64,000 nt of DNA from Lineus longissimus (Eukaryota > Nemertea > Pilidiophora > Heteronemertea > Lineidae). The position numbers and the translations under genes were made by a program. Where the stretch lies: assembly GCF_910592395.1 (NCBI RefSeq), contig NC_088312.1, positions 10,106,001 to 10,170,000 of the forward strand, written 5' to 3'. This document shows positions 1 to 64,000 of the stretch, piece after piece. Every line of letters begins with the position of its first letter. Position 1 is the first letter of the stretch. The notes below the pieces were generated by a model. The model saw only the letters and a program-made list of their open reading frames with translations, ran no database searches and had not been told where the DNA came from.

Positions 1-1004
1 CCCTCTTCTTCCAGTTCCTGGATCCGCCAGTGCTCTTAAACCATCATCATTATTATCATTATCAATATTATCATGAAGAAAACCCCTTCACCCGCGATTT
101 TTACAAGCTGAAGTACACACTGCTTCCAGGTTTTCGAGCACTCCAGGGAATGGTTTGACTATCAGTCGGCGGAGCTTTCTAAATGCAATTGCCTGTGAAT
201 CCGCACTTTCGGTTTTGTTGTTATGTGACGTGTATCACGTGATGAATTCCCATACGGTACTTAGAAAAATTAAGAGCGATTAACAACGTTAGGTGAAAGA
301 GTACGACCAAAATAAAGGGGGAAAATTGCGGAAATGGATGAATGCTTTAAACATATAGTGGCCCCAATACTTTCCCGGCTTATTTTTTGTATAATCCCAC
401 ACTTTTGATTTAATAGATGGCCCCATATGCAAATCAGACCTGCTGAAAAGGCCCCTTATGTTCATGAGTATGCCCATATATAAAAAGAACAAAAAATGCT
501 ATTTCTCCGAGATCGCTGCAAATTTTACCAATTTAACCCGGCGAGGTCCATATCCATATAAACCACGACTTTCAGGAAAAGTTTCGAGGTCATCCGATCT
601 GAACTGACGGAGGAGATGCGTGACAAACTATTTCAGCTCTACGTCCATTATAGTAGTGATTAGTAACTCGCATCCCAGAATTCGTGATCATAAATTGAAA
701 TGTAGAATTGTTAATGAGAAATACTAATTGACTCATACTGGTTATTAAAGTTTAATTTAAGTAATGAGATGGGGGACACTTTGCAGAACAGGCGACTTTT
801 TGGACGTGGGGTCGCCACCTCCATGCCTTGGGATATTCAATCATATAATAGCATGACTGAGAGAGATATTGCACGCAATTATTGTACCTGAGCTGCAAAA
901 TTTGGGGGTCAAGATGGACTTGGGGCCCATGCCTTATTTTACACACTTCTGAAACATACTCGAGCCTCCAATGACACTCTACTAAGCATTTCACCTTCTT
1001 TTAG
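1..1004. other. Intron or upstream sequence of the astacin gene, no exon recognised
   Basis: No reading frame here resembles a protein family. The first supportable exon starts at 1005 in phase 1, so the signal peptide, propeptide and first part of the astacin domain must lie upstream, probably outside the window. A short ATT/ATC-rich microsatellite is at about 40-75. Confidence 0.6.
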
Positions 1005-2584
1005 CTAAAAAGGTTTCGCATGAAAAGGTCCTCGCGGCTCTGAAGCACTATGAGGAGAAAACATGCCTCCGCTTCGCCCGGCGCAACAGTACCCTGGCCC
1101 GTAGAGTCAAGCACAAGAACTACATGGACTTCGGCACAGGTAGTGGATGCTGGGCTTTCGTTGGGATGACTGGACAGGGAGCGCAGACGGTCACTCTTCA
1201 AGAGAATGCATGTCTGAAGGTAGGTAAAGGATCCGGTCATCAATTTATGCTGTTAGGTGCGTGAAGACCATGTCGGTCTGGAATCTATCCCCATCGATCC
1301 CTGCCGGCTGAACTAACGCGATATCCTCGGGAAGGTTTAGGTTCTTTGACGATTACTTCAAGAAGTGGATTCCTAAGCCACCCTTACTTTTCAATTTCCA
1401 AGTCGCCGATGGAAATCTCGTCCGTTAAATTTTTTTTCATGAGGGATGACTTCTCAAGAATGTTTTCAAACTAACGATGGGTGAGTGTCACCTGCATAGT
1501 ACTGTAGTATGTGAAATAGTGTATCAGCAACAGTATGAGTATGGTTGACAATTTTATTACGTTAGGGTAAAAACCTCAATCTGCCACTCTCTCAGATTCA
1601 AATTCCATGAATATGTTCTCACTTACTATTTCAGTTGGGTACCATCCTGCACGAGGTCGGTCATTCTTTGGGGATGTACCATGAACAAATCAGGACGGAC
1701 CGAAATGAACACGTGACCGTGGACTTTGCCAACATCGCATCAAAAGCAAGGGGTAATTTTGAGATGAAGGCGGTGTCGTATAATTACGCACCATACGATT
1801 TAGAGTCAGATTTACAGTATGGAAAATTTGTAAGCATGAACATTTCCCAATTCATTTCATTCCGAGTTTGGTGCTTCAGTTTGTGCGAAAGAACTTCTGT
1901 GGCCTTCTCTTATTCTTCAAGAGGTAGACAGTCAGTCAGCGCGGTGTTCGTCTGCTACTTTGCACACTTGTGGTTGCTCTCTACCTTAGTTAACTTCGTT
2001 TGTGGTCGCGGATCCGTGGGGACCATGAGCAGTTGCAAGAAATGAGACACTGGAAGGCTGCATGGCTTGCAGGGCCATTTTGTCACTTCCATCTTTGTCC
2101 ATCCGAGTCTGAATTGGACACCTTATGTTTCTTAGTCAGTAAATGGCATCTCTGGTCTTGGTCGCGAATATCACGTTCATGCCATATCTGCATCCCTAGA
2201 TGCTGGTGTATGATAAGACAGATGGCAATAATAACATAATTATAGCTACTGTAGATCTCAGTAGGTCTGGAACTAAATTCATTTGTCTATGAGAGAAAAA
2301 CATCCCGTGCAATGTTTTTTTTCAGTATTTCAGCAAGAATGATCGACCAACCATCAAAACCAAAGATCCAGACCTAGGCTTCCTTATTGACCCGCCGAAC
2401 CGCGGAGGTCTGAGTTTCTACGACATGATGGCAGTCAACCGCGCCTACAGCTGCAATGCCCCTTGCAGAAAGCCGCTGAGGAATTGTCAGAACCATGGCT
2501 TTGTTGGTCACAGGTGTACCTGCGTGTGTCCCAGCGGCCTAGCTGGGTCTGACTGCAGCCGCTTGGACAGAGGCATGTCTCCAT
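1005..2584 (+). CDS. Astacin catalytic domain and first EGF-like module (three exons)
   Basis: Exon 1005-1219 encodes the N-terminal half (KHYEEKTCLRF, then SGCWAFVG, the usual astacin cysteine context). Exon 1635-1829 carries the zinc signature HEVGHSLGMYH, an exact HExxHxxGxxH, followed by EQIRTDR. The expected Met-turn (SxMHY) reads SDLQYG here: Met is Leu and His is Gln, while the Tyr is kept. Exon 2326-2584 continues with YFSKNDRPTI, the LSFYDMMAVNRAYSC end of the domain, then a Cys-rich EGF-like module. The zinc ligands suggest an active fold; the altered Met-turn makes activity less certain. Confidence 0.9.
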
Positions 2585-5500
2585 GTGAGTTGCATATTCT
2601 CAAACGCCTTAAAGTTATATACTGCAGTAATGATTAATTTTTAGCTCACCTCTTAGCAGAGGTGAGCTTATCCCATACCGTGGCGTCCGTCGTCCGTCGT
2701 CGTCGTCGTCGTCGTCCGTCGTCCGTAGCAGGGCACGTTTCGTAACTGTTAGAGCTATTGAGTTGAAACTTTGTACACATGTTTCCTTATGTAATGACAC
2801 ATTGGAGACCAAGTTTCGGTCCGATTCGTTTCATGGTTTGGCCAACAGGGGGCCAAACGTTAAAAGTATGCAATATCTCCCTTAATAGTAGTCGGGAAAT
2901 TTTGAAAAAAATATGGTAGGTACTTCTAGCAAAGGTGCATCATATATCCTCCGGGTTTTTGATTTGACCTCCTTTTCAAGGTCACAGAGGTCAAAGTTTG
3001 CTGATTCACTGAACAGTAGCATGTTTCCTATCTATTTTAGCTAGAAGGTTTTAAACCAGTGTGGACATGTATCTGGGGATTCTCTATTCCACCCCTAAAA
3101 TTTCGGCCGTTCGGACATCAAATATGGCCGCCAGGCAGCCATCTTGAAAAATAAACACAGTACTATTACTCCGAAACTAATGATCGGATTGCAACCAAAT
3201 TTGATCTGGATGTATATCTATGTACTCTCTACTAAATCCTTGATTTTTTATCAAATGTGATAGCCAATATGGGTGCCAGGCGGGCATCTTGCAAAATTCT
3301 TAGTTTGGCCACCCGGGGGCCAAATTTAATGTCCAAAGTTAAAATGTTTGATTGCTCGTTTAATAGTGGTCTGATTTTCATAATATTTTTATGGTAGGTA
3401 CTCCCAGCATTTCATAAATGTGGGTTTTTGATTTGACCTACTTCTTAAGGTCACAGAGGTCAAAGTTTTCCTATGGCACCGCCATTTTACAATGACGGCA
3501 CGTTTTGTCACTGCTTTAGCTACAGATCCCTAACTTGGTACGAATGTACCCCTATACTCTTAGACTAAACTGCAGTCTAGAGGTGAGCACAATGGCCCTG
3601 GCCATTTCATTTATAATGGATTGTGTATCAGTCTTGTTTTGACCACAAAAGTTTTGGTGAGACAACCATACACCTCTAGCAGAGTGCTACTGCCGAAATT
3701 CATAGGATGACCGAGTGGTTGAGGCGGTCGACTTCAGATCAGGTGGGCGAAAGTTAGCTTTGGTTCGAACTCACTTCTGGTAATTTTCTTTTTGCATTCA
3801 ATGAACAAAATTTGTAGTTTGCTTTGTATACAAGTACGATATTTTGGTGTTTTTGGCTGAAGTTAGGAAAAAGAGAGTTATTAATCAATGATTGTGTTCG
3901 CCAAGAGAGAAAGCGTGATTAGTATGAGAAATACTAGGTTAGTGTAACATTGTTACCAATTGTTTTTACAGCATGTGGTGGGATCATCACTTTGACTGGG
4001 GATGGTGACAGTGAGACTTTCACCTCACCAAATTACCCCGGTATAACTGACAAGACCACATGTGTCTGGGTGATAAAGGTAAGTCAGCTACATGTATAAG
4101 TTTACCAATGAATTACAGTATGAAACTTGAAACAATCTCTTCAGCACTGCTGCCGTCCAGAGGCCAAATGACGTTCTTAGTAATTATCGACGACAATCGA
4201 CCGCTTCATTGTTTTTTGTTTCTTTTCCCAATCAGACATCGCCTGAACGATACATCAAATTAGAGTTCCCAGATTTCGATCTGGCAAGGACAAAGTCTTG
4301 GATGCAGAAGTTCAAATGCGAGAACACTGTTCAGGTCCGTTACAACCTGATCGGCCAGACCGGTCCGCGCTTCTGTGGCTCCGACATGGGCTCCAAAACG
4401 TTCAGCACGATGACGAAAGTTGGCGGTCGAGAGAAAGATATGTGGCTCATGATGGTGCTGCTGGAGAGCAGCGGGAAGAACATTCCGCAGAGAGGGTTCA
4501 AGGCGAAGGTCACAGCCCATGATGTTCCCGGTAAGTCCACATGTCTGGCTGTACGCCTGGTCAACACTATTTGCGGGGGTTTTTTCACATGACGATTACT
4601 CTGCGCGAAGTTTCTTCTGGCCCATTGATACTGTTTTCTGCTGTTAATAAACCAACAGCTTTACGTGTTTTGCAATCTCCCTTAAATTGACACTTCGCTG
4701 TGTTCTTATGTTCAGTAAATAACACAAATTTCTATATTTTTCGTCTAGGGTGTATAAAAAAGTACTGCCACAACGGGGGTACCTGTGAGGACGGTGGGAC
4801 CAAGAGGGCTGTTTGCCGTTGTAAACAAGGATTCGTTGGGGCCAGTTGTGAGGGAGTCGGTAAGTATCCTCATTCTTTTCCGTAAAAGGTCATTTACCTG
4901 GTTGAAATGTGACTGTCATAATCTGCGTATTCCTAATCTGATAACAAAACGACATGGCATACGTTGTGTTGTATTACCCTGTCAAAAATTACAAATTTCA
5001 GTTTTGCTCTGATTCATATTTCAGGTGACGCGGTCAGTAGGAATAACTTCGATGACGATTCCGACAACGGTGGATTCGGTGGGTTGAAGAATGTTGATGG
5101 CGACGACGGTGACTGGAGATGGACAAGGGTATGACAGGACCAGTCATGTACACTCGGAGACGTTTTCAGGAGTTTTTGTCGCAGCATGTATTGCAAAATC
5201 AGTTTTGGTTTTTAAGGATGTCGAAGCACTTTTAGATTCTTCACAGAGTGTGGAATACCTCAGATTTCATCGAACATTCCTTATGTAGTATTCTCATAGA
5301 AAATGGTTAATGTTGGAAGAAAATTGAAAATACCGTTTTAGTGTTACTATTGCTATTGATTTCTATCTTTTTCGTGTTCGTATCAATCTTTAGATATTTA
5401 CTTGTGTACTCATACTGATTTAGAGAAAGACTCCATCCGACAACACGGGTCCGATCGGTGACGTACGAGGTCAAGGCGCTTACCTCTACATTGAGGCTTC

Positions 5501-8500
5501 AGGTCCTCAGAAAAGTCGGGACATACTCAGATTGGAAACAGTTTCTTCATTTGAAGGTACTTGTCTCCTCGATTCAGGTGCATGTAATGGACGCTGACAT
5601 GACTGACACTATCGTCAAAGCCATCTTACCCCAATAAGTCAACCACCCATCCCCATCCCCACCCCACTTCCTCAGTAACAGGCAGTCTAGGTCTCGTTAA
5701 AGGGACTTTGCGATCTCGGAGCCTTGTGTGTCTCGTAAAGCAAACTGTTAAACTATACAAAGTAAATGAGCTGTCACGCCTTTTCATTTAGGAAAATGTC
5801 TTTAAACCTCAAACACCACATCCTTACAATGGTAAGGTAGCCCTCATATTACTGTGCCTAAGGAATATCCCTGTATGTTTTCCAAACGATGTCTCCAATC
5901 TCTCTAGATCGGAAGAGATGCCTTGAATTCGCGTACAGCATGTGTGGTAACTGTATGGGCACGCTACAGATATTCCAGTCAGGAAACGGCCAGGAGCAGC
6001 TGCTTTGGCACAAGAGTGGGAATCAGGGACAGAGGTGGCTCACGGAGAGACTGACTTTACCGGCCATGGGCCACGACTACAAAGTACGTGATCTAATGGA
6101 TCAAGTTTTACGTGTATCTAGCGTGTTGTTTGCGTCAGATTATCAAAATCTAATTGAAAAATGAAAAATTTGAAATATGTTGCATAATATTTGACCTGAA
6201 TTGTGAAGATAACGCATTTTTACACATGTATTAATAAATAAATTTGGTGTTTTTCAAGGTAATAATCCAAGGTACTGTTGGTTCTTGCTTCCTCTCCGAC
6301 CTTGCCATTGATGAGGTGAACATTCTTCCCAACGGCTGCGATGGTGACGTGAGCCGCCCGCAAGTCACGCGTGCCCTGCTGCCGGATCCTACCAGGGAAG
6401 TACCTGAACCTACCATACGACCTACAACTATCACTATCATGAGAACTACGACTACCGCTAGGAAGCTACCATCACAGGTAGCTGCGGTGTCTGGACAGCC
6501 AATAGGTGAGTCACCTTAAGTGGAATCAACTATTAGTGACATTTCACAAGCCTACGATTAACGATTATGCTTTATAATTTCTGAAATCAATGAAAATAAA
6601 CTTTCCTCTCATCAATGTGGTGATATTGCCCTTTTGAATCCAACAAATAATCGCATCCTTTCAGAAGTTTAAACTTCTCACATGATGCGATTAAGTGTGT
6701 ATACGTATAGGTTAGTGTAGCGCAACCTCTCTAATATAGAGATAATACAGCAATTGCCAATCATTTTTTTCAGTTGACTATACCACTTCCTGTGACTTTG
6801 AAAATGGATTCTGTGACTTCATTCAAGCATCAACCGACGATTTTGATTGGGTGCGTAAAGAGGGCGCAACGAGTACTCAGAATACGGGTCCAAATGGTGA
6901 TCATACTTCCGGATCCGGGAAATACGCCCTCCTTGAATCGACGGGAAAGGTAAGAAACGCATACGTTAGTAAACGATTCTGGTATGATAACCATCATCGC
7001 CACCATTAACCACGACCATGAAGAAGACGATAAGCTGGGACCAAGTAAGGTCAGGTTATAAGTACACGAAGTTGCAAAAAGGGTTTCGTGCTTGTGTGAG
7101 GAATACATCTTTATTGCTGAATCAAACACGAACCAATCTAGTCCCCTATTTCTCCCTTATATTAAGGCAGTTAAAGTATAGATGTTAAAAGCAGTCAAGA
7201 CACACTGCGCCCTGCATCCACTTTATTATTTCAGGAAAAGGGTGACACGACAACCTTAGAGTCGCCCCTTTCTCGCTACTCCAGCGGCGAAGCTTGCCTA
7301 GAGTTCTGGTACAACGATTTCGGCTTCTCTCCCTCCTCTTTGTACGTGACAGTGCACACCCAGGGTACGCCAAACACCGTCTTCTATTCCAACGCATCCC
7401 CTGCGAAACAGGTGGGGAGTAGGTGGCAATGGGTTCAGGTTCAAATCAAGAACAGGGAAATGTTTAAGGTGAGTGGTTGCTGGACACCATCAAAGGGTAT
7501 ATGGTGCCGATAGAGAATACTCGCGCGCACTCATTCTCTACTGTCATGCTAAGAGCCTTCGGCCAAGGTGGGGAGTCCATCTCAAGCGACTCGTATTTCT
7601 CACTTGTTGGGGTAAATTTGCCTGCCCTGGCAAAGACACTATAGCAGCAAGGAAGTTCGGTTTCAAGTCCCATTCGAAGGACTGGTATCATTTCGTTTTA
7701 GCCTACCTCTTGTGATGTCACAGGGTAGCGCCGGGTCTTTTCAGTTCTCGTCATAGCTCCAGGGAGTTATTTTCGCTCTACTTAAGCTGATCATTCTCAT
7801 TTAACAACCATTTTTACTCTGGGCCGTCTGGTTTCAGGTGTCATTCTCCGGTCAAAGGGGTGACGACTTCGGGGGCGATCTCGCTATAGACGACATAAGA
7901 ATTCGACCAGGATCATGTGCCAAAGGTATAGCAATTTTCGTGATACCTAGCCAGGAAATAGAAAACCTTACTACTCGAAGCACCTTTTAGTGCCGTCATA
8001 ATCTGGTGTCAGTCGTTCGTCAATAACTCTGTGTTTATATAGCGAACAGTGTTCATATAGCGAAAAGGTATGGCATCATGAATACGAGGTTGTGCTCAGA
8101 TCCTGAAATATTGTTCCAATTTCTATTCAGCAAACCAACAAATCAAATGCGACTTCGAAGGAGACTCCTGCAAATACGAACAAGCACCCGACGATGACTT
8201 CGACTGGACCTTACAGACGGGCACTACGCCTTCGGACTCCACTGGGCCGTCTGCGGACCATACCACAGGCACTGGTCATTACATGTTCATAGAAGCATCT
8301 TCTCCGGTGGTAAGTTGAGAGGAAGTTCGTCGTCGTTCCATAATTTTAAAACCTTTTGTTACAAGAATTCATACAAGCCACAACGACTGTGACTTTGATT
8401 TAAAAACATACATGCATATACGTGTCGTTCAACATTGGTTTTCGAAAGCAACTTCATCCATCTAATGAGGTCGATACTATTGATCAAGCACATGTGGCCA

Positions 8501-11500
8501 ATAAAGATGAAGGAAACCCTTAGATTTTGTTTTGGAAAGTATCATTTTATACTTCACTGATAAATTGGCCAGTACCACTGCAATGAAAACCTGCATATGT
8601 AAAGACTGTATGTACATGATGAACCTGGATGCATTGGCCGCGAACTGACTAATGTCAACCGTTTCTTTTGTCCAGGAACCTAATTGGAGAGCAACCCTCC
8701 TTCTGCCGCATGCATATTTCACCGGCCCCTCCTGCCTGTACTTCTGGTACAACAACAACAGTCCGCAGGTCTCTCAACTTTACGTGGAGACGAGGCTGGA
8801 CGATGACACGAGGAAGACGGTCTTCACAGTGGAAGAGAATACCGGGGACACGTGGCTGATGGCGGGAGTTCAGCTTACCATTAAAGAACGATTTAGAGTG
8901 AGTTTAAAACATTTATTCAGAGTTTTCAGCTTTTTAGTCATACATGTACAGTAATTCGATTTATTCAAGATGAAATGTGCGAAGGGAAACATACGATCCA
9001 AGTGCAGAAGGGATACACTTTATCCCGGGGATGGAAGATGTGCGCAGAAATAATAGTTGGGTTTATGTTAACCTACTCTAGGCAAATTTCACACGACTAC
9101 ATTATTTACACTTTGGTTGACGCTGATCGTTATATATCAAGTAAAGATTTACCATTAACATCATTTCGACGATAAGATGCAAAAATACTTAGTATAAATC
9201 TAAGCTCACTCAGTTCCGAGCATCAATTTTGCAGGTTGCATTTATGGGGGTTCGTGGTTCTGGACATTTGGGAGATTTAGCAATTGATGACATATCGCTT
9301 GCATCTGGTGCCTGTACGAAAGGTAAGGACTACTGCAGAAACACTACCGAAGCCATAGTACAGAACGATGTATCATGTAGCTTCTTTGATAGCAATAAGG
9401 CCTGTAACACCCAAGAATATACCCCCAAGAGGAGTCGTTTTAAATCCTGAGTGTGTGCTTCTTGTTTATTGACTAAAAAACATCTAAATATTCGGATTTC
9501 TTCATAAGGTGTTGAAACGTTGTTTTGCCTGTCAGTGTCACGAAACCTACCTGTTTTTTATGACCCGAGACCTTAATACGCCGTGCTCTTACAAGACACG
9601 GTATTTTAAGTACCAACAGATGCGCACCATGTAGACGTAGAGGTTTTAAAGGCTTACAGGTTTTTCTAAAGCTAAAACCATTTTTTTAAATAGGAGTGTA
9701 CCCAACCGCTTTGCTATGACCCAAGACCATTACTTTTTTCAGTGGACTTCACAGTGTCTTGTGATTTCGAGAAAAGCATAGAAGACTGCGGCTTAGAACA
9801 GATCCAGGAGGATGACTATGACTGGGAGATCAACACTGGGCCGACCACGACTTCTGGGACAGGTCCCGCGGGCGATCACACCACGGGAAGTGGACATTAT
9901 GCTTATATTGATGCCAGTGGAAAGGTAAAAAATGTCAACGAATACAACAAAACCTGACCTGCTTTGGTAAAAGCAGACAAAGGGAGAAAAGGCGAAATTA
10001 AAAGAGATGAACTTCTTCTTTTCTTTCGGGAGACCGTCAATCGACCCCCTATATAGCTTCTGTTTTGTCCTCGAGTCTTATTATCTAAGAATGTCGATCA
10101 TCACACGACAAAGTTTAGTCATCATGATGGTCCTGCTCCTATAGATTACCTTGGGCATATTTTATCAGTGACTTACGTTGTGATATGTAAGAAATCATTG
10201 AAAGAGAAAATATTACACAAATTACCGCCACTGGAATTATTGCTATGCAAATCGCCCTCGCTGAATCCTTTCCGTCGATGATATCAATGATGGTTGATTC
10301 AGAATCCGAAAACCAGTTAAAATTTACACCAATTAAAATGACAAAGACAAAACCTGATAAAATAAGAGTCAAGCTAGATAGAAATATTGATAAGAAGTAA
10401 ACAGTTCTTATCTTTTTGTTAAAGTCTCCAATTTCGGGTGTGTACGTTTTGATATTACCACTAGGGGACTTCCATTTGTATGGACAAATAGTGTTAAGGT
10501 AGAGAGCTGATGCATCAAGAACTAAAAATGACTTTCGCTCGTAAAAACCACGGCATGAGTGCCAAAATACAATACCGTAAATTATTACGAAAAGAAAAAA
10601 AGAAGAGAAATCGTAAACCCGCCAAAGATTATGTTCAACAGGGGTGTCTAACTTCAACATTCCGGCAACATATTGAGGAATTTGCTGGAACAATATGCTA
10701 CACAGACAACTTAAAGGCCAAAAAGGATAAAGAATGAAAACACGCTCTGCTTTTATGATCCAAAGTTGGAGACTATCCAAGCACAATATGGTACAGATTA
10801 TCGGGTAGAACCCGTTGGCAAATAATCTGAATACCCTAGTGTCACCGAAGATAGATTCGCTGCCTTCGTCGCTTATTCTATTTAATACCAATAAACTGAA
10901 CACGTTGATTGCCAACAAAGTCATGAAACAAACTTGTCGACAGCGCAGAGATACGTAGAATCTTTCTTTAGCTTTTAGCTCCTTCAAAAGCCGTCTGCTT
11001 TCCAAGTAGGATCTGTCTGCTTCCGACATGACGTCATCCCCTTCCAGAAAGAGATTGCAAAGTGAACGGTTCAGGCCTCGGCACTCTACTTCCCGTAGTA
11101 TCCTGATCACGTGGAACGTGATATCCTGTATCGACCACTTGATGCCTCTCGTGTGATCTTGATGGGCAATGTCCAAGAAAGTGACCTTGATTGGGTAGGA
11201 TGGTAGGATGCCGTCGCCGTAAGGATCTTTGATGTCGGCCTCATCACGAAGAAGCTGCAAGAAGGAGGGAAACGTGCGTTTGCAAATGTAGCTAAAGCCG
11301 AGAAGAAAAATGAATTTTCTTAAGCGTACGACAAAGAAGCGGTTTTGGTCGCAGGCTGGACAAACTACTTGTATGTGAGAGAGCACAAGCGCAGGTGTTG
11401 TCGCTGCGACGCTCGACATTCTTACCTTAATGATACGATAGACGGCGCCCTTTATTTCATCGTCTTCAGTGATTTCCCGAAGTAAGTCCTGTTCGGTGTC

Positions 11501-14500
11501 CACAAAGCAAATCTTCCAGTAGTCATGGGCAGCAACGTAGTGACACTTGAAGCGTCCTTCCCTGTCCAAGTCTATTGCCAAAGGGGTCAGTACGTGCTCA
11601 ATGCGTTCATCAGCAGCCCTCAGACCTAAGGTCAAGTCTATCTTTATGGTTCGTTCTTTATCATCCTTGTATGATATCTTAACTGCTGGGCCTGCTTTCT
11701 TGATTTCAAAGTCGTCAATGATTTGCTGCAGTAATTCCCTAACGACATTTAGAAACCTATCCTGGATTGATGAGGCCATTATCTCCTGCTCATCTAAATG
11801 TAAGCTGAAGAACGAGTGACTCTCCCGGTTGGCTGCGCAAGGCTTCGTCCGAAGGAGACGTTTGGAAGCGACATATAAACCTTCGACAGTTAACAAGTAT
11901 TGGAAATCAAACTCATCAGCTCCGCCTACTTTGGTTCCCTCTGCCACACTTCCGCACAAACTCAGTTCACCGCCATGAAATGATTCAAATAGGGGTTCCC
12001 CTGCGGTCGCCCCATTTGCGAGATTCCACGAGATTATGTTCCGAATGGCCTTTACCGTTGGAGGGAGTTCCAAATCCTTTGGGACGCGAGTTGTTTCCTC
12101 CTGATGCAGCAGACATGGGTTGAGGTATAGTCTTGCAATAACACTGTCGAATGTAATATCGTTACAGTTGGTGATTATTGCAGGCTTTGTCGTGCGAACT
12201 CTACCTCGAAGCAGGGGTGTTCGCTCCTCTGTCCCGGGGTCAGATTCCGATGACATCTAGAAGATGAAATAACAGTTCCATGAGAAGACAGATCCAATTT
12301 CAATGGGCTGAACCATACTTCATTTGAAGTAAGGAAGAGTTTGACCTCACTGACCTTCGTGTGAGGTGAATCTGGGACTTAAGTTTGGTGTTCATACGCT
12401 GAAGAATTTTTAAGTGGCTACTGAGAGCGAACTTGTCGAACCCGCGCTCGGAAGGCGCAGTCTCATCGGAGATTCTTAACCTACCTTGCTGTCCAATGGT
12501 CCCGTCGATGAAAAGCATTACACTGCAGATTACATCCGTAGCAAATTTGATCTACTGCATTAGGCAAACATTTACAATTGGACAAGAACAATCAATAGAC
12601 TAGGTCATGCGCTGACCTGATTTAATTAGAAAAAAATTCTCTGCTTGTCGTATTCAACGCCTATAAGGCCCATACTCTGGATAACCTGACTCACGAAAAT
12701 AACCCGGAAGGGGGGCAATATCTAGATACCGTATAAACGCGATGAGCAAAAAAAGTCCCGGCCAGCTTATGATCAAATGCATTATTCCATTTTCGCCGCT
12801 TAGCATTAATACTACAGCACAAGATCGCCCACTTCATGACGACTCTCCTGAGAGTTAAAAAACACTAAATTTTCTTTTCAGACTGCCAACTTCAATGCTG
12901 CGATTGTCACACCGTCTGTGGTCTACCCACTGGCCAAGTCATGCATCAGGTTATGGTACCATTCCAAGGGGTCTAGCCTCTCCAAGCTTCAGGTCTTCAC
13001 GCTACACCCTGACGGTACCAACGACAATATCTGGGCGAGTGATGGAACCTCAAGTAATGAGTGGAGACCTGTCGAAGTCCAGGTCAACCGAACAGGACTA
13101 TTTCGGGTATGATGATGAGTCTTCGCGATGAACGCAGGTCTATGAGCGCCAATAGCCCAGAAAAGATATATAATTCAGTCACACTGCAGGAATTTGCAGG
13201 AATTTTCATGATTCTTGAACTCGTGAAAATCAAGGGCATTCCCATCATAACATATTCGTTATCTTTTAGAGTCAATCTACGCCAGTTTGTTGATCTGGCA
13301 AATCATCCCGGATGTTCGTACTGAATTGAATTGAATAAAGGCAGTTGGTGGGTGAGAACGAAAACTTAATACATATCAAAATTTTAACCATTATTACCAA
13401 CTACCTTACATTGCTTCTCTTGGCCCTGGAAAACAAATGGGTGCCAAGCTTGCCTGGGAAATAAACCTATGCGATGGAACAGAATCCCGTCCAGGGGGAG
13501 TGATACCTGAGTCGCCTAATCAGGAATAAGCTTGATGAGCCATTCGCTAGTTTTCTGTTTCTGTGCCAGTGACCCGGGTCCAGAGACCAGTATTGTAGAT
13601 TAACATCTCGAAAATCTTCTATATTCATTTCTTGTTCCAGTTTGCGATGATTGCGACAAGGGGTCAATCAAATGAAGGTGACATGGCAATCGATGACATC
13701 GAAATCAAACCTGGGAGATGTGCGTCCGGTGAGGAAAACATGTTATTGCGATGGACGAAGGACGGACTTCTCCAGTCTTTGTGTGTTAACGTCGGTGTAC
13801 ATCGACGCATTAAGGTTAATGAAGCCAAAGTTCGAAACGACTTGAGCGCGGAAAAGACTGTTTCGAATCTTTGTGTCCTCACAGAAGTGGTACGAGTTTG
13901 CCTCTCCATGACCATGATGGTGTCACACATATTGATCCCCGAGTACATAAATTGCGATAATGGAAAAAAATATACACCAGGTCACGCTGAGCGGCGCGCC
14001 ACATGTCTGTGTCGTTGTCACAACCAGCACAGCCATGGCCAACCACCACGACATGACACCCTGAAGATATCCTATCATATCCAATAAATAAGAATTCAGA
14101 TAAACTAATTTGGTCGACCTCCGCAATTTTTACTTTTAGTGGAAGTCTTCTCCTGCAACTTCAACGAAGGTACCTGCGGTATGGGGTTCACCTCAGATGG
14201 AAATGCTGACTGGATGTTGGCGAAAAAACCCTACTCCACCGACTATGGTCCGCTTGGTGGGGACAAGACTGGCACAGGCCATTATATCATTATGGTCGAG
14301 CAGACGAAAGGGGTGAGGCACAGCATTTTTTTCAAATTTTGAGTTCCGTCTCGTGATGAACAAGTATTTCAGGGTTGTATTCTTTCTGCGAACAGTCTTC
14401 TGATGACCTTCGACTTCGTCTCTGAAACAGACATGCCTTGTATCATGATAACAGAAGAAGAGGCCCAGTCCGAGCTGGTGGCATGGGGCAGTAACTGGGC

Positions 14501-15372
14501 CCTCTTCTTCTGTTTTCGTGATACAAGGCATGCGTTTCATTTTGAAATTCAAAAGGTATTCCCTGGTCATAGTAAACCTACAATCATTTAACCAAAACAG
14601 TCCGAACATATGGAGATGCCCAACGCCTGGAGGGTCAAGATTAGCACAGTGTGTCAGTGATCCGAGTGATAGATGTGAAGGCCTTTGACGATCAGATCAC
14701 CTGGTATCGCGGAAAATCCTCAACTACAGCCCTCATTTATTTTGACAGACTGTAGGTTCAGCCAAACTGCTTACGCCCTTCCTTGACCTAAAGGAGGAAT
14801 TCTGCCTGAAGGTCTACACTCAGATTTACGATGGGAGAGAGGCGACCATGAAGATATCTGCGCTTAAAAAGGATGGGACACAGCGTGGAGGAGAGTACAC
14901 CGTGGGACTAGGGTCCATTGTCCACTGGAAGGGATGGCTCCAGGTTCAGCTGGCGTTCTCCGCATCATACGAAGGGGAATTTAGGGTAAAGAGATTCCCC
15001 ATGGCCTGGTTGGTCTGTCGTTCTCATCAACGAATGTAAAGAGAATGTGTATTGTCCACTTCAAAGCATTTCTACTGATAAAAGCGTAGTGTTTGTGTGC
15101 ACTGAGAGACAAGCTGTGTTGATCACGAACCTTTGCCAAATGACCGAAAGTTTTTTATGGTGAATCTATGCCCATTGTTCTTATCTATCATGAAGTTAAA
15201 TGGTCTCTCTGAAGATATAACTCAAGTTTAAAGTCTGCTGCATCTTCTAATTCATCGATCCTTTCCATTTTTAATTAATTTTCAGCTTGTATTCGACCTT
15301 TCGAAGACGGCAAAAATCAGCCAAGGGTTCGCTTTTGATGATATCACAATACTGAGCGGAAAGTGCCCATAA
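1005..15372 (+). CDS. Astacin-EGF-CUB-EGF-MAM(x5) secreted metalloprotease, 3' part of gene
   Basis: Predicted secreted zinc endopeptidase of the astacin (M12A) family with adhesive domains. Exons read: 1005-1219, 1635-1829, 2326-2584, 3972-4078, 4236-4530, 4749-4859, 5025-5128, 5424-5556, 5908-6083, 6259-6505, 6774-6949, 7235-7468, 7838-7925, 8131-8309, 8676-8897, 9235-9322, 9743-9924, 12882-13106, 13641-13728, 14140-14312, 14749-14985, 15286-15372 (TAA). Every junction is GT-AG and all phases agree, giving about 1273 residues. Domain order is astacin, EGF-like, CUB, EGF, MAM1, a Thr/Pro-rich linker, then MAM2-MAM5. The protein ends GKCP-stop with no membrane segment after MAM5, so it is probably secreted, perhaps matrix-bound. 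The 5' end lies outside the window. The overall arrangement recalls tolloid/SpAN-like and meprin-like proteases, but five C-terminal MAMs match no family I can name exactly. The intron 9925-12881 holds an antisense gene. Confidence 0.88.
2641..3605. mobile_element. Degenerate repeat with AGCTCACCTC/GAGGTGAGCT ends, in an intron
   Basis: Starts with a short inverted repeat (AGCTCACCTC, 6-nt spacer, GAGGTGAGCT at about 2642-2667), followed by a (CGT)n tract near 2685-2730. A GAGGTGAGC motif recurs near 3580. Inside, two related blocks (about 2870-3000 and 3340-3465) share GTAGGTACT, GGTTTTTGATTTGACCT and AGGTCACAGAGGTCAAAGTTT. No transposase reading frame is present, so it is a non-autonomous or decayed element. 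Similar (CGT)n plus GAGGTGAGCT repeats are, from memory, common in marine invertebrate genomes. Confidence 0.5.
3703..3785 (+). repeat. tRNA-derived SINE head or tRNA-Leu/Ser-like relic
   Basis: Contains an A-box-like TGACCGAGTGGTTGAGGC (3708 onward) and a B-box-like GGTTCGAAC (3762 onward) at class II tRNA spacing. The acceptor and anticodon stems do not pair well, so it is not a functional tRNA. It is best read as a Pol III SINE head or tRNA pseudogene in an intron. Confidence 0.55.
3972..4530 (+). CDS. CUB domain (two exons)
   Basis: Exon 3972-4078 begins CGGIITLTGDG and contains TSPNYPG, the standard CUB opening. Exon 4236-4530 supplies the second half, with RYIKLEFPDFDL, the RFCGSDMG motif and a C-terminal FKAKVTAH strand. 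CUB domains in astacins mediate substrate and matrix contacts. It lies between two EGF-like modules, as in SpAN/tolloid-type enzymes. Confidence 0.85.
4749..4859 (+). CDS. EGF-like module (single exon)
   Basis: A 111-nt exon with phase-1 borders. It encodes CIKKYCHNGGTCEDGG and CRCKQGFVGASCEG, with six cysteines in EGF spacing. A phase 1-1 exon can be gained or skipped without frameshift. Confidence 0.88.
5025..6505 (+). CDS. MAM domain 1 and Thr/Pro-rich linker (four exons)
   Basis: Exons 5025-5128, 5424-5556, 5908-6083 and 6259-6505. MAM landmarks are NNFDDDSDNGGF, GDWRWTR, GAYLYIEASG, CLEFAYSM and SDLAIDEVNI. The last exon runs on into a Thr/Pro-rich, probably O-glycosylated linker (TIRPTTITIMRTTTTARK) before MAM2. 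This MAM uses one more exon than the four that follow. Confidence 0.82.
6774..7925 (+). CDS. MAM domain 2 (three exons)
   Basis: Exons 6774-6949, 7235-7468 and 7838-7925. Landmarks are SCDFENGFCDF, DFDWVRKEG, ACLEFWYNDFGF and GDLAIDDIRI, typical of MAM domains (adhesion and dimerisation modules in meprins and receptor tyrosine phosphatases). Intron phases are 1-0-0-1, repeated in MAM3-MAM5. Confidence 0.85.
8131..9322 (+). CDS. MAM domain 3 (three exons)
   Basis: Exons 8131-8309, 8676-8897 and 9235-9322. Landmarks are IKCDFEGDSCKYEQ, DFDWTLQTG, SCLYFWYNNNS and GDLAIDDISL. The last exon is 88 nt, identical in length to the last exons of MAM2 and MAM4. Confidence 0.85.
9743..13728 (+). CDS. 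MAM domain 4, split by the intron that hosts the nested gene
   Basis: Exons 9743-9924, 12882-13106 and 13641-13728. Landmarks are VSCDFEKSIEDCG, DYDWEINTG, SCIRLWYHSKG and GDMAIDDIEI. The first intron of this module (2957 bp) is far longer than the matching introns in the other MAM modules because it contains the antisense nucleotidyltransferase gene at 10139-12256. Confidence 0.82.
10139..12256 (-). CDS. Membrane-anchored Mab-21/cGAS-like nucleotidyltransferase, paralog A
   Basis: Two coding exons, 12256-11426 and 11254-10139, give 648 aa. The catalytic core has GS at 102-103, E115-F-D117 in GADEFDFQ and D207 in IKIDLTLGL: the three metal-binding acids of cGAS-like enzymes. YWKICFVDTEQDLL matches the cGAS stretch after the core, and S296-Y297 (PSYPIKVTFLD) corresponds to the SY pair that stacks the base in cGAS. 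No zinc-thumb cysteines are present. From about residue 384 there are about six hydrophobic helices (near 384-402, 424-445, 451-475, 492-512, 561-588, 610-632). An ExxxLL motif (ERTPLL) lies near residue 11. Likely a cyclic-nucleotide-producing cGAS-like receptor (cGLR) anchored in a membrane; ligand and product are unknown. It is antisense in a MAM-gene intron. A splice acceptor (TCTTCTAG) abuts the ATG, so the 5' UTR is spliced. An ITPRIP-like relative is less likely because ITPRIP membrane helices are N-terminal. Confidence 0.85.
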   Translation of the reverse strand: MSSESDPGTEERTPLLRGRVRTTKPAIITNCNDITFDSVIARLYLNPCLLHQEETTRVPKDLELPPTVKAIRNIISWNLANGATAGEPLFESFHGGELSLCGSVAEGTKVGGADEFDFQYLLTVEGLYVASKRLLRTKPCAANRESHSFFSLHLDEQEIMASSIQDRFLNVVRELLQQIIDDFEIKKAGPAVKISYKDDKERTIKIDLTLGLRAADERIEHVLTPLAIDLDREGRFKCHYVAAHDYWKICFVDTEQDLLREITEDDEIKGAVYRIIKVRMSSVAATTPALVLSHIQVVCPACDQNRFFVVRLRKFIFLLGFSYICKRTFPSFLQLLRDEADIKDPYGDGILPSYPIKVTFLDIAHQDHTRGIKWSIQDITFHVIRILREVECRGLNRSLCNLFLEGDDVMSEADRSYLESRRLLKELKAKERFYVSLRCRQVCFMTLLAINVFSLLVLNRISDEGSESIFGDTRVFRLFANGFYPIICTILCLDSLQLWIIKAERVFILYPFWPLSCLCSILFQQIPQYVAGMLKLDTPVEHNLWRVYDFSSFFLFVIIYGIVFWHSCRGFYERKSFLVLDASALYLNTICPYKWKSPSGNIKTYTPEIGDFNKKIRTVYFLSIFLSSLTLILSGFVFVILIGVNFNWFSDSESTIIDIIDGKDSARAICIAIIPVAVICVIFSLSMISYISQRKSLIKYAQGNL
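11255..11425 (-). other. Stop-free, in-frame 171-nt intron of paralog A (exitron-like)
   Basis: Read on the minus strand it begins GTAAGAATG and ends CTCCTTCTTGCAG, good donor and acceptor signals. It is 171 nt (57 codons) without a stop, so it hides inside one long reading frame. Paralog B joins RIIK directly to LLRDE across a 235-nt intron at the same site, which shows this segment is normally removed. Retention would insert 57 residues within the catalytic core. Confidence 0.85.
12257..12881. other. Upstream region of paralog A within the host intron
   Basis: On the minus strand this stretch should hold the 5' UTR intron, non-coding first exon and promoter of paralog A. On the plus strand it is the 3' end of the host intron, ending TCTTTTCAG at 12881. 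No coding exon was recognised. Confidence 0.4.
14140..15372 (+). CDS. MAM domain 5 and C-terminus (three exons)
   Basis: Exons 14140-14312, 14749-14985 and 15286-15372. Landmarks are FSCNFNEGTCG, ADWMLAKKP, GTGHYIIMVEQ and GFAFDDITILSGKCP followed by TAA. It is the most divergent of the five MAMs: the canonical CLEFWY block reads FCLKVYTQ. The protein ends directly after the domain. Confidence 0.8.
14425..14542. repeat. Long imperfect hairpin in the last MAM-domain region intron
   Basis: Left arm from about 14425 (GAAAC, ATGCCTTGTATCATGATAAC, AGAAGAAGAGGCCCAG) pairs with right arm 14495-14542 (CTGGGCCCTCTTCTTCTG, then CGTGATACAAGGCAT and GTTTC). The near-complete stem is over 40 bp with a loop of about 25 nt. 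Could be a small foldback element or a hairpin RNA. Confidence 0.7.
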
Positions 15373-15784
15373 ACGGAATGTTATAAGAGCGAAAGAGATA
15401 GATGAAAACGGAACGTATGAACAGCTATCCGCCACCGGGTCTGCCACCACCATCACCACCTAACGCTGTAATTCGAACGAATTGAATTCAGTTCCTTCAT
15501 TAGCCTGAAGATCTTTAGAAAACTGCACGAGATGCAGGTTTCATCTCCTGGGTGGAAACGAGTCCGCCGAAATGAGCTCACATTTACTATTTGTAGTGGG
15601 AAGGGCCTAGATGGCCGGTCTAGGTGGAGACCTACCCCGTATAGCTTTCGATCCTGCCTACAGTAGGTTTCATTAGCCCATCGTTGTACATAATCGTGAA
15701 AACATGTGCCGTTAGCTAATGTATCATAGAGCCGATCTATCCCTAATTGTATAGTCTTGTAAAATTGACTCATGAAGTATTACA

Positions 15785-15790
15785 AATAAA
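15785..15790 (+). terminator. AATAAA polyadenylation signal of the astacin/MAM gene
   Basis: Canonical hexamer about 410 nt after the TAA at 15370-15372, followed by T/G-rich sequence. It suggests a 3' UTR from 15373 to about 15810. Confidence 0.55.
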
Positions 15791-15810
15791 TGTATATTCC
15801 ATATATACTG

Positions 15811-16879
15811 TATAACAAAATTCACAATGTGTGTCTTCCTTAATGCTTCTTCGTGTTACGCCGTATAAATCTAGTTCTTTAACTAACCGCTGCCTTTCTT
15901 CAATGTTAGACTGGCGCCACTTGTACGGTCGACTATTTGACCCTCAAACACCTGCGTGGCGCTGCCCGCATTCTCCCGCGTTGAAAAATGCCGACACGAA
16001 AGCGAAAGCTGGCCGTCTATCGTCTGCGTGAACACGTAACTCACTGGATGTACTGTTCGGGTAAGTTGAAATGATTACTTTTAGATTGTTTTTAGATAGA
16101 GAAGCATTCAGATCAGATAAAATGTCCAACCCTGCCCATAAACTCGCTGCATGTAGTAAGAATAGAAACCACGTGTTGCCAAATCATTTAATGATGTTAG
16201 CAGTGTAGATCATATGGGTCATGTTTACTTAGTACGGACTCACAGTCATGCCGGTGTAGAAGTTTAAAATGTCCTAGGATAAAATGTCCGGGAACAAAGG
16301 ATTCTATTATGCGCTTCAATCTCTGAGCTATTGACGGTCAGGGTCTCTATAGAACCATATTGCAGAATACAATAGGGCCGGACACTTTTTCCAGGGGGGA
16401 CACTTTTTACTTTTACACCGGTGGTGAATTATTATAATTCGCGGACGTCTTGATGCATTCTGAACCATCGCAGTTAATCGGTCCATTACCCCCTCATACC
16501 ACTGATCACTTTAGTGGATACTGGCACTATGAACACCCTCATTTTGATTGATTGATGATATGTCCACAAATTATGGAATTCAAAAGCAACCTTGGTGGGA
16601 AATTATCAGTCAAACTCAACCAGAGTCAGCATAGCATGAGGACCACCTTTTTGATTGAAATGCAAAGTACAGTAGAACCTCCCTTAGCAGACATCTCTCT
16701 ATTAAGGACAACCTCTCTATTGAGGACACTCGTTTCGGTCCCAAAATGGCAGTTTCCATTCAATCTGACCTCTCTAATCAGGACACCTCTCTATTAAGGA
16801 CAGCACTTGTCAATCCCGAGGGTGTCCTTTATAGAGAGGGTCTACTGTATAAGAGAAAAGACATGATTATATAATATAA
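15811..16879. other. Intergenic region between convergent genes
   Basis: Lies between the poly(A) signals of the astacin/MAM gene (+) and the KIAA2012 homologue (-). No coding frame recognised. It contains one CAGTAGAACCTC MITE copy at 16668-16849. Confidence 0.5.
16668..16849 (+). mobile_element. CAGTAGAACCTC-type MITE, copy 1
   Basis: Begins TACAGTAGAACCTCCCTTAG and ends GAGAGGGTCTACTGTA, giving terminal inverted repeats. The interior repeats CTCTCTATTAAGGACA in both orientations and has GGTCCCAAAATGGCAGTTTCC in the middle. Non-coding, about 182 bp. Similar copies are at 17691, 18505 and 36830. Confidence 0.7.
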
Positions 16880-16885
16880 TTTATT
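16880..16885 (-). terminator. Candidate AATAAA poly(A) signal of the KIAA2012 homologue
   Basis: TTTATT on the plus strand, 268 nt beyond the stop codon at 17153-17155. It is the nearest canonical hexamer I saw. Confidence 0.4.
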
Positions 16886-17152
16886 AGACAAATTACTCAA
16901 TTTAACAACAAAATTATACATCTGATCAAGTAACAACAACGTCTCTTAAACTTTAAGAGTTTCTACTGTACCTATTGTACCATGTTACAAGAGTCTAAAC
17001 ATTTCCTGGGTGCTTATGATTAGGTGCTTAACAGGATTTTTTTCTGTGAATTACCAAACTTTGAAAAAGGGGTGTAATTTTGGAGGAAATCCAGGCACAT
17101 AGCAGTAATAGTTCCTAATGATTGTTATCAAAAATTGATTCAATTTCAATCA

Positions 17153-20100
17153 TCATGATTTAGGTGGAGCAGATTTTGGCTTTGGCTTTCTTCGGAATGC
17201 ACCCTTCTTTTTCTTGCTATCTTCTTCACCGCCTATAAGCCTGTGAAATAAATGTATCATGCCTCATCATTTGTATTAACAGTTACATTATTGTACAACA
17301 CAATTGCCCGAAAACCACATTATGACTTGTTCCCAATTAACTGTGATAATTGTAGGGTCTGGCAAAAAAGATTTTCGAAAATGTTGATAACCCCAGAAGA
17401 CTTATCACTTACAAATGACAACGTAGAGTATCTTACCTTTCGTATGTATCCCTTGGCCAGAGCACATAGTAAGAAAACGTCCATGGTCTGGTCATTCCCT
17501 GAGAGGTTCGGACACCCTGAAGATGGTTCCTCGCTTCAAGATTCTTTTCACGTCTCTTGAGCAACATTTCTCTACGCTTATCAAACTCCTGCCTCATTTG
17601 TTCTCGAGCTTCTTCCTCCATTTTTTTCAACTGAAACAATATGCGGAGCTATAATTGCTGTACAATCAAGTCAAAAGCAGAAATAGTAATTATAGTAGAA
17701 CCTCTCTATTAAGGACGCCCTTGGGACTGACAAGTGCTGTCCTTAATAGAGAGGTGTCCTGATAAGAGAGGTCAAATTGAATGGAAACAACCAATTTTGG
17801 ACCAAAGCTAGTGTCCGTAATAGAGAGGTTGTCCTTAGTAGGGAGGTGTCCACTAAAGGAGGTTCCACAGTACATGACTTCCAGCTGATCTGCCATTTTG
17901 TCATTGCCAGTCAGATGAAATGTGGTGGCCATTTCAGATGCCAGCGAGAACCCACCTTACAAATAGCCACCAAGTTTCAGTGAATGGACATCACAAGTAA
18001 TACATACACTACTGGTGGTGGGACAATTTTCATGCAGTCAGTCCCCTATTGCCTAAGAAACATCATTAATAGGCTGTACAGAGTTTAAGAACACAGAACA
18101 ATACAAACCCTGAATTTCGTTTCAAAGAGAAGATCCACAGTCCAAAGATATTGAGGGGTTATTGAAACGCAGTACAGTCACAAGGCAACAAATAGCATTA
18201 ATGTTTGTGATACATATAGGTCTTCCAAACATGATAGAACTGATAATCTGAATATTTTTGTCAACAACCCCAGATAACATGTTTAAAGTAAACTGGAGCT
18301 TTATAAAAGGATATTTACAATGTAGGGTAATTAAAGCTGAGAATTTGAGGTATTGATTTCACTCAGTAAGGTCAAGTTTACTCCCATAGATATGCTAATC
18401 ACATTTGATCTCACACTTGATAACCCACATCAAAATGAGCCACCTAGGTCTAACCTCTGTGGTGACTAGCAATGACGGTCACCCTTGAGCCAGGCTGGAA
18501 AACATACAATCGAACCTCCCTTAGCGGACACCTCTCTATTAAGGACAACCTCTCTGTTAAGGTCACTAGTTTTGGTGCCAACTTGGTTATTTCCATTCAA
18601 TTTGACCTCTCTTAACAGGATACCTCTTGTCATTCCTTAATTGAGAGGTTCTACTGTATATACATGTAGGACCAAGATGAATAGTAAAGAAATTTGGATT
18701 CAATATTGGTAACTGTAAAACGATCATGGTGAATTTATAGGGGTCGGAAGGTTGGCGATCTAACCTGTATGAGCCTTTGTCTCTCTTCCTCTCTCTTTCT
18801 GTTTTCTTCATCTTCTATCTTTTGTCTTTCTTCATCTGCAATTCTCTGCTCTTCGAGGAATGCTTGCCTGAAAATATTGAATCGTACCACAATAAAGTCC
18901 AGTGACTGTTCTATCTTTGTTATGCTTAAACAGCATAAACCGTGCACTGCCCATAGACAGGAGCTTGGTGGTCTCCAGGTGAATTGGGAACTGGTATGAT
19001 TTGGTGAGCCTCGTGCAAGAATGAATAGTGCCAGTGCACTGTGAGATGGAAGAGCCACCTATCATCAACTCTAAGTAACTTAATCTGGCCCTCCTGGCTC
19101 TTGTCCATAGTCTCCCTTTAAAGGAGGAACACACTGAATGCACAAAATCTCCGAAACTCCTAACCTCTTTTTGTCTTCCTCTGCTGCTAATCTCTCCGCT
19201 TCAACCATCAGTTTCCTCCTCTTCCTTTCTGCCTCGTCTCTCTCCCATCTCAACCTGGACAAGGCTTCTTCCTCAGCTTGTGCCTCAATCGCAGCAATCC
19301 GTGCCTCCTCTTCTTCAGCCGCTATCCTGCCAAGGCGTTCCTCCTCCTACAAGTTAAATATCAATGATCTATATCAAAGCCCAAGTCCACCTGAGTTTCG
19401 TATCTACTGGTAGAGTATTGAAGTCACACACACAACAGGATCTCATCAGCTCATCACAGGGGATCATCAAGGAGTAGCAGAAGTCATAATAGGCCAGTAC
19501 TACATAAATACAGAGTTCCTGACTGTGAAGGATGGTTCTGGGTTGCGTAAATTTTGGGCACTGCATTGCCTCCTCAACAATGCAACATCTCTAGAGATGT
19601 CCTGTACTGTACTAAAATGCCCATCCGGCAATAATTCGTTACACCTCCTCCTTTGAATCTATCCTTATCTAATACATGTAGTTGGATGGTGCAAAATAAA
19701 TTGACTATGTTACAAGTGCGCTCATCTGTACTTGACCTCAAAGACATACCTCTAATCTCTCCATCTCATCATCCTCCTCCGCCTCCCGTCTCAATCTCTC
19801 CTCCTCCTGTAACTGCCTCTGTGCCTCGACCCCTCTAATCTTCGCCAGCATTTCCATCTCCTTCTTCTTGGCTCGCTCCATCATCTCCCACTCCTGTTTA
19901 CGTTTGCTTGCCGCCTCCTGCCGTCTTCGCTCCTGCTCCTGCTTGCGTCGTATTTCACGCTCCTCCCTTGCAGATTTTCTAGCAGCGATCAGCGCGATTT
20001 TGGCATCTTCTTCAAGTTGTTCAGCGTCCTGGGCCTCGTCCGCTAAAGCTGCCATTTGTTCTTCTATCTCTGCAGTCTTTTTTGCTGCTTCTTCCAATTC

Positions 20101-21688
20101 CTTTTTCTTACTGACCTCCTTCTCCATAATCTGGGCTTGCATTGCCATGGCCTCTTCAAGTCGTCGCTAAAAATTAGAGTGAAATGACCATTATTTTCTC
20201 ATTATACTTCACTCCTGTGAGCGTGTGTTGCGTGCCAATCAGATGGGGCAGTTATTTGGGTAACTGGCCTGGTGACACTAGCCATGAAGGAGGAGTCCAC
20301 CACAAGCTACAGTATTCTTGTTTCTCACTTGGGCGTCTCATCATAAACATGCTCAAGGCAATCCCATGGACTGTGCAACTATTGCAGTTACAAGGCATAT
20401 TTCTTCTGACCAGATAAGAGTACAATACCTTCTTCTCTTCCAACTTCTGTTCCTGCAAAGCCTTCCTCTGCGCTTCTAGATCGAGCGGTTGATTTTCTTG
20501 ACTTTTCAAGCCTCTCCTCTTCTGATTGTTCTGCATGGGTTCTTTCTTGACTATTCCCTTCCTCTTTCCCTTCTCCTCTTTCACACCAGATACCACTTGC
20601 TCTGCCTTCTTCATTTTCTCCTGCAATGAAACTTTTGATTGAAGTGATCTCATCCCGCCATGCAAATATTCCTGATAAGGTCATTTTTTTGGCTGTGACT
20701 GCTGCTACTATGCCTAAGAGACCAATACCTCTCCAAAGAGGTTTTAACATAAAGGGTACATACTGGTACAAGCAAAAATAGATTACATTAGATTCTATAA
20801 CTTGTATTAGTAGGTTAGAGTATGATACGCCTACCTCCAGAATCTTCTGCTCCAATTCGAGTTCTTCAACAGTCATGCCTTCTTCGTATTTGTTGGTTAG
20901 ATCAGAGGTAAGCATTGCTTCAACTAAAGTGAATGTAGAAAAATTAAATGGGAAGTACAAAAACAAAGTTCAAACTAACATTTGGAATGGATGTTAGGCC
21001 TCTTATTCTCTCGTGAAGAGAGGCAGTTTCTGGGTGAATCAAACTGTTGGTTTCCCTTAATGAGACGGCGTTCGAAAATATCCGGCAAAGTTAAGGATAA
21101 GATGCCTAGAATGATGATGACTATGACGATGACTATGATGATGAGGATGAAGAAATTTCTCACCTTCTTTCTCTTGTTTATTGACTTTGGCATTCTCTGC
21201 CTCCAACTTGAGCGCTTTCTTCTGGGCAGTCAATCCCATTAAGTGCTTTGGGATTGAGGGGCTCCGGTGACCATCACTACTAGTAGGCCGCTGAAAGGAA
21301 CGATTGATACAGGTAACAACTTGAAGACCACTGTCAAGACTACCTACCACACTTATTTCCAGTTGATTGCAACAACTGTTCTATTTGAGTGTAATAACCA
21401 GGCCACGGTGAACCATTTCACTGGACATATCAAAGAAAAAACTGTCAAGACAACCTACCACACTTATTTCCAGTTGATTGCAACAACTGTTCTATTTGAT
21501 TGTAATAACCAGGCCACGGTGAACCATTCCACTGGACATATCAAAGAAAAAGTGTCAAGACAACCTACCACACTTTTAGTTCCAGTTGAACTGATGCCTA
21601 CAGCCTTAGTAACATCTGTAGGTTCATGAGGTGGCTTCCATGCATCTGTCTTAGGAGTCGGCTTAAAACTGACTCGGCTTTTCAACAA
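17153..21688 (-). CDS. KIAA2012: KIAA2012 homologue, C-terminal coiled-coil exons
   Basis: Nine exons (21688-21569 to 17240-17153). From 20923 on they encode long Glu/Lys/Arg/Gln-rich helices (EELELEQKILE, REEREIRRKQEQERRRQEAA, EEERLGRIAAEEEEARIAAIE, KKMEEEAREQMRQEFDKRRE), typical of a charged single helix or coiled coil. After an aromatic patch (RPWTFSYYVLWP) the protein ends in a short basic tail, consistent with DUF4670/KIAA2012. Confidence 0.75.
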
Positions 21689-24600
21689 CTGGAAAAGATA
21701 CAGAGGAACATTACCAGCTATTGCGGGCCTAGCCAATTAAGCCAATTAGTGCACCTGCTTAATTGGTCCTGGCAAGCCTAATGGAAAATGCATAGGAAAT
21801 ATCAATAAAGTTGGCTTTTTGGGCGGGGTGTTAAAATAATCCCAACTCCCGACTTCTGACACAATTCTATATATGTCTAGGTATTTACTGGCAAAATTTG
21901 GAGTGATTTGGATGGAAATTCGATGTGTCCATCTATAGGTTGAAAATTTTGGTAAATCTGTAATGCTTCACTCGTAGCCCGTAGTGTAAATTCCTGAGAA
22001 AGTGGGTTTTGGGGGCTTTTCTAGCTGCGCTAGCTCCGAAACTATACATTTGATACAAACTCCCGACTTCAGACGTGGTTGATATAACTCTTAGGATTAT
22101 ATTCCCAAGATTTCAGCTTTATTGGAGAAAAATTCATAGTGTCCATAGGGGGGTTGAAAATTGGAGGATTTTCAATTTTTTTCCCAACAAATATGCGAAA
22201 AATATTACTTTCCACCTAGAATTAATCAAAATTTCGCAAACTATCATAAAGTACTTCCTTTCAACAATCATTTGTGAAGCTTTCAAAACTTTTGGCTGAT
22301 TTATTTGACCCTAAATCAGCAAAAACCAAACATTTTAGTGTTTGTATGCACCAATGCACAGGAGGCTAATTGCCAGATTAATTCACACCTTTCCAATCTC
22401 AAACAATAGGAATGATGGAGTCTCCCTCTATTCAAAACAGAGTGTGCTAGGCCCGCAATAGCTGGTAATGATTAAAACCCAGGGGTGAGGCATCTTGGGT
22501 TTAGAAAACTCTCTTTCCTCATATAACAAACAGTCCATATTTCAAATAGGAGTACATTAAACTATGAAGTTTTAGGGTAGTTGTAAAACAAGAAACACAG
22601 AAACGAAACAGAAACACAGAAACACAGAAACGAAACGCAGAAACCAGTCTTGTGGCGAATTCTGGTCTGCAGACTCCATCTTGTTGCCATGGTTGTGGCC
22701 GCGAACGCGGGTGTAACTAAAACTGGTATTCAGTCGGAATGGAAGGAGGAATTCTCATTTCCCAATTCCCCTTTTAGCCTCATCAACGTGTGCGCAGATT
22801 GGCAGCATCCGGCCTTGATCGTGCCAATACACTACATGTATGTACTACACGGCGTAAATAGAAAATAGTCCTTCGAATAGCGAGTCCTGTTCTTTTGTAC
22901 ATTCCATGGCCTGTGCACGACACTAGGCTGAACTTCCCTACTGCAACCTCATAAACATAAACAGATATTTAAAGGGACTATTTAAAGGCAGCAGCTGGGC
23001 AGGCAAGATTGAGTTACTCCAAGTCCAAGTCTAGTGCCCGCCCCCCCCCCCCCCCCCCACTTTACTCTATTCTAGTCGCCAAAATTGGTCTCTCACGTCT
23101 CACATAACGTCGAAATGATTCACCCATGTACTGGTACCGTACCTTGCATTTAGTGCTGCATCAGACGGGATTTGTAGGATGATCCTGGTACTTCATGTAA
23201 ATTGAACACTACAAGGCAAGATGTTGCACTGCACCTTCATTTAAAATAACATGCTGTAGGAATCGAATCGTACCTACCAAAGTACTACACCACCACCTCA
23301 AAAGACTTCACCCATATCGTGCCGCCCCCCCCCCCCCCCCCCCCCAAGTTGCTCCATGTATCCCCTCAACAACTCTATTGCATTCCGGCTGGCCGCAACC
23401 CACCAACCTCAGATTTTACTTTTAAACGACAATAACAACGGATTGGGCAAGGAAAGTATCGGCGTGCCGCTTGATTCCAACTTTTATGAAAACCCGTTTG
23501 ATTTTCGTTTCTGCGTTTCGTTTCTGCGTTTCTGTGTTTCTGTTTCGTTTCTGTGTTTCTTGTTTTACAACTACCCGAATTTTTATGTCACTATGCACTA
23601 ACCTACATCAACACAATCAAATATGCCATGGCAAGTATATCATATTTGACAAAAAGTGAGATGTCAAAATGGTCTCAAATCAGTTCATAAAATTTGAATA
23701 TTGACTTTTAACAGCTATTTAATAAGGGAACAAAATTCCTCTTACGTCCTCTTTGGAACCACTATCGTCCATTTCTGATGGCAGCTTGACAGTTATAGGC
23801 CTACTGGGGGCAAGGCCAGGGGAGTCGTTCTGGAATGTAGAACGACTGTCAGTTGCCGAGTCTTGCTTCAAGGAGTACGTTCCACCAAATCCACTGTCGA
23901 CTGTCCTACCAGCTTCTGACTGTTCACCGAACTGGTGCTCTTTGAGATATTCCGGTGGGACAAGTTCACTAACTGAAGTTAAACAAGAAAAGGCAAAATC
24001 ATGAACATTCAGGATTAGAAATAAGTGGTAGTTATGATGAAGTCGAGCAAGGAGATATTGCAATTCAAGACCTTGAAGACTTCTTATAATATGTTTTTGA
24101 AACATTTAGATCACAACATGATTAACAATTCAGATTGTTATTCAGATTGTTCTTGATAGCATGCAGCGCATTAAATATTTTTCTCAGCTGTTGTGTTCAT
24201 AGATGGAGGGTTCAAACAAGGTTAAAACAGCGATAAATTTATTTCAGTCATTTTCTCGATTCTTAGAAATAAAAAGGTGTGACAATTCTGCAGTTTACAG
24301 TACCTGGTGTTGACCTTGAAGACGATGGTTCCTTAATGCGATCAAAACTTTCTGTAGATGCCACCAGCGTAGGGAGCTGTTCCCCAGTCAATGACTTCCT
24401 CGAAGCCTTGGATGCCAGCCTCGGCTGGGCTGATCCTGCACGAGAAGGTGGGGCAGACCCTCCCTGGGATGGAGACACCGACACAGCAACTGATGCTGGC
24501 CTGGAACCACCCGACAAAGCCTGGGATGGGGCTTGTTTCGGGGAGTCTGCTTTTGACATCCTGGAGCCTGGGGGTGATGGTGGGGGTGCTGATGGGGTAG

Positions 24601-27600
24601 GTGCTTCAGATTCGCTCTCTTCTAATAGAATTAAAGAAGAGAAAACTGAATAATCTTTTGATAGAATTATGCAGTTGGGAAATAATGAAGATAACTTTAA
24701 TAGATTGAACCATTAAAAGAGAACAAAGTGGAACATTATCAGTCCAATCCATCGGACTAGAATCCTTCGTTGCTGTGATGTGCAAAACATTTTACTTTCA
24801 TCAGATTGCCAAGCAGACTTTTATCGCTCATTACAGCAACAATCGTGCCACATTCCTGAAATTAGACTCACTTGTCTGTGGTGAGCTTTGAAAGTTTTTT
24901 GAATACACTCACCCTGTGTTCTTGTGTCTGGTCTGGATCCTGCCAGTGAGTCGACAGTGTGAGGCAACATCTGAACACTGTCATCTATCACTATGTTATC
25001 AAGATCCTGCGATTCAGCAAGAGTATTATCAAACGAGAATGAAGCAGCACGAGAAAATAAGGTCCCTGGAAAGAATAATGTCTAATGAGTGCCGTTTCAA
25101 CAGAAAAAAAAATAAATTTATGAACGTTGCTTAATTTTCTGGGAAAACCTTGGAGGTGGTAGGTGCTGATGTTTCAACTGGACGACTCTGACCACCCAAT
25201 CACTCCGACAGCCCAATTGGAGCGCTGTTTTCTTATGAAATGGAGTATAAAGCCAATTGTCTGGTTATTGAAGTCAGTACCAACCTGCAAGTATTGGGGA
25301 GAAAACCAATAATCATTTGTTTGTGGAGAGTGGCCTCTCACACCGGAAAATAAACCACAAGGAGAGAGTTCATCTGAACTTCAGATATCATTCAAAGAGT
25401 CAAATAGATAACTTACCAGTGTACTGTGGCATCAATGGTTGAGTAGCACCTTCATCAAAGTCTTCTTCTTCAAAGTCGTCATACTCCTCATAGTCATCAT
25501 AGTCTTCATCTTCATAATCTCCATCATCATAGTCACCGTCATCATCATAAATGTCGTCCTCATCCAAAATATCAACATCACCATTTAAAGACAAATCGCT
25601 GAATTCGGACAAAGATGAATTTTCAGCACCATTTACATGACAAAAAATAAATACCACACGATAGACATCACATTCACATTGGATCACAAAGTCTGCATAA
25701 ATGACACACACAACTGAAGACTGATTCTACATTGTACTACACACCAGTGACCTCTGTGAGTCTGATTCAATAGATTACCTGCAGCGTCTCCCCTAAACCA
25801 TGATAATATCCACAAAACTTAAATCAAACAAACTGCTTACCCCTCCTTCCCAATCTGTGTTTGCACATCAAGTTCAAATTCACCTTCAAATGGTATCTCC
25901 TCCTGTGGTGTTATGGTAACTGGGCATTTGTCTGAAATTATAGTTTATAATGATAGTGACAACAACTACAATCTCCAGGAAGCTGGTTCGAAAATGTTAA
26001 CTTTTCATGCTATCCATGCACCGTCTCGACTGAATTTATTATATTGTGGTACTCAAAACAGGTTTTAGGTATGATGAAATAACCATCACCCTGGATTATT
26101 GTGTACAGATCACAGCAATAATCCCACCTCAAACCTACCCTTTACGACAACAGTTGGTAATGGTTTCTGAGTATGTCTTGTCTCATGGGGGTCACTCCAT
26201 TTCAAAGACTTTGCTTCATCATCTGCAAAGGAGTAGACAAGGCATTTTCAAATGAAGTGATGTGTCAAGCAAGAGAAATCACCAAGTATAACACTGAATA
26301 ACAGACAAAGCTTACCTGATGGTAGATCAATATCCTGCTCTTCAAGAACAGATGATGAGATACTGACACCATCCTCCTCCGGCTTGACAACAATGCCGCG
26401 GTCGCCGGGCACTTCATCTGGATTGATCACATGATCAGTAATAACACTGTCTGCTTGCCGGATCACGACGCTAGAAATTCCACTCGGGTCGGCATCCTGC
26501 GATGCTATGCTTGATCTTTTACTTGGAACAGATGTTGGACAAGAATCAGCTGGTTTTTCATCACCACGATTTCTGACAACTTCTGCGTGTAGTTTTTCAT
26601 CTCCTAGTTTATCACTACTGCCACTAGGAGACAGCACTGTCTGTTGAGTATCTTCTCCAAAATCATCTTCAACTCCCTCCAGAATACTTTCAGCCAAAGA
26701 ATCCTTTGTAAAGACATTTTTATCGTCTTCCTCTCGACCTTGCCTTTGTCTTCTCACGTGACCTTGAGTTTGACCTTTCACTTGGCCTTCACCTTCAGGG
26801 CCTTCACCTTCAGGGCCTTGACCTTCTGGGCCTTTGCCTTCAGCTTCTTTTTGAGCTGCCCTTTTCTGTCGTCGAAGCAGCTGCTGTTTGCGATGTTCCA
26901 ACTTAACGTTAGGTTCATCACCGGTCTGATTCGTCGTCTGGCGCCCCCTCACTTGACCCGATCCAACTCTAGTTTGTGAAGGAGGTCGTCTCCGTCGTCT
27001 GGGTCGTGCACTGACCGCACGAGTCAGGCAAGGTTCAACAAATGCATCATCTTAAATGAAGAGAAGACGATATGATGAAGTTATATAGCATGGTTATAGC
27101 ATGGAAATGGACTTCATTGATGATCTTGATAAAATAGCCACAAAACAATAAACAAGAAGATATAGCTGCATCTTCATTGTTAACCCAAAGATAATTTGGG
27201 CCATATTGATTATATATAGAGCTGAAGAAATGTCCTTTTTTGCTGTAGTGAATTTTACAGATACTTTTTCTGCCTCGAAAGGTTGAGCCTTGAGAGATAG
27301 GTCTAGGTCTACTTACCATAGGAGTATCTTGTGCTAACAGGGGATGGTGTGTCGACGAGGCTTGCCGATTTCAGAGAGGCTGTCAGTCTGTCAGTCGATA
27401 ACACTTTGAAAGAGCGTCTGCTTGCCACTGAACTGGTGGGTCTGGAAGATGAAAAAGATTCTTGTAAACCAGATGATCCAATGTCATATTGGAAAACAGA
27501 GACTGAGAATTGTTATAAACTAAGTTATGCCACATTTGTCTTCCAATTTTTCTGACACGATCATCTGAAACAAAAAAAAGTTGTGGTTCTGAAATCAAAA

Positions 27601-30600
27601 AGCCCTCTGTGTAGAAATGAAGTATATATTGATCCCACCATTTTTAAACATCTATAACATAATTGTAAATATAATTGTAAACATGATTGTAAATATGTGC
27701 GTAACAAACATTACAACCCAGAAAAAAGCAAATTGCATGTGACCACACCCACATCTATCAGTCACTGGTGCACATGACCAATAGGGTGACCTGCTGGGCC
27801 GTAAATGTACTTGACTTGCGAATACAATTTGTCCAAGGGTTGAATATCATTGGTCCGTATCTGTAAGAATATTTTTCCTGCATGACCAATATGTGTAAGG
27901 AAGGAAATATGTTTTAAACATATTTTATCAGTCAATTGAACCACTTAAGATATCTTATATCTTCATGACAATCACATCATTCCTGACACAGAAAACCAAA
28001 ATATCCGGCCACAACAAGAGTAGAGGACACATCAGCTCTTATCTAAAAATTTCCAATTTAGCAATGTGATATGCATTTGACAGAGTGGGAGACTATCACG
28101 AGGGGGAATTCGATGCATGGATTTCAGATCCAAATCCTCTTCTATAAATCTTGGACAACTTTGCTGACAACTTCAGTCTTCGGATCGTGTTTATGCAACA
28201 CCGCAAGGAAAAAGAGTCTATCGTTACAATTCCTCCAACTCGTTTGTCCATTCTTTTCTCAAGGTGAGTTTCTTATAAATCTTTCAGCTTTTTTCTTTCA
28301 TTCACAGCAACATGGGATATATGTTTATCTGCGATAAGCGATAATATGATTGTCACTTTGCTGCAGGAGAGGTTGTCCGTGCCATCTAGAAAATAGGCCT
28401 GCTCCTCGTCCTCTTTTTAATAGTCTAATCCACAGTATAGAAAAAATCTCAGAGATCACCATTAAAATGCACTAACACAGTGATGGTCTATACCTGACGG
28501 ATGAATATTAAAGTACACCTGTTTTTTTTCAGATGCCAATTGAGCATGAAGCCAAAGTTAGGGTACAAGGTGAAAATGCTCCCCTCTTACCAATACACAG
28601 AAGGAAGTCGCTCAAGCCAACATCAGTTTGCGAGGACCTCACTTTCGATTGCATTATTGCCAGACTTTATCTGAACCCATGTCTACTGCATCAGGAACAA
28701 ACAAGTCGTGTTCCAAAAGAATCTGCGCTCCCAAGAAAGGTCCAGGCCATAAAGGATTTAATAGTAAAGAATCTGGAAAATGGTACTGACCAAGGACAAA
28801 GTGACCTAAACTCATTTGCCGGTGGCAAGCTGAGTTTGTGCGGGAGTGTTGCAGAGGGAACCAAAGTCTGTGGAGCTGATGAGTTTGACTTCCAATACTT
28901 AATGTCAGTTGACGGATTAGAAGCCACAAAAAAACGCTTGATTCGCACAAAACCGCGATCTGCAAATCACGAAAGTTGTTCATTTTTCAGCTTAAGGGTG
29001 CACGATAGTGACGGCACCACAGAAGAGCTCAACCCAGCCACAATTCATGATAGGTTCCTGCACAGGATAAAACAATTGCTGTCCAACACCCTTGAAGACT
29101 TCAAAATGAAGAAAGCTGGTCCTGCAGTAAAGATTTGGTACGAGGACGATGACGGACGCACAATAAAGATAGACCTGACCTTGGGTCTGAAAGCCGATAA
29201 CAAAAACATTGCGCACTTGACACCATTGGCAAAAAGCCTGGAGAGTGAAGGACGCTTCAAGTGTCACTATGTGGCTGCCCATGACTACTGGAAGATTTGC
29301 TTTGTGGACACCGAACAGACTTTACTACGGGAAATAATTGAGGCTGATGAAATAAAGGGATCTGTCTACAGGATTATTAAGGTGAGTGGAATGCCTTCCA
29401 TCCATGCTTCGTGGCTGTTCAAGTTGGTTGAAGAGACTAGGCAGTGAATCGGTGGTCACCCAGGTCACCTGACCAATGCAACAAAGCAGTGTATCGATGG
29501 TAGATGACCGCTCTGTTGACAAAGACGCATTTTAATGCGTCTTTGGATGGTCAGTCAAAAGGTTAAAACCGTGAATCCGTGACCAGAGGATATCAACCCA
29601 ATATTTTATCTTTCAGCTTCTTCGAGATGAGTCTGACATCAAAGATCCTTATGGCGATGGCATCCTCCCTTCCTACCCCATCAAAGTCACCTTCCTCGAC
29701 ATTGCCTACCAAGATCACACCAGAGGCATCACATGGTCCATACAAGACGTCACCTTCCATGTGATCAGGATACTCCGTGAAGTCGAGAGACGTGGCCTCA
29801 GCCACTCCCTCTGCAGTCTATTCTTGGATGGTGACGATGTCATGTCGGAAGCAGATAGATCATACCTGGAGAGCAGACGACTTCTCAAGGAGTTGAAAGC
29901 AAAGGCACGATTCAACGTATCCCAACGCCGCAAACGCGTTTGTTTCATGACTCTCTTGATGGCCAGCATGCTTTCTTATTTACTATTGTCAGTCTTGGTA
30001 CAACGAAAGTATAGAAAGCTTTTGAAATACGCAGGATTTTTCCCACTGTTCTTTGCCCTGTTCTGCTTGGAAAGCATCCAACTTTTGCTGCAGAAATCTG
30101 AACGTATGTATAAACTGTACCCTTTCTGGCCTCTCAGCTGTCTGTTGTGTGTGATATTTCAGCACCTTCCTTCCTATGTCGGTGGTATGCTGGATAGTTC
30201 CAGTAGGCTGTACAAGGTTCTTTGGCTATCCTACGATTCAGCCTCATTTCTCCTGGGACTCATCTTATATGTGGTAGTATTCTATCACTCGTGTTACGGT
30301 TTGTACAAAAAGAAGTCATTTTTCATTTTGGATGCTTCGGCGCTATACCTTAACGTAATTTTCCCATACAAATGGATATCGCCAAGTGGCAAAAGCATAC
30401 CCTACATACCAGAAATAGGTATCTTTAACTTGATGATGAAACTCATCTATATGCTGTCAATACTTTTGTCTAGCACCACAGTACTTCTAGGGATTATGCT
30501 CTTCAGTGTTTTGATTTCCGTGAGAATAAATTTGATTTCACGATCAAATCCGACAGTCACCGCAATAATTGGCCAGGAGGGATCAGTTCTTGAAATCAGC

Positions 30601-33600
30601 CTGATGTTAATCCCAGCAGGAGTTGGAATGGTGATTTATGTTTTATCTCTCATGTCCCTTTTTTACCAAAGCAGAATACTCAAAAATTACACTGATAAGC
30701 TTTCAGGCAATTCTCTCTGATTGAACCTGGCCATGAGTCTGAAAAGATGTTATCACTATGTAATCACTGGCCCTCAGAGATGGCATGCACCAATGTATAT
30801 GTTATCAAATCTATCTCAGAGCCTGCCAAGGGCACCAATGTAACTATTTACTCAGACCAAGACCTCAGAGATGGCAGAAATCAATGTTACCATTCTGAAA
30901 TCAGAGAGATACAATCTCGATGTGATATTAACATCAACACTTTATGCCATCAATATCTCCACTAATTTCAATGCGGCTTGCAGCATATTGCCCCCAAAGT
31001 TATTGCAGACCTATCTTACCTGCTTGCACGGAACGGTTCGGTCAACTTGTCACTGTTGGCAGTCAAGATGTCTGGAGATTTGCTGGTATCGTCATTAATG
31101 GTTGAAACAGAAACATTATCATCAAACCGGACACCTGGACCAACTGAAGACGGTCTTGCGGAACTGGAAAAGAGAGAATTCAATTTTTATGGAAAACAAA
31201 ACACACCTCAACGTTTTCGACCTTGTCATAAAAACCTCAAGATTTTTTAAAGTCCTAAACGACTTTGTTGTGCCAAACACCAGTAGCTAATGGGTTAAAT
31301 ATATCTGCTAGTTGGCTCAGAGAACATTTTTTAATAAAGCCCAAGGGTAAATTGTAATCTACTTTAGTCACAAATATTTGTTTATTTATGTTATTAATTA
31401 GAGCCTCAAGCTGTTATTTTAAATAATGAACCAGGCATTGGAACTTTATTGAGACAGAAAACGTTTTGACAACCACCCACATTTCAGGATTGAAAATTTT
31501 TTATTTTGTTTCATTTATAAATCTTTATAATTGCAATTATTTGAAATATAAAACAGGGAACAGTAGTCTGTTACGATACTTCTTTAAATCTCTTTCAGAG
31601 CTGCAATAGTGTCTTTTCGAAATGAGGTCGTCTGTCACTGGCCGAATTGAAAGCATTTTATTTGAGCTTTAACTCACTGCCACAATGCCAAAAGCTTAAT
31701 TCCAGCAAAGTTATTCCTTGAAAGTTAGAAATCATATTAGGAAGCAAGCTTGATTATTTATACCTTAGTGTTTTAAAACCTCAGGCAAATTGTAAAGGTT
31801 TTATTAATAAATGTAGCTTACTTCCCCTTCAGCTAGTTGTCTGATAAGGAAACAATAAAGCTTACTTCCTACCACTTAAAGAAGTGGGTGGACTTTCCCT
31901 TCAAAATGTTTGTTCTTCCCCTGTTTATTCAGGTTATTTTTCTCCGGGAGGGTTTTAACTTAAACATCTTTAAAAGATGTAAGTTTTAACTCAAACATCT
32001 TTTGATGAATAAGTTCCTCTGGTTTGGCTATGGTTTCTCATCCCCCGCTTCACAACCGTTGGTTAATAAACACAACCTGTTGGACTTGCAACAGCAAATC
32101 ACACAAACGAATCATTATCAAAGTCACCAGAGCGTGACGATATCGAAAAATAATCAATTTATCCTTTATGTCCCCAAAAGCATATAGATGGAACGACGCT
32201 ATATCATATTTGAGGTTTTCCAGAATATTGGAGTTACTGAAGCATACATGTAGATATAAAGCACATTGATGAGCGTCTTAGAAATACTCCGTGTAATATT
32301 GACCATTAGGCAAATCACGGTATCGTTCAGAATGATATATGGGTGAAAGGTGTCAAATGAGTTGAAAGATTGAGGAGACGCATGAGAGCATATTTGATTC
32401 ATAAAAGAAGTGCCAAATATGTACAATATCAAAAGTGAATGGACATAGATATTGTGTGTCATGAAAACGGGCCAAAGGAAACTATGTCATTATGATATTT
32501 CTTTGTAAAACATCTCTTCAACATTTGACGGCTAAGAAAATATGCTACCAGCCATTGGGATTCATTAATTTTGTCTTCAATCAATCAATCAATACGGAGT
32601 CTTGTATAGCGCCAGATCCACCTTTGAAATGGTGCTCAAGGCGCTGTTAAAAAGTTCACCAATGTCTACAAAAATAGGTGTCCCTTTAGTTTTTGAAAAT
32701 GTCCACAGACTCTGAGTCCCTGATGTTCCTTGGAAGTTCATTCCAGAGTCTGGGTGCACTGACACAAAAGGCCTTGTCACAAACCACAACGTTTGGATAC
32801 AGGCACGGCCAACAGCAATTGTTTAGCTGAAATGAATCTGGAGGACATTTGTTGACATTTTTAAGGGTTGACAATAGGTACAGCCATTTTGGCTAGAACT
32901 TGAAATCCTAAAGCAATTGGAACTCCTTCAAAACATAGCGAATGCTCATTTTAAGGGCTGGAGTCTGTCCTTTGCTTTCCAGAGAACAGCCTCCAGGGTT
33001 TTAAGTGAGCATTCAATTCATTTGGAAAGAGTTTTAATTGCTTTAGGATTTGGAGGTCTAGACAAAATGGCGGTACCTGTGGTCAACGCTTAATGCGTGC
33101 AATGACCACTTTTGCTGCAATTTCAATCACTTGTTTGTGGGGTGCTTATGACGGCTAGATGTCCTGTGATTACCGCCGATGGTTCTCACATTTAATGAAT
33201 TCCAAGTGGATTAGTTAAGATATGCAAAATCCAATCAACACACAATAGATAGATCACAACACTTTGTTACACTACAACATCACATACCGATATCTGTTTG
33301 CATTACAAGAAATAATATTGAGATAAAAATTAATAGTATTAAAATATAATTGAGTGGTAGGATAATACAAACAGCTTTTGCGACCCATTAAGTGGTAGAA
33401 ATTTTGTCCGTGTCAGATAGCTCATATCAGAACGATAGAACTGAAGTAACTCATTATTGTTAATTAGTGCATAACCCGATATTATGAACTGATATATTGA
33501 CAGTATTACATAACTGATACATAATGTAATGGATTATAAATCAGCGCCATTAATGATCTATAAATATCAATTCACAGAAAAATCAATCAGACAAGACTGA

Positions 33601-36600
33601 CATTTTTCCCAGTCCTTTCTGTGCAGTGCCATTTTCTCGCAAAAATGGACTGAAGTCTACAGGAAAATTTCTGTATCAAGCATAGTTACAATGCAGAAGG
33701 GTGCTGCAGGTACACAGAAGAATATTTTAAGTGCATGCGACCGTGGTATTCTAGTGATTTTGTTGAATGCAAAAATCCATCTTGTTCCCTCACAACTGCT
33801 GCAGCCTTAAAAAACCAATCTCACCTCGCTCGTGATTTGACATCTCGTAAGTAGGAACCAAAGTCACCACCAGGCTGCGCTCTCATATCTATGGCACGCT
33901 CATCGAGTCCATGGAGAAACTTCAAGATGACTTTGTTTTCTTCGTCAGCTATGCTTGTACTTTCCTTTTCATAGCCCTGAAAGTATAGCAAATAATAACT
34001 ATTTATATTTTCCTGTTGTTTGGTTTGTTTACCTTGCCTTTTAATCACGAGGGAGAATGTTTTCTTAGCAGGAACCGAAAAAAAAGTGAGCAGATTTGTT
34101 GGATTTCTACGATAGCGATGTCTAATCGTCCTTTTTTGAGCAATATTCATGGTTCTTCAAAATACCTTAACAAACTATAAGGATTTTATCAAGAAGACCA
34201 ACTCCCTTTAAATATTTTTTGTTAGAAAATATTTATCTTCAGGCAAACTGTCTAGTCTTAAAAACAGATCATAAACTCATTTTTCTTTAAGCCTCAACCC
34301 TTAACAATAAAACGAAAAAAAGTTATATCCACAAGTTGACTAAGTACATAATCCCATAGCATAGTGTCTCAGTGTTCCCCTCAGGGTAAGACTTGTTTTA
34401 AAACACACCGCCCTTGTCTAGCTTCATTCAACTGGGAACGATAAATCTTTTGGCACAGTTGGGGAAATATGGGTAAACTGTGCAGAACAATTCCCCACCT
34501 AAAAGGTTCTAAATGATTACTGAGAACATAAAATCTCTTTACAGATCGAAAAGAATGCTTTTAGCTGGTTTATTTTTATTGAGCGGTTAAGCCTGATCCT
34601 TTAAATAATTTCAATCATTTTAGTACCGGGTAAGCAACAAAAAACAAAGGTCTATGCATATAGACTTCAAACAAGACAAGAGATACAAATTTTCATGGGC
34701 TTTTTTGCTTTTTTCATCACTTTTGCAAAAATCTACAGAATAATCACTAATGAATAACCCTCCCTTTATAAGGCAATGCTTCTTTTACATGATGCCAGCG
34801 AACTGTCGCCAGTTGATAAATCATTAACAGTTTCAAATGTATAGATGGATGCTACAGGTGTTTACTAGTAACCATGGCAACATGACATTTGCCACGCAGT
34901 GACAAATGTGAACCACTATATAGATTTTCCGATTGATTAGATGAAAATGGTCTTTGACGATTAGTGCCCAGGCAACAAGCCAACTAATTGTTTGCAATAG
35001 CAGTGATAATCTATGTTCTCTGCTGAATGGCAGTCATTAGATTTTACATGTCGGCCGCTCAGATGAAAGCGACATTAGTTTAAAGTTGACATGGCTTACA
35101 TGTATAAACATTAATATATCCAGTACCACATCAAATAATTTCAATCAGAGGGGGGGGGGGGGTCTCCAGTTTCTGTCAACGTAGCATTACAAAAGATGGA
35201 ATAACATTAATTATGATGCTAATAACGTTTAGAGAGCAATCGACTCAATATTGAAATTGATCCAGAGCCGTTCGTTTGTATCATGCTGGCCCTCAAGGAA
35301 AGAGTTAAAATCCAGTGCCATCAACATATTATATGTTTGGTACAATATATCGTTCCTTCCTTAGAAGCACCGAATATATCAGATCTCCTGCAACTAGACA
35401 CTTCTTCATCAACTGTGCATGTACAGGAGTAACTCACTCGTTCAAATATTCATCAGTTTGGGCTGATCACAATCATGACGAGGTCACCAAAGTCTAGATT
35501 AAGACAGGGTGTTGCACAAATCATATTTACCCAACAAATGTGCTATTCTAATTCTGGATAAAATCATTAAAGCTAATGTTTACAATGCAAACAAGAATAG
35601 TACCGTGTCAATGAGCATGGTAGCCTGCCATTAAATAGGCCCCGAGGCCTAAATTATGCCGTGTTTTGTTAGAGAGCTGATCGTCAGAAGCCAACATAAA
35701 ATTGAATAATTACCAAAAAAGAGTTCTTATACCTGTCAGCCCCAACGCAAACTTGTATATAGTGGCATTATACAGTGGGTAAAAAATTGTTCTTTCCAGT
35801 TAATATTTTTCCAAAGATTCCAGTTTCTGCGAAGGAAATCTACCCACAGAATCACTTATTTTGGCAGAGATTTGATTTCACTTTTTGTAATTGTGTCCAC
35901 AGAGGTAAAAAATGCACATTTTGAAACAATTGTGGTGGAAAACTCTTGCCAATATTGTCATAATTGCCGATTTTAATCACATGATTGAAATGCCCAAACA
36001 AAAACAATTTCAGCACCCACCTCATCTCCATACATAAGAACTGATTTGGTCAGCCGATGCAACGTTCCGATCCGATTACTGAGATCCTGAATATTTGATA
36101 TCCTCATCTTCTCCCGTATAAATTCCCGATCCTCCTCGCTTAATCCCGGGATCTTTTCTGGTGCGGTGAATAAAAGCAGTGCCCCCTTCCTGGTACAAAA
36201 CGTTTTGGGTAAGATGAGTTCTCCGTCGGGTTTTTCTGACCGGGTTGACGACTGGGCCGATTTGATTCGAGAGCTGATTGTGACGCCATGATGGTGGTAA
36301 GGTGGTGGACCGAATTTCGTGAGAAGGACTGGCGGCAGTGTGTAATGGGTCTGACGGCCCTGAAAATCATTGAAACTCGTGTCAAACTGAAGCTTTGGTG
36401 TTATTCATGATTTTGAGTTGTAATTCATGATAGGAAAAGTTTGCAGGATATGAAGACCTTGACAACTCTTTTCATAGATTTGTTAGCTTTTGAAATGTTT
36501 TAAAATATAGGCCGGGTCTATTTGGCAAGCCGCTCGCCGAACAGGCATCTTTTTTTGTCCTGTTTGGAGAGCCGCTTGCCAAACAGCACTAAAAAGCCAC

Positions 36601-37326
36601 CCTGTTCGGCCAGCCGGGCTTGCCAAACAGGTAAAAAATCTACCCTGTTTGGCAATCTGGAGACTTTACTTTAATATTAATGAGTTCGGCTCTCCATTCA
36701 GGACAAGAAAAAGTCGCTGTTTGGTAAGCCGGGCTTGCCAAGTAGTCACTTCCTAAAAGATATCTGAAGTTTTTATGTGACACATAACACATGTCAAACA
36801 TACACAAGAAAGGGCATCTGAATATGTAGTACAGTAGAACCACCCTTAGCAGACACCTCCATTTAATAGTGACAGTGATTTTGGTCCAAAATGGATTGTT
36901 TCTATATAGTTTGACCTCAGTAATCAGGACATCTCTCTATCAAGGACAGCATTTGTCAGTTGCAGGAGAGGTTCTAGTGCACCAATAATATAATAATAAT
37001 AATGAGTCTTTTATATAGCGCAATTCCGTGACACTATAGTTCTCGCTCAAAGCACTTTGGGATAACATATTATTACCCCGGTCTCCACAGAAATCAATCA
37101 GGGGTTTCAAGGAGCAACCAGAAGGTGCTCACTTGAACTCGACCAGTAGGGGAACTAAGCAGTGACTCAGCCAGGAGTCGAACCCACGCTTGGAAACACT
37201 GTAACAATCTACCAAAAAAACACATACAAAAGATTCGATACGTCTTAAAATTACCTTGAGTTGGTCCAAATCAATAGACACATCTCCATTAAGGGAGCCC
37301 ACACCTTGAGACAGGCTGCTCAGCAT
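17153..37326 (-). CDS. KIAA2012: KIAA2012 homologue (DUF4670 family), disordered and coiled-coil protein
   Basis: Coding exons in transcript order: 37326-37255 (ATG), 36359-36021, 33976-33825, 27860-27791, 27502-27317, 27050-26316, 26222-26139, 25931-25841, 25598-25417, 25065-24913, 24621-24304, 23972-23746, 21688-21569, 21290-21164, 20923-20835, 20620-20429, 20166-19750, 19346-19165, 18867-18765, 17630-17437, 17240-17153 (TGA). Phases agree at every junction except 33825 to 27860 (phase 2 to 0), so one short exon is probably missing there. LPKTFCTRKGALLLF matches a block I recall near the N-terminus of vertebrate KIAA2012, and MLSSLSQGVGSL resembles its start. The middle is disordered with an acidic tract; the C-terminal third is a charged Glu/Arg/Lys coiled coil ending KPKPKSAPPKS. 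Function unknown to me. It contains a nested antisense gene at 28533-30720. Confidence 0.75.
17691..17872 (-). mobile_element. CAGTAGAACCTC-type MITE, copy 2 (inverted)
   Basis: TAGTAGAACCTCTCTATT at the left and GGAGGTTCCACAGTA at the right, with the same interior motifs as copy 1 in reverse order. Lies in a KIAA2012 intron. Confidence 0.65.
18505..18659 (+). mobile_element. CAGTAGAACCTC-type MITE, copy 3
   Basis: A shorter copy, from AATCGAACCTCCCTTAGCGG to GAGAGGTTCTACTGTA, with the interior CTCTCTATTAAGGACAACC. The left terminus is decayed. Lies just downstream of exon 18867-18765. Confidence 0.65.
21327..21569. repeat. 110-111 bp tandem repeat carrying extra copies of a splice donor
   Basis: Two full units and the start of a third, with CTGTCAAGAC at 21331, 21442 and (variant GTGTCAAGAC) 21552. 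On the minus strand each unit contains an exon-like CAACTGGAAATAAGTGTG followed by GTAGGTTGTCTTGAC. This is nearly the same as the real end and donor of exon 21688-21569. Confidence 0.75.
21714..22465. mobile_element. TA-flanked MITE with perfect terminal inverted repeats
   Basis: Ends CCAGCTATTGCGGGCCTAGC (left, 21714) and its exact reverse complement (right, ending 22465), flanked by TA on both sides. The outer CAT/ATG also match, as expected for insertion at CATTAATG with TA duplication. It is 752 bp without a transposase frame, so probably a Tc1/mariner-type non-autonomous element. It starts about 25 bp from the splice acceptor of exon 21688-21569. Confidence 0.75.
22575..23576. mobile_element. 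1-kb foldback element with 70-bp arms of GAAACACA-type repeats
   Basis: Left arm 22575-22644 runs GGGTAGTTGTAAAAC then repeated AGAAACACAGAAACGAAAC. Right arm 23507-23576 is its near-exact reverse complement, ending GTTTTACAACTACCC. The interior has C-tracts of 18 and 21 nt (about 23041-23058 and 23325-23345) and no supported protein. No clear target-site duplication was seen. Confidence 0.75.
23746..27502 (-). CDS. KIAA2012: KIAA2012 homologue, disordered middle with acidic Asp/Glu/Tyr tract
   Basis: Eight exons (27502-27317 through 23972-23746) encode Ser/Thr-rich sequence, a basic stretch, short PEGEG repeats (exon 27050-26316), and in exon 25598-25417 a run of about 40 residues made almost only of Asp, Glu and Tyr. 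A Pro/Ser-rich segment follows (exon 24621-24304). All junctions are phase-consistent. No globular domain was recognised. Confidence 0.7.
27791..27860 (-). CDS. KIAA2012: KIAA2012 homologue, short exon after the nested gene
   Basis: 70-nt exon with acceptor TTCTTACAG and donor GTCACC. It encodes IRTNDIQPLDKLYSQ and VKYIYGPAG; PLDKLYSQVKYIY resembles a PPDAMYRLWCAGYI block recalled from the vertebrate protein. Its end phase (1) fits the next exon; its start phase (0) does not fit the previous one. Confidence 0.5.
28533..30720 (+). CDS. Membrane-anchored Mab-21/cGAS-like nucleotidyltransferase, paralog B
   Basis: Two coding exons, 28533-29381 and 29617-30720, give 650 aa. The join at RIIK/LLRDE is at the same codon as in paralog A. 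Catalytic signatures: GS 104-105, E117-F-D119 in GADEFDFQ, D214 in IKIDLTLGL, and SY 302-303. No zinc-thumb cysteines. The C-terminal 270 residues hold about six hydrophobic segments, starting at RVCFMTLLMASMLSYLLLSV; PFWPLSCL and FILDASALYLN are shared with paralog A. The N-terminus has an ExxxLL-type motif (ENAPLL). The acceptor CTGTTTTTTTTCAG abuts the ATG, so at least one upstream 5' UTR exon exists. A probable poly(A) signal is at 31333. The gene lies antisense in an intron of the KIAA2012 homologue. Likely role: membrane-bound cyclic-nucleotide synthase of the cGLR class, inferred only from conserved residues. Confidence 0.88.
29520..29545. repeat. Perfect palindrome in the paralog B intron
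   Basis: CAAAGACGCATT, two nucleotides, AATGCGTCTTTG, within the 235-nt intron (29382-29616). It could form a 12-bp hairpin in the pre-mRNA. Confidence 0.6.
30721..31338 (+). other. 3' UTR of paralog B with AATAAA signal
   Basis: The stop codon TGA is at 30718-30720, and the first good AATAAA is at 31333-31338. Reading frames between them look random and are treated as untranslated. Confidence 0.5.
31339..33824. other. KIAA2012 intron sequence, AT-rich
   Basis: No exon recognised. Holds a LINE fragment at 32575-32850 and a duplicated AACATCTTT motif near 31960-32000. Confidence 0.4.
32575..32850 (-). mobile_element. 3' end of a LINE-type non-LTR retrotransposon
   Basis: Minus-strand frame reads AFCVSAPRLWNELPRNIR then DSESVDIFKN, the characteristic C-terminal tail after the reverse transcriptase of many LINEs. 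Frameshifts and stops follow. The element ends GCGCTATACAAGACTCCGTATTG with a (ATTG)n tail (TCAATCAATCAATCAA on the plus strand). A dead 5'-truncated copy. Confidence 0.75.
33825..33976 (-). CDS. KIAA2012: KIAA2012 homologue, helical N-terminal exon
   Basis: Bounded by CTATACTTTCAG and GTGAGA. It encodes GYEKESTSIADEENKVILKF, then FLHGLDERAIDMR and SYLRDVKSRA, in phase with the YGDE end of the previous exon. SYLRD resembles a YLRGL stretch in the vertebrate protein. Confidence 0.7.
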
Positions 37327-37384
37327 CCTGATGTTAACGTCAAGTATTCCAAAACATCACTGTCATTGTCATCACTTCGACTAG
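36021..37384 (-). CDS. KIAA2012: KIAA2012 homologue, 5' UTR end and conserved N-terminal exons
   Basis: An acceptor (TCATCTGCAG) at 37385-37387 starts an exon whose first 58 nt are 5' UTR. An in-frame TGA upstream supports the ATG at 37326. That exon ends DLDQLK and joins exon 36359-36021 in phase 0. The second exon carries HYTLPPVLLTKFGPPPYHHHG and the diagnostic LPKTFCTRKGALLLF, then a helical stretch ending TKSVLMYGDE. A possible non-coding first exon ends at 37899 (GTGAGT donor). Confidence 0.72.
36512..36745. repeat. Array of palindromic TTTGGCAAGCC/GGCTTGCCAAA motifs
   Basis: At least six alternating copies of variants of CTGTTTGGCAAGCC and GGCTTGCCAAACAG, spaced 25-60 bp, able to form several hairpins. 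Lies in the KIAA2012 intron between 36359 and 37255. Confidence 0.65.
36830..36980 (+). mobile_element. CAGTAGAACCTC-type MITE, copy 4
   Basis: From ACAGTAGAACCACCCTTAG to GAGAGGTTCTAGTG, with the interior GGTCCAAAATGGATTGTTTC. The most diverged of the four copies. Confidence 0.6.
36988..37215 (-). mobile_element. SINE with LINE-like 3' tail
   Basis: On the minus strand: a B-box-like GGGTTCGACTCC near 37180, then a body ending GCGCTATATAAAAGACTC and a (ATT)n tail at 36988-37005. The A box is not clear. The tail resembles the LINE end at 32575-32640. Confidence 0.55.
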
Positions 37385-37899
37385 CTGCAGATGAAAAATG
37401 GCAATCAAATGTAGAAATATAAAACAGCTCTAGGCCAGTCTGTTTTCTGCCTCCTTTAGGTTTGTAGGCTGACCCAAATACTCAAATTACCAGGTAAAAT
37501 CATTATACCCCCCCCCCCCCCCAATCAGAAAAACAGTTAATATAAGGAACTTACATATACACTCCTTTTCTGATCAACCAATTAATATCAATATAGGAAA
37601 CAATAAGATTCACTAACATACATTGTACTTCTTTTCTCTTAGTCTGTCACAATTCTGATTAACATCAAAAGGTTAATATGTCAATCCATATTAACACAGG
37701 GTGGCCAAATTGTCACAGAATAAAGCAATACCCCATAAGCACTGGTAGCTAGGGCCTAGGGCTTTACATATATACTTGTGTATGTACATATAAAGTCTAC
37801 AATAGTATGAAGTAGGCCTAGATGCTGAAAATATAGGAAAATATAGGAAAAAATAGTCACGGTATAAATTTTGAAAGATCATAACAAATGATACTCACT

Positions 37900-39011
37900 A
37901 AAAATCTTCAGGGTTATCAACCCATACACTTTTCTAACTCAATGCCGGAATGAATGAATTTGGTTTGGTCACGATTCAAAAGGTGCCATCGTTCTACTGA
38001 GCTGAACGACAAATGACTAATCCGTGAAATGTGGTCATACAATATTGGCAGACTTGCTTCAACAGGATTTGCTTTGGTTCAATAGGTTGCCAGTGGGTGG
38101 CAGCACTGTTGTGTGTCAAGTAACAGAAGTGACCGGTCACAGTGAAAGCAAGCGCATGTCGCTCTGAGTTTGGCAGGTTGAGACGGACTGTTTGTCCATT
38201 TCTCTGTTATCTCCATGCACCTGGTTTTGCTGTGACAGGTCACAGATGACCTTTCTTTGCAGCCAATCATCATCACCCTCAATCTCCACATCAGTGCCCT
38301 CTGCCTCTTGTCATTGCACTGACAATTGAAGGTCTCGAGCCAACTGCTATCTTGAAAAAACATCTGAGAGATACCTTTGGTGCAAAGATCCAGCTTATAG
38401 CTTCAGAGGAACTCAAGATCCAATGTAAGGGTCTCATAAAAATCCAGGAGAGGTAATAAGAATAACTAATGAATTCGATGTTACTTCAGTCAACCATAGG
38501 CATTTAATACTTCAACAAAAATAACAATTTGAGCACATCAGACAGATGAAAACATGAAAACTTTCTTTGTGGAAACCAATATACATTTGTATTTACAGAT
38601 GAGAACAAGTCAAGAAGATTATTATTCGACCTGCTACAGCAAAAGTAGGCGCTTGTCTCATATGGAGAAAAGGGAAAAGTTATACCCAGATGGCACTCAT
38701 CACATGTCGCCGATACTGGTAGGTATAGTTTAAAATTTAGTTATACCCAGATGGAACTCATCACATGTCGCCGATACTAGTAGGTATAGTTTAAAATTTA
38801 GTAAAACTCAGTATTTCACAAACGAAAAGAATTTCAGATGTTCCTTAAATGTTCTGCCTTGTCACTTGCTCACAGTGTCGATGAACCCAATATAATGAAA
38901 TGTGCTGAATTTGAGTCCTTTTAAAAGCTTAAAAGCTTCAGCAATACGATTGGAGAATGTTTTCAAATCCGGCTGATGCACATGTAGTTCATGCAATAAT
39001 GCACAGTGTCC
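37900..39011. other. Intergenic region between PAAF1 and the KIAA2012 homologue
   Basis: No coding sequence recognised. Likely holds the KIAA2012 promoter (37900-38050) and the PAAF1 3' UTR. A 61-bp direct duplication is at 38679-38800. Confidence 0.45.
38679..38800. repeat. 61-bp direct tandem duplication
   Basis: GTTATACCCAGATGG starts at 38679 and again at 38740; the two copies differ at only a few positions and both end in GTTTAAAATTTAG. A recent local duplication downstream of PAAF1. Confidence 0.8.
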
Positions 39012-42000
39012 TTAAAGAATGGTGTATTTCCTCACGAAGCTGTCACGACAAGCAGTGTATAGGTACGATCCATCAGAAACAACTTTATAAACAGGGTCAC
39101 AGTCCGGGCCCGTTAATTCCAAACTTGGGTCGTAGTTGTTGTTGAAGCATACACAGGAGCCATCCCCTGAAAAAGAGATATTAGAGTGGTTAAGGGATTT
39201 TACTTTGAGAACGAGAAGTTCAGAGGTTCACAAGCGAACAGTCTATAGATATGCAACCATCAGTCATGTTGAGAAGTATTTTGATATTCTGATACGAAGA
39301 AGTCTATGCCAGAGACAAATATTCCTGCACTGTTGTAAGTGTAGTTCAACTTGGACAAACTAGGAGTCGGTTTGTTTGGTATCTTACCTGTTCCCACAAG
39401 TACGCCATGGTGAATTGGTAGCAATGACAGAATTGCTGATCTTGTCTCTGCTCTGTGGACCAAGGGTTCACTGGAATTAAAAACTAAGACGTCTTACTGG
39501 GTCTTAAGGTAGTTTCAGGGTCCTATCTTATGAAACTTTGTTGAATTAGCACCAATGATATGGTGATCAGTTGTGCCTTAACAAGTTAGTTAGTATGAGC
39601 AAGACTCCTAGCCAAAAGACTGACCTACCTAGCAAGTTAGTGTCATAATTTGTCTCCGTAAAGGGAAATACAGGCATGACATCCATAAAAAGTCTTCCAT
39701 TGACTAGTATTTACCTGGTGTTTCTGATATCCCAGACATATATTTGACCATCCTGTGTGCCACACATGGCTTCATTCTCATTCAAAAAAGTACAGCAGTT
39801 CACTGCATCCGAACATCTGGCTTCAAAAACCTACAAGAGAATCGAATATGAAAATTAAAGACAGTCTAATATTGAAGACATTGGTACTGGCTTAGTGTTT
39901 CAATTGATGATTGGTCCATGCCATCAGTCTGAGGCTAGTTCTGTGTATCTGGATAGTTTCTTCAGAGGTTGGCGATCTAAATAACTAACTTGTTCAAAAG
40001 GCAAATTGTTGTTTCATCTCACCTTTGTTCTACTTTGCAATCCACGGCCCTGGAGGACACCGCTCTCACAGGCAAGTAACAGCAACTTCCCTTCGGTTGC
40101 AACTTCACGCTCATCTGGAATGAAGGAACATCTGGTAGAGAGTTCGAAACAACACCTCGCTCATGCAAGCAAATGCTGTCCATGGCCATCTGGCTAGGAA
40201 ACTAGGCTCGAGCTCTTCTTAAAGATCTCAAACCACAATTTTTGATGGCCCTGAATATTTTAAGGTGAACCATGGGCAGGTGGCAAGAATGACAGAATGA
40301 GAAATTACAACCAGCCTGTCTCACCAAGGTCAAAGAAAATACATGTACCAACCTGTTGGCTGCTGAGATTCTCCAGGATCAAACCCTCTGGCAGGTATAC
40401 CAATACTACAGCCATTAACCACACCTCCACATTCATCAAACGTTCCAAGGCAGGCCTGACTTCCACTGTCCCAAAGCTTGGCGGTTCCATCTCGAGAACA
40501 TGATACGAAGTTGCGACCTTTCTCTACAATAGCTGTATCATTGATACCTGAGGCAGATAAAAGATCATTGAAGTCATTTGTTGATAGGGACTGTTGGAGT
40601 AATTTTGACAAAACTTTCTGACAGTAATTGATCAGTGCTGAAGCTATGGTGCTGTAGTTTGGTTTGGCAGATCCAAGCAAGGGGACATCGCATCAGATTT
40701 TCAGTCAGATAATTTTGGCAGCTGATGTATGAAGTCAACATAAAAATCTTACCAGCAGCATGACCCTTGCATGTTGCAGCACACTGTCCCGTTTCTGCTG
40801 ACCAGATCTTAAGCTGAGTATCCGCGCTGCCACTGAGGACAACCATACCGGATGGGAAGAACCTGCAGCTGTAAACATCTCCTAAGTGACCTTTAAGATC
40901 ACGCTGAAAAAGATAAAGTGATAATACCGGAATCAGACTCAACTCTATAACAACTTAAGACCAAACTGACAACTAAAGAAGAAATACAAATACGTGTATA
41001 GATTTTGCCTGAGTTGTTTTGAGTCAAGAGTTTGCCAATCAATTTGATAATGCTTGACACCATTCCAAAACATAATTCAACTCAACTGATGTCCGATTCG
41101 TCACTGTAGCTGATCACAGAATGGATTCAAAGACCAAGTTAATGGCCAGTGATTTCTTCAGAATTCCCAATCCCTCACTGACACTGACAGGTGAATCTAT
41201 GAAATAAAGATTCCGCTCAACTTACCCTTATTTCACCATTTTCCGTTTCCCAGAGTATGAGTTTCCCATCTGTATCACATGACACAGCAAGTCCTCCAGG
41301 GGTCACGTCAAGGCAGGCAACCTGCCAGAGACAAATAATTTATATCAGGCTACATTAGTACACATCAGGGCCATACCTAGCATTTTGGTCATGGGGCAAT
41401 AGGTCTTTTTCGTGATAATACTAGGGCAGAAAGTCATCAGACTCCGAGACAGTTCTTCCCTGGAAAATGTTACATTTGCCTTCTTTCTTCTTTCAGTACC
41501 TATTCCAACTCCAGGAAAATGTTTTCTTCTTTCCTATCATTTCCTTTGTACTACTGTTGTTGAATATACGGTCCATTTGATTCAACACACAAAAGAGAAA
41601 AACTTACACTTTTCTTTGCTTTGTGAATTGTTGAAAATGTCAACCGGGGAGCTTGAAATTTGCAGACTAAGCTTGTCACCTCATCTTCAGTGTAAGACAC
41701 TGTAATTGTTTTCTGGAATAAATAGAGAGATATGCTGCAGAGCTCATGGTCTCTAAGAAGTACTTTACACATTTTCAATACTACTTTCTGTAAACATTTT
41801 CTGTTTACAATAGGACATGAACAACTGAACTTACATATGTAACTGAGTGGTGCACCTGATTTTCACACAGAAGCAACCAAATTTTTATGGCCACTGTGCA
41901 GTTTTTTGACAAGTTTAAGAATTCCATATCTGACTATACCAATTCCTCACTTACTGCTTGCCATTATTTCTGTAAGAGTTTAAAACTGACTATAACATGT

Positions 42001-42963
42001 AATGCAGTGTTTCTCTGGACGCGTCAAACTATCTGGGTCTGAGACATCTTAGAGTTGACACAACTTGATCAAATATCAGAGTAATCAATCTATTTAACTT
42101 ACCCTTGTTATCTCACCAATGGAGAAATTTTCTGATCCCAATACATAAGGCTGCCCATCACTGGAAAGTTCTTGAACTTTCAGTTCCCCATATACACTTG
42201 GACAACCTAACGAAACAGAATATCGTTATACAGTTTTCAGCTACTCCAGTTAGTCAGGGATGTTTCTGTGCTCTCTAAAAAATGTTGGCCTACCAAGCAA
42301 ATTCTGGACACACCTTGCTGGTCTCTGATGGACCATATCATCTCTATCAACCTTGCTTTTTTCCCTGGGTACGTGCCCCAGATTGCAGTGCTGCAATCAA
42401 GTAGTCGTTAGGAGACAAGCCACTGACACCGACTTAATCACTGCAATCCAGGATAAAAAGTGTCTGGCTTGGACTTCATCGAGTAGCCTACCATGCCGAG
42501 AGGGGACATGACAGAAGCAACGTACAGTCAAGCCGGACAAGCATGATAGAATCAAGAATTGTATGTATCTGTGTACCGTAGACGTCGTAAGCAATGTCAT
42601 GTCAACAATACCACCAGTGCAGTGTCTGACTGAGAGCCACCTGTTGATGATGCTGTTGATCTTCTTTTTTAAGCGGTCGATCAGCAGGTCAGTGGAGTGG
42701 CAGAGCCAGGGCCCAGCCCCCAGCCCATGGCCCGCGTCCGGGATAAACAAATGAATGAAAACGGACTAAACAACATTTACAAACCTGTTTTTTTCACCGA
42801 CACCCAAGCTTTCCCATTGATTTCTCTGAAAATTAAAACACATTGAATGAGGAACACTTTTAACGCTAAAGATGAAAATTCAACAACTGTAAACCAATAG
42901 AAATCACCTCAAAACCTGATCCCAATCACTTTGCAAAATCAATCTTTTTGTACATGCCGCCAT
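39012..42963 (-). CDS. PAAF1: Proteasomal ATPase-associated factor 1 (WD40 protein), complete
   Basis: Eleven exons: 42963-42908 (ATG), 42825-42785, 42206-42103, 41712-41608, 41321-41226, 40903-40753, 40547-40353, 40114-40023, 39830-39715, 39470-39388, 39166-39012 (TAA). All junctions are GT-AG and the phases sum to exactly 397 residues (human PAAF1 is about 392). Similarity is collinear along the whole length: MAACTKRLILQSDWDQVLRE at the start, CRFFPSGMVVLSGSADTQLK and KIWSAETGQCAATCKGHAAG, GRNFVSCSRDGTAKLWDSG, SDAVNCCTFL, and LELTGPDCDPVYKV near the end. PAAF1 binds 19S proteasomal ATPases (Rpt subunits) and modulates 26S assembly. Divergent from GTF2E1. Confidence 0.95.
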
Positions 42964-43644
42964 TTTGTACTGTCATGTGACGTAACATATCAGGAAGAGG
43001 TAATAAGATTAAATTCTCTTCTATCTTCATAGAAACTTAGCTAAAATCAATGATAAATACATCATGATAAAACATACTTATTTGATCTAATTTGATGATA
43101 AAAGGTAGGAAATATCTGGGAAAATCATGTTGCAAATCGTTACGTCGGCTGAGGAACTTTTACACAATGGTGGGAAATTCGAAGTTTTATTTTTCTGACC
43201 AAATATCCGGTTGCTTCAAGTGATCACTGGATTAAAATAACCAAATTATTATTCAGAAACTAGTTAATGGTATTGTATAAGGTTTAAATACGCAGTTGAT
43301 GTATAAACCCATGGAATTTTGGTGCAACTCCGCTCTCTGTATTCCTTCCGACAATAGGTGTATAGGGAAGTGTGTGAAAATCAGAATCGATTTTCGGACA
43401 ATGTACAAAGATTTTAGACATTACAGCAAAAGGGACTTTGAATTTGACCTTAAATTTCCTTTATGAGAAACACAGTGGCTTGTCTTGATGGCTGGCAGCC
43501 ATTTAGAATTTTTTCCCTGCTATGTGATTAAGAAAGATGATTTACTGATTTTTTAAAAAGGCTCTCTTTTCCAGGTTTCTATTCAAATGTGACTACTTTT
43601 AAGTTTAAAGTCAAACTCCAATGGTAGAATAAAGGAAAGGAAAT
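42957..43644. promoter_or_regulatory. Bidirectional promoter region PAAF1/GTF2E1
   Basis: The start codons of PAAF1 (42963, -) and GTF2E1 (43645, +) are 681 bp apart and divergent. At 42978-42985 there is a CRE-like TGACGTAA. The PAAF1 start sits in AAAATGGCGGC, a match to the YY1 consensus often found at start codons. No TATA box could be assigned with confidence. Confidence 0.5.
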
Positions 43645-46600
43645 ATGGAGGCAGGGCTTTTAAGAGAAGTGCCAGAGTCTCTAAAGAGACTGGCACGTTA
43701 CATTGTTCGTGGATTTTATGGCGTTGAACATGCCATCATCATTGACCTGTTGGTCAGAAACCCTTGTATGAAAGAAGATGATTTGTTAGAACTCTTGAAA
43801 TTTGATAGAAAACAATTGAGGGTCTCCATAACTACACTAAAGAATGATAAATTCCTCAAGTCGCGTATGAAAATAGAGACTGATGCTGATGGAAAAAACA
43901 CGAAGCATAATTACTATTTCATAAATTATAAAATATTTGTTAATGTTGTGAAGTATAAACTGGATCATATGCGACGGAAGATTGAGACAGAGGAACGCGA
44001 TTCCACAAGTCGGGCATCTTTCAAATGTCCTGAGTGTGAGAAATCATTCACGGATTTGGAAGTAATGGAGTTGATGGATCCAATGACAGGGGAGCTCCGG
44101 TGCACCCACTGCGGCTCGGAAGTGAAAGAGGACGGACAGGCAATGCCTAAGACCGATGCTCGGACGCTGTTAGCTAAGTTCAATGAGCAAATAGAGCCCA
44201 TCTATAACTTATTACGAGAGTGTGAGGATTTCAAATTGGCGCCGGAGATCTTGGAGCCAGAACCAACAAACATGAAAAATGTCACGAGGTATGCTCTTAC
44301 TTTCCATATCTCGGATGCCATACGTTGTACTTTTTGCAGGTTTTAAAGAAGTCAAACGTTCATCCTGTACCCGTATTTTAGGTTCCCGATGCAAGGAAAT
44401 GAAATAATTGGAATGGTCAGTGGTGATGAGGGAATCTTTGCGTCAAGATGGAGGAAACAATCGTATTCTTTTGTCAGACATCCTGCATAACCTGTTGTCA
44501 TTATTTTTTCTCTTGTCAATGTTTCAGTCGGGCAGGCAGCTCTAGGAACGTGGATCATTCTGTCTGGAGCGGTGACATAAGGAAGAACATAGGATTTGGA
44601 GCCTCGGAAAATGCAGTGACTGTCCGAATGGACGATGATGAGGACTCTGTTGCCAAGGAGTCGAAGCCGCTGAAAGAACAGCCAATCTGGATGAAGGAAA
44701 GCACTGTAGAGGGTGCCATATCTGAACCTCTCAAGGTGAGAATGGTTTACATAGTATATCCTGTGGGCTAGGAATTCCTGATAAGTTAATCACTTTTTGG
44801 ACAATTCACAATATGAATGTAGCTTTCTGTCATACGTTGTAATCTGCCTCCAAGCATAATCAGAATTATTCAATAATTTTTGCAGACTGCTCCTCAAGTG
44901 AAAGCCGGGCCATCTGAAGCCTCTTCCCGCCGGGATGAAGATGAGATCACCAGAATCTTATTGGTCCATGAGAAAAAGAGCGCGCCACAGGCAACGCGTA
45001 TACACGTACCAACTGGAGAAAGAGATAGTGACGAAGGCGGATCGTCAACCAGTGAATCAGAAGATGAGATTGCTGCAGCGATTAAGACAACAGTGAAAGC
45101 AGAAGGTAGGGCTCTTGTTTTCATAAGTCTACGTACATGTAGTCAACAATGATTATTGGAAGTGCTGTGCAGTCACTCTTTGATGTGTGTGTACATGTAT
45201 GTGCTCACGAGTGTGATTGTGTCACATCGATCTCCAACCTCAGTTCAGTAAGGTTTCAATAGATGGAGACCATGTGCTAGTAGAAATCTTTGTTCACCGA
45301 GTTGTTTTATTTTATTGGGGGTTGTAGCACGTAGGTTTTTCCAATATTGACTTGCACTTCGCGTACAAGTAGATTAATAATGAGCACTACTGTTCATATA
45401 AAGCTGGTACTGTATGTGGCCATTCTAGATATCCTTCAATTGCAGTTTGTTTTGATAATTGCTAATCCAGATGATATGTGTAGATACTTTCAACAGTACT
45501 TTGTAGTGATATGATTAAGGAAAGGCTATGACTACTGCCTCATTTTGAGTTTGGGTCACATTCCATGAACATGTCAGACACTATGCTCTCAAAAGATTGG
45601 ATAGCTAATCTCTCTATCGTTCAATATTCACAATGCCATTGATTTATAGTAAGTCAGAATGGTCTCAGCTTAGTAACCACGATGATCTTTAACGGGTACC
45701 ACAACTCCTCCTACCTCATAGAAGCACTTGCTACGTTGTGGACACTAGCGACCAATTTCCTGTTCCTATTTACTGTAACGCTTCTCACAATATAAAATAA
45801 TTTCTCGGGAATACCTTGGATGCCTTTCTGAAACATTATTTGATAACTTAACCAAACAGGCGTCCACGGCATGTAGCCGCTGACGGTGTTGTTTTTGTTT
45901 GTTTAGCGGCCGGTATTGCTGGCAATAGGAAATTAGTTTCATTGGCGATTTCAGTCGTGTTTGGCCAGTAAGTCATCTAATGATTTTTATATGATGATGC
46001 ATGGTCAGTGGACCTGGCTGGATTGTATGCAAGCAGCAGATAACATTTTTCTACCATGTTTGGATTTCTCAACCATAACATTTGTCATTTTGTGCATATT
46101 TGAAATCTTTTTTAATACTTTGGCTGGCTTAATATCACGGAGCCAATAGTCTAAGAGCTGAAGTAGACATATTTTCTCTTTCTATCATGTTTTAGAGAAA
46201 ATATTGTGTGATGGCAGAATAGACTATTGTGGTTGACTGTCTCCACTTTGTCCACCTGCCATGCACCCAACAAATTAGCACCATCGCATGATAAATGTTC
46301 CTCATTAGAGCAAAGGAAGTATAAGTTACCTGCTCTTGCCACAAGTTATGAGACAGAGGTGATAATCATGGTTATAAATCATAATAAAGAGAAAATTTAT
46401 GGCCATAGATGCCATCATTCATGATGATCTCTATGTTAAAATTGTGACCCTGTGGAATTGGATTGAGCTGTTCAGAGGATGAAATACAATTTAAGATGCG
46501 TCTTCTTATTTATACGCCTTGCCTTGTGTGTCACTCTACATGTATCTCAGCTGGCCACAATGGTCACTGTGGGGTTCACCTCATATTTACTCTGTCTTTG

Positions 46601-49026
46601 GTATGATAGGCCATATTGCCAGATTGGTCATCAAACTCTTCAGAGAATATTGCTACACAATGTAGTAGCTTGGGGGTTTGATCTGCTAGAATTTCAGGGG
46701 TCTTCCTTGTAAAATGTTTACAATGTAAAATGTTTACAATTGATACTTGGTGAGATGTTCCATAACAATGTCCTTCTTGGACAGTTCTCAGTGTCATCAC
46801 AACGTAAACTGGAACCGATGAATGATAGATAATGGTCATTAGAAGATATTATCTTTGAGGTGAGAATCATTCAATACATCCCGCATGGACATTGCATGTG
46901 CACAGTTGTGGTCTGACTTGTTTCGATCCTCGGTTTAATCATCTTAAAGTGGGTCTTTATTTGGTCATCACCTTCATTTATACAAATGAAAATGATGAAT
47001 CATGACATGAGGACAAATTCCACAAGACCCATTAAGTAGAAAACCTCTGTCATCCCATGGTGCCATTCTGCCAAGTCCACGATCTTGACATCCTGTGAAT
47101 TTGCTTGGCCATTTTTAAGAAAGGATTGGCCATTGTACATGTTGTATGAAAAAGGAAAGTTCACCAGCTTTCGTGTTGTTTGATAACGATAAAAGTTCTT
47201 TTCTCGCAAGCAGAAAGAATTGACCTTGTAAATAGTCTATCCACTCAGCATACTCACTGGCGGAAAGTTTGGGTGTATGCCGTTTCTGCTCTCCTTGAAG
47301 AATGTTGCTGTTGATATGTCATTGTCACTGTAACCGCCACATCCCTGTTCAGTTGCGTTCCTTTATACTGCGTCTAAGGGGGTCAACTTGTCAATAAGGT
47401 TATGAGGTACATTTCACAACGATATCTTTTCAGGTGGATGTTGCACGTTAGTGTGACAAATTATGCGTATTGTGCTCCAGAGTGATGGTATACAATTAAC
47501 AAATAATATTTTTCTAAGGTAGTTTTTTTCGTGGTTGGCTGATGGATATTTGGTCAAATTGTTGAAATTGTGATGTTGTGTACCTGCATTTGAGATACAA
47601 CATATAACATTCCTCTTTCGATAGATCAAGATCTTTGACTATCTGATTAAGAAAGACATCGTTATTAACATATCTTCACTTTCAGTTTAAAATGAGCTCC
47701 ACTCCACGAGAATGGGTCGACATCCATATCGTGACTTTGATGTGAAAACTTATTTTGAACAACCTGGCCCTAATTGTGGAAAAAATCTTTCCTTATGATT
47801 TGATAACTACTTCTTATCAATGAGCAAGAACATTGACTTAATTAGCGAGATTAATTAGTGCACCGTTTTTGCAAGCTTACTCATAAAGAGAGGAGCATGG
47901 CTTCAAAGAAGTGCGTGACTGAATGATTCACACATTTACAATTTAACTTATCAGGCATATTGGGTTACAGATAAAGATGAAAATTATAGACAAAACAATA
48001 AAAATATAGGACTGTCATTTGATTAACTTATGGAAGGCCGTTTGGAAAGGATTTTCCAGAAATAAAGATTTAACGACTTTGCATGCAAGACAGGAATGCT
48101 GTTGATGAGGCCGGCCATCCCACTGGGTACAGGTGTTAGAATAAAGCAGCCGATCTAATGGCATTCTGGAAACAAATTGTCTGGCAACGACTCTCCTCTT
48201 ACATGCAAGCTCCCAGCATCTCCAACCCCCAGCGGCCAAAAGACCATAAAAAATATTGATGGCTATCTCAGTATCATAGAAAATGATAATGGTCATCTCA
48301 CCGAATTTATCGCTAGTGGAGCATGGAAGATTGCTTTCTTAAAAAAGAATGAGTGCTGTAGCAGGTTCTGTGGTATTTATCAAAGAAATACAAAGCAGTA
48401 ATGTCAGGAAAAAGCTAACATTCTGGCGTGTCGAGAAAATAAATATCTCATTTTGAGACATGGAGTTGGCTTTATGGGAGGCAACATTGTGGTGATAGTT
48501 ATATCTGTTATATCCATAGTGTTGATGTAACATCCATAGTGTTACTGTAACATCCATAGTGTTACTGTAACATCCATGGTGTCACTGTAACATCCATGGT
48601 GTTACTGTAACATCCATAGTGTTGCTGTAACATCCATATATTAGTGTTACTGTAACATCTACGGTGTTACTGTAACATCCACGGTGTTACTGTAACATCC
48701 ACGGTGTTACTGTAACATCTACGGTGTTACTGTAACATCCACGGTGTTACTGTAACATCCACGGTGTTACTGTAGCATCCATAGTGTTACTGTGTTTGTT
48801 CGAAATATCTGTGTTAAATCTTACGTTTGAAATGTTTGTCTTTTCAGCTGCAGTTGAAGTGATGGAAAGTGATGATGACGATGACGGTGTGCCCATGGTG
48901 AGCATTGGCGACACAAAGGTTCCAATTAACGAGGTGTCTGAGGAAATGGTGGCTAAGATGACTCTGTCAGAGAAGGAGGCTTACATCAAACTTGGGCAGG
49001 AGATGTATGCTGACATGTACGAGTGA
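43645..49026 (+). CDS. GTF2E1: General transcription factor IIE subunit 1 (TFIIE alpha), complete
   Basis: Four exons: 43645-44288, 44528-44735, 44886-45105, 48848-49026 (TGA), phases consistent, 416 aa (human about 439). The N-terminal winged-helix (TFE/IIE alpha HTH) domain is at about 8-110 ([20 protein letters not shown]). A C4 zinc ribbon follows at C128, C131, C153, C156 (FKCPEC and LRCTHC). An acidic segment ([14 protein letters not shown]) and the terminal helix [20 protein letters not shown] match the known TFIIE alpha C-terminus. TFIIE recruits and regulates TFIIH at RNA polymerase II preinitiation complexes. The last intron (3.7 kb) holds a 20-bp minisatellite. Confidence 0.96.
45106..48847. 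other. GTF2E1: Third intron of GTF2E1
   Basis: No exon or nested gene recognised on either strand. Contains a minisatellite at 48511-48796 and ends TGTCTTTTCAG. Confidence 0.6.
48511..48796. repeat. 20-bp minisatellite, about 14 units
   Basis: Unit CATCCATAGTGTTACTGTAA with variants at the AT/CG positions (CCATGG, CCACGG, CTACGG). It ends about 50 bp before the last GTF2E1 exon. Confidence 0.9.
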
Positions 49027-49050
49027 AGGTGTTTATTCCTGTAGAGTATG

Positions 49051-49056
49051 AATAAA
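49051..49056 (+). terminator. GTF2E1: AATAAA poly(A) signal of GTF2E1
   Basis: Canonical hexamer 25 nt after the stop codon, followed by a (GTT)n stretch at about 49084-49095 that can act as the downstream G/T-rich element. Confidence 0.7.
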
Positions 49057-49129
49057 TGGTTATTAAATTTCAATGCCATTATGTTGTTGTTGTTTTATCT
49101 TATATAATGACACAATATCAGATCGGGCT

Positions 49130-51090
49130 ATTTTAGTGACAATGTCTGTGGAAAAGATGGAAAAAGTCAATGTTCAGCCATTCTGGTTGTGACTATGTCT
49201 CTGTAAGAGATGTCTGCATGAGGGGATGTTGACAAGTACAGGCAAATATTTCCGTCATAGAGTCCATATGACCCATGGTATATTCCATTATGGGAATTCT
49301 ATCATAGATTCATCATTCGTCAACTGTCCCCATGCTCAGTCACAGTGGTTGTGACATCCTTTTGCTAATGCCAAGCGGCCAAGAGGAAACGTCCCCTGCT
49401 CCGGTTGACCTGGCTGTGATGAACACTCGTTTGATAACGCCGACGGAGGAAGGGAGTTCTTTATGCTCGATCACCATGGCTGTCCCACTCACTTGGCAAT
49501 GCCATCCAAAGAAGGAAATGTCCCTATTGTCAGCCAATGGTTGTGACACTCTTTTGGCAACTCCTCACAAAGAAGGAAATGTCCCTATTGTCGGCCAATG
49601 GTTGTGACACTCTTGGCAACTCCTCACAAAGAAGGAAATGTCCCTATTGTCGGCCAATGGTTGTGACACTCTTTTGGCAACATCTCACAAAGAAGGAAAT
49701 GTCCCTATTGTCAGCCAATGGTTGTGACACTCTTTTGGCAAGACCTCACAAAGAAGGAAATGTCCCAATTGTCAGCCAATGGTTGTGACACTCTTTTGAC
49801 AACATCTCACAAAGAAGGAAATGTCCAAATTGTCAGCCAATGGTTGTGACACTCTTTTGACAACATCTCACAAAGAAGGAAATGTCCCAATTGTCAGCCA
49901 ATGGTTGTGACACTCTTTTGGCAACACCTCACAAAGAAGGAAATGTCCCAATTGTCAGCCAATGGTTGTGACAGTCTTTTGACAACATCTCACAAAGAAG
50001 GAAATGTCCCTATGGTCAGCCAATGGTTGTGACACTCTTTTGGCAACACCTCACAAAGAAGGAAATGTCCCTATTTTCAGCCAATGGTTGTGACACTCTT
50101 TTGGCAACACCTCACAAAGAAGGAAATGTCCCAATTGTCAGCCAATGTTTGTGACAGTCTTTTGACAACATCTCACAAAGAAGGAAATGTCCCTATGGTC
50201 AGCCAATGGTTGTGACACTCTTTTGGCAACACCTCACAAAGAAGGAAATGTCCCTATTTTCAGCCAATGGTTGTGACACTCTTTTGGCAACACCTCACAA
50301 AGAAGGAAATGTCCCTATTTTCAGCCAATGGTTGTGACACTCTTTTGGCAACACCTCTCAAAGAAGGAACTTTCCTCATCATCAATCACCCTGGTTGTAA
50401 TAACCACTGTAAGACCACCCAAACAAAGATATGTTCCCCATACTTATAGTCACCTTGGGTAACGCCACCTGGAGAAGAAAATGGTCCCCATACTCGGCCA
50501 CCATATTTGTAACATTCGTTTGGTAATGCCAACTAGAGAAGGAAAAGTCCCTGTGCTCAGTCAACCTGGTTGTGACAGTGTTTCTAAAGAATGGTGTACC
50601 TGTCGCAAGGTGAATTTAATACTCAATGACGTCATTGACGCTGGTTATAAGAAAGTAATATGATGAAATGTCTGACCATCCTGGACATGGTTGTGATATC
50701 ACGCATTATAGGAATGAACAAATGCCACTCCCCAATGGGCAGACCTCGTGACATTTCTCTGAATGATCAAGGCCATCCTAAAGCTGTCCATAATCAAGGC
50801 TCGTCCATGATAAGATGTCTATTAAGAGGTAGCTTACATCAAAAAAGACATTTATCCACTCAGTCTGTCATTCCGATAAAGAAAAATTAAGAAGAAATGC
50901 TTCTGTCCCGTCATCATGGTTGTGACATTGTCTCTTTTAGCCAACCATTTCAGTTACTTCTTTTGACCATAGAAGGCGCTGAGTGTATCATGACGGATTC
51001 AGTTGTGACATTGTCTCTTAGCCGAACATTTCAGTTTATCCTTTTGGCTATAGGAGGCGCTGAGTGTATCATAACTGATTCAGCTTAGCT
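49130..51090. repeat. 61-bp satellite array, homogeneous core 49500-50380
   Basis: The core has about 15 copies of a 61-bp unit (TTTTGGCAACACCTCACAAA, GAAGGAAATGTCCC, CAGCCAATGGTTGTGACACTC); one unit is 59 bp. Degenerate units with TGGTTGTGACA motifs extend to both sides. 61 is not a multiple of three and the frames shift between units, so it is not coding. Lies between GTF2E1 and the SAM-domain gene. Confidence 0.9.
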
Positions 51091-51281
51091 ATACATAATT
51101 ATCATTTTCTCTGACTGTATTATCTTTATTGCCCAATGTTTGGTCTTGAAGAATAGCGAACAGTTATATCTATATTTTCTTATAAGGATTATGTGGTAAA
51201 ATGGGGCTAAAACCCTAAAATATACATTTTACTGTAAGGCTCTCTGCCTGGAATATTTCTAGGAAAATGGGTATTCCCAAC

Positions 51282-51471
51282 CGTGACGTCAAAATAACGC
51301 ATGCGCCCATCTGTGCAGAGCGCGTGTAGAGAATGTGTTTATACATTGTATACACATTGCGCTCAGTCAGTGGATGGTATTCATGAAGCATGGATCGTCG
51401 CTGTGGATGGATGTTAGGATTATAAGCGAAATGTAGCAGATTCTGGTGTGTTTTCTCAGTATATTTAGGAG
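51282..51471 (+). promoter_or_regulatory. Promoter and 5' UTR of the SAM-domain gene
   Basis: A perfect CRE (TGACGTCA, 51284-51291) is followed closely by an NRF1-like CGCATGCGCCC at 51298. The local CpG density is higher than in the flanks. The ATG is 180 bp downstream at 51472 with no intervening acceptor needed. Confidence 0.5.
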
Positions 51472-51915
51472 ATGTCGGATAATATCATAGAGGAGTGGCT
51501 TCGGTCGCTAAACCTTATTCACTACACGCAAGCGTTCTTGGATAACGGTTACGATGATTTAGAAATCTGTAAGCAAATTGGGCAACCCGATTTGGATGCT
51601 ATCGGGGTCCAGAAACCTAGCCACAGAAAAGAGATTCTGGACGCTGTCAGAAGTCTCAGGGAATTAGGCGGGACTTCTGTTTATTTCACCCTTGAAGAGG
51701 TGAAAGATGATGAACCATTAGTGCTGCCAGATGATGGGGACTCTGACAGGATTTACACGTTTTCTGCTGGGTCGCGTGCCAAGAAAAAACTGGACGAATA
51801 CGAAGAAGGGAAAAAGGCCCTTGTGACTTTTCCCAGGGTACAATTAATTGGCATGATAAGGGATAAATTACGAGCTGAAGAAATTGACATAGGGGTCCTA
51901 CCCTACACTAACCCG
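51472..51915 (+). CDS. SAMD5/SASH-like SAM-domain protein, first coding exon
   Basis: 148 codons ending at a GTGAGC donor in phase 0. The SAM domain is at about 3-66: IIEEWLRSLNLIHYTQAF, DNGYDDLEICKQIGQPDLDA and IGVQKPSHRKEIL. YFTLEE follows at about residue 76, and FPRVQLIGMIRDKLRAEEID at about 124-143. The NGYDDLExCKQIGxPDLDAIGV block, YFTLE and the MIRDKL segment together match SAMD5 and the second SAM region of SASH1, a scaffold/adaptor family. Remaining exons lie beyond the window, so SAMD5 and SASH1-type cannot be separated. Confidence 0.85.
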
Positions 51916-54900
51916 GTGAGCATTTATTTTTTAATGATTTACTGAATAAATGATATCACTGTCTGAAATAGCTGAAGCATGAATAAACCATAGCCTATAT
52001 ATAATATAGCCTGTATATAATATAGTCTAGGTAAGGTAAGGGTGTACAATTATACTATAGCTCCGGTACAGTTAAAGCCTCAATATGCATTGGATGTGTA
52101 GGCCTACTATCAACTCTTCAAAACTGTCGGGGCTATTAACATTATATTGGGGCTAATTGTACCACTTTACCTTACATATAGTTTTACTGATGCTAGGCTA
52201 GGCCTTTATCAATTGTATACTAGAGTAGGCTATACTAGGGTAACTTCTCAAAATGCTACAATAAAGCTATGTCAAAGGTGCAAGAAGGCTATTAGATTAC
52301 TCCTCACTACTCGCTCAACCCCCCCCCTTTGCCACCCCTCCCGATCCCCCTCCACACCCCCTTCCCTCTGCGGCCTGAACAGGACAACCACAGGGGTTAA
52401 AAAGTTATTTGTATTTATTGTTGATAGTCAAGTCACAGTGCCAGATCCAGTAGGTATGAGTCAAAAGAGATCTTACAGTTATAAGCTGGCACAAAATCTT
52501 CACACAAAATTCATTATAAATTCTTACAAAAACACTGTATGAAAGCCATTCTTATGTATAATTACCCCTTAAAAAGTCCCCTGGGATGAGGGGTTTAGAG
52601 TGGCCCCTTGGACAGAGACCCATGGAAGGGTCATTCACAATTCAACAAGATTTCTGAATGAAAGTTGGTTTTGGCAAGACTTAATTACGGTCCGGAACAA
52701 ATCCCTTCCTGCCTGGCGCGTGTGTAATGCAGGCTTTGGAAGACTGTAGCCCCCACAGGCCGTTCATTGCCCAAAATGCATCTAGATTTTCAGAACTTTA
52801 TTGTGCAGTGGCATAAAATTATATGAGAAATCTAAGCTTTTGCCCAAAACTCCTTTCTCCTCCTTATAAACAGCTTAGGCATTTTACATTTTCCTGAGAT
52901 TACTTGAACACTTGATATATAATAGCATTCATTTTGCCTCGCTCCATTTTCTAGCCTCCAGGAATACATGAACCGTTGGCATTAAGTTTCAAATTTCATG
53001 TTGGATGAGAACAAATACTATGAATCTGCTAATTGAATTAATTTACAGGAAATAATTTAGGAAAGAAACAATGACACACTACCAACCTCAATGTGTTGAA
53101 ATGGGGAGCATGAATATTACATGCATGTAGGCCTAAGTACCGGTATAGGATTCCTTGGGCCTGGACATATCAACTTCCAATCAGGCCCTTGCTCTGAAAA
53201 TTGATCCTCCTGACTGCGCTAATAATGATTTGTAATGTGGCTGCTATGGCAATGGGTTGAAATTCGCCTTAGGCCTCGGTTTCTGATGTGGTTTGAAACT
53301 TAACGGAGGAATCAAGCGTCACAGTCTTTAAGATTCATGCTGGTACAAGTAACCAAGGTGATGCGTAAACCAAAATGTACTGAAATTCACTTTGGCATAA
53401 ATGATTATTCTTGTTATAAAATTATATCAGATGCAAAATTAGCAGGTGATGTAAGGTAAGTGCATTGCTTGTTATAAAGTTGCTGCGTGTTCTCTTGTAC
53501 AGCTGTCAATATCAGACACTGGTTGAAATTGACATGAGGACAATACTGGCGGGTTTCATGCAGGTTATTTGCATGCATGTACTCTGCCATGTTTCATTCC
53601 TTGATAAATATATGTGCATTTCCTTTAATGAGATTGTCAGATGTAATTCTTTTTCATAATGATAGACAGATTTATTGCTTAGCTAACTGACTGTTGAGCA
53701 ACATGACGAAGATAAGTTCAGTATTTAAAAACGGGTCTGTATTAGTTATCTGCTTTTGGGCAATTGTAGGTATTACCAAAAGCAAGGGTTATTTCACACT
53801 TTACCTCACAGCCGACCTGTCGGGGTTTCACCATTCATTGACAATTCTTTCATTAAAATAGAAGTATGCATGAAATATCATGGAACTAATTACCCTAATC
53901 TAGTTTCGTACTTGGGTGTAATTTTCCATATCAAGTTTGGGAAGAGTATTTTTAGAATCATGTCGATTTGAGTGAATGAGTTTGTCTGTAGGTGATATGT
54001 TAACCCTCTGGTCACACTCAATATAAATGATTGAATCGGGGCCATTGAGTGGTAGAGTTTACCATCATTTTGTTTACTGGTCATGCCAATGATACTTATA
54101 TTATGAATGTGTTGTTTTATAGTAGAGTGAGCAAAACTAGATACAAATGCAACTTCTGCCGACCACAGCAATGATTCAAATCCTCTCAAGGATTAGCCAA
54201 TAAATACGAAATTTACCTCCCTCTGCTGACTGCAGCACTGATTGGATGTCCTCCATGGAGTATAGTCCATACGACAGTCACCATTATATGTGACTAGGAT
54301 GTTTTGCTTCAAACGTTTCAAATATCATTCCATGTCCTGTTCCTTATATGCAATGTTTACTTCCATCCCCCACCTTCCTTTCTCAACGACTTTTGGATTG
54401 AGTGTGTCATTATTTTGACATGCACGCCGAAATACTTCAATAAACCAATATTTACATATATGTCCGATCATCCCTGATTGATTTTACATCAAGTTTAATA
54501 CGGATGTTGGTTTGAGTAAATCAGGTCGGGTCATGGTGGACAATAAATGTATGGCTGGTTTAAAAGATGTTCAGGCTTGGCACTGGTTAGTGAAAGCTCC
54601 ACAGGAATTGCCAATATGTGGCTAGAAGTCTAAAAATCTCCTAGCAGTGTTAGAGTGTCATTAGCCACAACATCGGCTGTACTATTATAGCCACATTTTG
54701 CCCCATATGTAGCCAGTCTTAGCCACTGTCGGTGAGCCAACAAATAGCTTGTAGACTCAATCGAATTGGCTAATCTGGCAATGTATCACTTAATTGACAT
54801 CCATCAATGACATGGAGAATTTACTGACATGTACTGATGTGCCTTTATTGAACTTTCAAAATCTTCTTTTCTTCAGCCTGTTGAGTAAAATTCCAATTTC

Positions 54901-57900
54901 ATAACACTGTTCATAACGCTGTTCGAGAATTCCTTAAATTCTGGTTCCGTTCCTTATATTTCAATTGTTTTGTTCATTTGTGTACAATACTTCCACTGCC
55001 CAGGTTGATGAGCCTTCAATAGGTTGCTGTTTGTGGCACAGTTGTAAGTCTGTGTGTTTACAAGCAGTGGGTCCACAGTGAAAGGTACACCTAACTCGTA
55101 ACTCATAAGGACCGAAACTGACATTTTCTCCTCTAATGCATCAACTGGAAATTGTCTTGTTTGCAATCAGTAACGAATGATTCCAAGTGATTACACGAAT
55201 TATAGATAGTAAGGAGTGGAGAACATGTCAGTCCCTGGGTACAACTGAAATAAATGACTATATATCTGCTGTATAATGATTCCAATACCAACAGCTGATC
55301 ATCCAGCATCATCCAAAGACCGGTATGGGAGGATGTCTCTGCCCCATTTCATTGCTTAAAACCCTGGCGTTGTGATATTTGGTTAAGTAAGCTAAAAAGT
55401 TGACAAACCCAACTCTGAAGAAGGATCGCTATTGTAAATGTGTTAAATTGTTGCGCATGTGGTTAACGCTGACAATGTACTGTTAGGCCTACATTAGCCA
55501 GGCCTACTTCAATAAAGGTTTGTCTGATAATGTTGTTGTGGTTGTCATAGCAACGTGTATTTGTATTTGCTGGCTGCTGGCGAACCATCTGTTTCATTAC
55601 ATGGTTCTCTGTGTGTACATCTGTACTGCACCCCACACCTAGGCCTAGCAGGGGTATGACATGGAAGTGTATCGTAGACAGTCAATTAATTCTAGGTCTC
55701 AAGAAGCTGAATATTGCTTTGAAGATTTGCACACAGCTGTCAGTATGATGTTATGAGCTAGTGAATGAATTTAGTTGTTATTGAGGGTCAGTCGAGTTTG
55801 CATAGCGCAGCTGATGAGAAATGTAAGATGGATATTCTAAAATTGACACCCAAAACAGACTTAAAAGGCCTTATTTTTGCTTAGATATGCTCAGTCCTCA
55901 TGAATGTGATGGATCACCTAGCTCTCCCCAACAGTCTTCTCAAGAAGCGGTATGTCAAAAGGTTGAGGTGCATGGGATTTCTCTTGTAGGACAGACAGTC
56001 AAGCATAAAGGTAAATTCTTGATGGCCGACTCATTTACACCTTAGAGCCCATCTGTGTCTCCTACGCATCTCATGTCAGAGGCAAACTTTAAGATAAGTG
56101 ATGGTAAAAAACATTATCTTGCAATGAAAGACAGGCTGATCATGTACCATGTCAAAGATCCCATCCTATCTGTACTAGTTCATTTCCTCTCAACATGTCC
56201 ACAAGGCTTGGGTGCACAGCCTTTACATAGAACCTAATTCGTGCCAGATAATGGCCAGGATTGAGACAATTAACTCCAGACCAAAACTATTCACTGGACA
56301 GGTTGATAATGTTTCATGCTCATAAAGAAGTTGTTCCTGACCATAAAATGTTCATCTTTGGCCAATGAATGGGGCCATTGTCGCTCATGGTCGTCATAAA
56401 AGGAGGATCTAATCGGTAAAGTCATAACCCCATGACGATCCGGAGTCATTTGTCATCCTAATGTTCAAAACCATTATCGAGGAATAAATATTTCATCAAG
56501 GCAGGAATATGGCCTTCAGCTGCTGGTTCCAGAGTATACTATAAATCAGCCTCATCTCCATCAGTCAATTTATCGAAGCAGTACAGGACTTTGGCCATTC
56601 TCCTTCAGGGCTCAATCGCTACACCACACAGTACCAACTTATTGCATTTTCGGGGCTAATAAACTCCATGCCAGGAAAATCTAGTGATGCGTGACATCTC
56701 GGGTGACGTCAGTACGTCAGGTTCAACGGTGCGATGTATCTGATGTCACTCGGAGACATCATGGTGACGTTGCAAAACTTGATTTTCAATGGTTCCCAAA
56801 ATGTCAGTATTTGGCTGAATGGCGCTGCGGTTGAGCCTTGAAAGAGTATGGCAAGTCCCATGAATGCCACATCATCAACGCAGTCTACTTGACTGAAACA
56901 ATGTCGAGACAGTGCTGCCCTCTATGTTGTCTGCAGTTGGTACAAAATGCTTTCATCGAAGAAAAGAAGAAGATTTCCATAACCATCTCAAATCATCGGC
57001 ATTCCACTCACCATTTGCTTCCTTTATGGCCATTGCCTTTAGTCTACGGCCGCCCATGCCATGAAAATAAAGAATATGGTCTGATTTATCTCAAACTTTC
57101 CCTGCCATTTTCATAAATCGTGATTATCCTGAGTGATAGCCTATCATGTCGGATTACCTCCAATATTTTATTGTATCGTCTCTTCCCAATGGTATTACTT
57201 TGTCTCCACATAACGTGTCTTTTTTTTACCGGGGACCCTAATCAGTCGAGATCATGTATGAGTCATGCAATTGTGCATATTAGAATTGCTATCTGCTGCA
57301 GTGGGAACCACCCTGGAGATTGCAATAGGACACGGAATGAGAGGCGCATCTGCTTTTTCTAAAGTTGCAGTGAAAATCTCTCTGCACATGCGACCTTTTT
57401 CAAATTGATAGCTAAGAGAATCCTCAATTCGTGACTGATTCTAATGTAAGCTGTCCCTATTTTCTGCATTAGCTCTTGTGAGGTTTTGTTCTGTGCCACT
57501 GTGGTTGGGCCCCAGTTAAGTGACTCGATCCCGCCCATCGACCATGACTAGAGGAGGAATCAATATCTTGTTCATGTTTCTCTGGCCAGGTTTTCTTGTG
57601 CGTTTACTATGCGAGTCCATTCAGCGACATCATAGGCCTGCAGGCCAATGGATATGATTGACAGCCTGTCGAATATGGCAAAGGCGTTTGAATCAACGCC
57701 TAATCACCAGGTAATGAGGAGTCCTATTGTCAGCATTCAGAGATGAGTTTTGGCAAAGTTTTGAAACTGTGAAGAATTATCAACTGCATCCGTGAAAGTG
57801 ATTGTCCAAAGAATTGGAAAGAAATATAGGCTAATCATAGGTTATCTTATGAGAATTCATAATGCATTGTGAATTAACCATACAGCAATATTTCGTAAAT

Positions 57901-60900
57901 TCAAATGAATTGAAATTGAATATATTCAGAGAGGTGTAAGGGGGTTTCCGTTTAGGGCCAATTACCGCTCAAAGAAAGAGCATCAAACATAGACGTACGG
58001 GTATTATTTAAACTGAAAGGTGGCTTTCACGAGAATATTATTGTAGGGATTCAATGATCGATAAGCATATTACTATTTCTAATTGATCCATTTGAAACTT
58101 CTGTGTTACAATAGTGAGAACAGTAGAAATGAACTGCTGTCCACAGCAGTGTCACCCTCTGAAAATATCAATTCCGCACCGATAGATTTAATTGTGTTGT
58201 ATCGAATGTGCCGTCCTTTGCCAAGGGGTGTTCCTGTCCATCAGAAGTTGTCAAATCGATCTAATGGGATATGAGATATTGCTATGCAGTATTGTAAAGG
58301 CCTCTAAAATTCTTTCTCATCATTGGTAGATTATTTAAACTTGCAAATCAGTGCATGACCCAGTAGTTTGCCTGTTCTTGGGGTCTAATTTCTCAACTGC
58401 CAAGTCGAGGTTAATGGGTCACCTTCACAGCCTATTTTACATATAAAAAACTAGTCCTGTCTCCGATTACAAGTCTTGTGTAGATTCAAGTTTACCTTCT
58501 CTTGAAGTCCAGTGCAAATGCACCTTGTTGGACTCTCTGCAGCCCAGATCCAGCTGCCAGATCATAGGCAGAAGAAGTCCTAAAAGGCTTAGTGCACTTC
58601 AAGCAATGAAACGAAACCAAAGATTGGGGAGTGATCCTTGTCCTCGGATGAAGTGGCTGTACACGAGGTATAGGAAAAGGAACCTAGGTACCATTTCGCT
58701 GGTTGTATTTTGTTGCTCAAAGTCCAGTAAGCCGTCATTGCATGCTGTGACTGTTTTTGCCATCTGTCTCAAATCATTTCTTGAATTCCTGCAGTTAGGA
58801 AAGAATTTTTGTGCAGGTGCTGCAGGTAATTGAATTTCGTCTTGTCACGCCTGTGTTTAGTAACGACAGCTTCATTATTGCTCTACTTTAATCTCTGGCA
58901 GGCTAATTAGATTTCCCTTCAAGTAAAGAGTTTCTCCATAAAGGAATGCTAAGGTTATGTAGTGGTGTCTTCTGAACGATTTTGTTCTTCCTTCAAGGTA
59001 CAAGGATGGTCAGCACATGTCCCCCCTCCCCCTCCCAGGGAATGGAAACATGCTGCCGAAGGATCTCAACATGACTGCTGATTATGAACGGAACAGGTTT
59101 TTCTTGTATCTGACATTTAATCAGCACAAGTATTTAAAGCTCAGCTAACATACAGATGAGGACTGCCACAAGCTATTTTGATAGCATAAACTTATCCTTT
59201 CCTATGGTTAAGAAATATTTTCATTGGCGCTACCGGCTTGATTTCGTGTGGATTGGCTTCCAAAAGCAAGGCCCTGAATCTGTATAAACTATGGTAACAA
59301 ATACGCAGACGTAAAACTGTATAAAAAATTCATTATCCGATCCAAGCTGTGGGATTTCTGGGACAAGACCAGGTGTGACGAGTCTGTTCAAAATCAGTGG
59401 GCCTGACTGAAACATTGCTGACTCCCCTGGGCCTTTATAGTCACATCCTGTTGGGAACCCAGATACAGAAATATTTAGTTAATCTTTCTTCGTGGTTGAT
59501 GAGTCTATTGTTCAGCTTGGACATGGTTAATTAGGGACCCTTTTGCGGTATTCTAGCCGACTGCTTTTCAATGAAACATTTATGAGAAGTTATTTTGAGG
59601 GGAAAACGTCTGCAGGGCGTTTCTGGTATGTTTTGCTTTCACAGTCATCAGTATTTATTATGAATAGGGTATAACTTGTCCTCGGAACTTGACCATCTGG
59701 TGGCCTTGTCTAGAAGGAGTAGTTTTGTGATCAACACTACTCTGCACAGCAGAAAGAGAGCACTCACATCCCAATGTTGCTTATTAGCTCGTCGTATCCT
59801 GCAACAAGATAACGCCAGCCTGGAAATCCTCAGTGTAAAAAGATATGATTTCAAATGCAATAAAACCTCTCTATGTCATTGATTACCTATAAACCCCTGG
59901 AATTCAGATGCGAAAATCTTATTCTGAACAAGCGGACCATAAGCAGCGCGCAATTGGCCGTCCCTTGTGGGTGGAACGGCCAGGTATTGATCCCATTCAA
60001 AGGGAGACCTTTAATTCTGTGGTCGCTAGACTTGCCCGTGGATGGCGGCTGGTGCGTAGAAAACCCACCCGCGTCCGCTGATGAGGATACAGGACGGCCA
60101 TTGAATGTATTACACAAATTGTATTGAGTTTGCCTGCGGGTATGCATATGCGGGAAAGAGCTGCCTGTTTGTGTAGTGCTTCAGTGCAGCTTACTGGCTT
60201 CACTGTTGAATGCAGAAGCGAGTTTTGAATCACAGTTTCGAATCGGTTTTATATGTCGTAAGGTGGTGCATCCGGAGCTTGGTGTCTGTTCCACCTCTAT
60301 CAATAAAGGGGAGGCGTAGGTGAATGACCCTGCATAGGATGGAATTCATGCTGCTGGGCTCTTGTTTACAATGGATATTGTTGCCGAGAAAGTCATCAAT
60401 TTTCACCGAAACTGAAGCGCCATGCAAAGAATGCTGTGACCTGCGACTATTAGTGCTGCAGTGTGCAACAACAAAATCTCTCATCTGCTGGAAAAACCAG
60501 TTATCACTGTACGGGTACTAGCTTTTCAGCATCAGGCAACTTGTCCATGTGGCATTTAATGTCTGGATGAGCTGCTTGCCAATAGGCTTTAGGTACTACT
60601 GGTAAGGTCAGGAGGTTAGACATTTCCTTCCGGCCCCAGAATCTAATATACATTCCAACTCAGTCATGTTTGGTGGTTCTGAATAACTGCAACACAGCTA
60701 TCCTTAAACATTTTGCTCTTGGGCATTTTGCTTTATATTAGCCGGATAAAGGCAAATTTATTTCAGTATCAAACACAGCATTGACTTGTTTTACCTGCAG
60801 AGAAGCAATCTTTTTATTGCTTATCGCACCAATAATTATCACCAGTTGCAACATCCAAAATATCTTGTCTGCGGGGTGCTTTGGGGAAGTATGGTGTCGT

Positions 60901-62949
60901 CTCATACTGACTGATCAAAAACCAGTACAGTATACTCAAACATTCTCTGCAGGTTGTGATCATAAATATTCATAAATATTTCTGGCCATATTTCCCCAAA
61001 GATGTCTCGAGACACCATGAGTAGAAATAAGCCATACATAATGTATAACAATCAACTGATCTTTGGTAACCTCCAGAACAAGGTAGACCGTGAATAAATT
61101 ATTGGTCCGCTAATTCAATTTGACAAGGCGCTGATATAGATTTCCATTGTTCGGTGTGCAAAACCGACAGGGTTGGACTAACCAGTCATCTTATCTTTCA
61201 TCTAACTGGTTTTAAAAGCCACAATCCAATTGATTTTTTCATCAGGATCTCTATTATTCTTCAGGAGATAAACGGCTGTTTTGATTGAGTGAGATCCGAT
61301 TTCACCTTTAATTAAACAGACGATCCATGATATAATTTTCGAAAATTGATGGCTGCATTCATGCTCTGGGGGATTACACTGGAAGTGATGAACAGTCGGT
61401 ACTTTTTACAGGGCTCACTCAACCATAAAGTGAAGCCAGAAACACTTTGCTTTGAAATCCAAGGTGATTTTTCTGTCAAAGTTTTCGCAAATTTGGAAAC
61501 TTTTATACCTTTGAGGAAGAGGGAGGGGATGTAATAACAAAAAAAGAGAATGATTTTAGCGCAGACAATGTCATGAACAGTCCGGACACACCATCATCCC
61601 GGACCAGATGGATGTGAGTCTGAATTCCTGTATACTATCATTTCAGTCCATTTCGACACTATTTTGATAAGGACCCGATTCCATTATAAATCTATCATCG
61701 CTGTCGCATGGACTATGGACCACAGGTCCAAGCCATCCGTGAAGATTAGGTGACAACAATATCTGTATTATACAGTACAGTCTGCTGCATCTTCCATGGT
61801 CTGTTGATCGATGATCTGGCTGATGCAGCGAGTGCATGCACCTCAATTGTTGGCTTTAGGTCAATTGGGACACCACCATCCATCACTCAAGAGGACTCTC
61901 AGAAAAACCTTATTACATTCTGGACAAGTTTACACAAGGGGTGGCAGTGTCATAATGCATGTTTGTTCTGCTATTCTCGACCTGCGGATGCTGTTCCACG
62001 CTATTGTCCGGGTGAAGTCATCAGACGCCCCAGACTCTAGGGAGTCGGAAAGTCATCGCCAAAATAATGGGCGTCTGTAGCCTTCAAACTTCTGAGATTG
62101 GATGTTGCCAATTCAGGAGCATTTTGTACATTTTGAATTAAAACATCGATTTAGTTTGGAGCAAGTTGAATTGGGGTTCATCAGTGGTTGAAAGGGTGGA
62201 GATGAGAATTTAAGACCGAATCTACTCGTTCGGTCGAGGTTCAGTCCTCTTGGACTCTGGATTTCCGCCCGCCTTATGTTTCTGGCAAAAATGTGCTTGT
62301 TGTGTGTTTATTGACCTGTGATATTGTTCTGCTTCAAGCCTTATTCAATACTCGGGGCAGGAATCAAGAATTTTTTGCAAGTTGGGACTTGTTTTGTTGG
62401 CACAGTATTCCAAAAAAATCCCTCACCTGCAAAAATTCAGACACAGGCTTCTTTTGATATTTTGTGAAAACAATTGTTAGAAATGTTTGACATGTCTGAA
62501 GTGATGTCTTGCCATTATTGTTCTTTTATGTCAACATGTTGGAATCATGCCATCTGATTGAAAGTTTTGACAATGGTACTAATGTTTATTGCGTAACCTC
62601 TCAGTTGACACATTCAGGCCCGTTACAGGGCTCTCAAGGATTGATGGTGTTGGCGTGGCGTCACACTTATCACCCTTCAACCCCTTTTTTGTGTGAATCC
62701 AGTGTGGCATGGTCACTCGAAGTGACTGGGGGTCTACCTGTCTCCATTTGTTATTCTAGGACAATACGATGGGAATTCCACTGGGGATTGCTCTTTCGTT
62801 GTCTGGTAAGAGGAGAGATGACATCATGAACTCCAATAATCAACCTGGCAGAAAATGTTAAAAACACAAAGTGTTGTCTGGCCGGGTCATATCATCATGT
62901 TTTGGTGAATTCCAGGAGGTCTGAAGTGCCGTCCCATGTACTTGTCACT

Positions 62950-63031
62950 CTAAAGTGAGAGCCAAGAGCCATCCATCACAGAGACAAGAGCTGAGAGATG
63001 TATGCAACATAGCTCTTGGCTCTCACTTTAG
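62950..63031. repeat. Perfect 20-bp inverted repeat (hairpin, 42-nt loop)
   Basis: CTAAAGTGAGAGCCAAGAGC at 62950-62969 and its exact reverse complement at 63012-63031. No further homology outside the arms. Could be a hairpin RNA or a small MITE. Confidence 0.8.
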
Positions 63032-63619
63032 GATGACCTCTCAATTCACGACAATACTTTCAAGTAAGGGAAGATTGTTTGAATCTGTTGAAAGGGAAGA
63101 TATTAAAAAGCATGAAGCACGAAGCTGGAGCTGAGAACCACAATCCAGAATTTGACTAAAGGTCAAGTCATAGAGCAGGGCATCATCAAAACATGTATCT
63201 GGATTTAGGATGAGATAAACTGTCACAGAAGTGTGAGTGACTTGAGAGGATCATCACAAAGCATTTTTAAACTGGTGCATAAAAACCGGACCTAATAATG
63301 TATAAATTAGATAAAACTGGTGTTCTCCTTTGTTACATGAAAGCAAAAAGAAGCTTGCAAGCTCTGATGTTCTAATCCTGTCTGAAAGAAAACATGTCCT
63401 TGTGAAAGAAATGCAGCCTTCAGTGTCCCCAACCACAAATAATCACTTCATTGATGACATGTTTTCATTTGGGCTGACGCAGGTTTTTCAGGGCCAGACA
63501 CTTGTCACTACGCTGTGTCTGCAGAGCTTTTCAGCAAACTTTTTATCGAACAACAGGTTATGTTTGGCAAGGTTTCAGAATGAATGGTGCTCAACTTGGA
63601 GTCAGGCAAGATTGGATAA

Positions 63620-63985
63620 GATGGAGACCAAGACTTGGACGGTGCCTGGATTTCAACAAATAATATTTGGGGACTGGATTAAGAGTGGAAGAAAACACTG
63701 TTTGAAAAGTTATGAAACATTTGCACACTGGTCTCCTATCTTAATTATTTGTAGTTTTCAACCTTTGTCCCACTGCTTCCTAACCTTACACAAATATTTT
63801 CAAATAAGATGGAGACCTCAATTACAATAAAAGATGTTTGGGGATAGATTAGGAATGGAGGAAAATACTATTTGACTGATTATGAAACATTTACACAGTG
63901 GCATGTCTCTATTTGAGATTTAGCCTCATTGAATAACATTTGTTTAGTCGCTTCCTAACCTAAATTCAAATATTTCTTAAGTTGC
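63620..63985 (+). repeat. Two-copy degenerate tandem repeat, about 185 bp unit
   Basis: Unit 1 (about 63620-63809) and unit 2 (about 63810-63985) share GATGGAGACC, TTTGGGGA, GGATTA, GAAAATAC-type and TTATGAAACATTT, and CGCTTCCTAACCT-type blocks in the same order. It may continue beyond the window. Confidence 0.6.
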
Positions 63986-64000
63986 AAGAACAGTATTGAA

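Follow-up and report, generated by a model that had tools for sequence, protein, structure and literature searches.

The stretch of DNA analyzed here, referred to as the window, comprises 64,000 nt of the Lineus longissimus (Nemertea) genome (GCF_910592395.1, NC_088312.1:10,106,001-10,170,000, forward strand), and carries two genes, A and B, of a family in which the cGAS enzyme core is followed by a set of helices that probably span the membrane, an arrangement that suggests an immune-type signalling enzyme residing in the membrane. After our own splicing, the coordinates and the predicted protein lengths of 648 and 650 aa were confirmed for both genes, and the spliced products are letter-for-letter equal to the public NCBI models P0001 (gene A) and P0002 (gene B). 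The features are listed below in window coordinates.

11426..12256, minus strand: gene A exon 1, encoding residues 1-277 with the N terminus and the larger part of the nucleotidyltransferase core (as in P0001)
11255..11425, minus strand: gene A intron, 171 nt, GTAAGA..TTGCAG, length divisible by three, stop-free (splicing matches P0001)
10139..11254, minus strand: gene A exon 2, residues 278-648 and stop, with helical lobe, S-Y pair and hydrophobic tail (as in P0001)
11948..11953, minus strand: gene A G102-S103, the catalytic G-S, following C101 (alignment, invariant in 7/7)
11906..11914, minus strand: gene A E115-F116-D117, metal-binding E-x-D (alignment, invariant in 7/7)
11636..11638, minus strand: gene A D207, third acidic residue (alignment, invariant in 7/7)
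11195..11200, minus strand: gene A S296-Y297, aligning with the cGAS S-Y pair (profile alignment, invariant in 7/7)
10142..10960, minus strand: gene A hydrophobic tail (residues 376-648) with six putative membrane segments (hydropathy; low-confidence model helices)
Residues 384-402, 426-444, 449-467, 493-511, 567-585 and 612-630, minus strand: the candidate segments of gene A (hydropathy)
28533..29381, plus strand: gene B exon 1, residues 1-283 (as in P0002)
29382..29616, plus strand: gene B intron, 235 nt, GTGAGT..TTTCAG, with in-frame stop codons
29617..30720, plus strand: gene B exon 2, residues 284-650 and stop (as in P0002)
28842..28847, plus strand: gene B G104-S105
28881..28889, plus strand: gene B E117-F118-D119
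29172..29174, plus strand: gene B D214, third acidic residue
29671..29676, plus strand: gene B S302-Y303
29911..30717, plus strand: gene B hydrophobic tail (residues 382-650) with putative membrane segments, six by GES and five by Kyte-Doolittle

Residues 45-373, approximately, of gene A form a core of the Mab-21/cGLR superfamily (for the definition see PMC10732462) with a complete metal-binding triad and the S-Y pair. The Pfam Mab-21 (PF03281) cut-off of 24.1 bits is passed by A (31.1-31.3), B (30.0-32.1), P0006 and P0007, while P0003-P0005 stay under it (18.5, 13.9 and 19.7 bits). Single-sequence phmmer gave no match in PDB; only the family profile reached cGAS, together with cGAS-like receptor 1 (chain 8gjy_A, E 2.2e-7), and it aligns with cGAS across both lobes, the nucleotidyltransferase core and the C-terminal helix bundle. 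Structure prediction against cGAS, proposed as a check in the original prediction, indeed gave a predicted cGAS fold, the model matching known cGLR and CD-NTase structures over residues 45-373; in the AlphaFold model confidence is low at residues 281-300, including the S-Y pair, with mean pLDDT values of 48 and 59. The catalytic G-S, E-x-D, third D and S-Y pair claimed for both genes are present in A and B, and because the seven named sites are invariant in all seven database paralogues (P ~1e-5 for invariance falling at random within the core), the core match is not due to chance. The triad and the S-Y pair were also found in a further locus, L011. Identity between A and B is 89% in the helical lobe and 62% in the nucleotidyltransferase lobe.

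The active-site motif of animal cGLRs, given as h[QT]GS [X8-20] [DE]h[DE]h [X50-90] h[DE]h in the accessible part of Li et al. (2023, PMC9980059), is passed in its strict form by none of the seven members though all carry the triad, the failing points being Cys in place of Q/T ahead of G-S in 7/7 and a last spacer longer than 90 in 6/7. The zinc thumb is absent from A and B, as originally predicted: the pattern check detected no H..CC element in any of the seven cores, and in the printed profile alignments the cGAS C-C..C-C-x-x-x-C stands opposite at most one family cysteine. Three core positions that read guanine in cGAS are altered (C for T, K/R for R and C/S for S), suggesting a base preference unlike that for 2'3'-cGAMP. 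The pI of the core is 5.41 for A and 6.65 for B, and is higher elsewhere in the family (P0004, 7.27; P0007, 7.75; P0006, 8.53). For nucleic-acid-sensing cGLRs a high pI (>8.5) with a basic ligand surface is described in the portion of Li et al. (2023, PMC9980059) available to us; A and B fall short of this value, core-only figures being set here against published protein figures. The RNA or DNA sensing considered in the original prediction is thus disfavored by the acidic cores and the missing zinc thumb.

The tail of about 270 residues with roughly six segments was recovered as predicted: GES detected six segments in each protein, and Kyte-Doolittle six in A and five in B, all of them between residues 384 and 632 and thus outside the core. 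Whole-protein shuffles gave on average 2.4 (A) and 2.55 (B) segments with maxima of 6 and 7 at a lax threshold, and tail-only shuffles gave 3.8 (A) and 4.5 (B). The segment count by itself is a weak statistic, and the clustering of hydrophobicity is the stronger sign; GRAVY is +0.67 (A) and +0.74 (B) for the tail against -0.32 and -0.43 for the core. AlphaFold places long helices in the tail at low confidence (10-residue pLDDT means of 36-79). The tail may thus cross the membrane in about six helices, and the core would lie on the cytosolic face, as Lys and Arg are in excess on the core side in 6 of the 7 proteins, P0004 being near-even (12 against 10), and the count is reversed in P0005 (10 against 12). 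N-glycosylation sequons were rejected as topology evidence after a split of three on the far side to three on the core side.

The tail is the fast-changing part of the protein, with no residue invariant among the seven members. No Pfam family scored above its cut-off against it, and profile comparison with solved structures gave nothing beyond chance (5v8k_A, E 0.38). As profiles, the A/B tails match the tails of P0003-P0005 (hhalign E 8e-8 at probability 92 in one comparison, against E 0.45 for the reversed control), with z of 0.8 to 5.9 in single-pair comparisons. The P0006 and P0007 tails gave no profile match to the other tails; their local scores are borderline at best (P0001/P0006, z 2.5, 7/200 shuffles as high; P0003/P0007, z 2.2, 8/200 shuffles as high), so that the data are compatible with either one fusion event or two. 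Near the N terminus, both A (ERTPLL) and B (ENAPLL) carry a dileucine motif, [DE]xxxL[LI] (chance for both, 0.0095); within the first 40 residues it is also seen in P0003 (DDDSLI), and in none of P0004-P0007 and L011. The motif is no more than suggestive of endolysosomal sorting.

The original prediction spoke of a pair of genes, and both A and B are real; the family is larger, with at least eight paralogues of this build (P0001-P0007 and L011) on several contigs of the 391-Mb assembly. The dN/dS is 0.18. The five members compared, A, B, L011, L018 (P0006) and L006 (P0007), all show a legible intron donor after ..IK, and all but L006 also an acceptor side before LRD..; L011, L018 and L006 were compared by eye from frame ends. 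At least 25 places in the genome score above the Mab-21 cut-off, a lower bound because gene B was missed and none was assignable to P0003-P0005. Outside the window lie 24 of these places, 21 of which (L001-L008 and L010-L022) were read, the three on C17 being left out. A midpoint-rooted tree of 24 rows, all from Lineus, contains the seven database proteins, L011 and a further 16 loci, L006 and L018 standing in it as P0007 and P0006. L013 and L020 were omitted because the motif pattern missed both; L001 and L002, also missed, were kept. L001 and L007 form long branches, and L014 is 34% filled. In two of three protein searches the best 8000 candidates by shared words were scored, and in the third, uncapped, all 1842; none gave a relative outside Lineus longissimus, and since a hit required shared exact 5-residue words, restriction to Lineus holds for these searches only.

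Because the five members compared have this intron site in common, gene A as a retrocopy or recent insertion into the neighboring repeated-domain gene was rejected. A phage, viral or bacterial origin was likewise rejected, no relative being found in the viral or bacterial/archaeal contig collections or in PADLOC, of which the defence-system models (CBASS CD-NTases) matched 0/7 members at E up to 1. It is very improbable that the family is an artefact of mis-splicing, pseudogenes, contamination or chance open frames: an intron without stop codons and of a length divisible by three leaves room for wrong boundaries in gene A, but the public models equal our own splicing for both genes, donors lie at the same place in five members, dN/dS has the value given above, and the members are spread over several contigs with no relatives in the microbial or viral collections.

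Taken together, we estimate at about 0.5 the probability that genes A and B, two of at least eight Lineus longissimus paralogues, are membrane-anchored cGAS-like nucleotidyltransferases that synthesize a messenger, as judged from sequence and predicted structure. The tail would anchor the core at the cytosolic side of the membrane through about six helices, the core would bind two metal ions and NTPs, and a trigger would align the active site for production of a cyclic or linear nucleotide messenger, to be read by the worm STING or another receptor. As the A/B cores are acidic, the zinc thumb is absent and the tail is fast-changing, a protein, lipid or membrane event, sensed at the membrane or across it, would be a likelier trigger than long DNA or RNA; the nucleic-acid sensor was set aside as first choice on core pI and the missing thumb. 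That the membrane domain is itself a receptor, for a membrane-borne or luminal cue and not for nucleic acid, switching a cytosolic synthase that feeds STING, is a tentative and rather doubtful extension. One STING-like place was found in the genome; two downstream frames and one upstream frame of this locus gave no Pfam match, and against PDB the tested downstream frame (E >=0.63) and the upstream frame (E 0.98) stayed at chance level.

The proteins could instead be catalytically silent Mab-21 membrane scaffolds, the pocket holding a nucleotide or nothing, as MID49/51 and ITPRIP work by protein contacts. This reading, unlikely but deserving serious weight, gains from the Cys ahead of G-S, from the failure of 7/7 members to pass the published motif, and from the better conservation of the helical lobe between A and B; it conflicts with the invariance of the triad and S-Y pair in seven diverged paralogues and their presence in L011. 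The part of PMC12928593 accessible to us bears on both sides, since shrimp Mab21 acts as an immune scaffold by binding IKK-epsilon, with nucleic-acid sensing or cGAMP synthesis not seen, but is described as being without the essential residues. That the enzyme is active but serves outside immunity, for instance in development or membrane homeostasis, with a product perhaps unread by STING, appears less probable still: proteins related to Mab21L1 act in developmental patterning (PMC9980059, available part), and a single STING-like place stands against the many Mab-21 places, but lineage-specific duplication would fit immune families better than developmental ones, and the lack of relatives outside the species in the word-limited searches would likewise be immune-like.

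Bacterial CBASS operons with membrane effectors offer a counterpart for sensor and effector in one chain, where the core's own product would gate a pore or channel formed by the tail. That a nucleotide synthase fold is physically joined to a multi-segment hydrophobic domain favors such an arrangement, but the tail has no match in Pfam, PADLOC or, beyond chance, solved structures (a weak test), and the lack of any invariant tail residue is unusual for a fixed-gate pore, so that it is improbable.

In comparison with human and mouse cGAS (17-20% identity among the structural alignments listed), A and B differ in the absence of the zinc thumb, the acidic cores, the Cys before G-S and the C-terminal hydrophobic tail of about 270 residues. 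With animal cGLRs they share the nucleotidyltransferase core and helical lobe, the metal triad and the predicted structure, but fail the strict motif through C for Q/T; in the accessible part of Li et al. (2023, PMC9980059), 87% of animal cGLRs carry no further domain, the named fusions are with ankyrin, TPR, death-domain or further cGLR units, and no membrane tail was found mentioned. The claim of an unusual architecture is supported, with no animal cGLR of this build found described in the open-access literature available to us; sensing of RNA or DNA is not supported. The ankyrin-Mab-21 genes of Lineus (for example L002, L004 and L005) share the core, and L004, L008 and L012 the active-site start C-G-S-x-x-E-G-T-K, but ankyrin repeats precede the core in one long open frame without hydrophobic tail, and these genes form a separate tree group. 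Members of the DANGER/ITPRIP family also combine a Mab-21 domain with a predicted signal peptide or transmembrane region, located in microdomain I on the N-terminal side, in contrast to the six or so candidate segments after the core in Lineus (PMC1784063, part available). MID49 and MID51 are named as Mab-21-type paralogues in PMC10732462. Like A and B, for which anchoring is predicted, they are membrane-bound proteins of Mab-21 fold. A single N-terminal anchor holds them in the outer membrane of mitochondria, and they are not known to act as synthases. The findings suggest that the cGAS-like enzyme fold has been fused with a membrane domain in animals, a combination unmentioned in the open-access literature at our disposal, and a family of at least eight members with intact active sites, including the acidic A/B cores, provides a test case for membrane-borne, non-nucleic-acid triggers. 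If the membrane domain does act as a receptor, the Lineus proteins would be innate-immune receptor cyclases, with a layout analogous to that of the receptor adenylyl and guanylyl cyclases.

After homology search and splicing, the proteins encoded by gene A and gene B were found to be identical, letter for letter, to database proteins of 648 and 650 residues, respectively, the lengths given in the original prediction. The features of the window, C5:10106001-10170000 of the Lineus longissimus genome (391,118,348 bases searched), are as follows.

12256 to 10139, minus strand: gene A (P0001, LOC135487991, 648 aa, Lineus longissimus, a nemertean), by homology search and splicing
11425-11255, minus strand: intron of gene A, by splicing
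28533 to 30720, plus strand: gene B (P0002, LOC135488364, 650 aa, Lineus longissimus), by homology search and splicing
29382-29616, plus strand: intron of gene B, by splicing
5430-14318, plus strand: exons of a repeated-domain gene (read as MAM), by exon matches

The two genes are divergently oriented, 16 kb apart, and 59% identical. Gene A is flanked by repeated-domain exon matches at 9742-9930 and 12885-13106, repeats that we take to be MAM domains, and is nested antisense within an intron of this plus-strand gene, while gene B lies outside the stretch holding these exons. The intron of gene A (11255-11425) contains no stop codon and its length is divisible by three; if retained, it would insert 57 in-frame residues into the helical lobe. 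Ordinary neighbours in the window are a TFIIE alpha subunit (43633-44346) and a SAM-domain exon (51469-51945).

The original prediction described a pair of genes; both are real, but they are not the only two, eight tailed members having been found. Searches of 5.8 billion protein sequences, which reach relatives sharing exact 5-residue words, returned 6-7 proteins, A and B included, all from Lineus. In the Lineus longissimus genome at least 25 Mab-21 places stood above the Pfam cut-off, and inspection of 21 of the 24 outside gene A included the eighth member, L011 (C10:13472360), with two exons, C-G-S, E-F-D, K-V-D, S-Y-P and six hydrophobic segments. In a tree of 24 rows, to be read with the long branches of L001 and L007 and the 34% filling of L014 in mind, a branch with 100/100 support sets the eight tailed proteins on one side; a second group holds 12 ankyrin-type rows (95/96) and a third 4 short rows (90/83). 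A splice donor after ..IK was read in A, B, L011, P0006 (locus L018) and P0007 (locus L006), and in all of these except P0007 the acceptor side before LRD.. was read as well; because these positions are common to members, the gene structure probably predates the duplications among them. The tailed family is real and conserved, and apparently lineage-specific.

In all eight proteins a hydrophobic stretch lies beyond the conserved core end, S-Y-L-E-S-R-R. Hydropathy (GES) prediction gave six segments beyond the core in A and six in B, in agreement with the roughly six membrane helices proposed, and 6, 8, 8, 4 and 5 in P0003 to P0007 and 6 in L011, P0007 carrying one extra segment within a core insertion. 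The longest open reading frames of 18 other Mab-21 loci carry 0-2 hydrophobic segments. Shuffled whole proteins gave a mean of 2.4-2.6 segments at the same threshold and reached 6-7, so the case for a membrane tail rests on clustering and composition. K/R residues are more numerous on the core side than on the far side in six of seven members (17/7, 18/9, 13/3, 12/10, 10/3, 9/5), with the opposite in P0005 (10/12); N-glycosylation sequons were uninformative on tail topology. The tail profiles of A/B and P0003-P0005 are related (hhalign E 8e-8; reversed control 0.45), single pairs giving z of 0.8 to 5.9, while kinship of the A/B tails with those of P0006 and P0007 was not demonstrated by profile or pairwise comparison. 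The C-terminal hydrophobic domain is probably a polytopic membrane domain of cGAS-like nucleotidyltransferases.

Between A and B, identity is 46% in the tail versus 73% in the core, and within the core 89% in the helical lobe (residues 231-375 of A) versus 62% in the nucleotidyltransferase lobe. Since dS is also lower in the helical lobe (0.9-1.1) than in the nucleotidyltransferase lobe (1.9), old gene conversion may have taken place. Near the N terminus both proteins carry an acidic dileucine, ERTPLL in A (12209-12226, minus strand) and ENAPLL in B (28572-28589, plus strand), although the surrounding sequence has diverged; it is a possible endolysosomal sorting signal.

In cGAS, the R and S of W-R-L-S-F and the T preceding G-S read the guanine base. 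In the family this R is aligned to K (R in P0005) and the S to C or S, and Cys directly precedes G-S in 7/7 members; because these guanine-reading positions differ from cGAS, the base preference is likely changed. C-G-S is also present in some ankyrin-type Mab-21 proteins of the worm (L004, L008). No zinc thumb was found in the family cores, in line with its absence as noted for A and B. The strict cGLR motif, h[QT]GS followed by [DE]h[DE]h and h[DE]h at fixed spacings, as worded in the available text of Li et al. 2023 (PMC9980059), was found in 0/7 members, and the second spacer, leading to h[DE]h, exceeds 90 in 6/7.

RNA or DNA had been considered as ligand. According to the available text of the same study (PMC9980059), dsDNA- and dsRNA-sensing cGLRs have a pI above 8.5, and non-nucleic-acid ligands are suggested for acidic cGLRs. 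The core pI is 5.41 in A, 6.65 in B, 5.86, 7.27 and 6.31 in P0003 to P0005, 8.53 in P0006, 7.75 in P0007 and 5.63 in L011, the comparison being approximate, core-only against published protein values. In A and B the acidic core speaks against long nucleic acids as trigger; the core pI of P0006 does not.

The commonest Mab-21 type among the inspected places is the ankyrin-Mab-21 fusion, with large open frames at 12 loci, the ankyrin label being Pfam-checked in three (L002, L004, L005) and read from the sequence in nine (L008, L010, L012, L014, L015, L016, L017, L019, L022). Five Mab-21 places lie within about 0.6 Mb (C17:285028-911831). The two read there, L017 and L022, hardly differ from each other (end branches 0.013 and 0.036), suggesting that local amplification took place recently. 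The STING ligand-binding domain was found above the Pfam cut-off at one genome place, a single exon at C11:2036599-2036703 (L009:1501-1605). Two frames downstream resemble further STING exons by eye; neither gave a Pfam match, and the one compared with the PDB gave chance matches only. This one exon indicates that Lineus longissimus likely has a STING-like gene.

Taken together, the family most likely consists of putative enzymes that would make a nucleotide messenger while anchored in a membrane, with a trigger other than nucleic acid. No animal cGLR with a polytopic tail was found described in the titles or abstract openings of the open-access papers listed by full-text search. In the available text of Li et al. 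(PMC9980059), 87% of cGLRs are single-domain, the named fusions are ankyrin, TPR, death-domain and multi-cGLR, and an 'Other' class of under 0.5% appears in a legend. The available portions of Culbertson and Levin (PMC10732462) and of a choanoflagellate paper (PMC12424679) mention transmembrane parts for STING and none for cGLRs, and "membrane-bound cGAS", as used in the accessible part of a review (PMC10855445), means membrane association. The DANGER proteins differ in that their predicted signal/transmembrane regions, in the description available (PMC1784063), lie in the N-terminal microdomain I, whereas the hydrophobic domain of the Lineus family is C-terminal.
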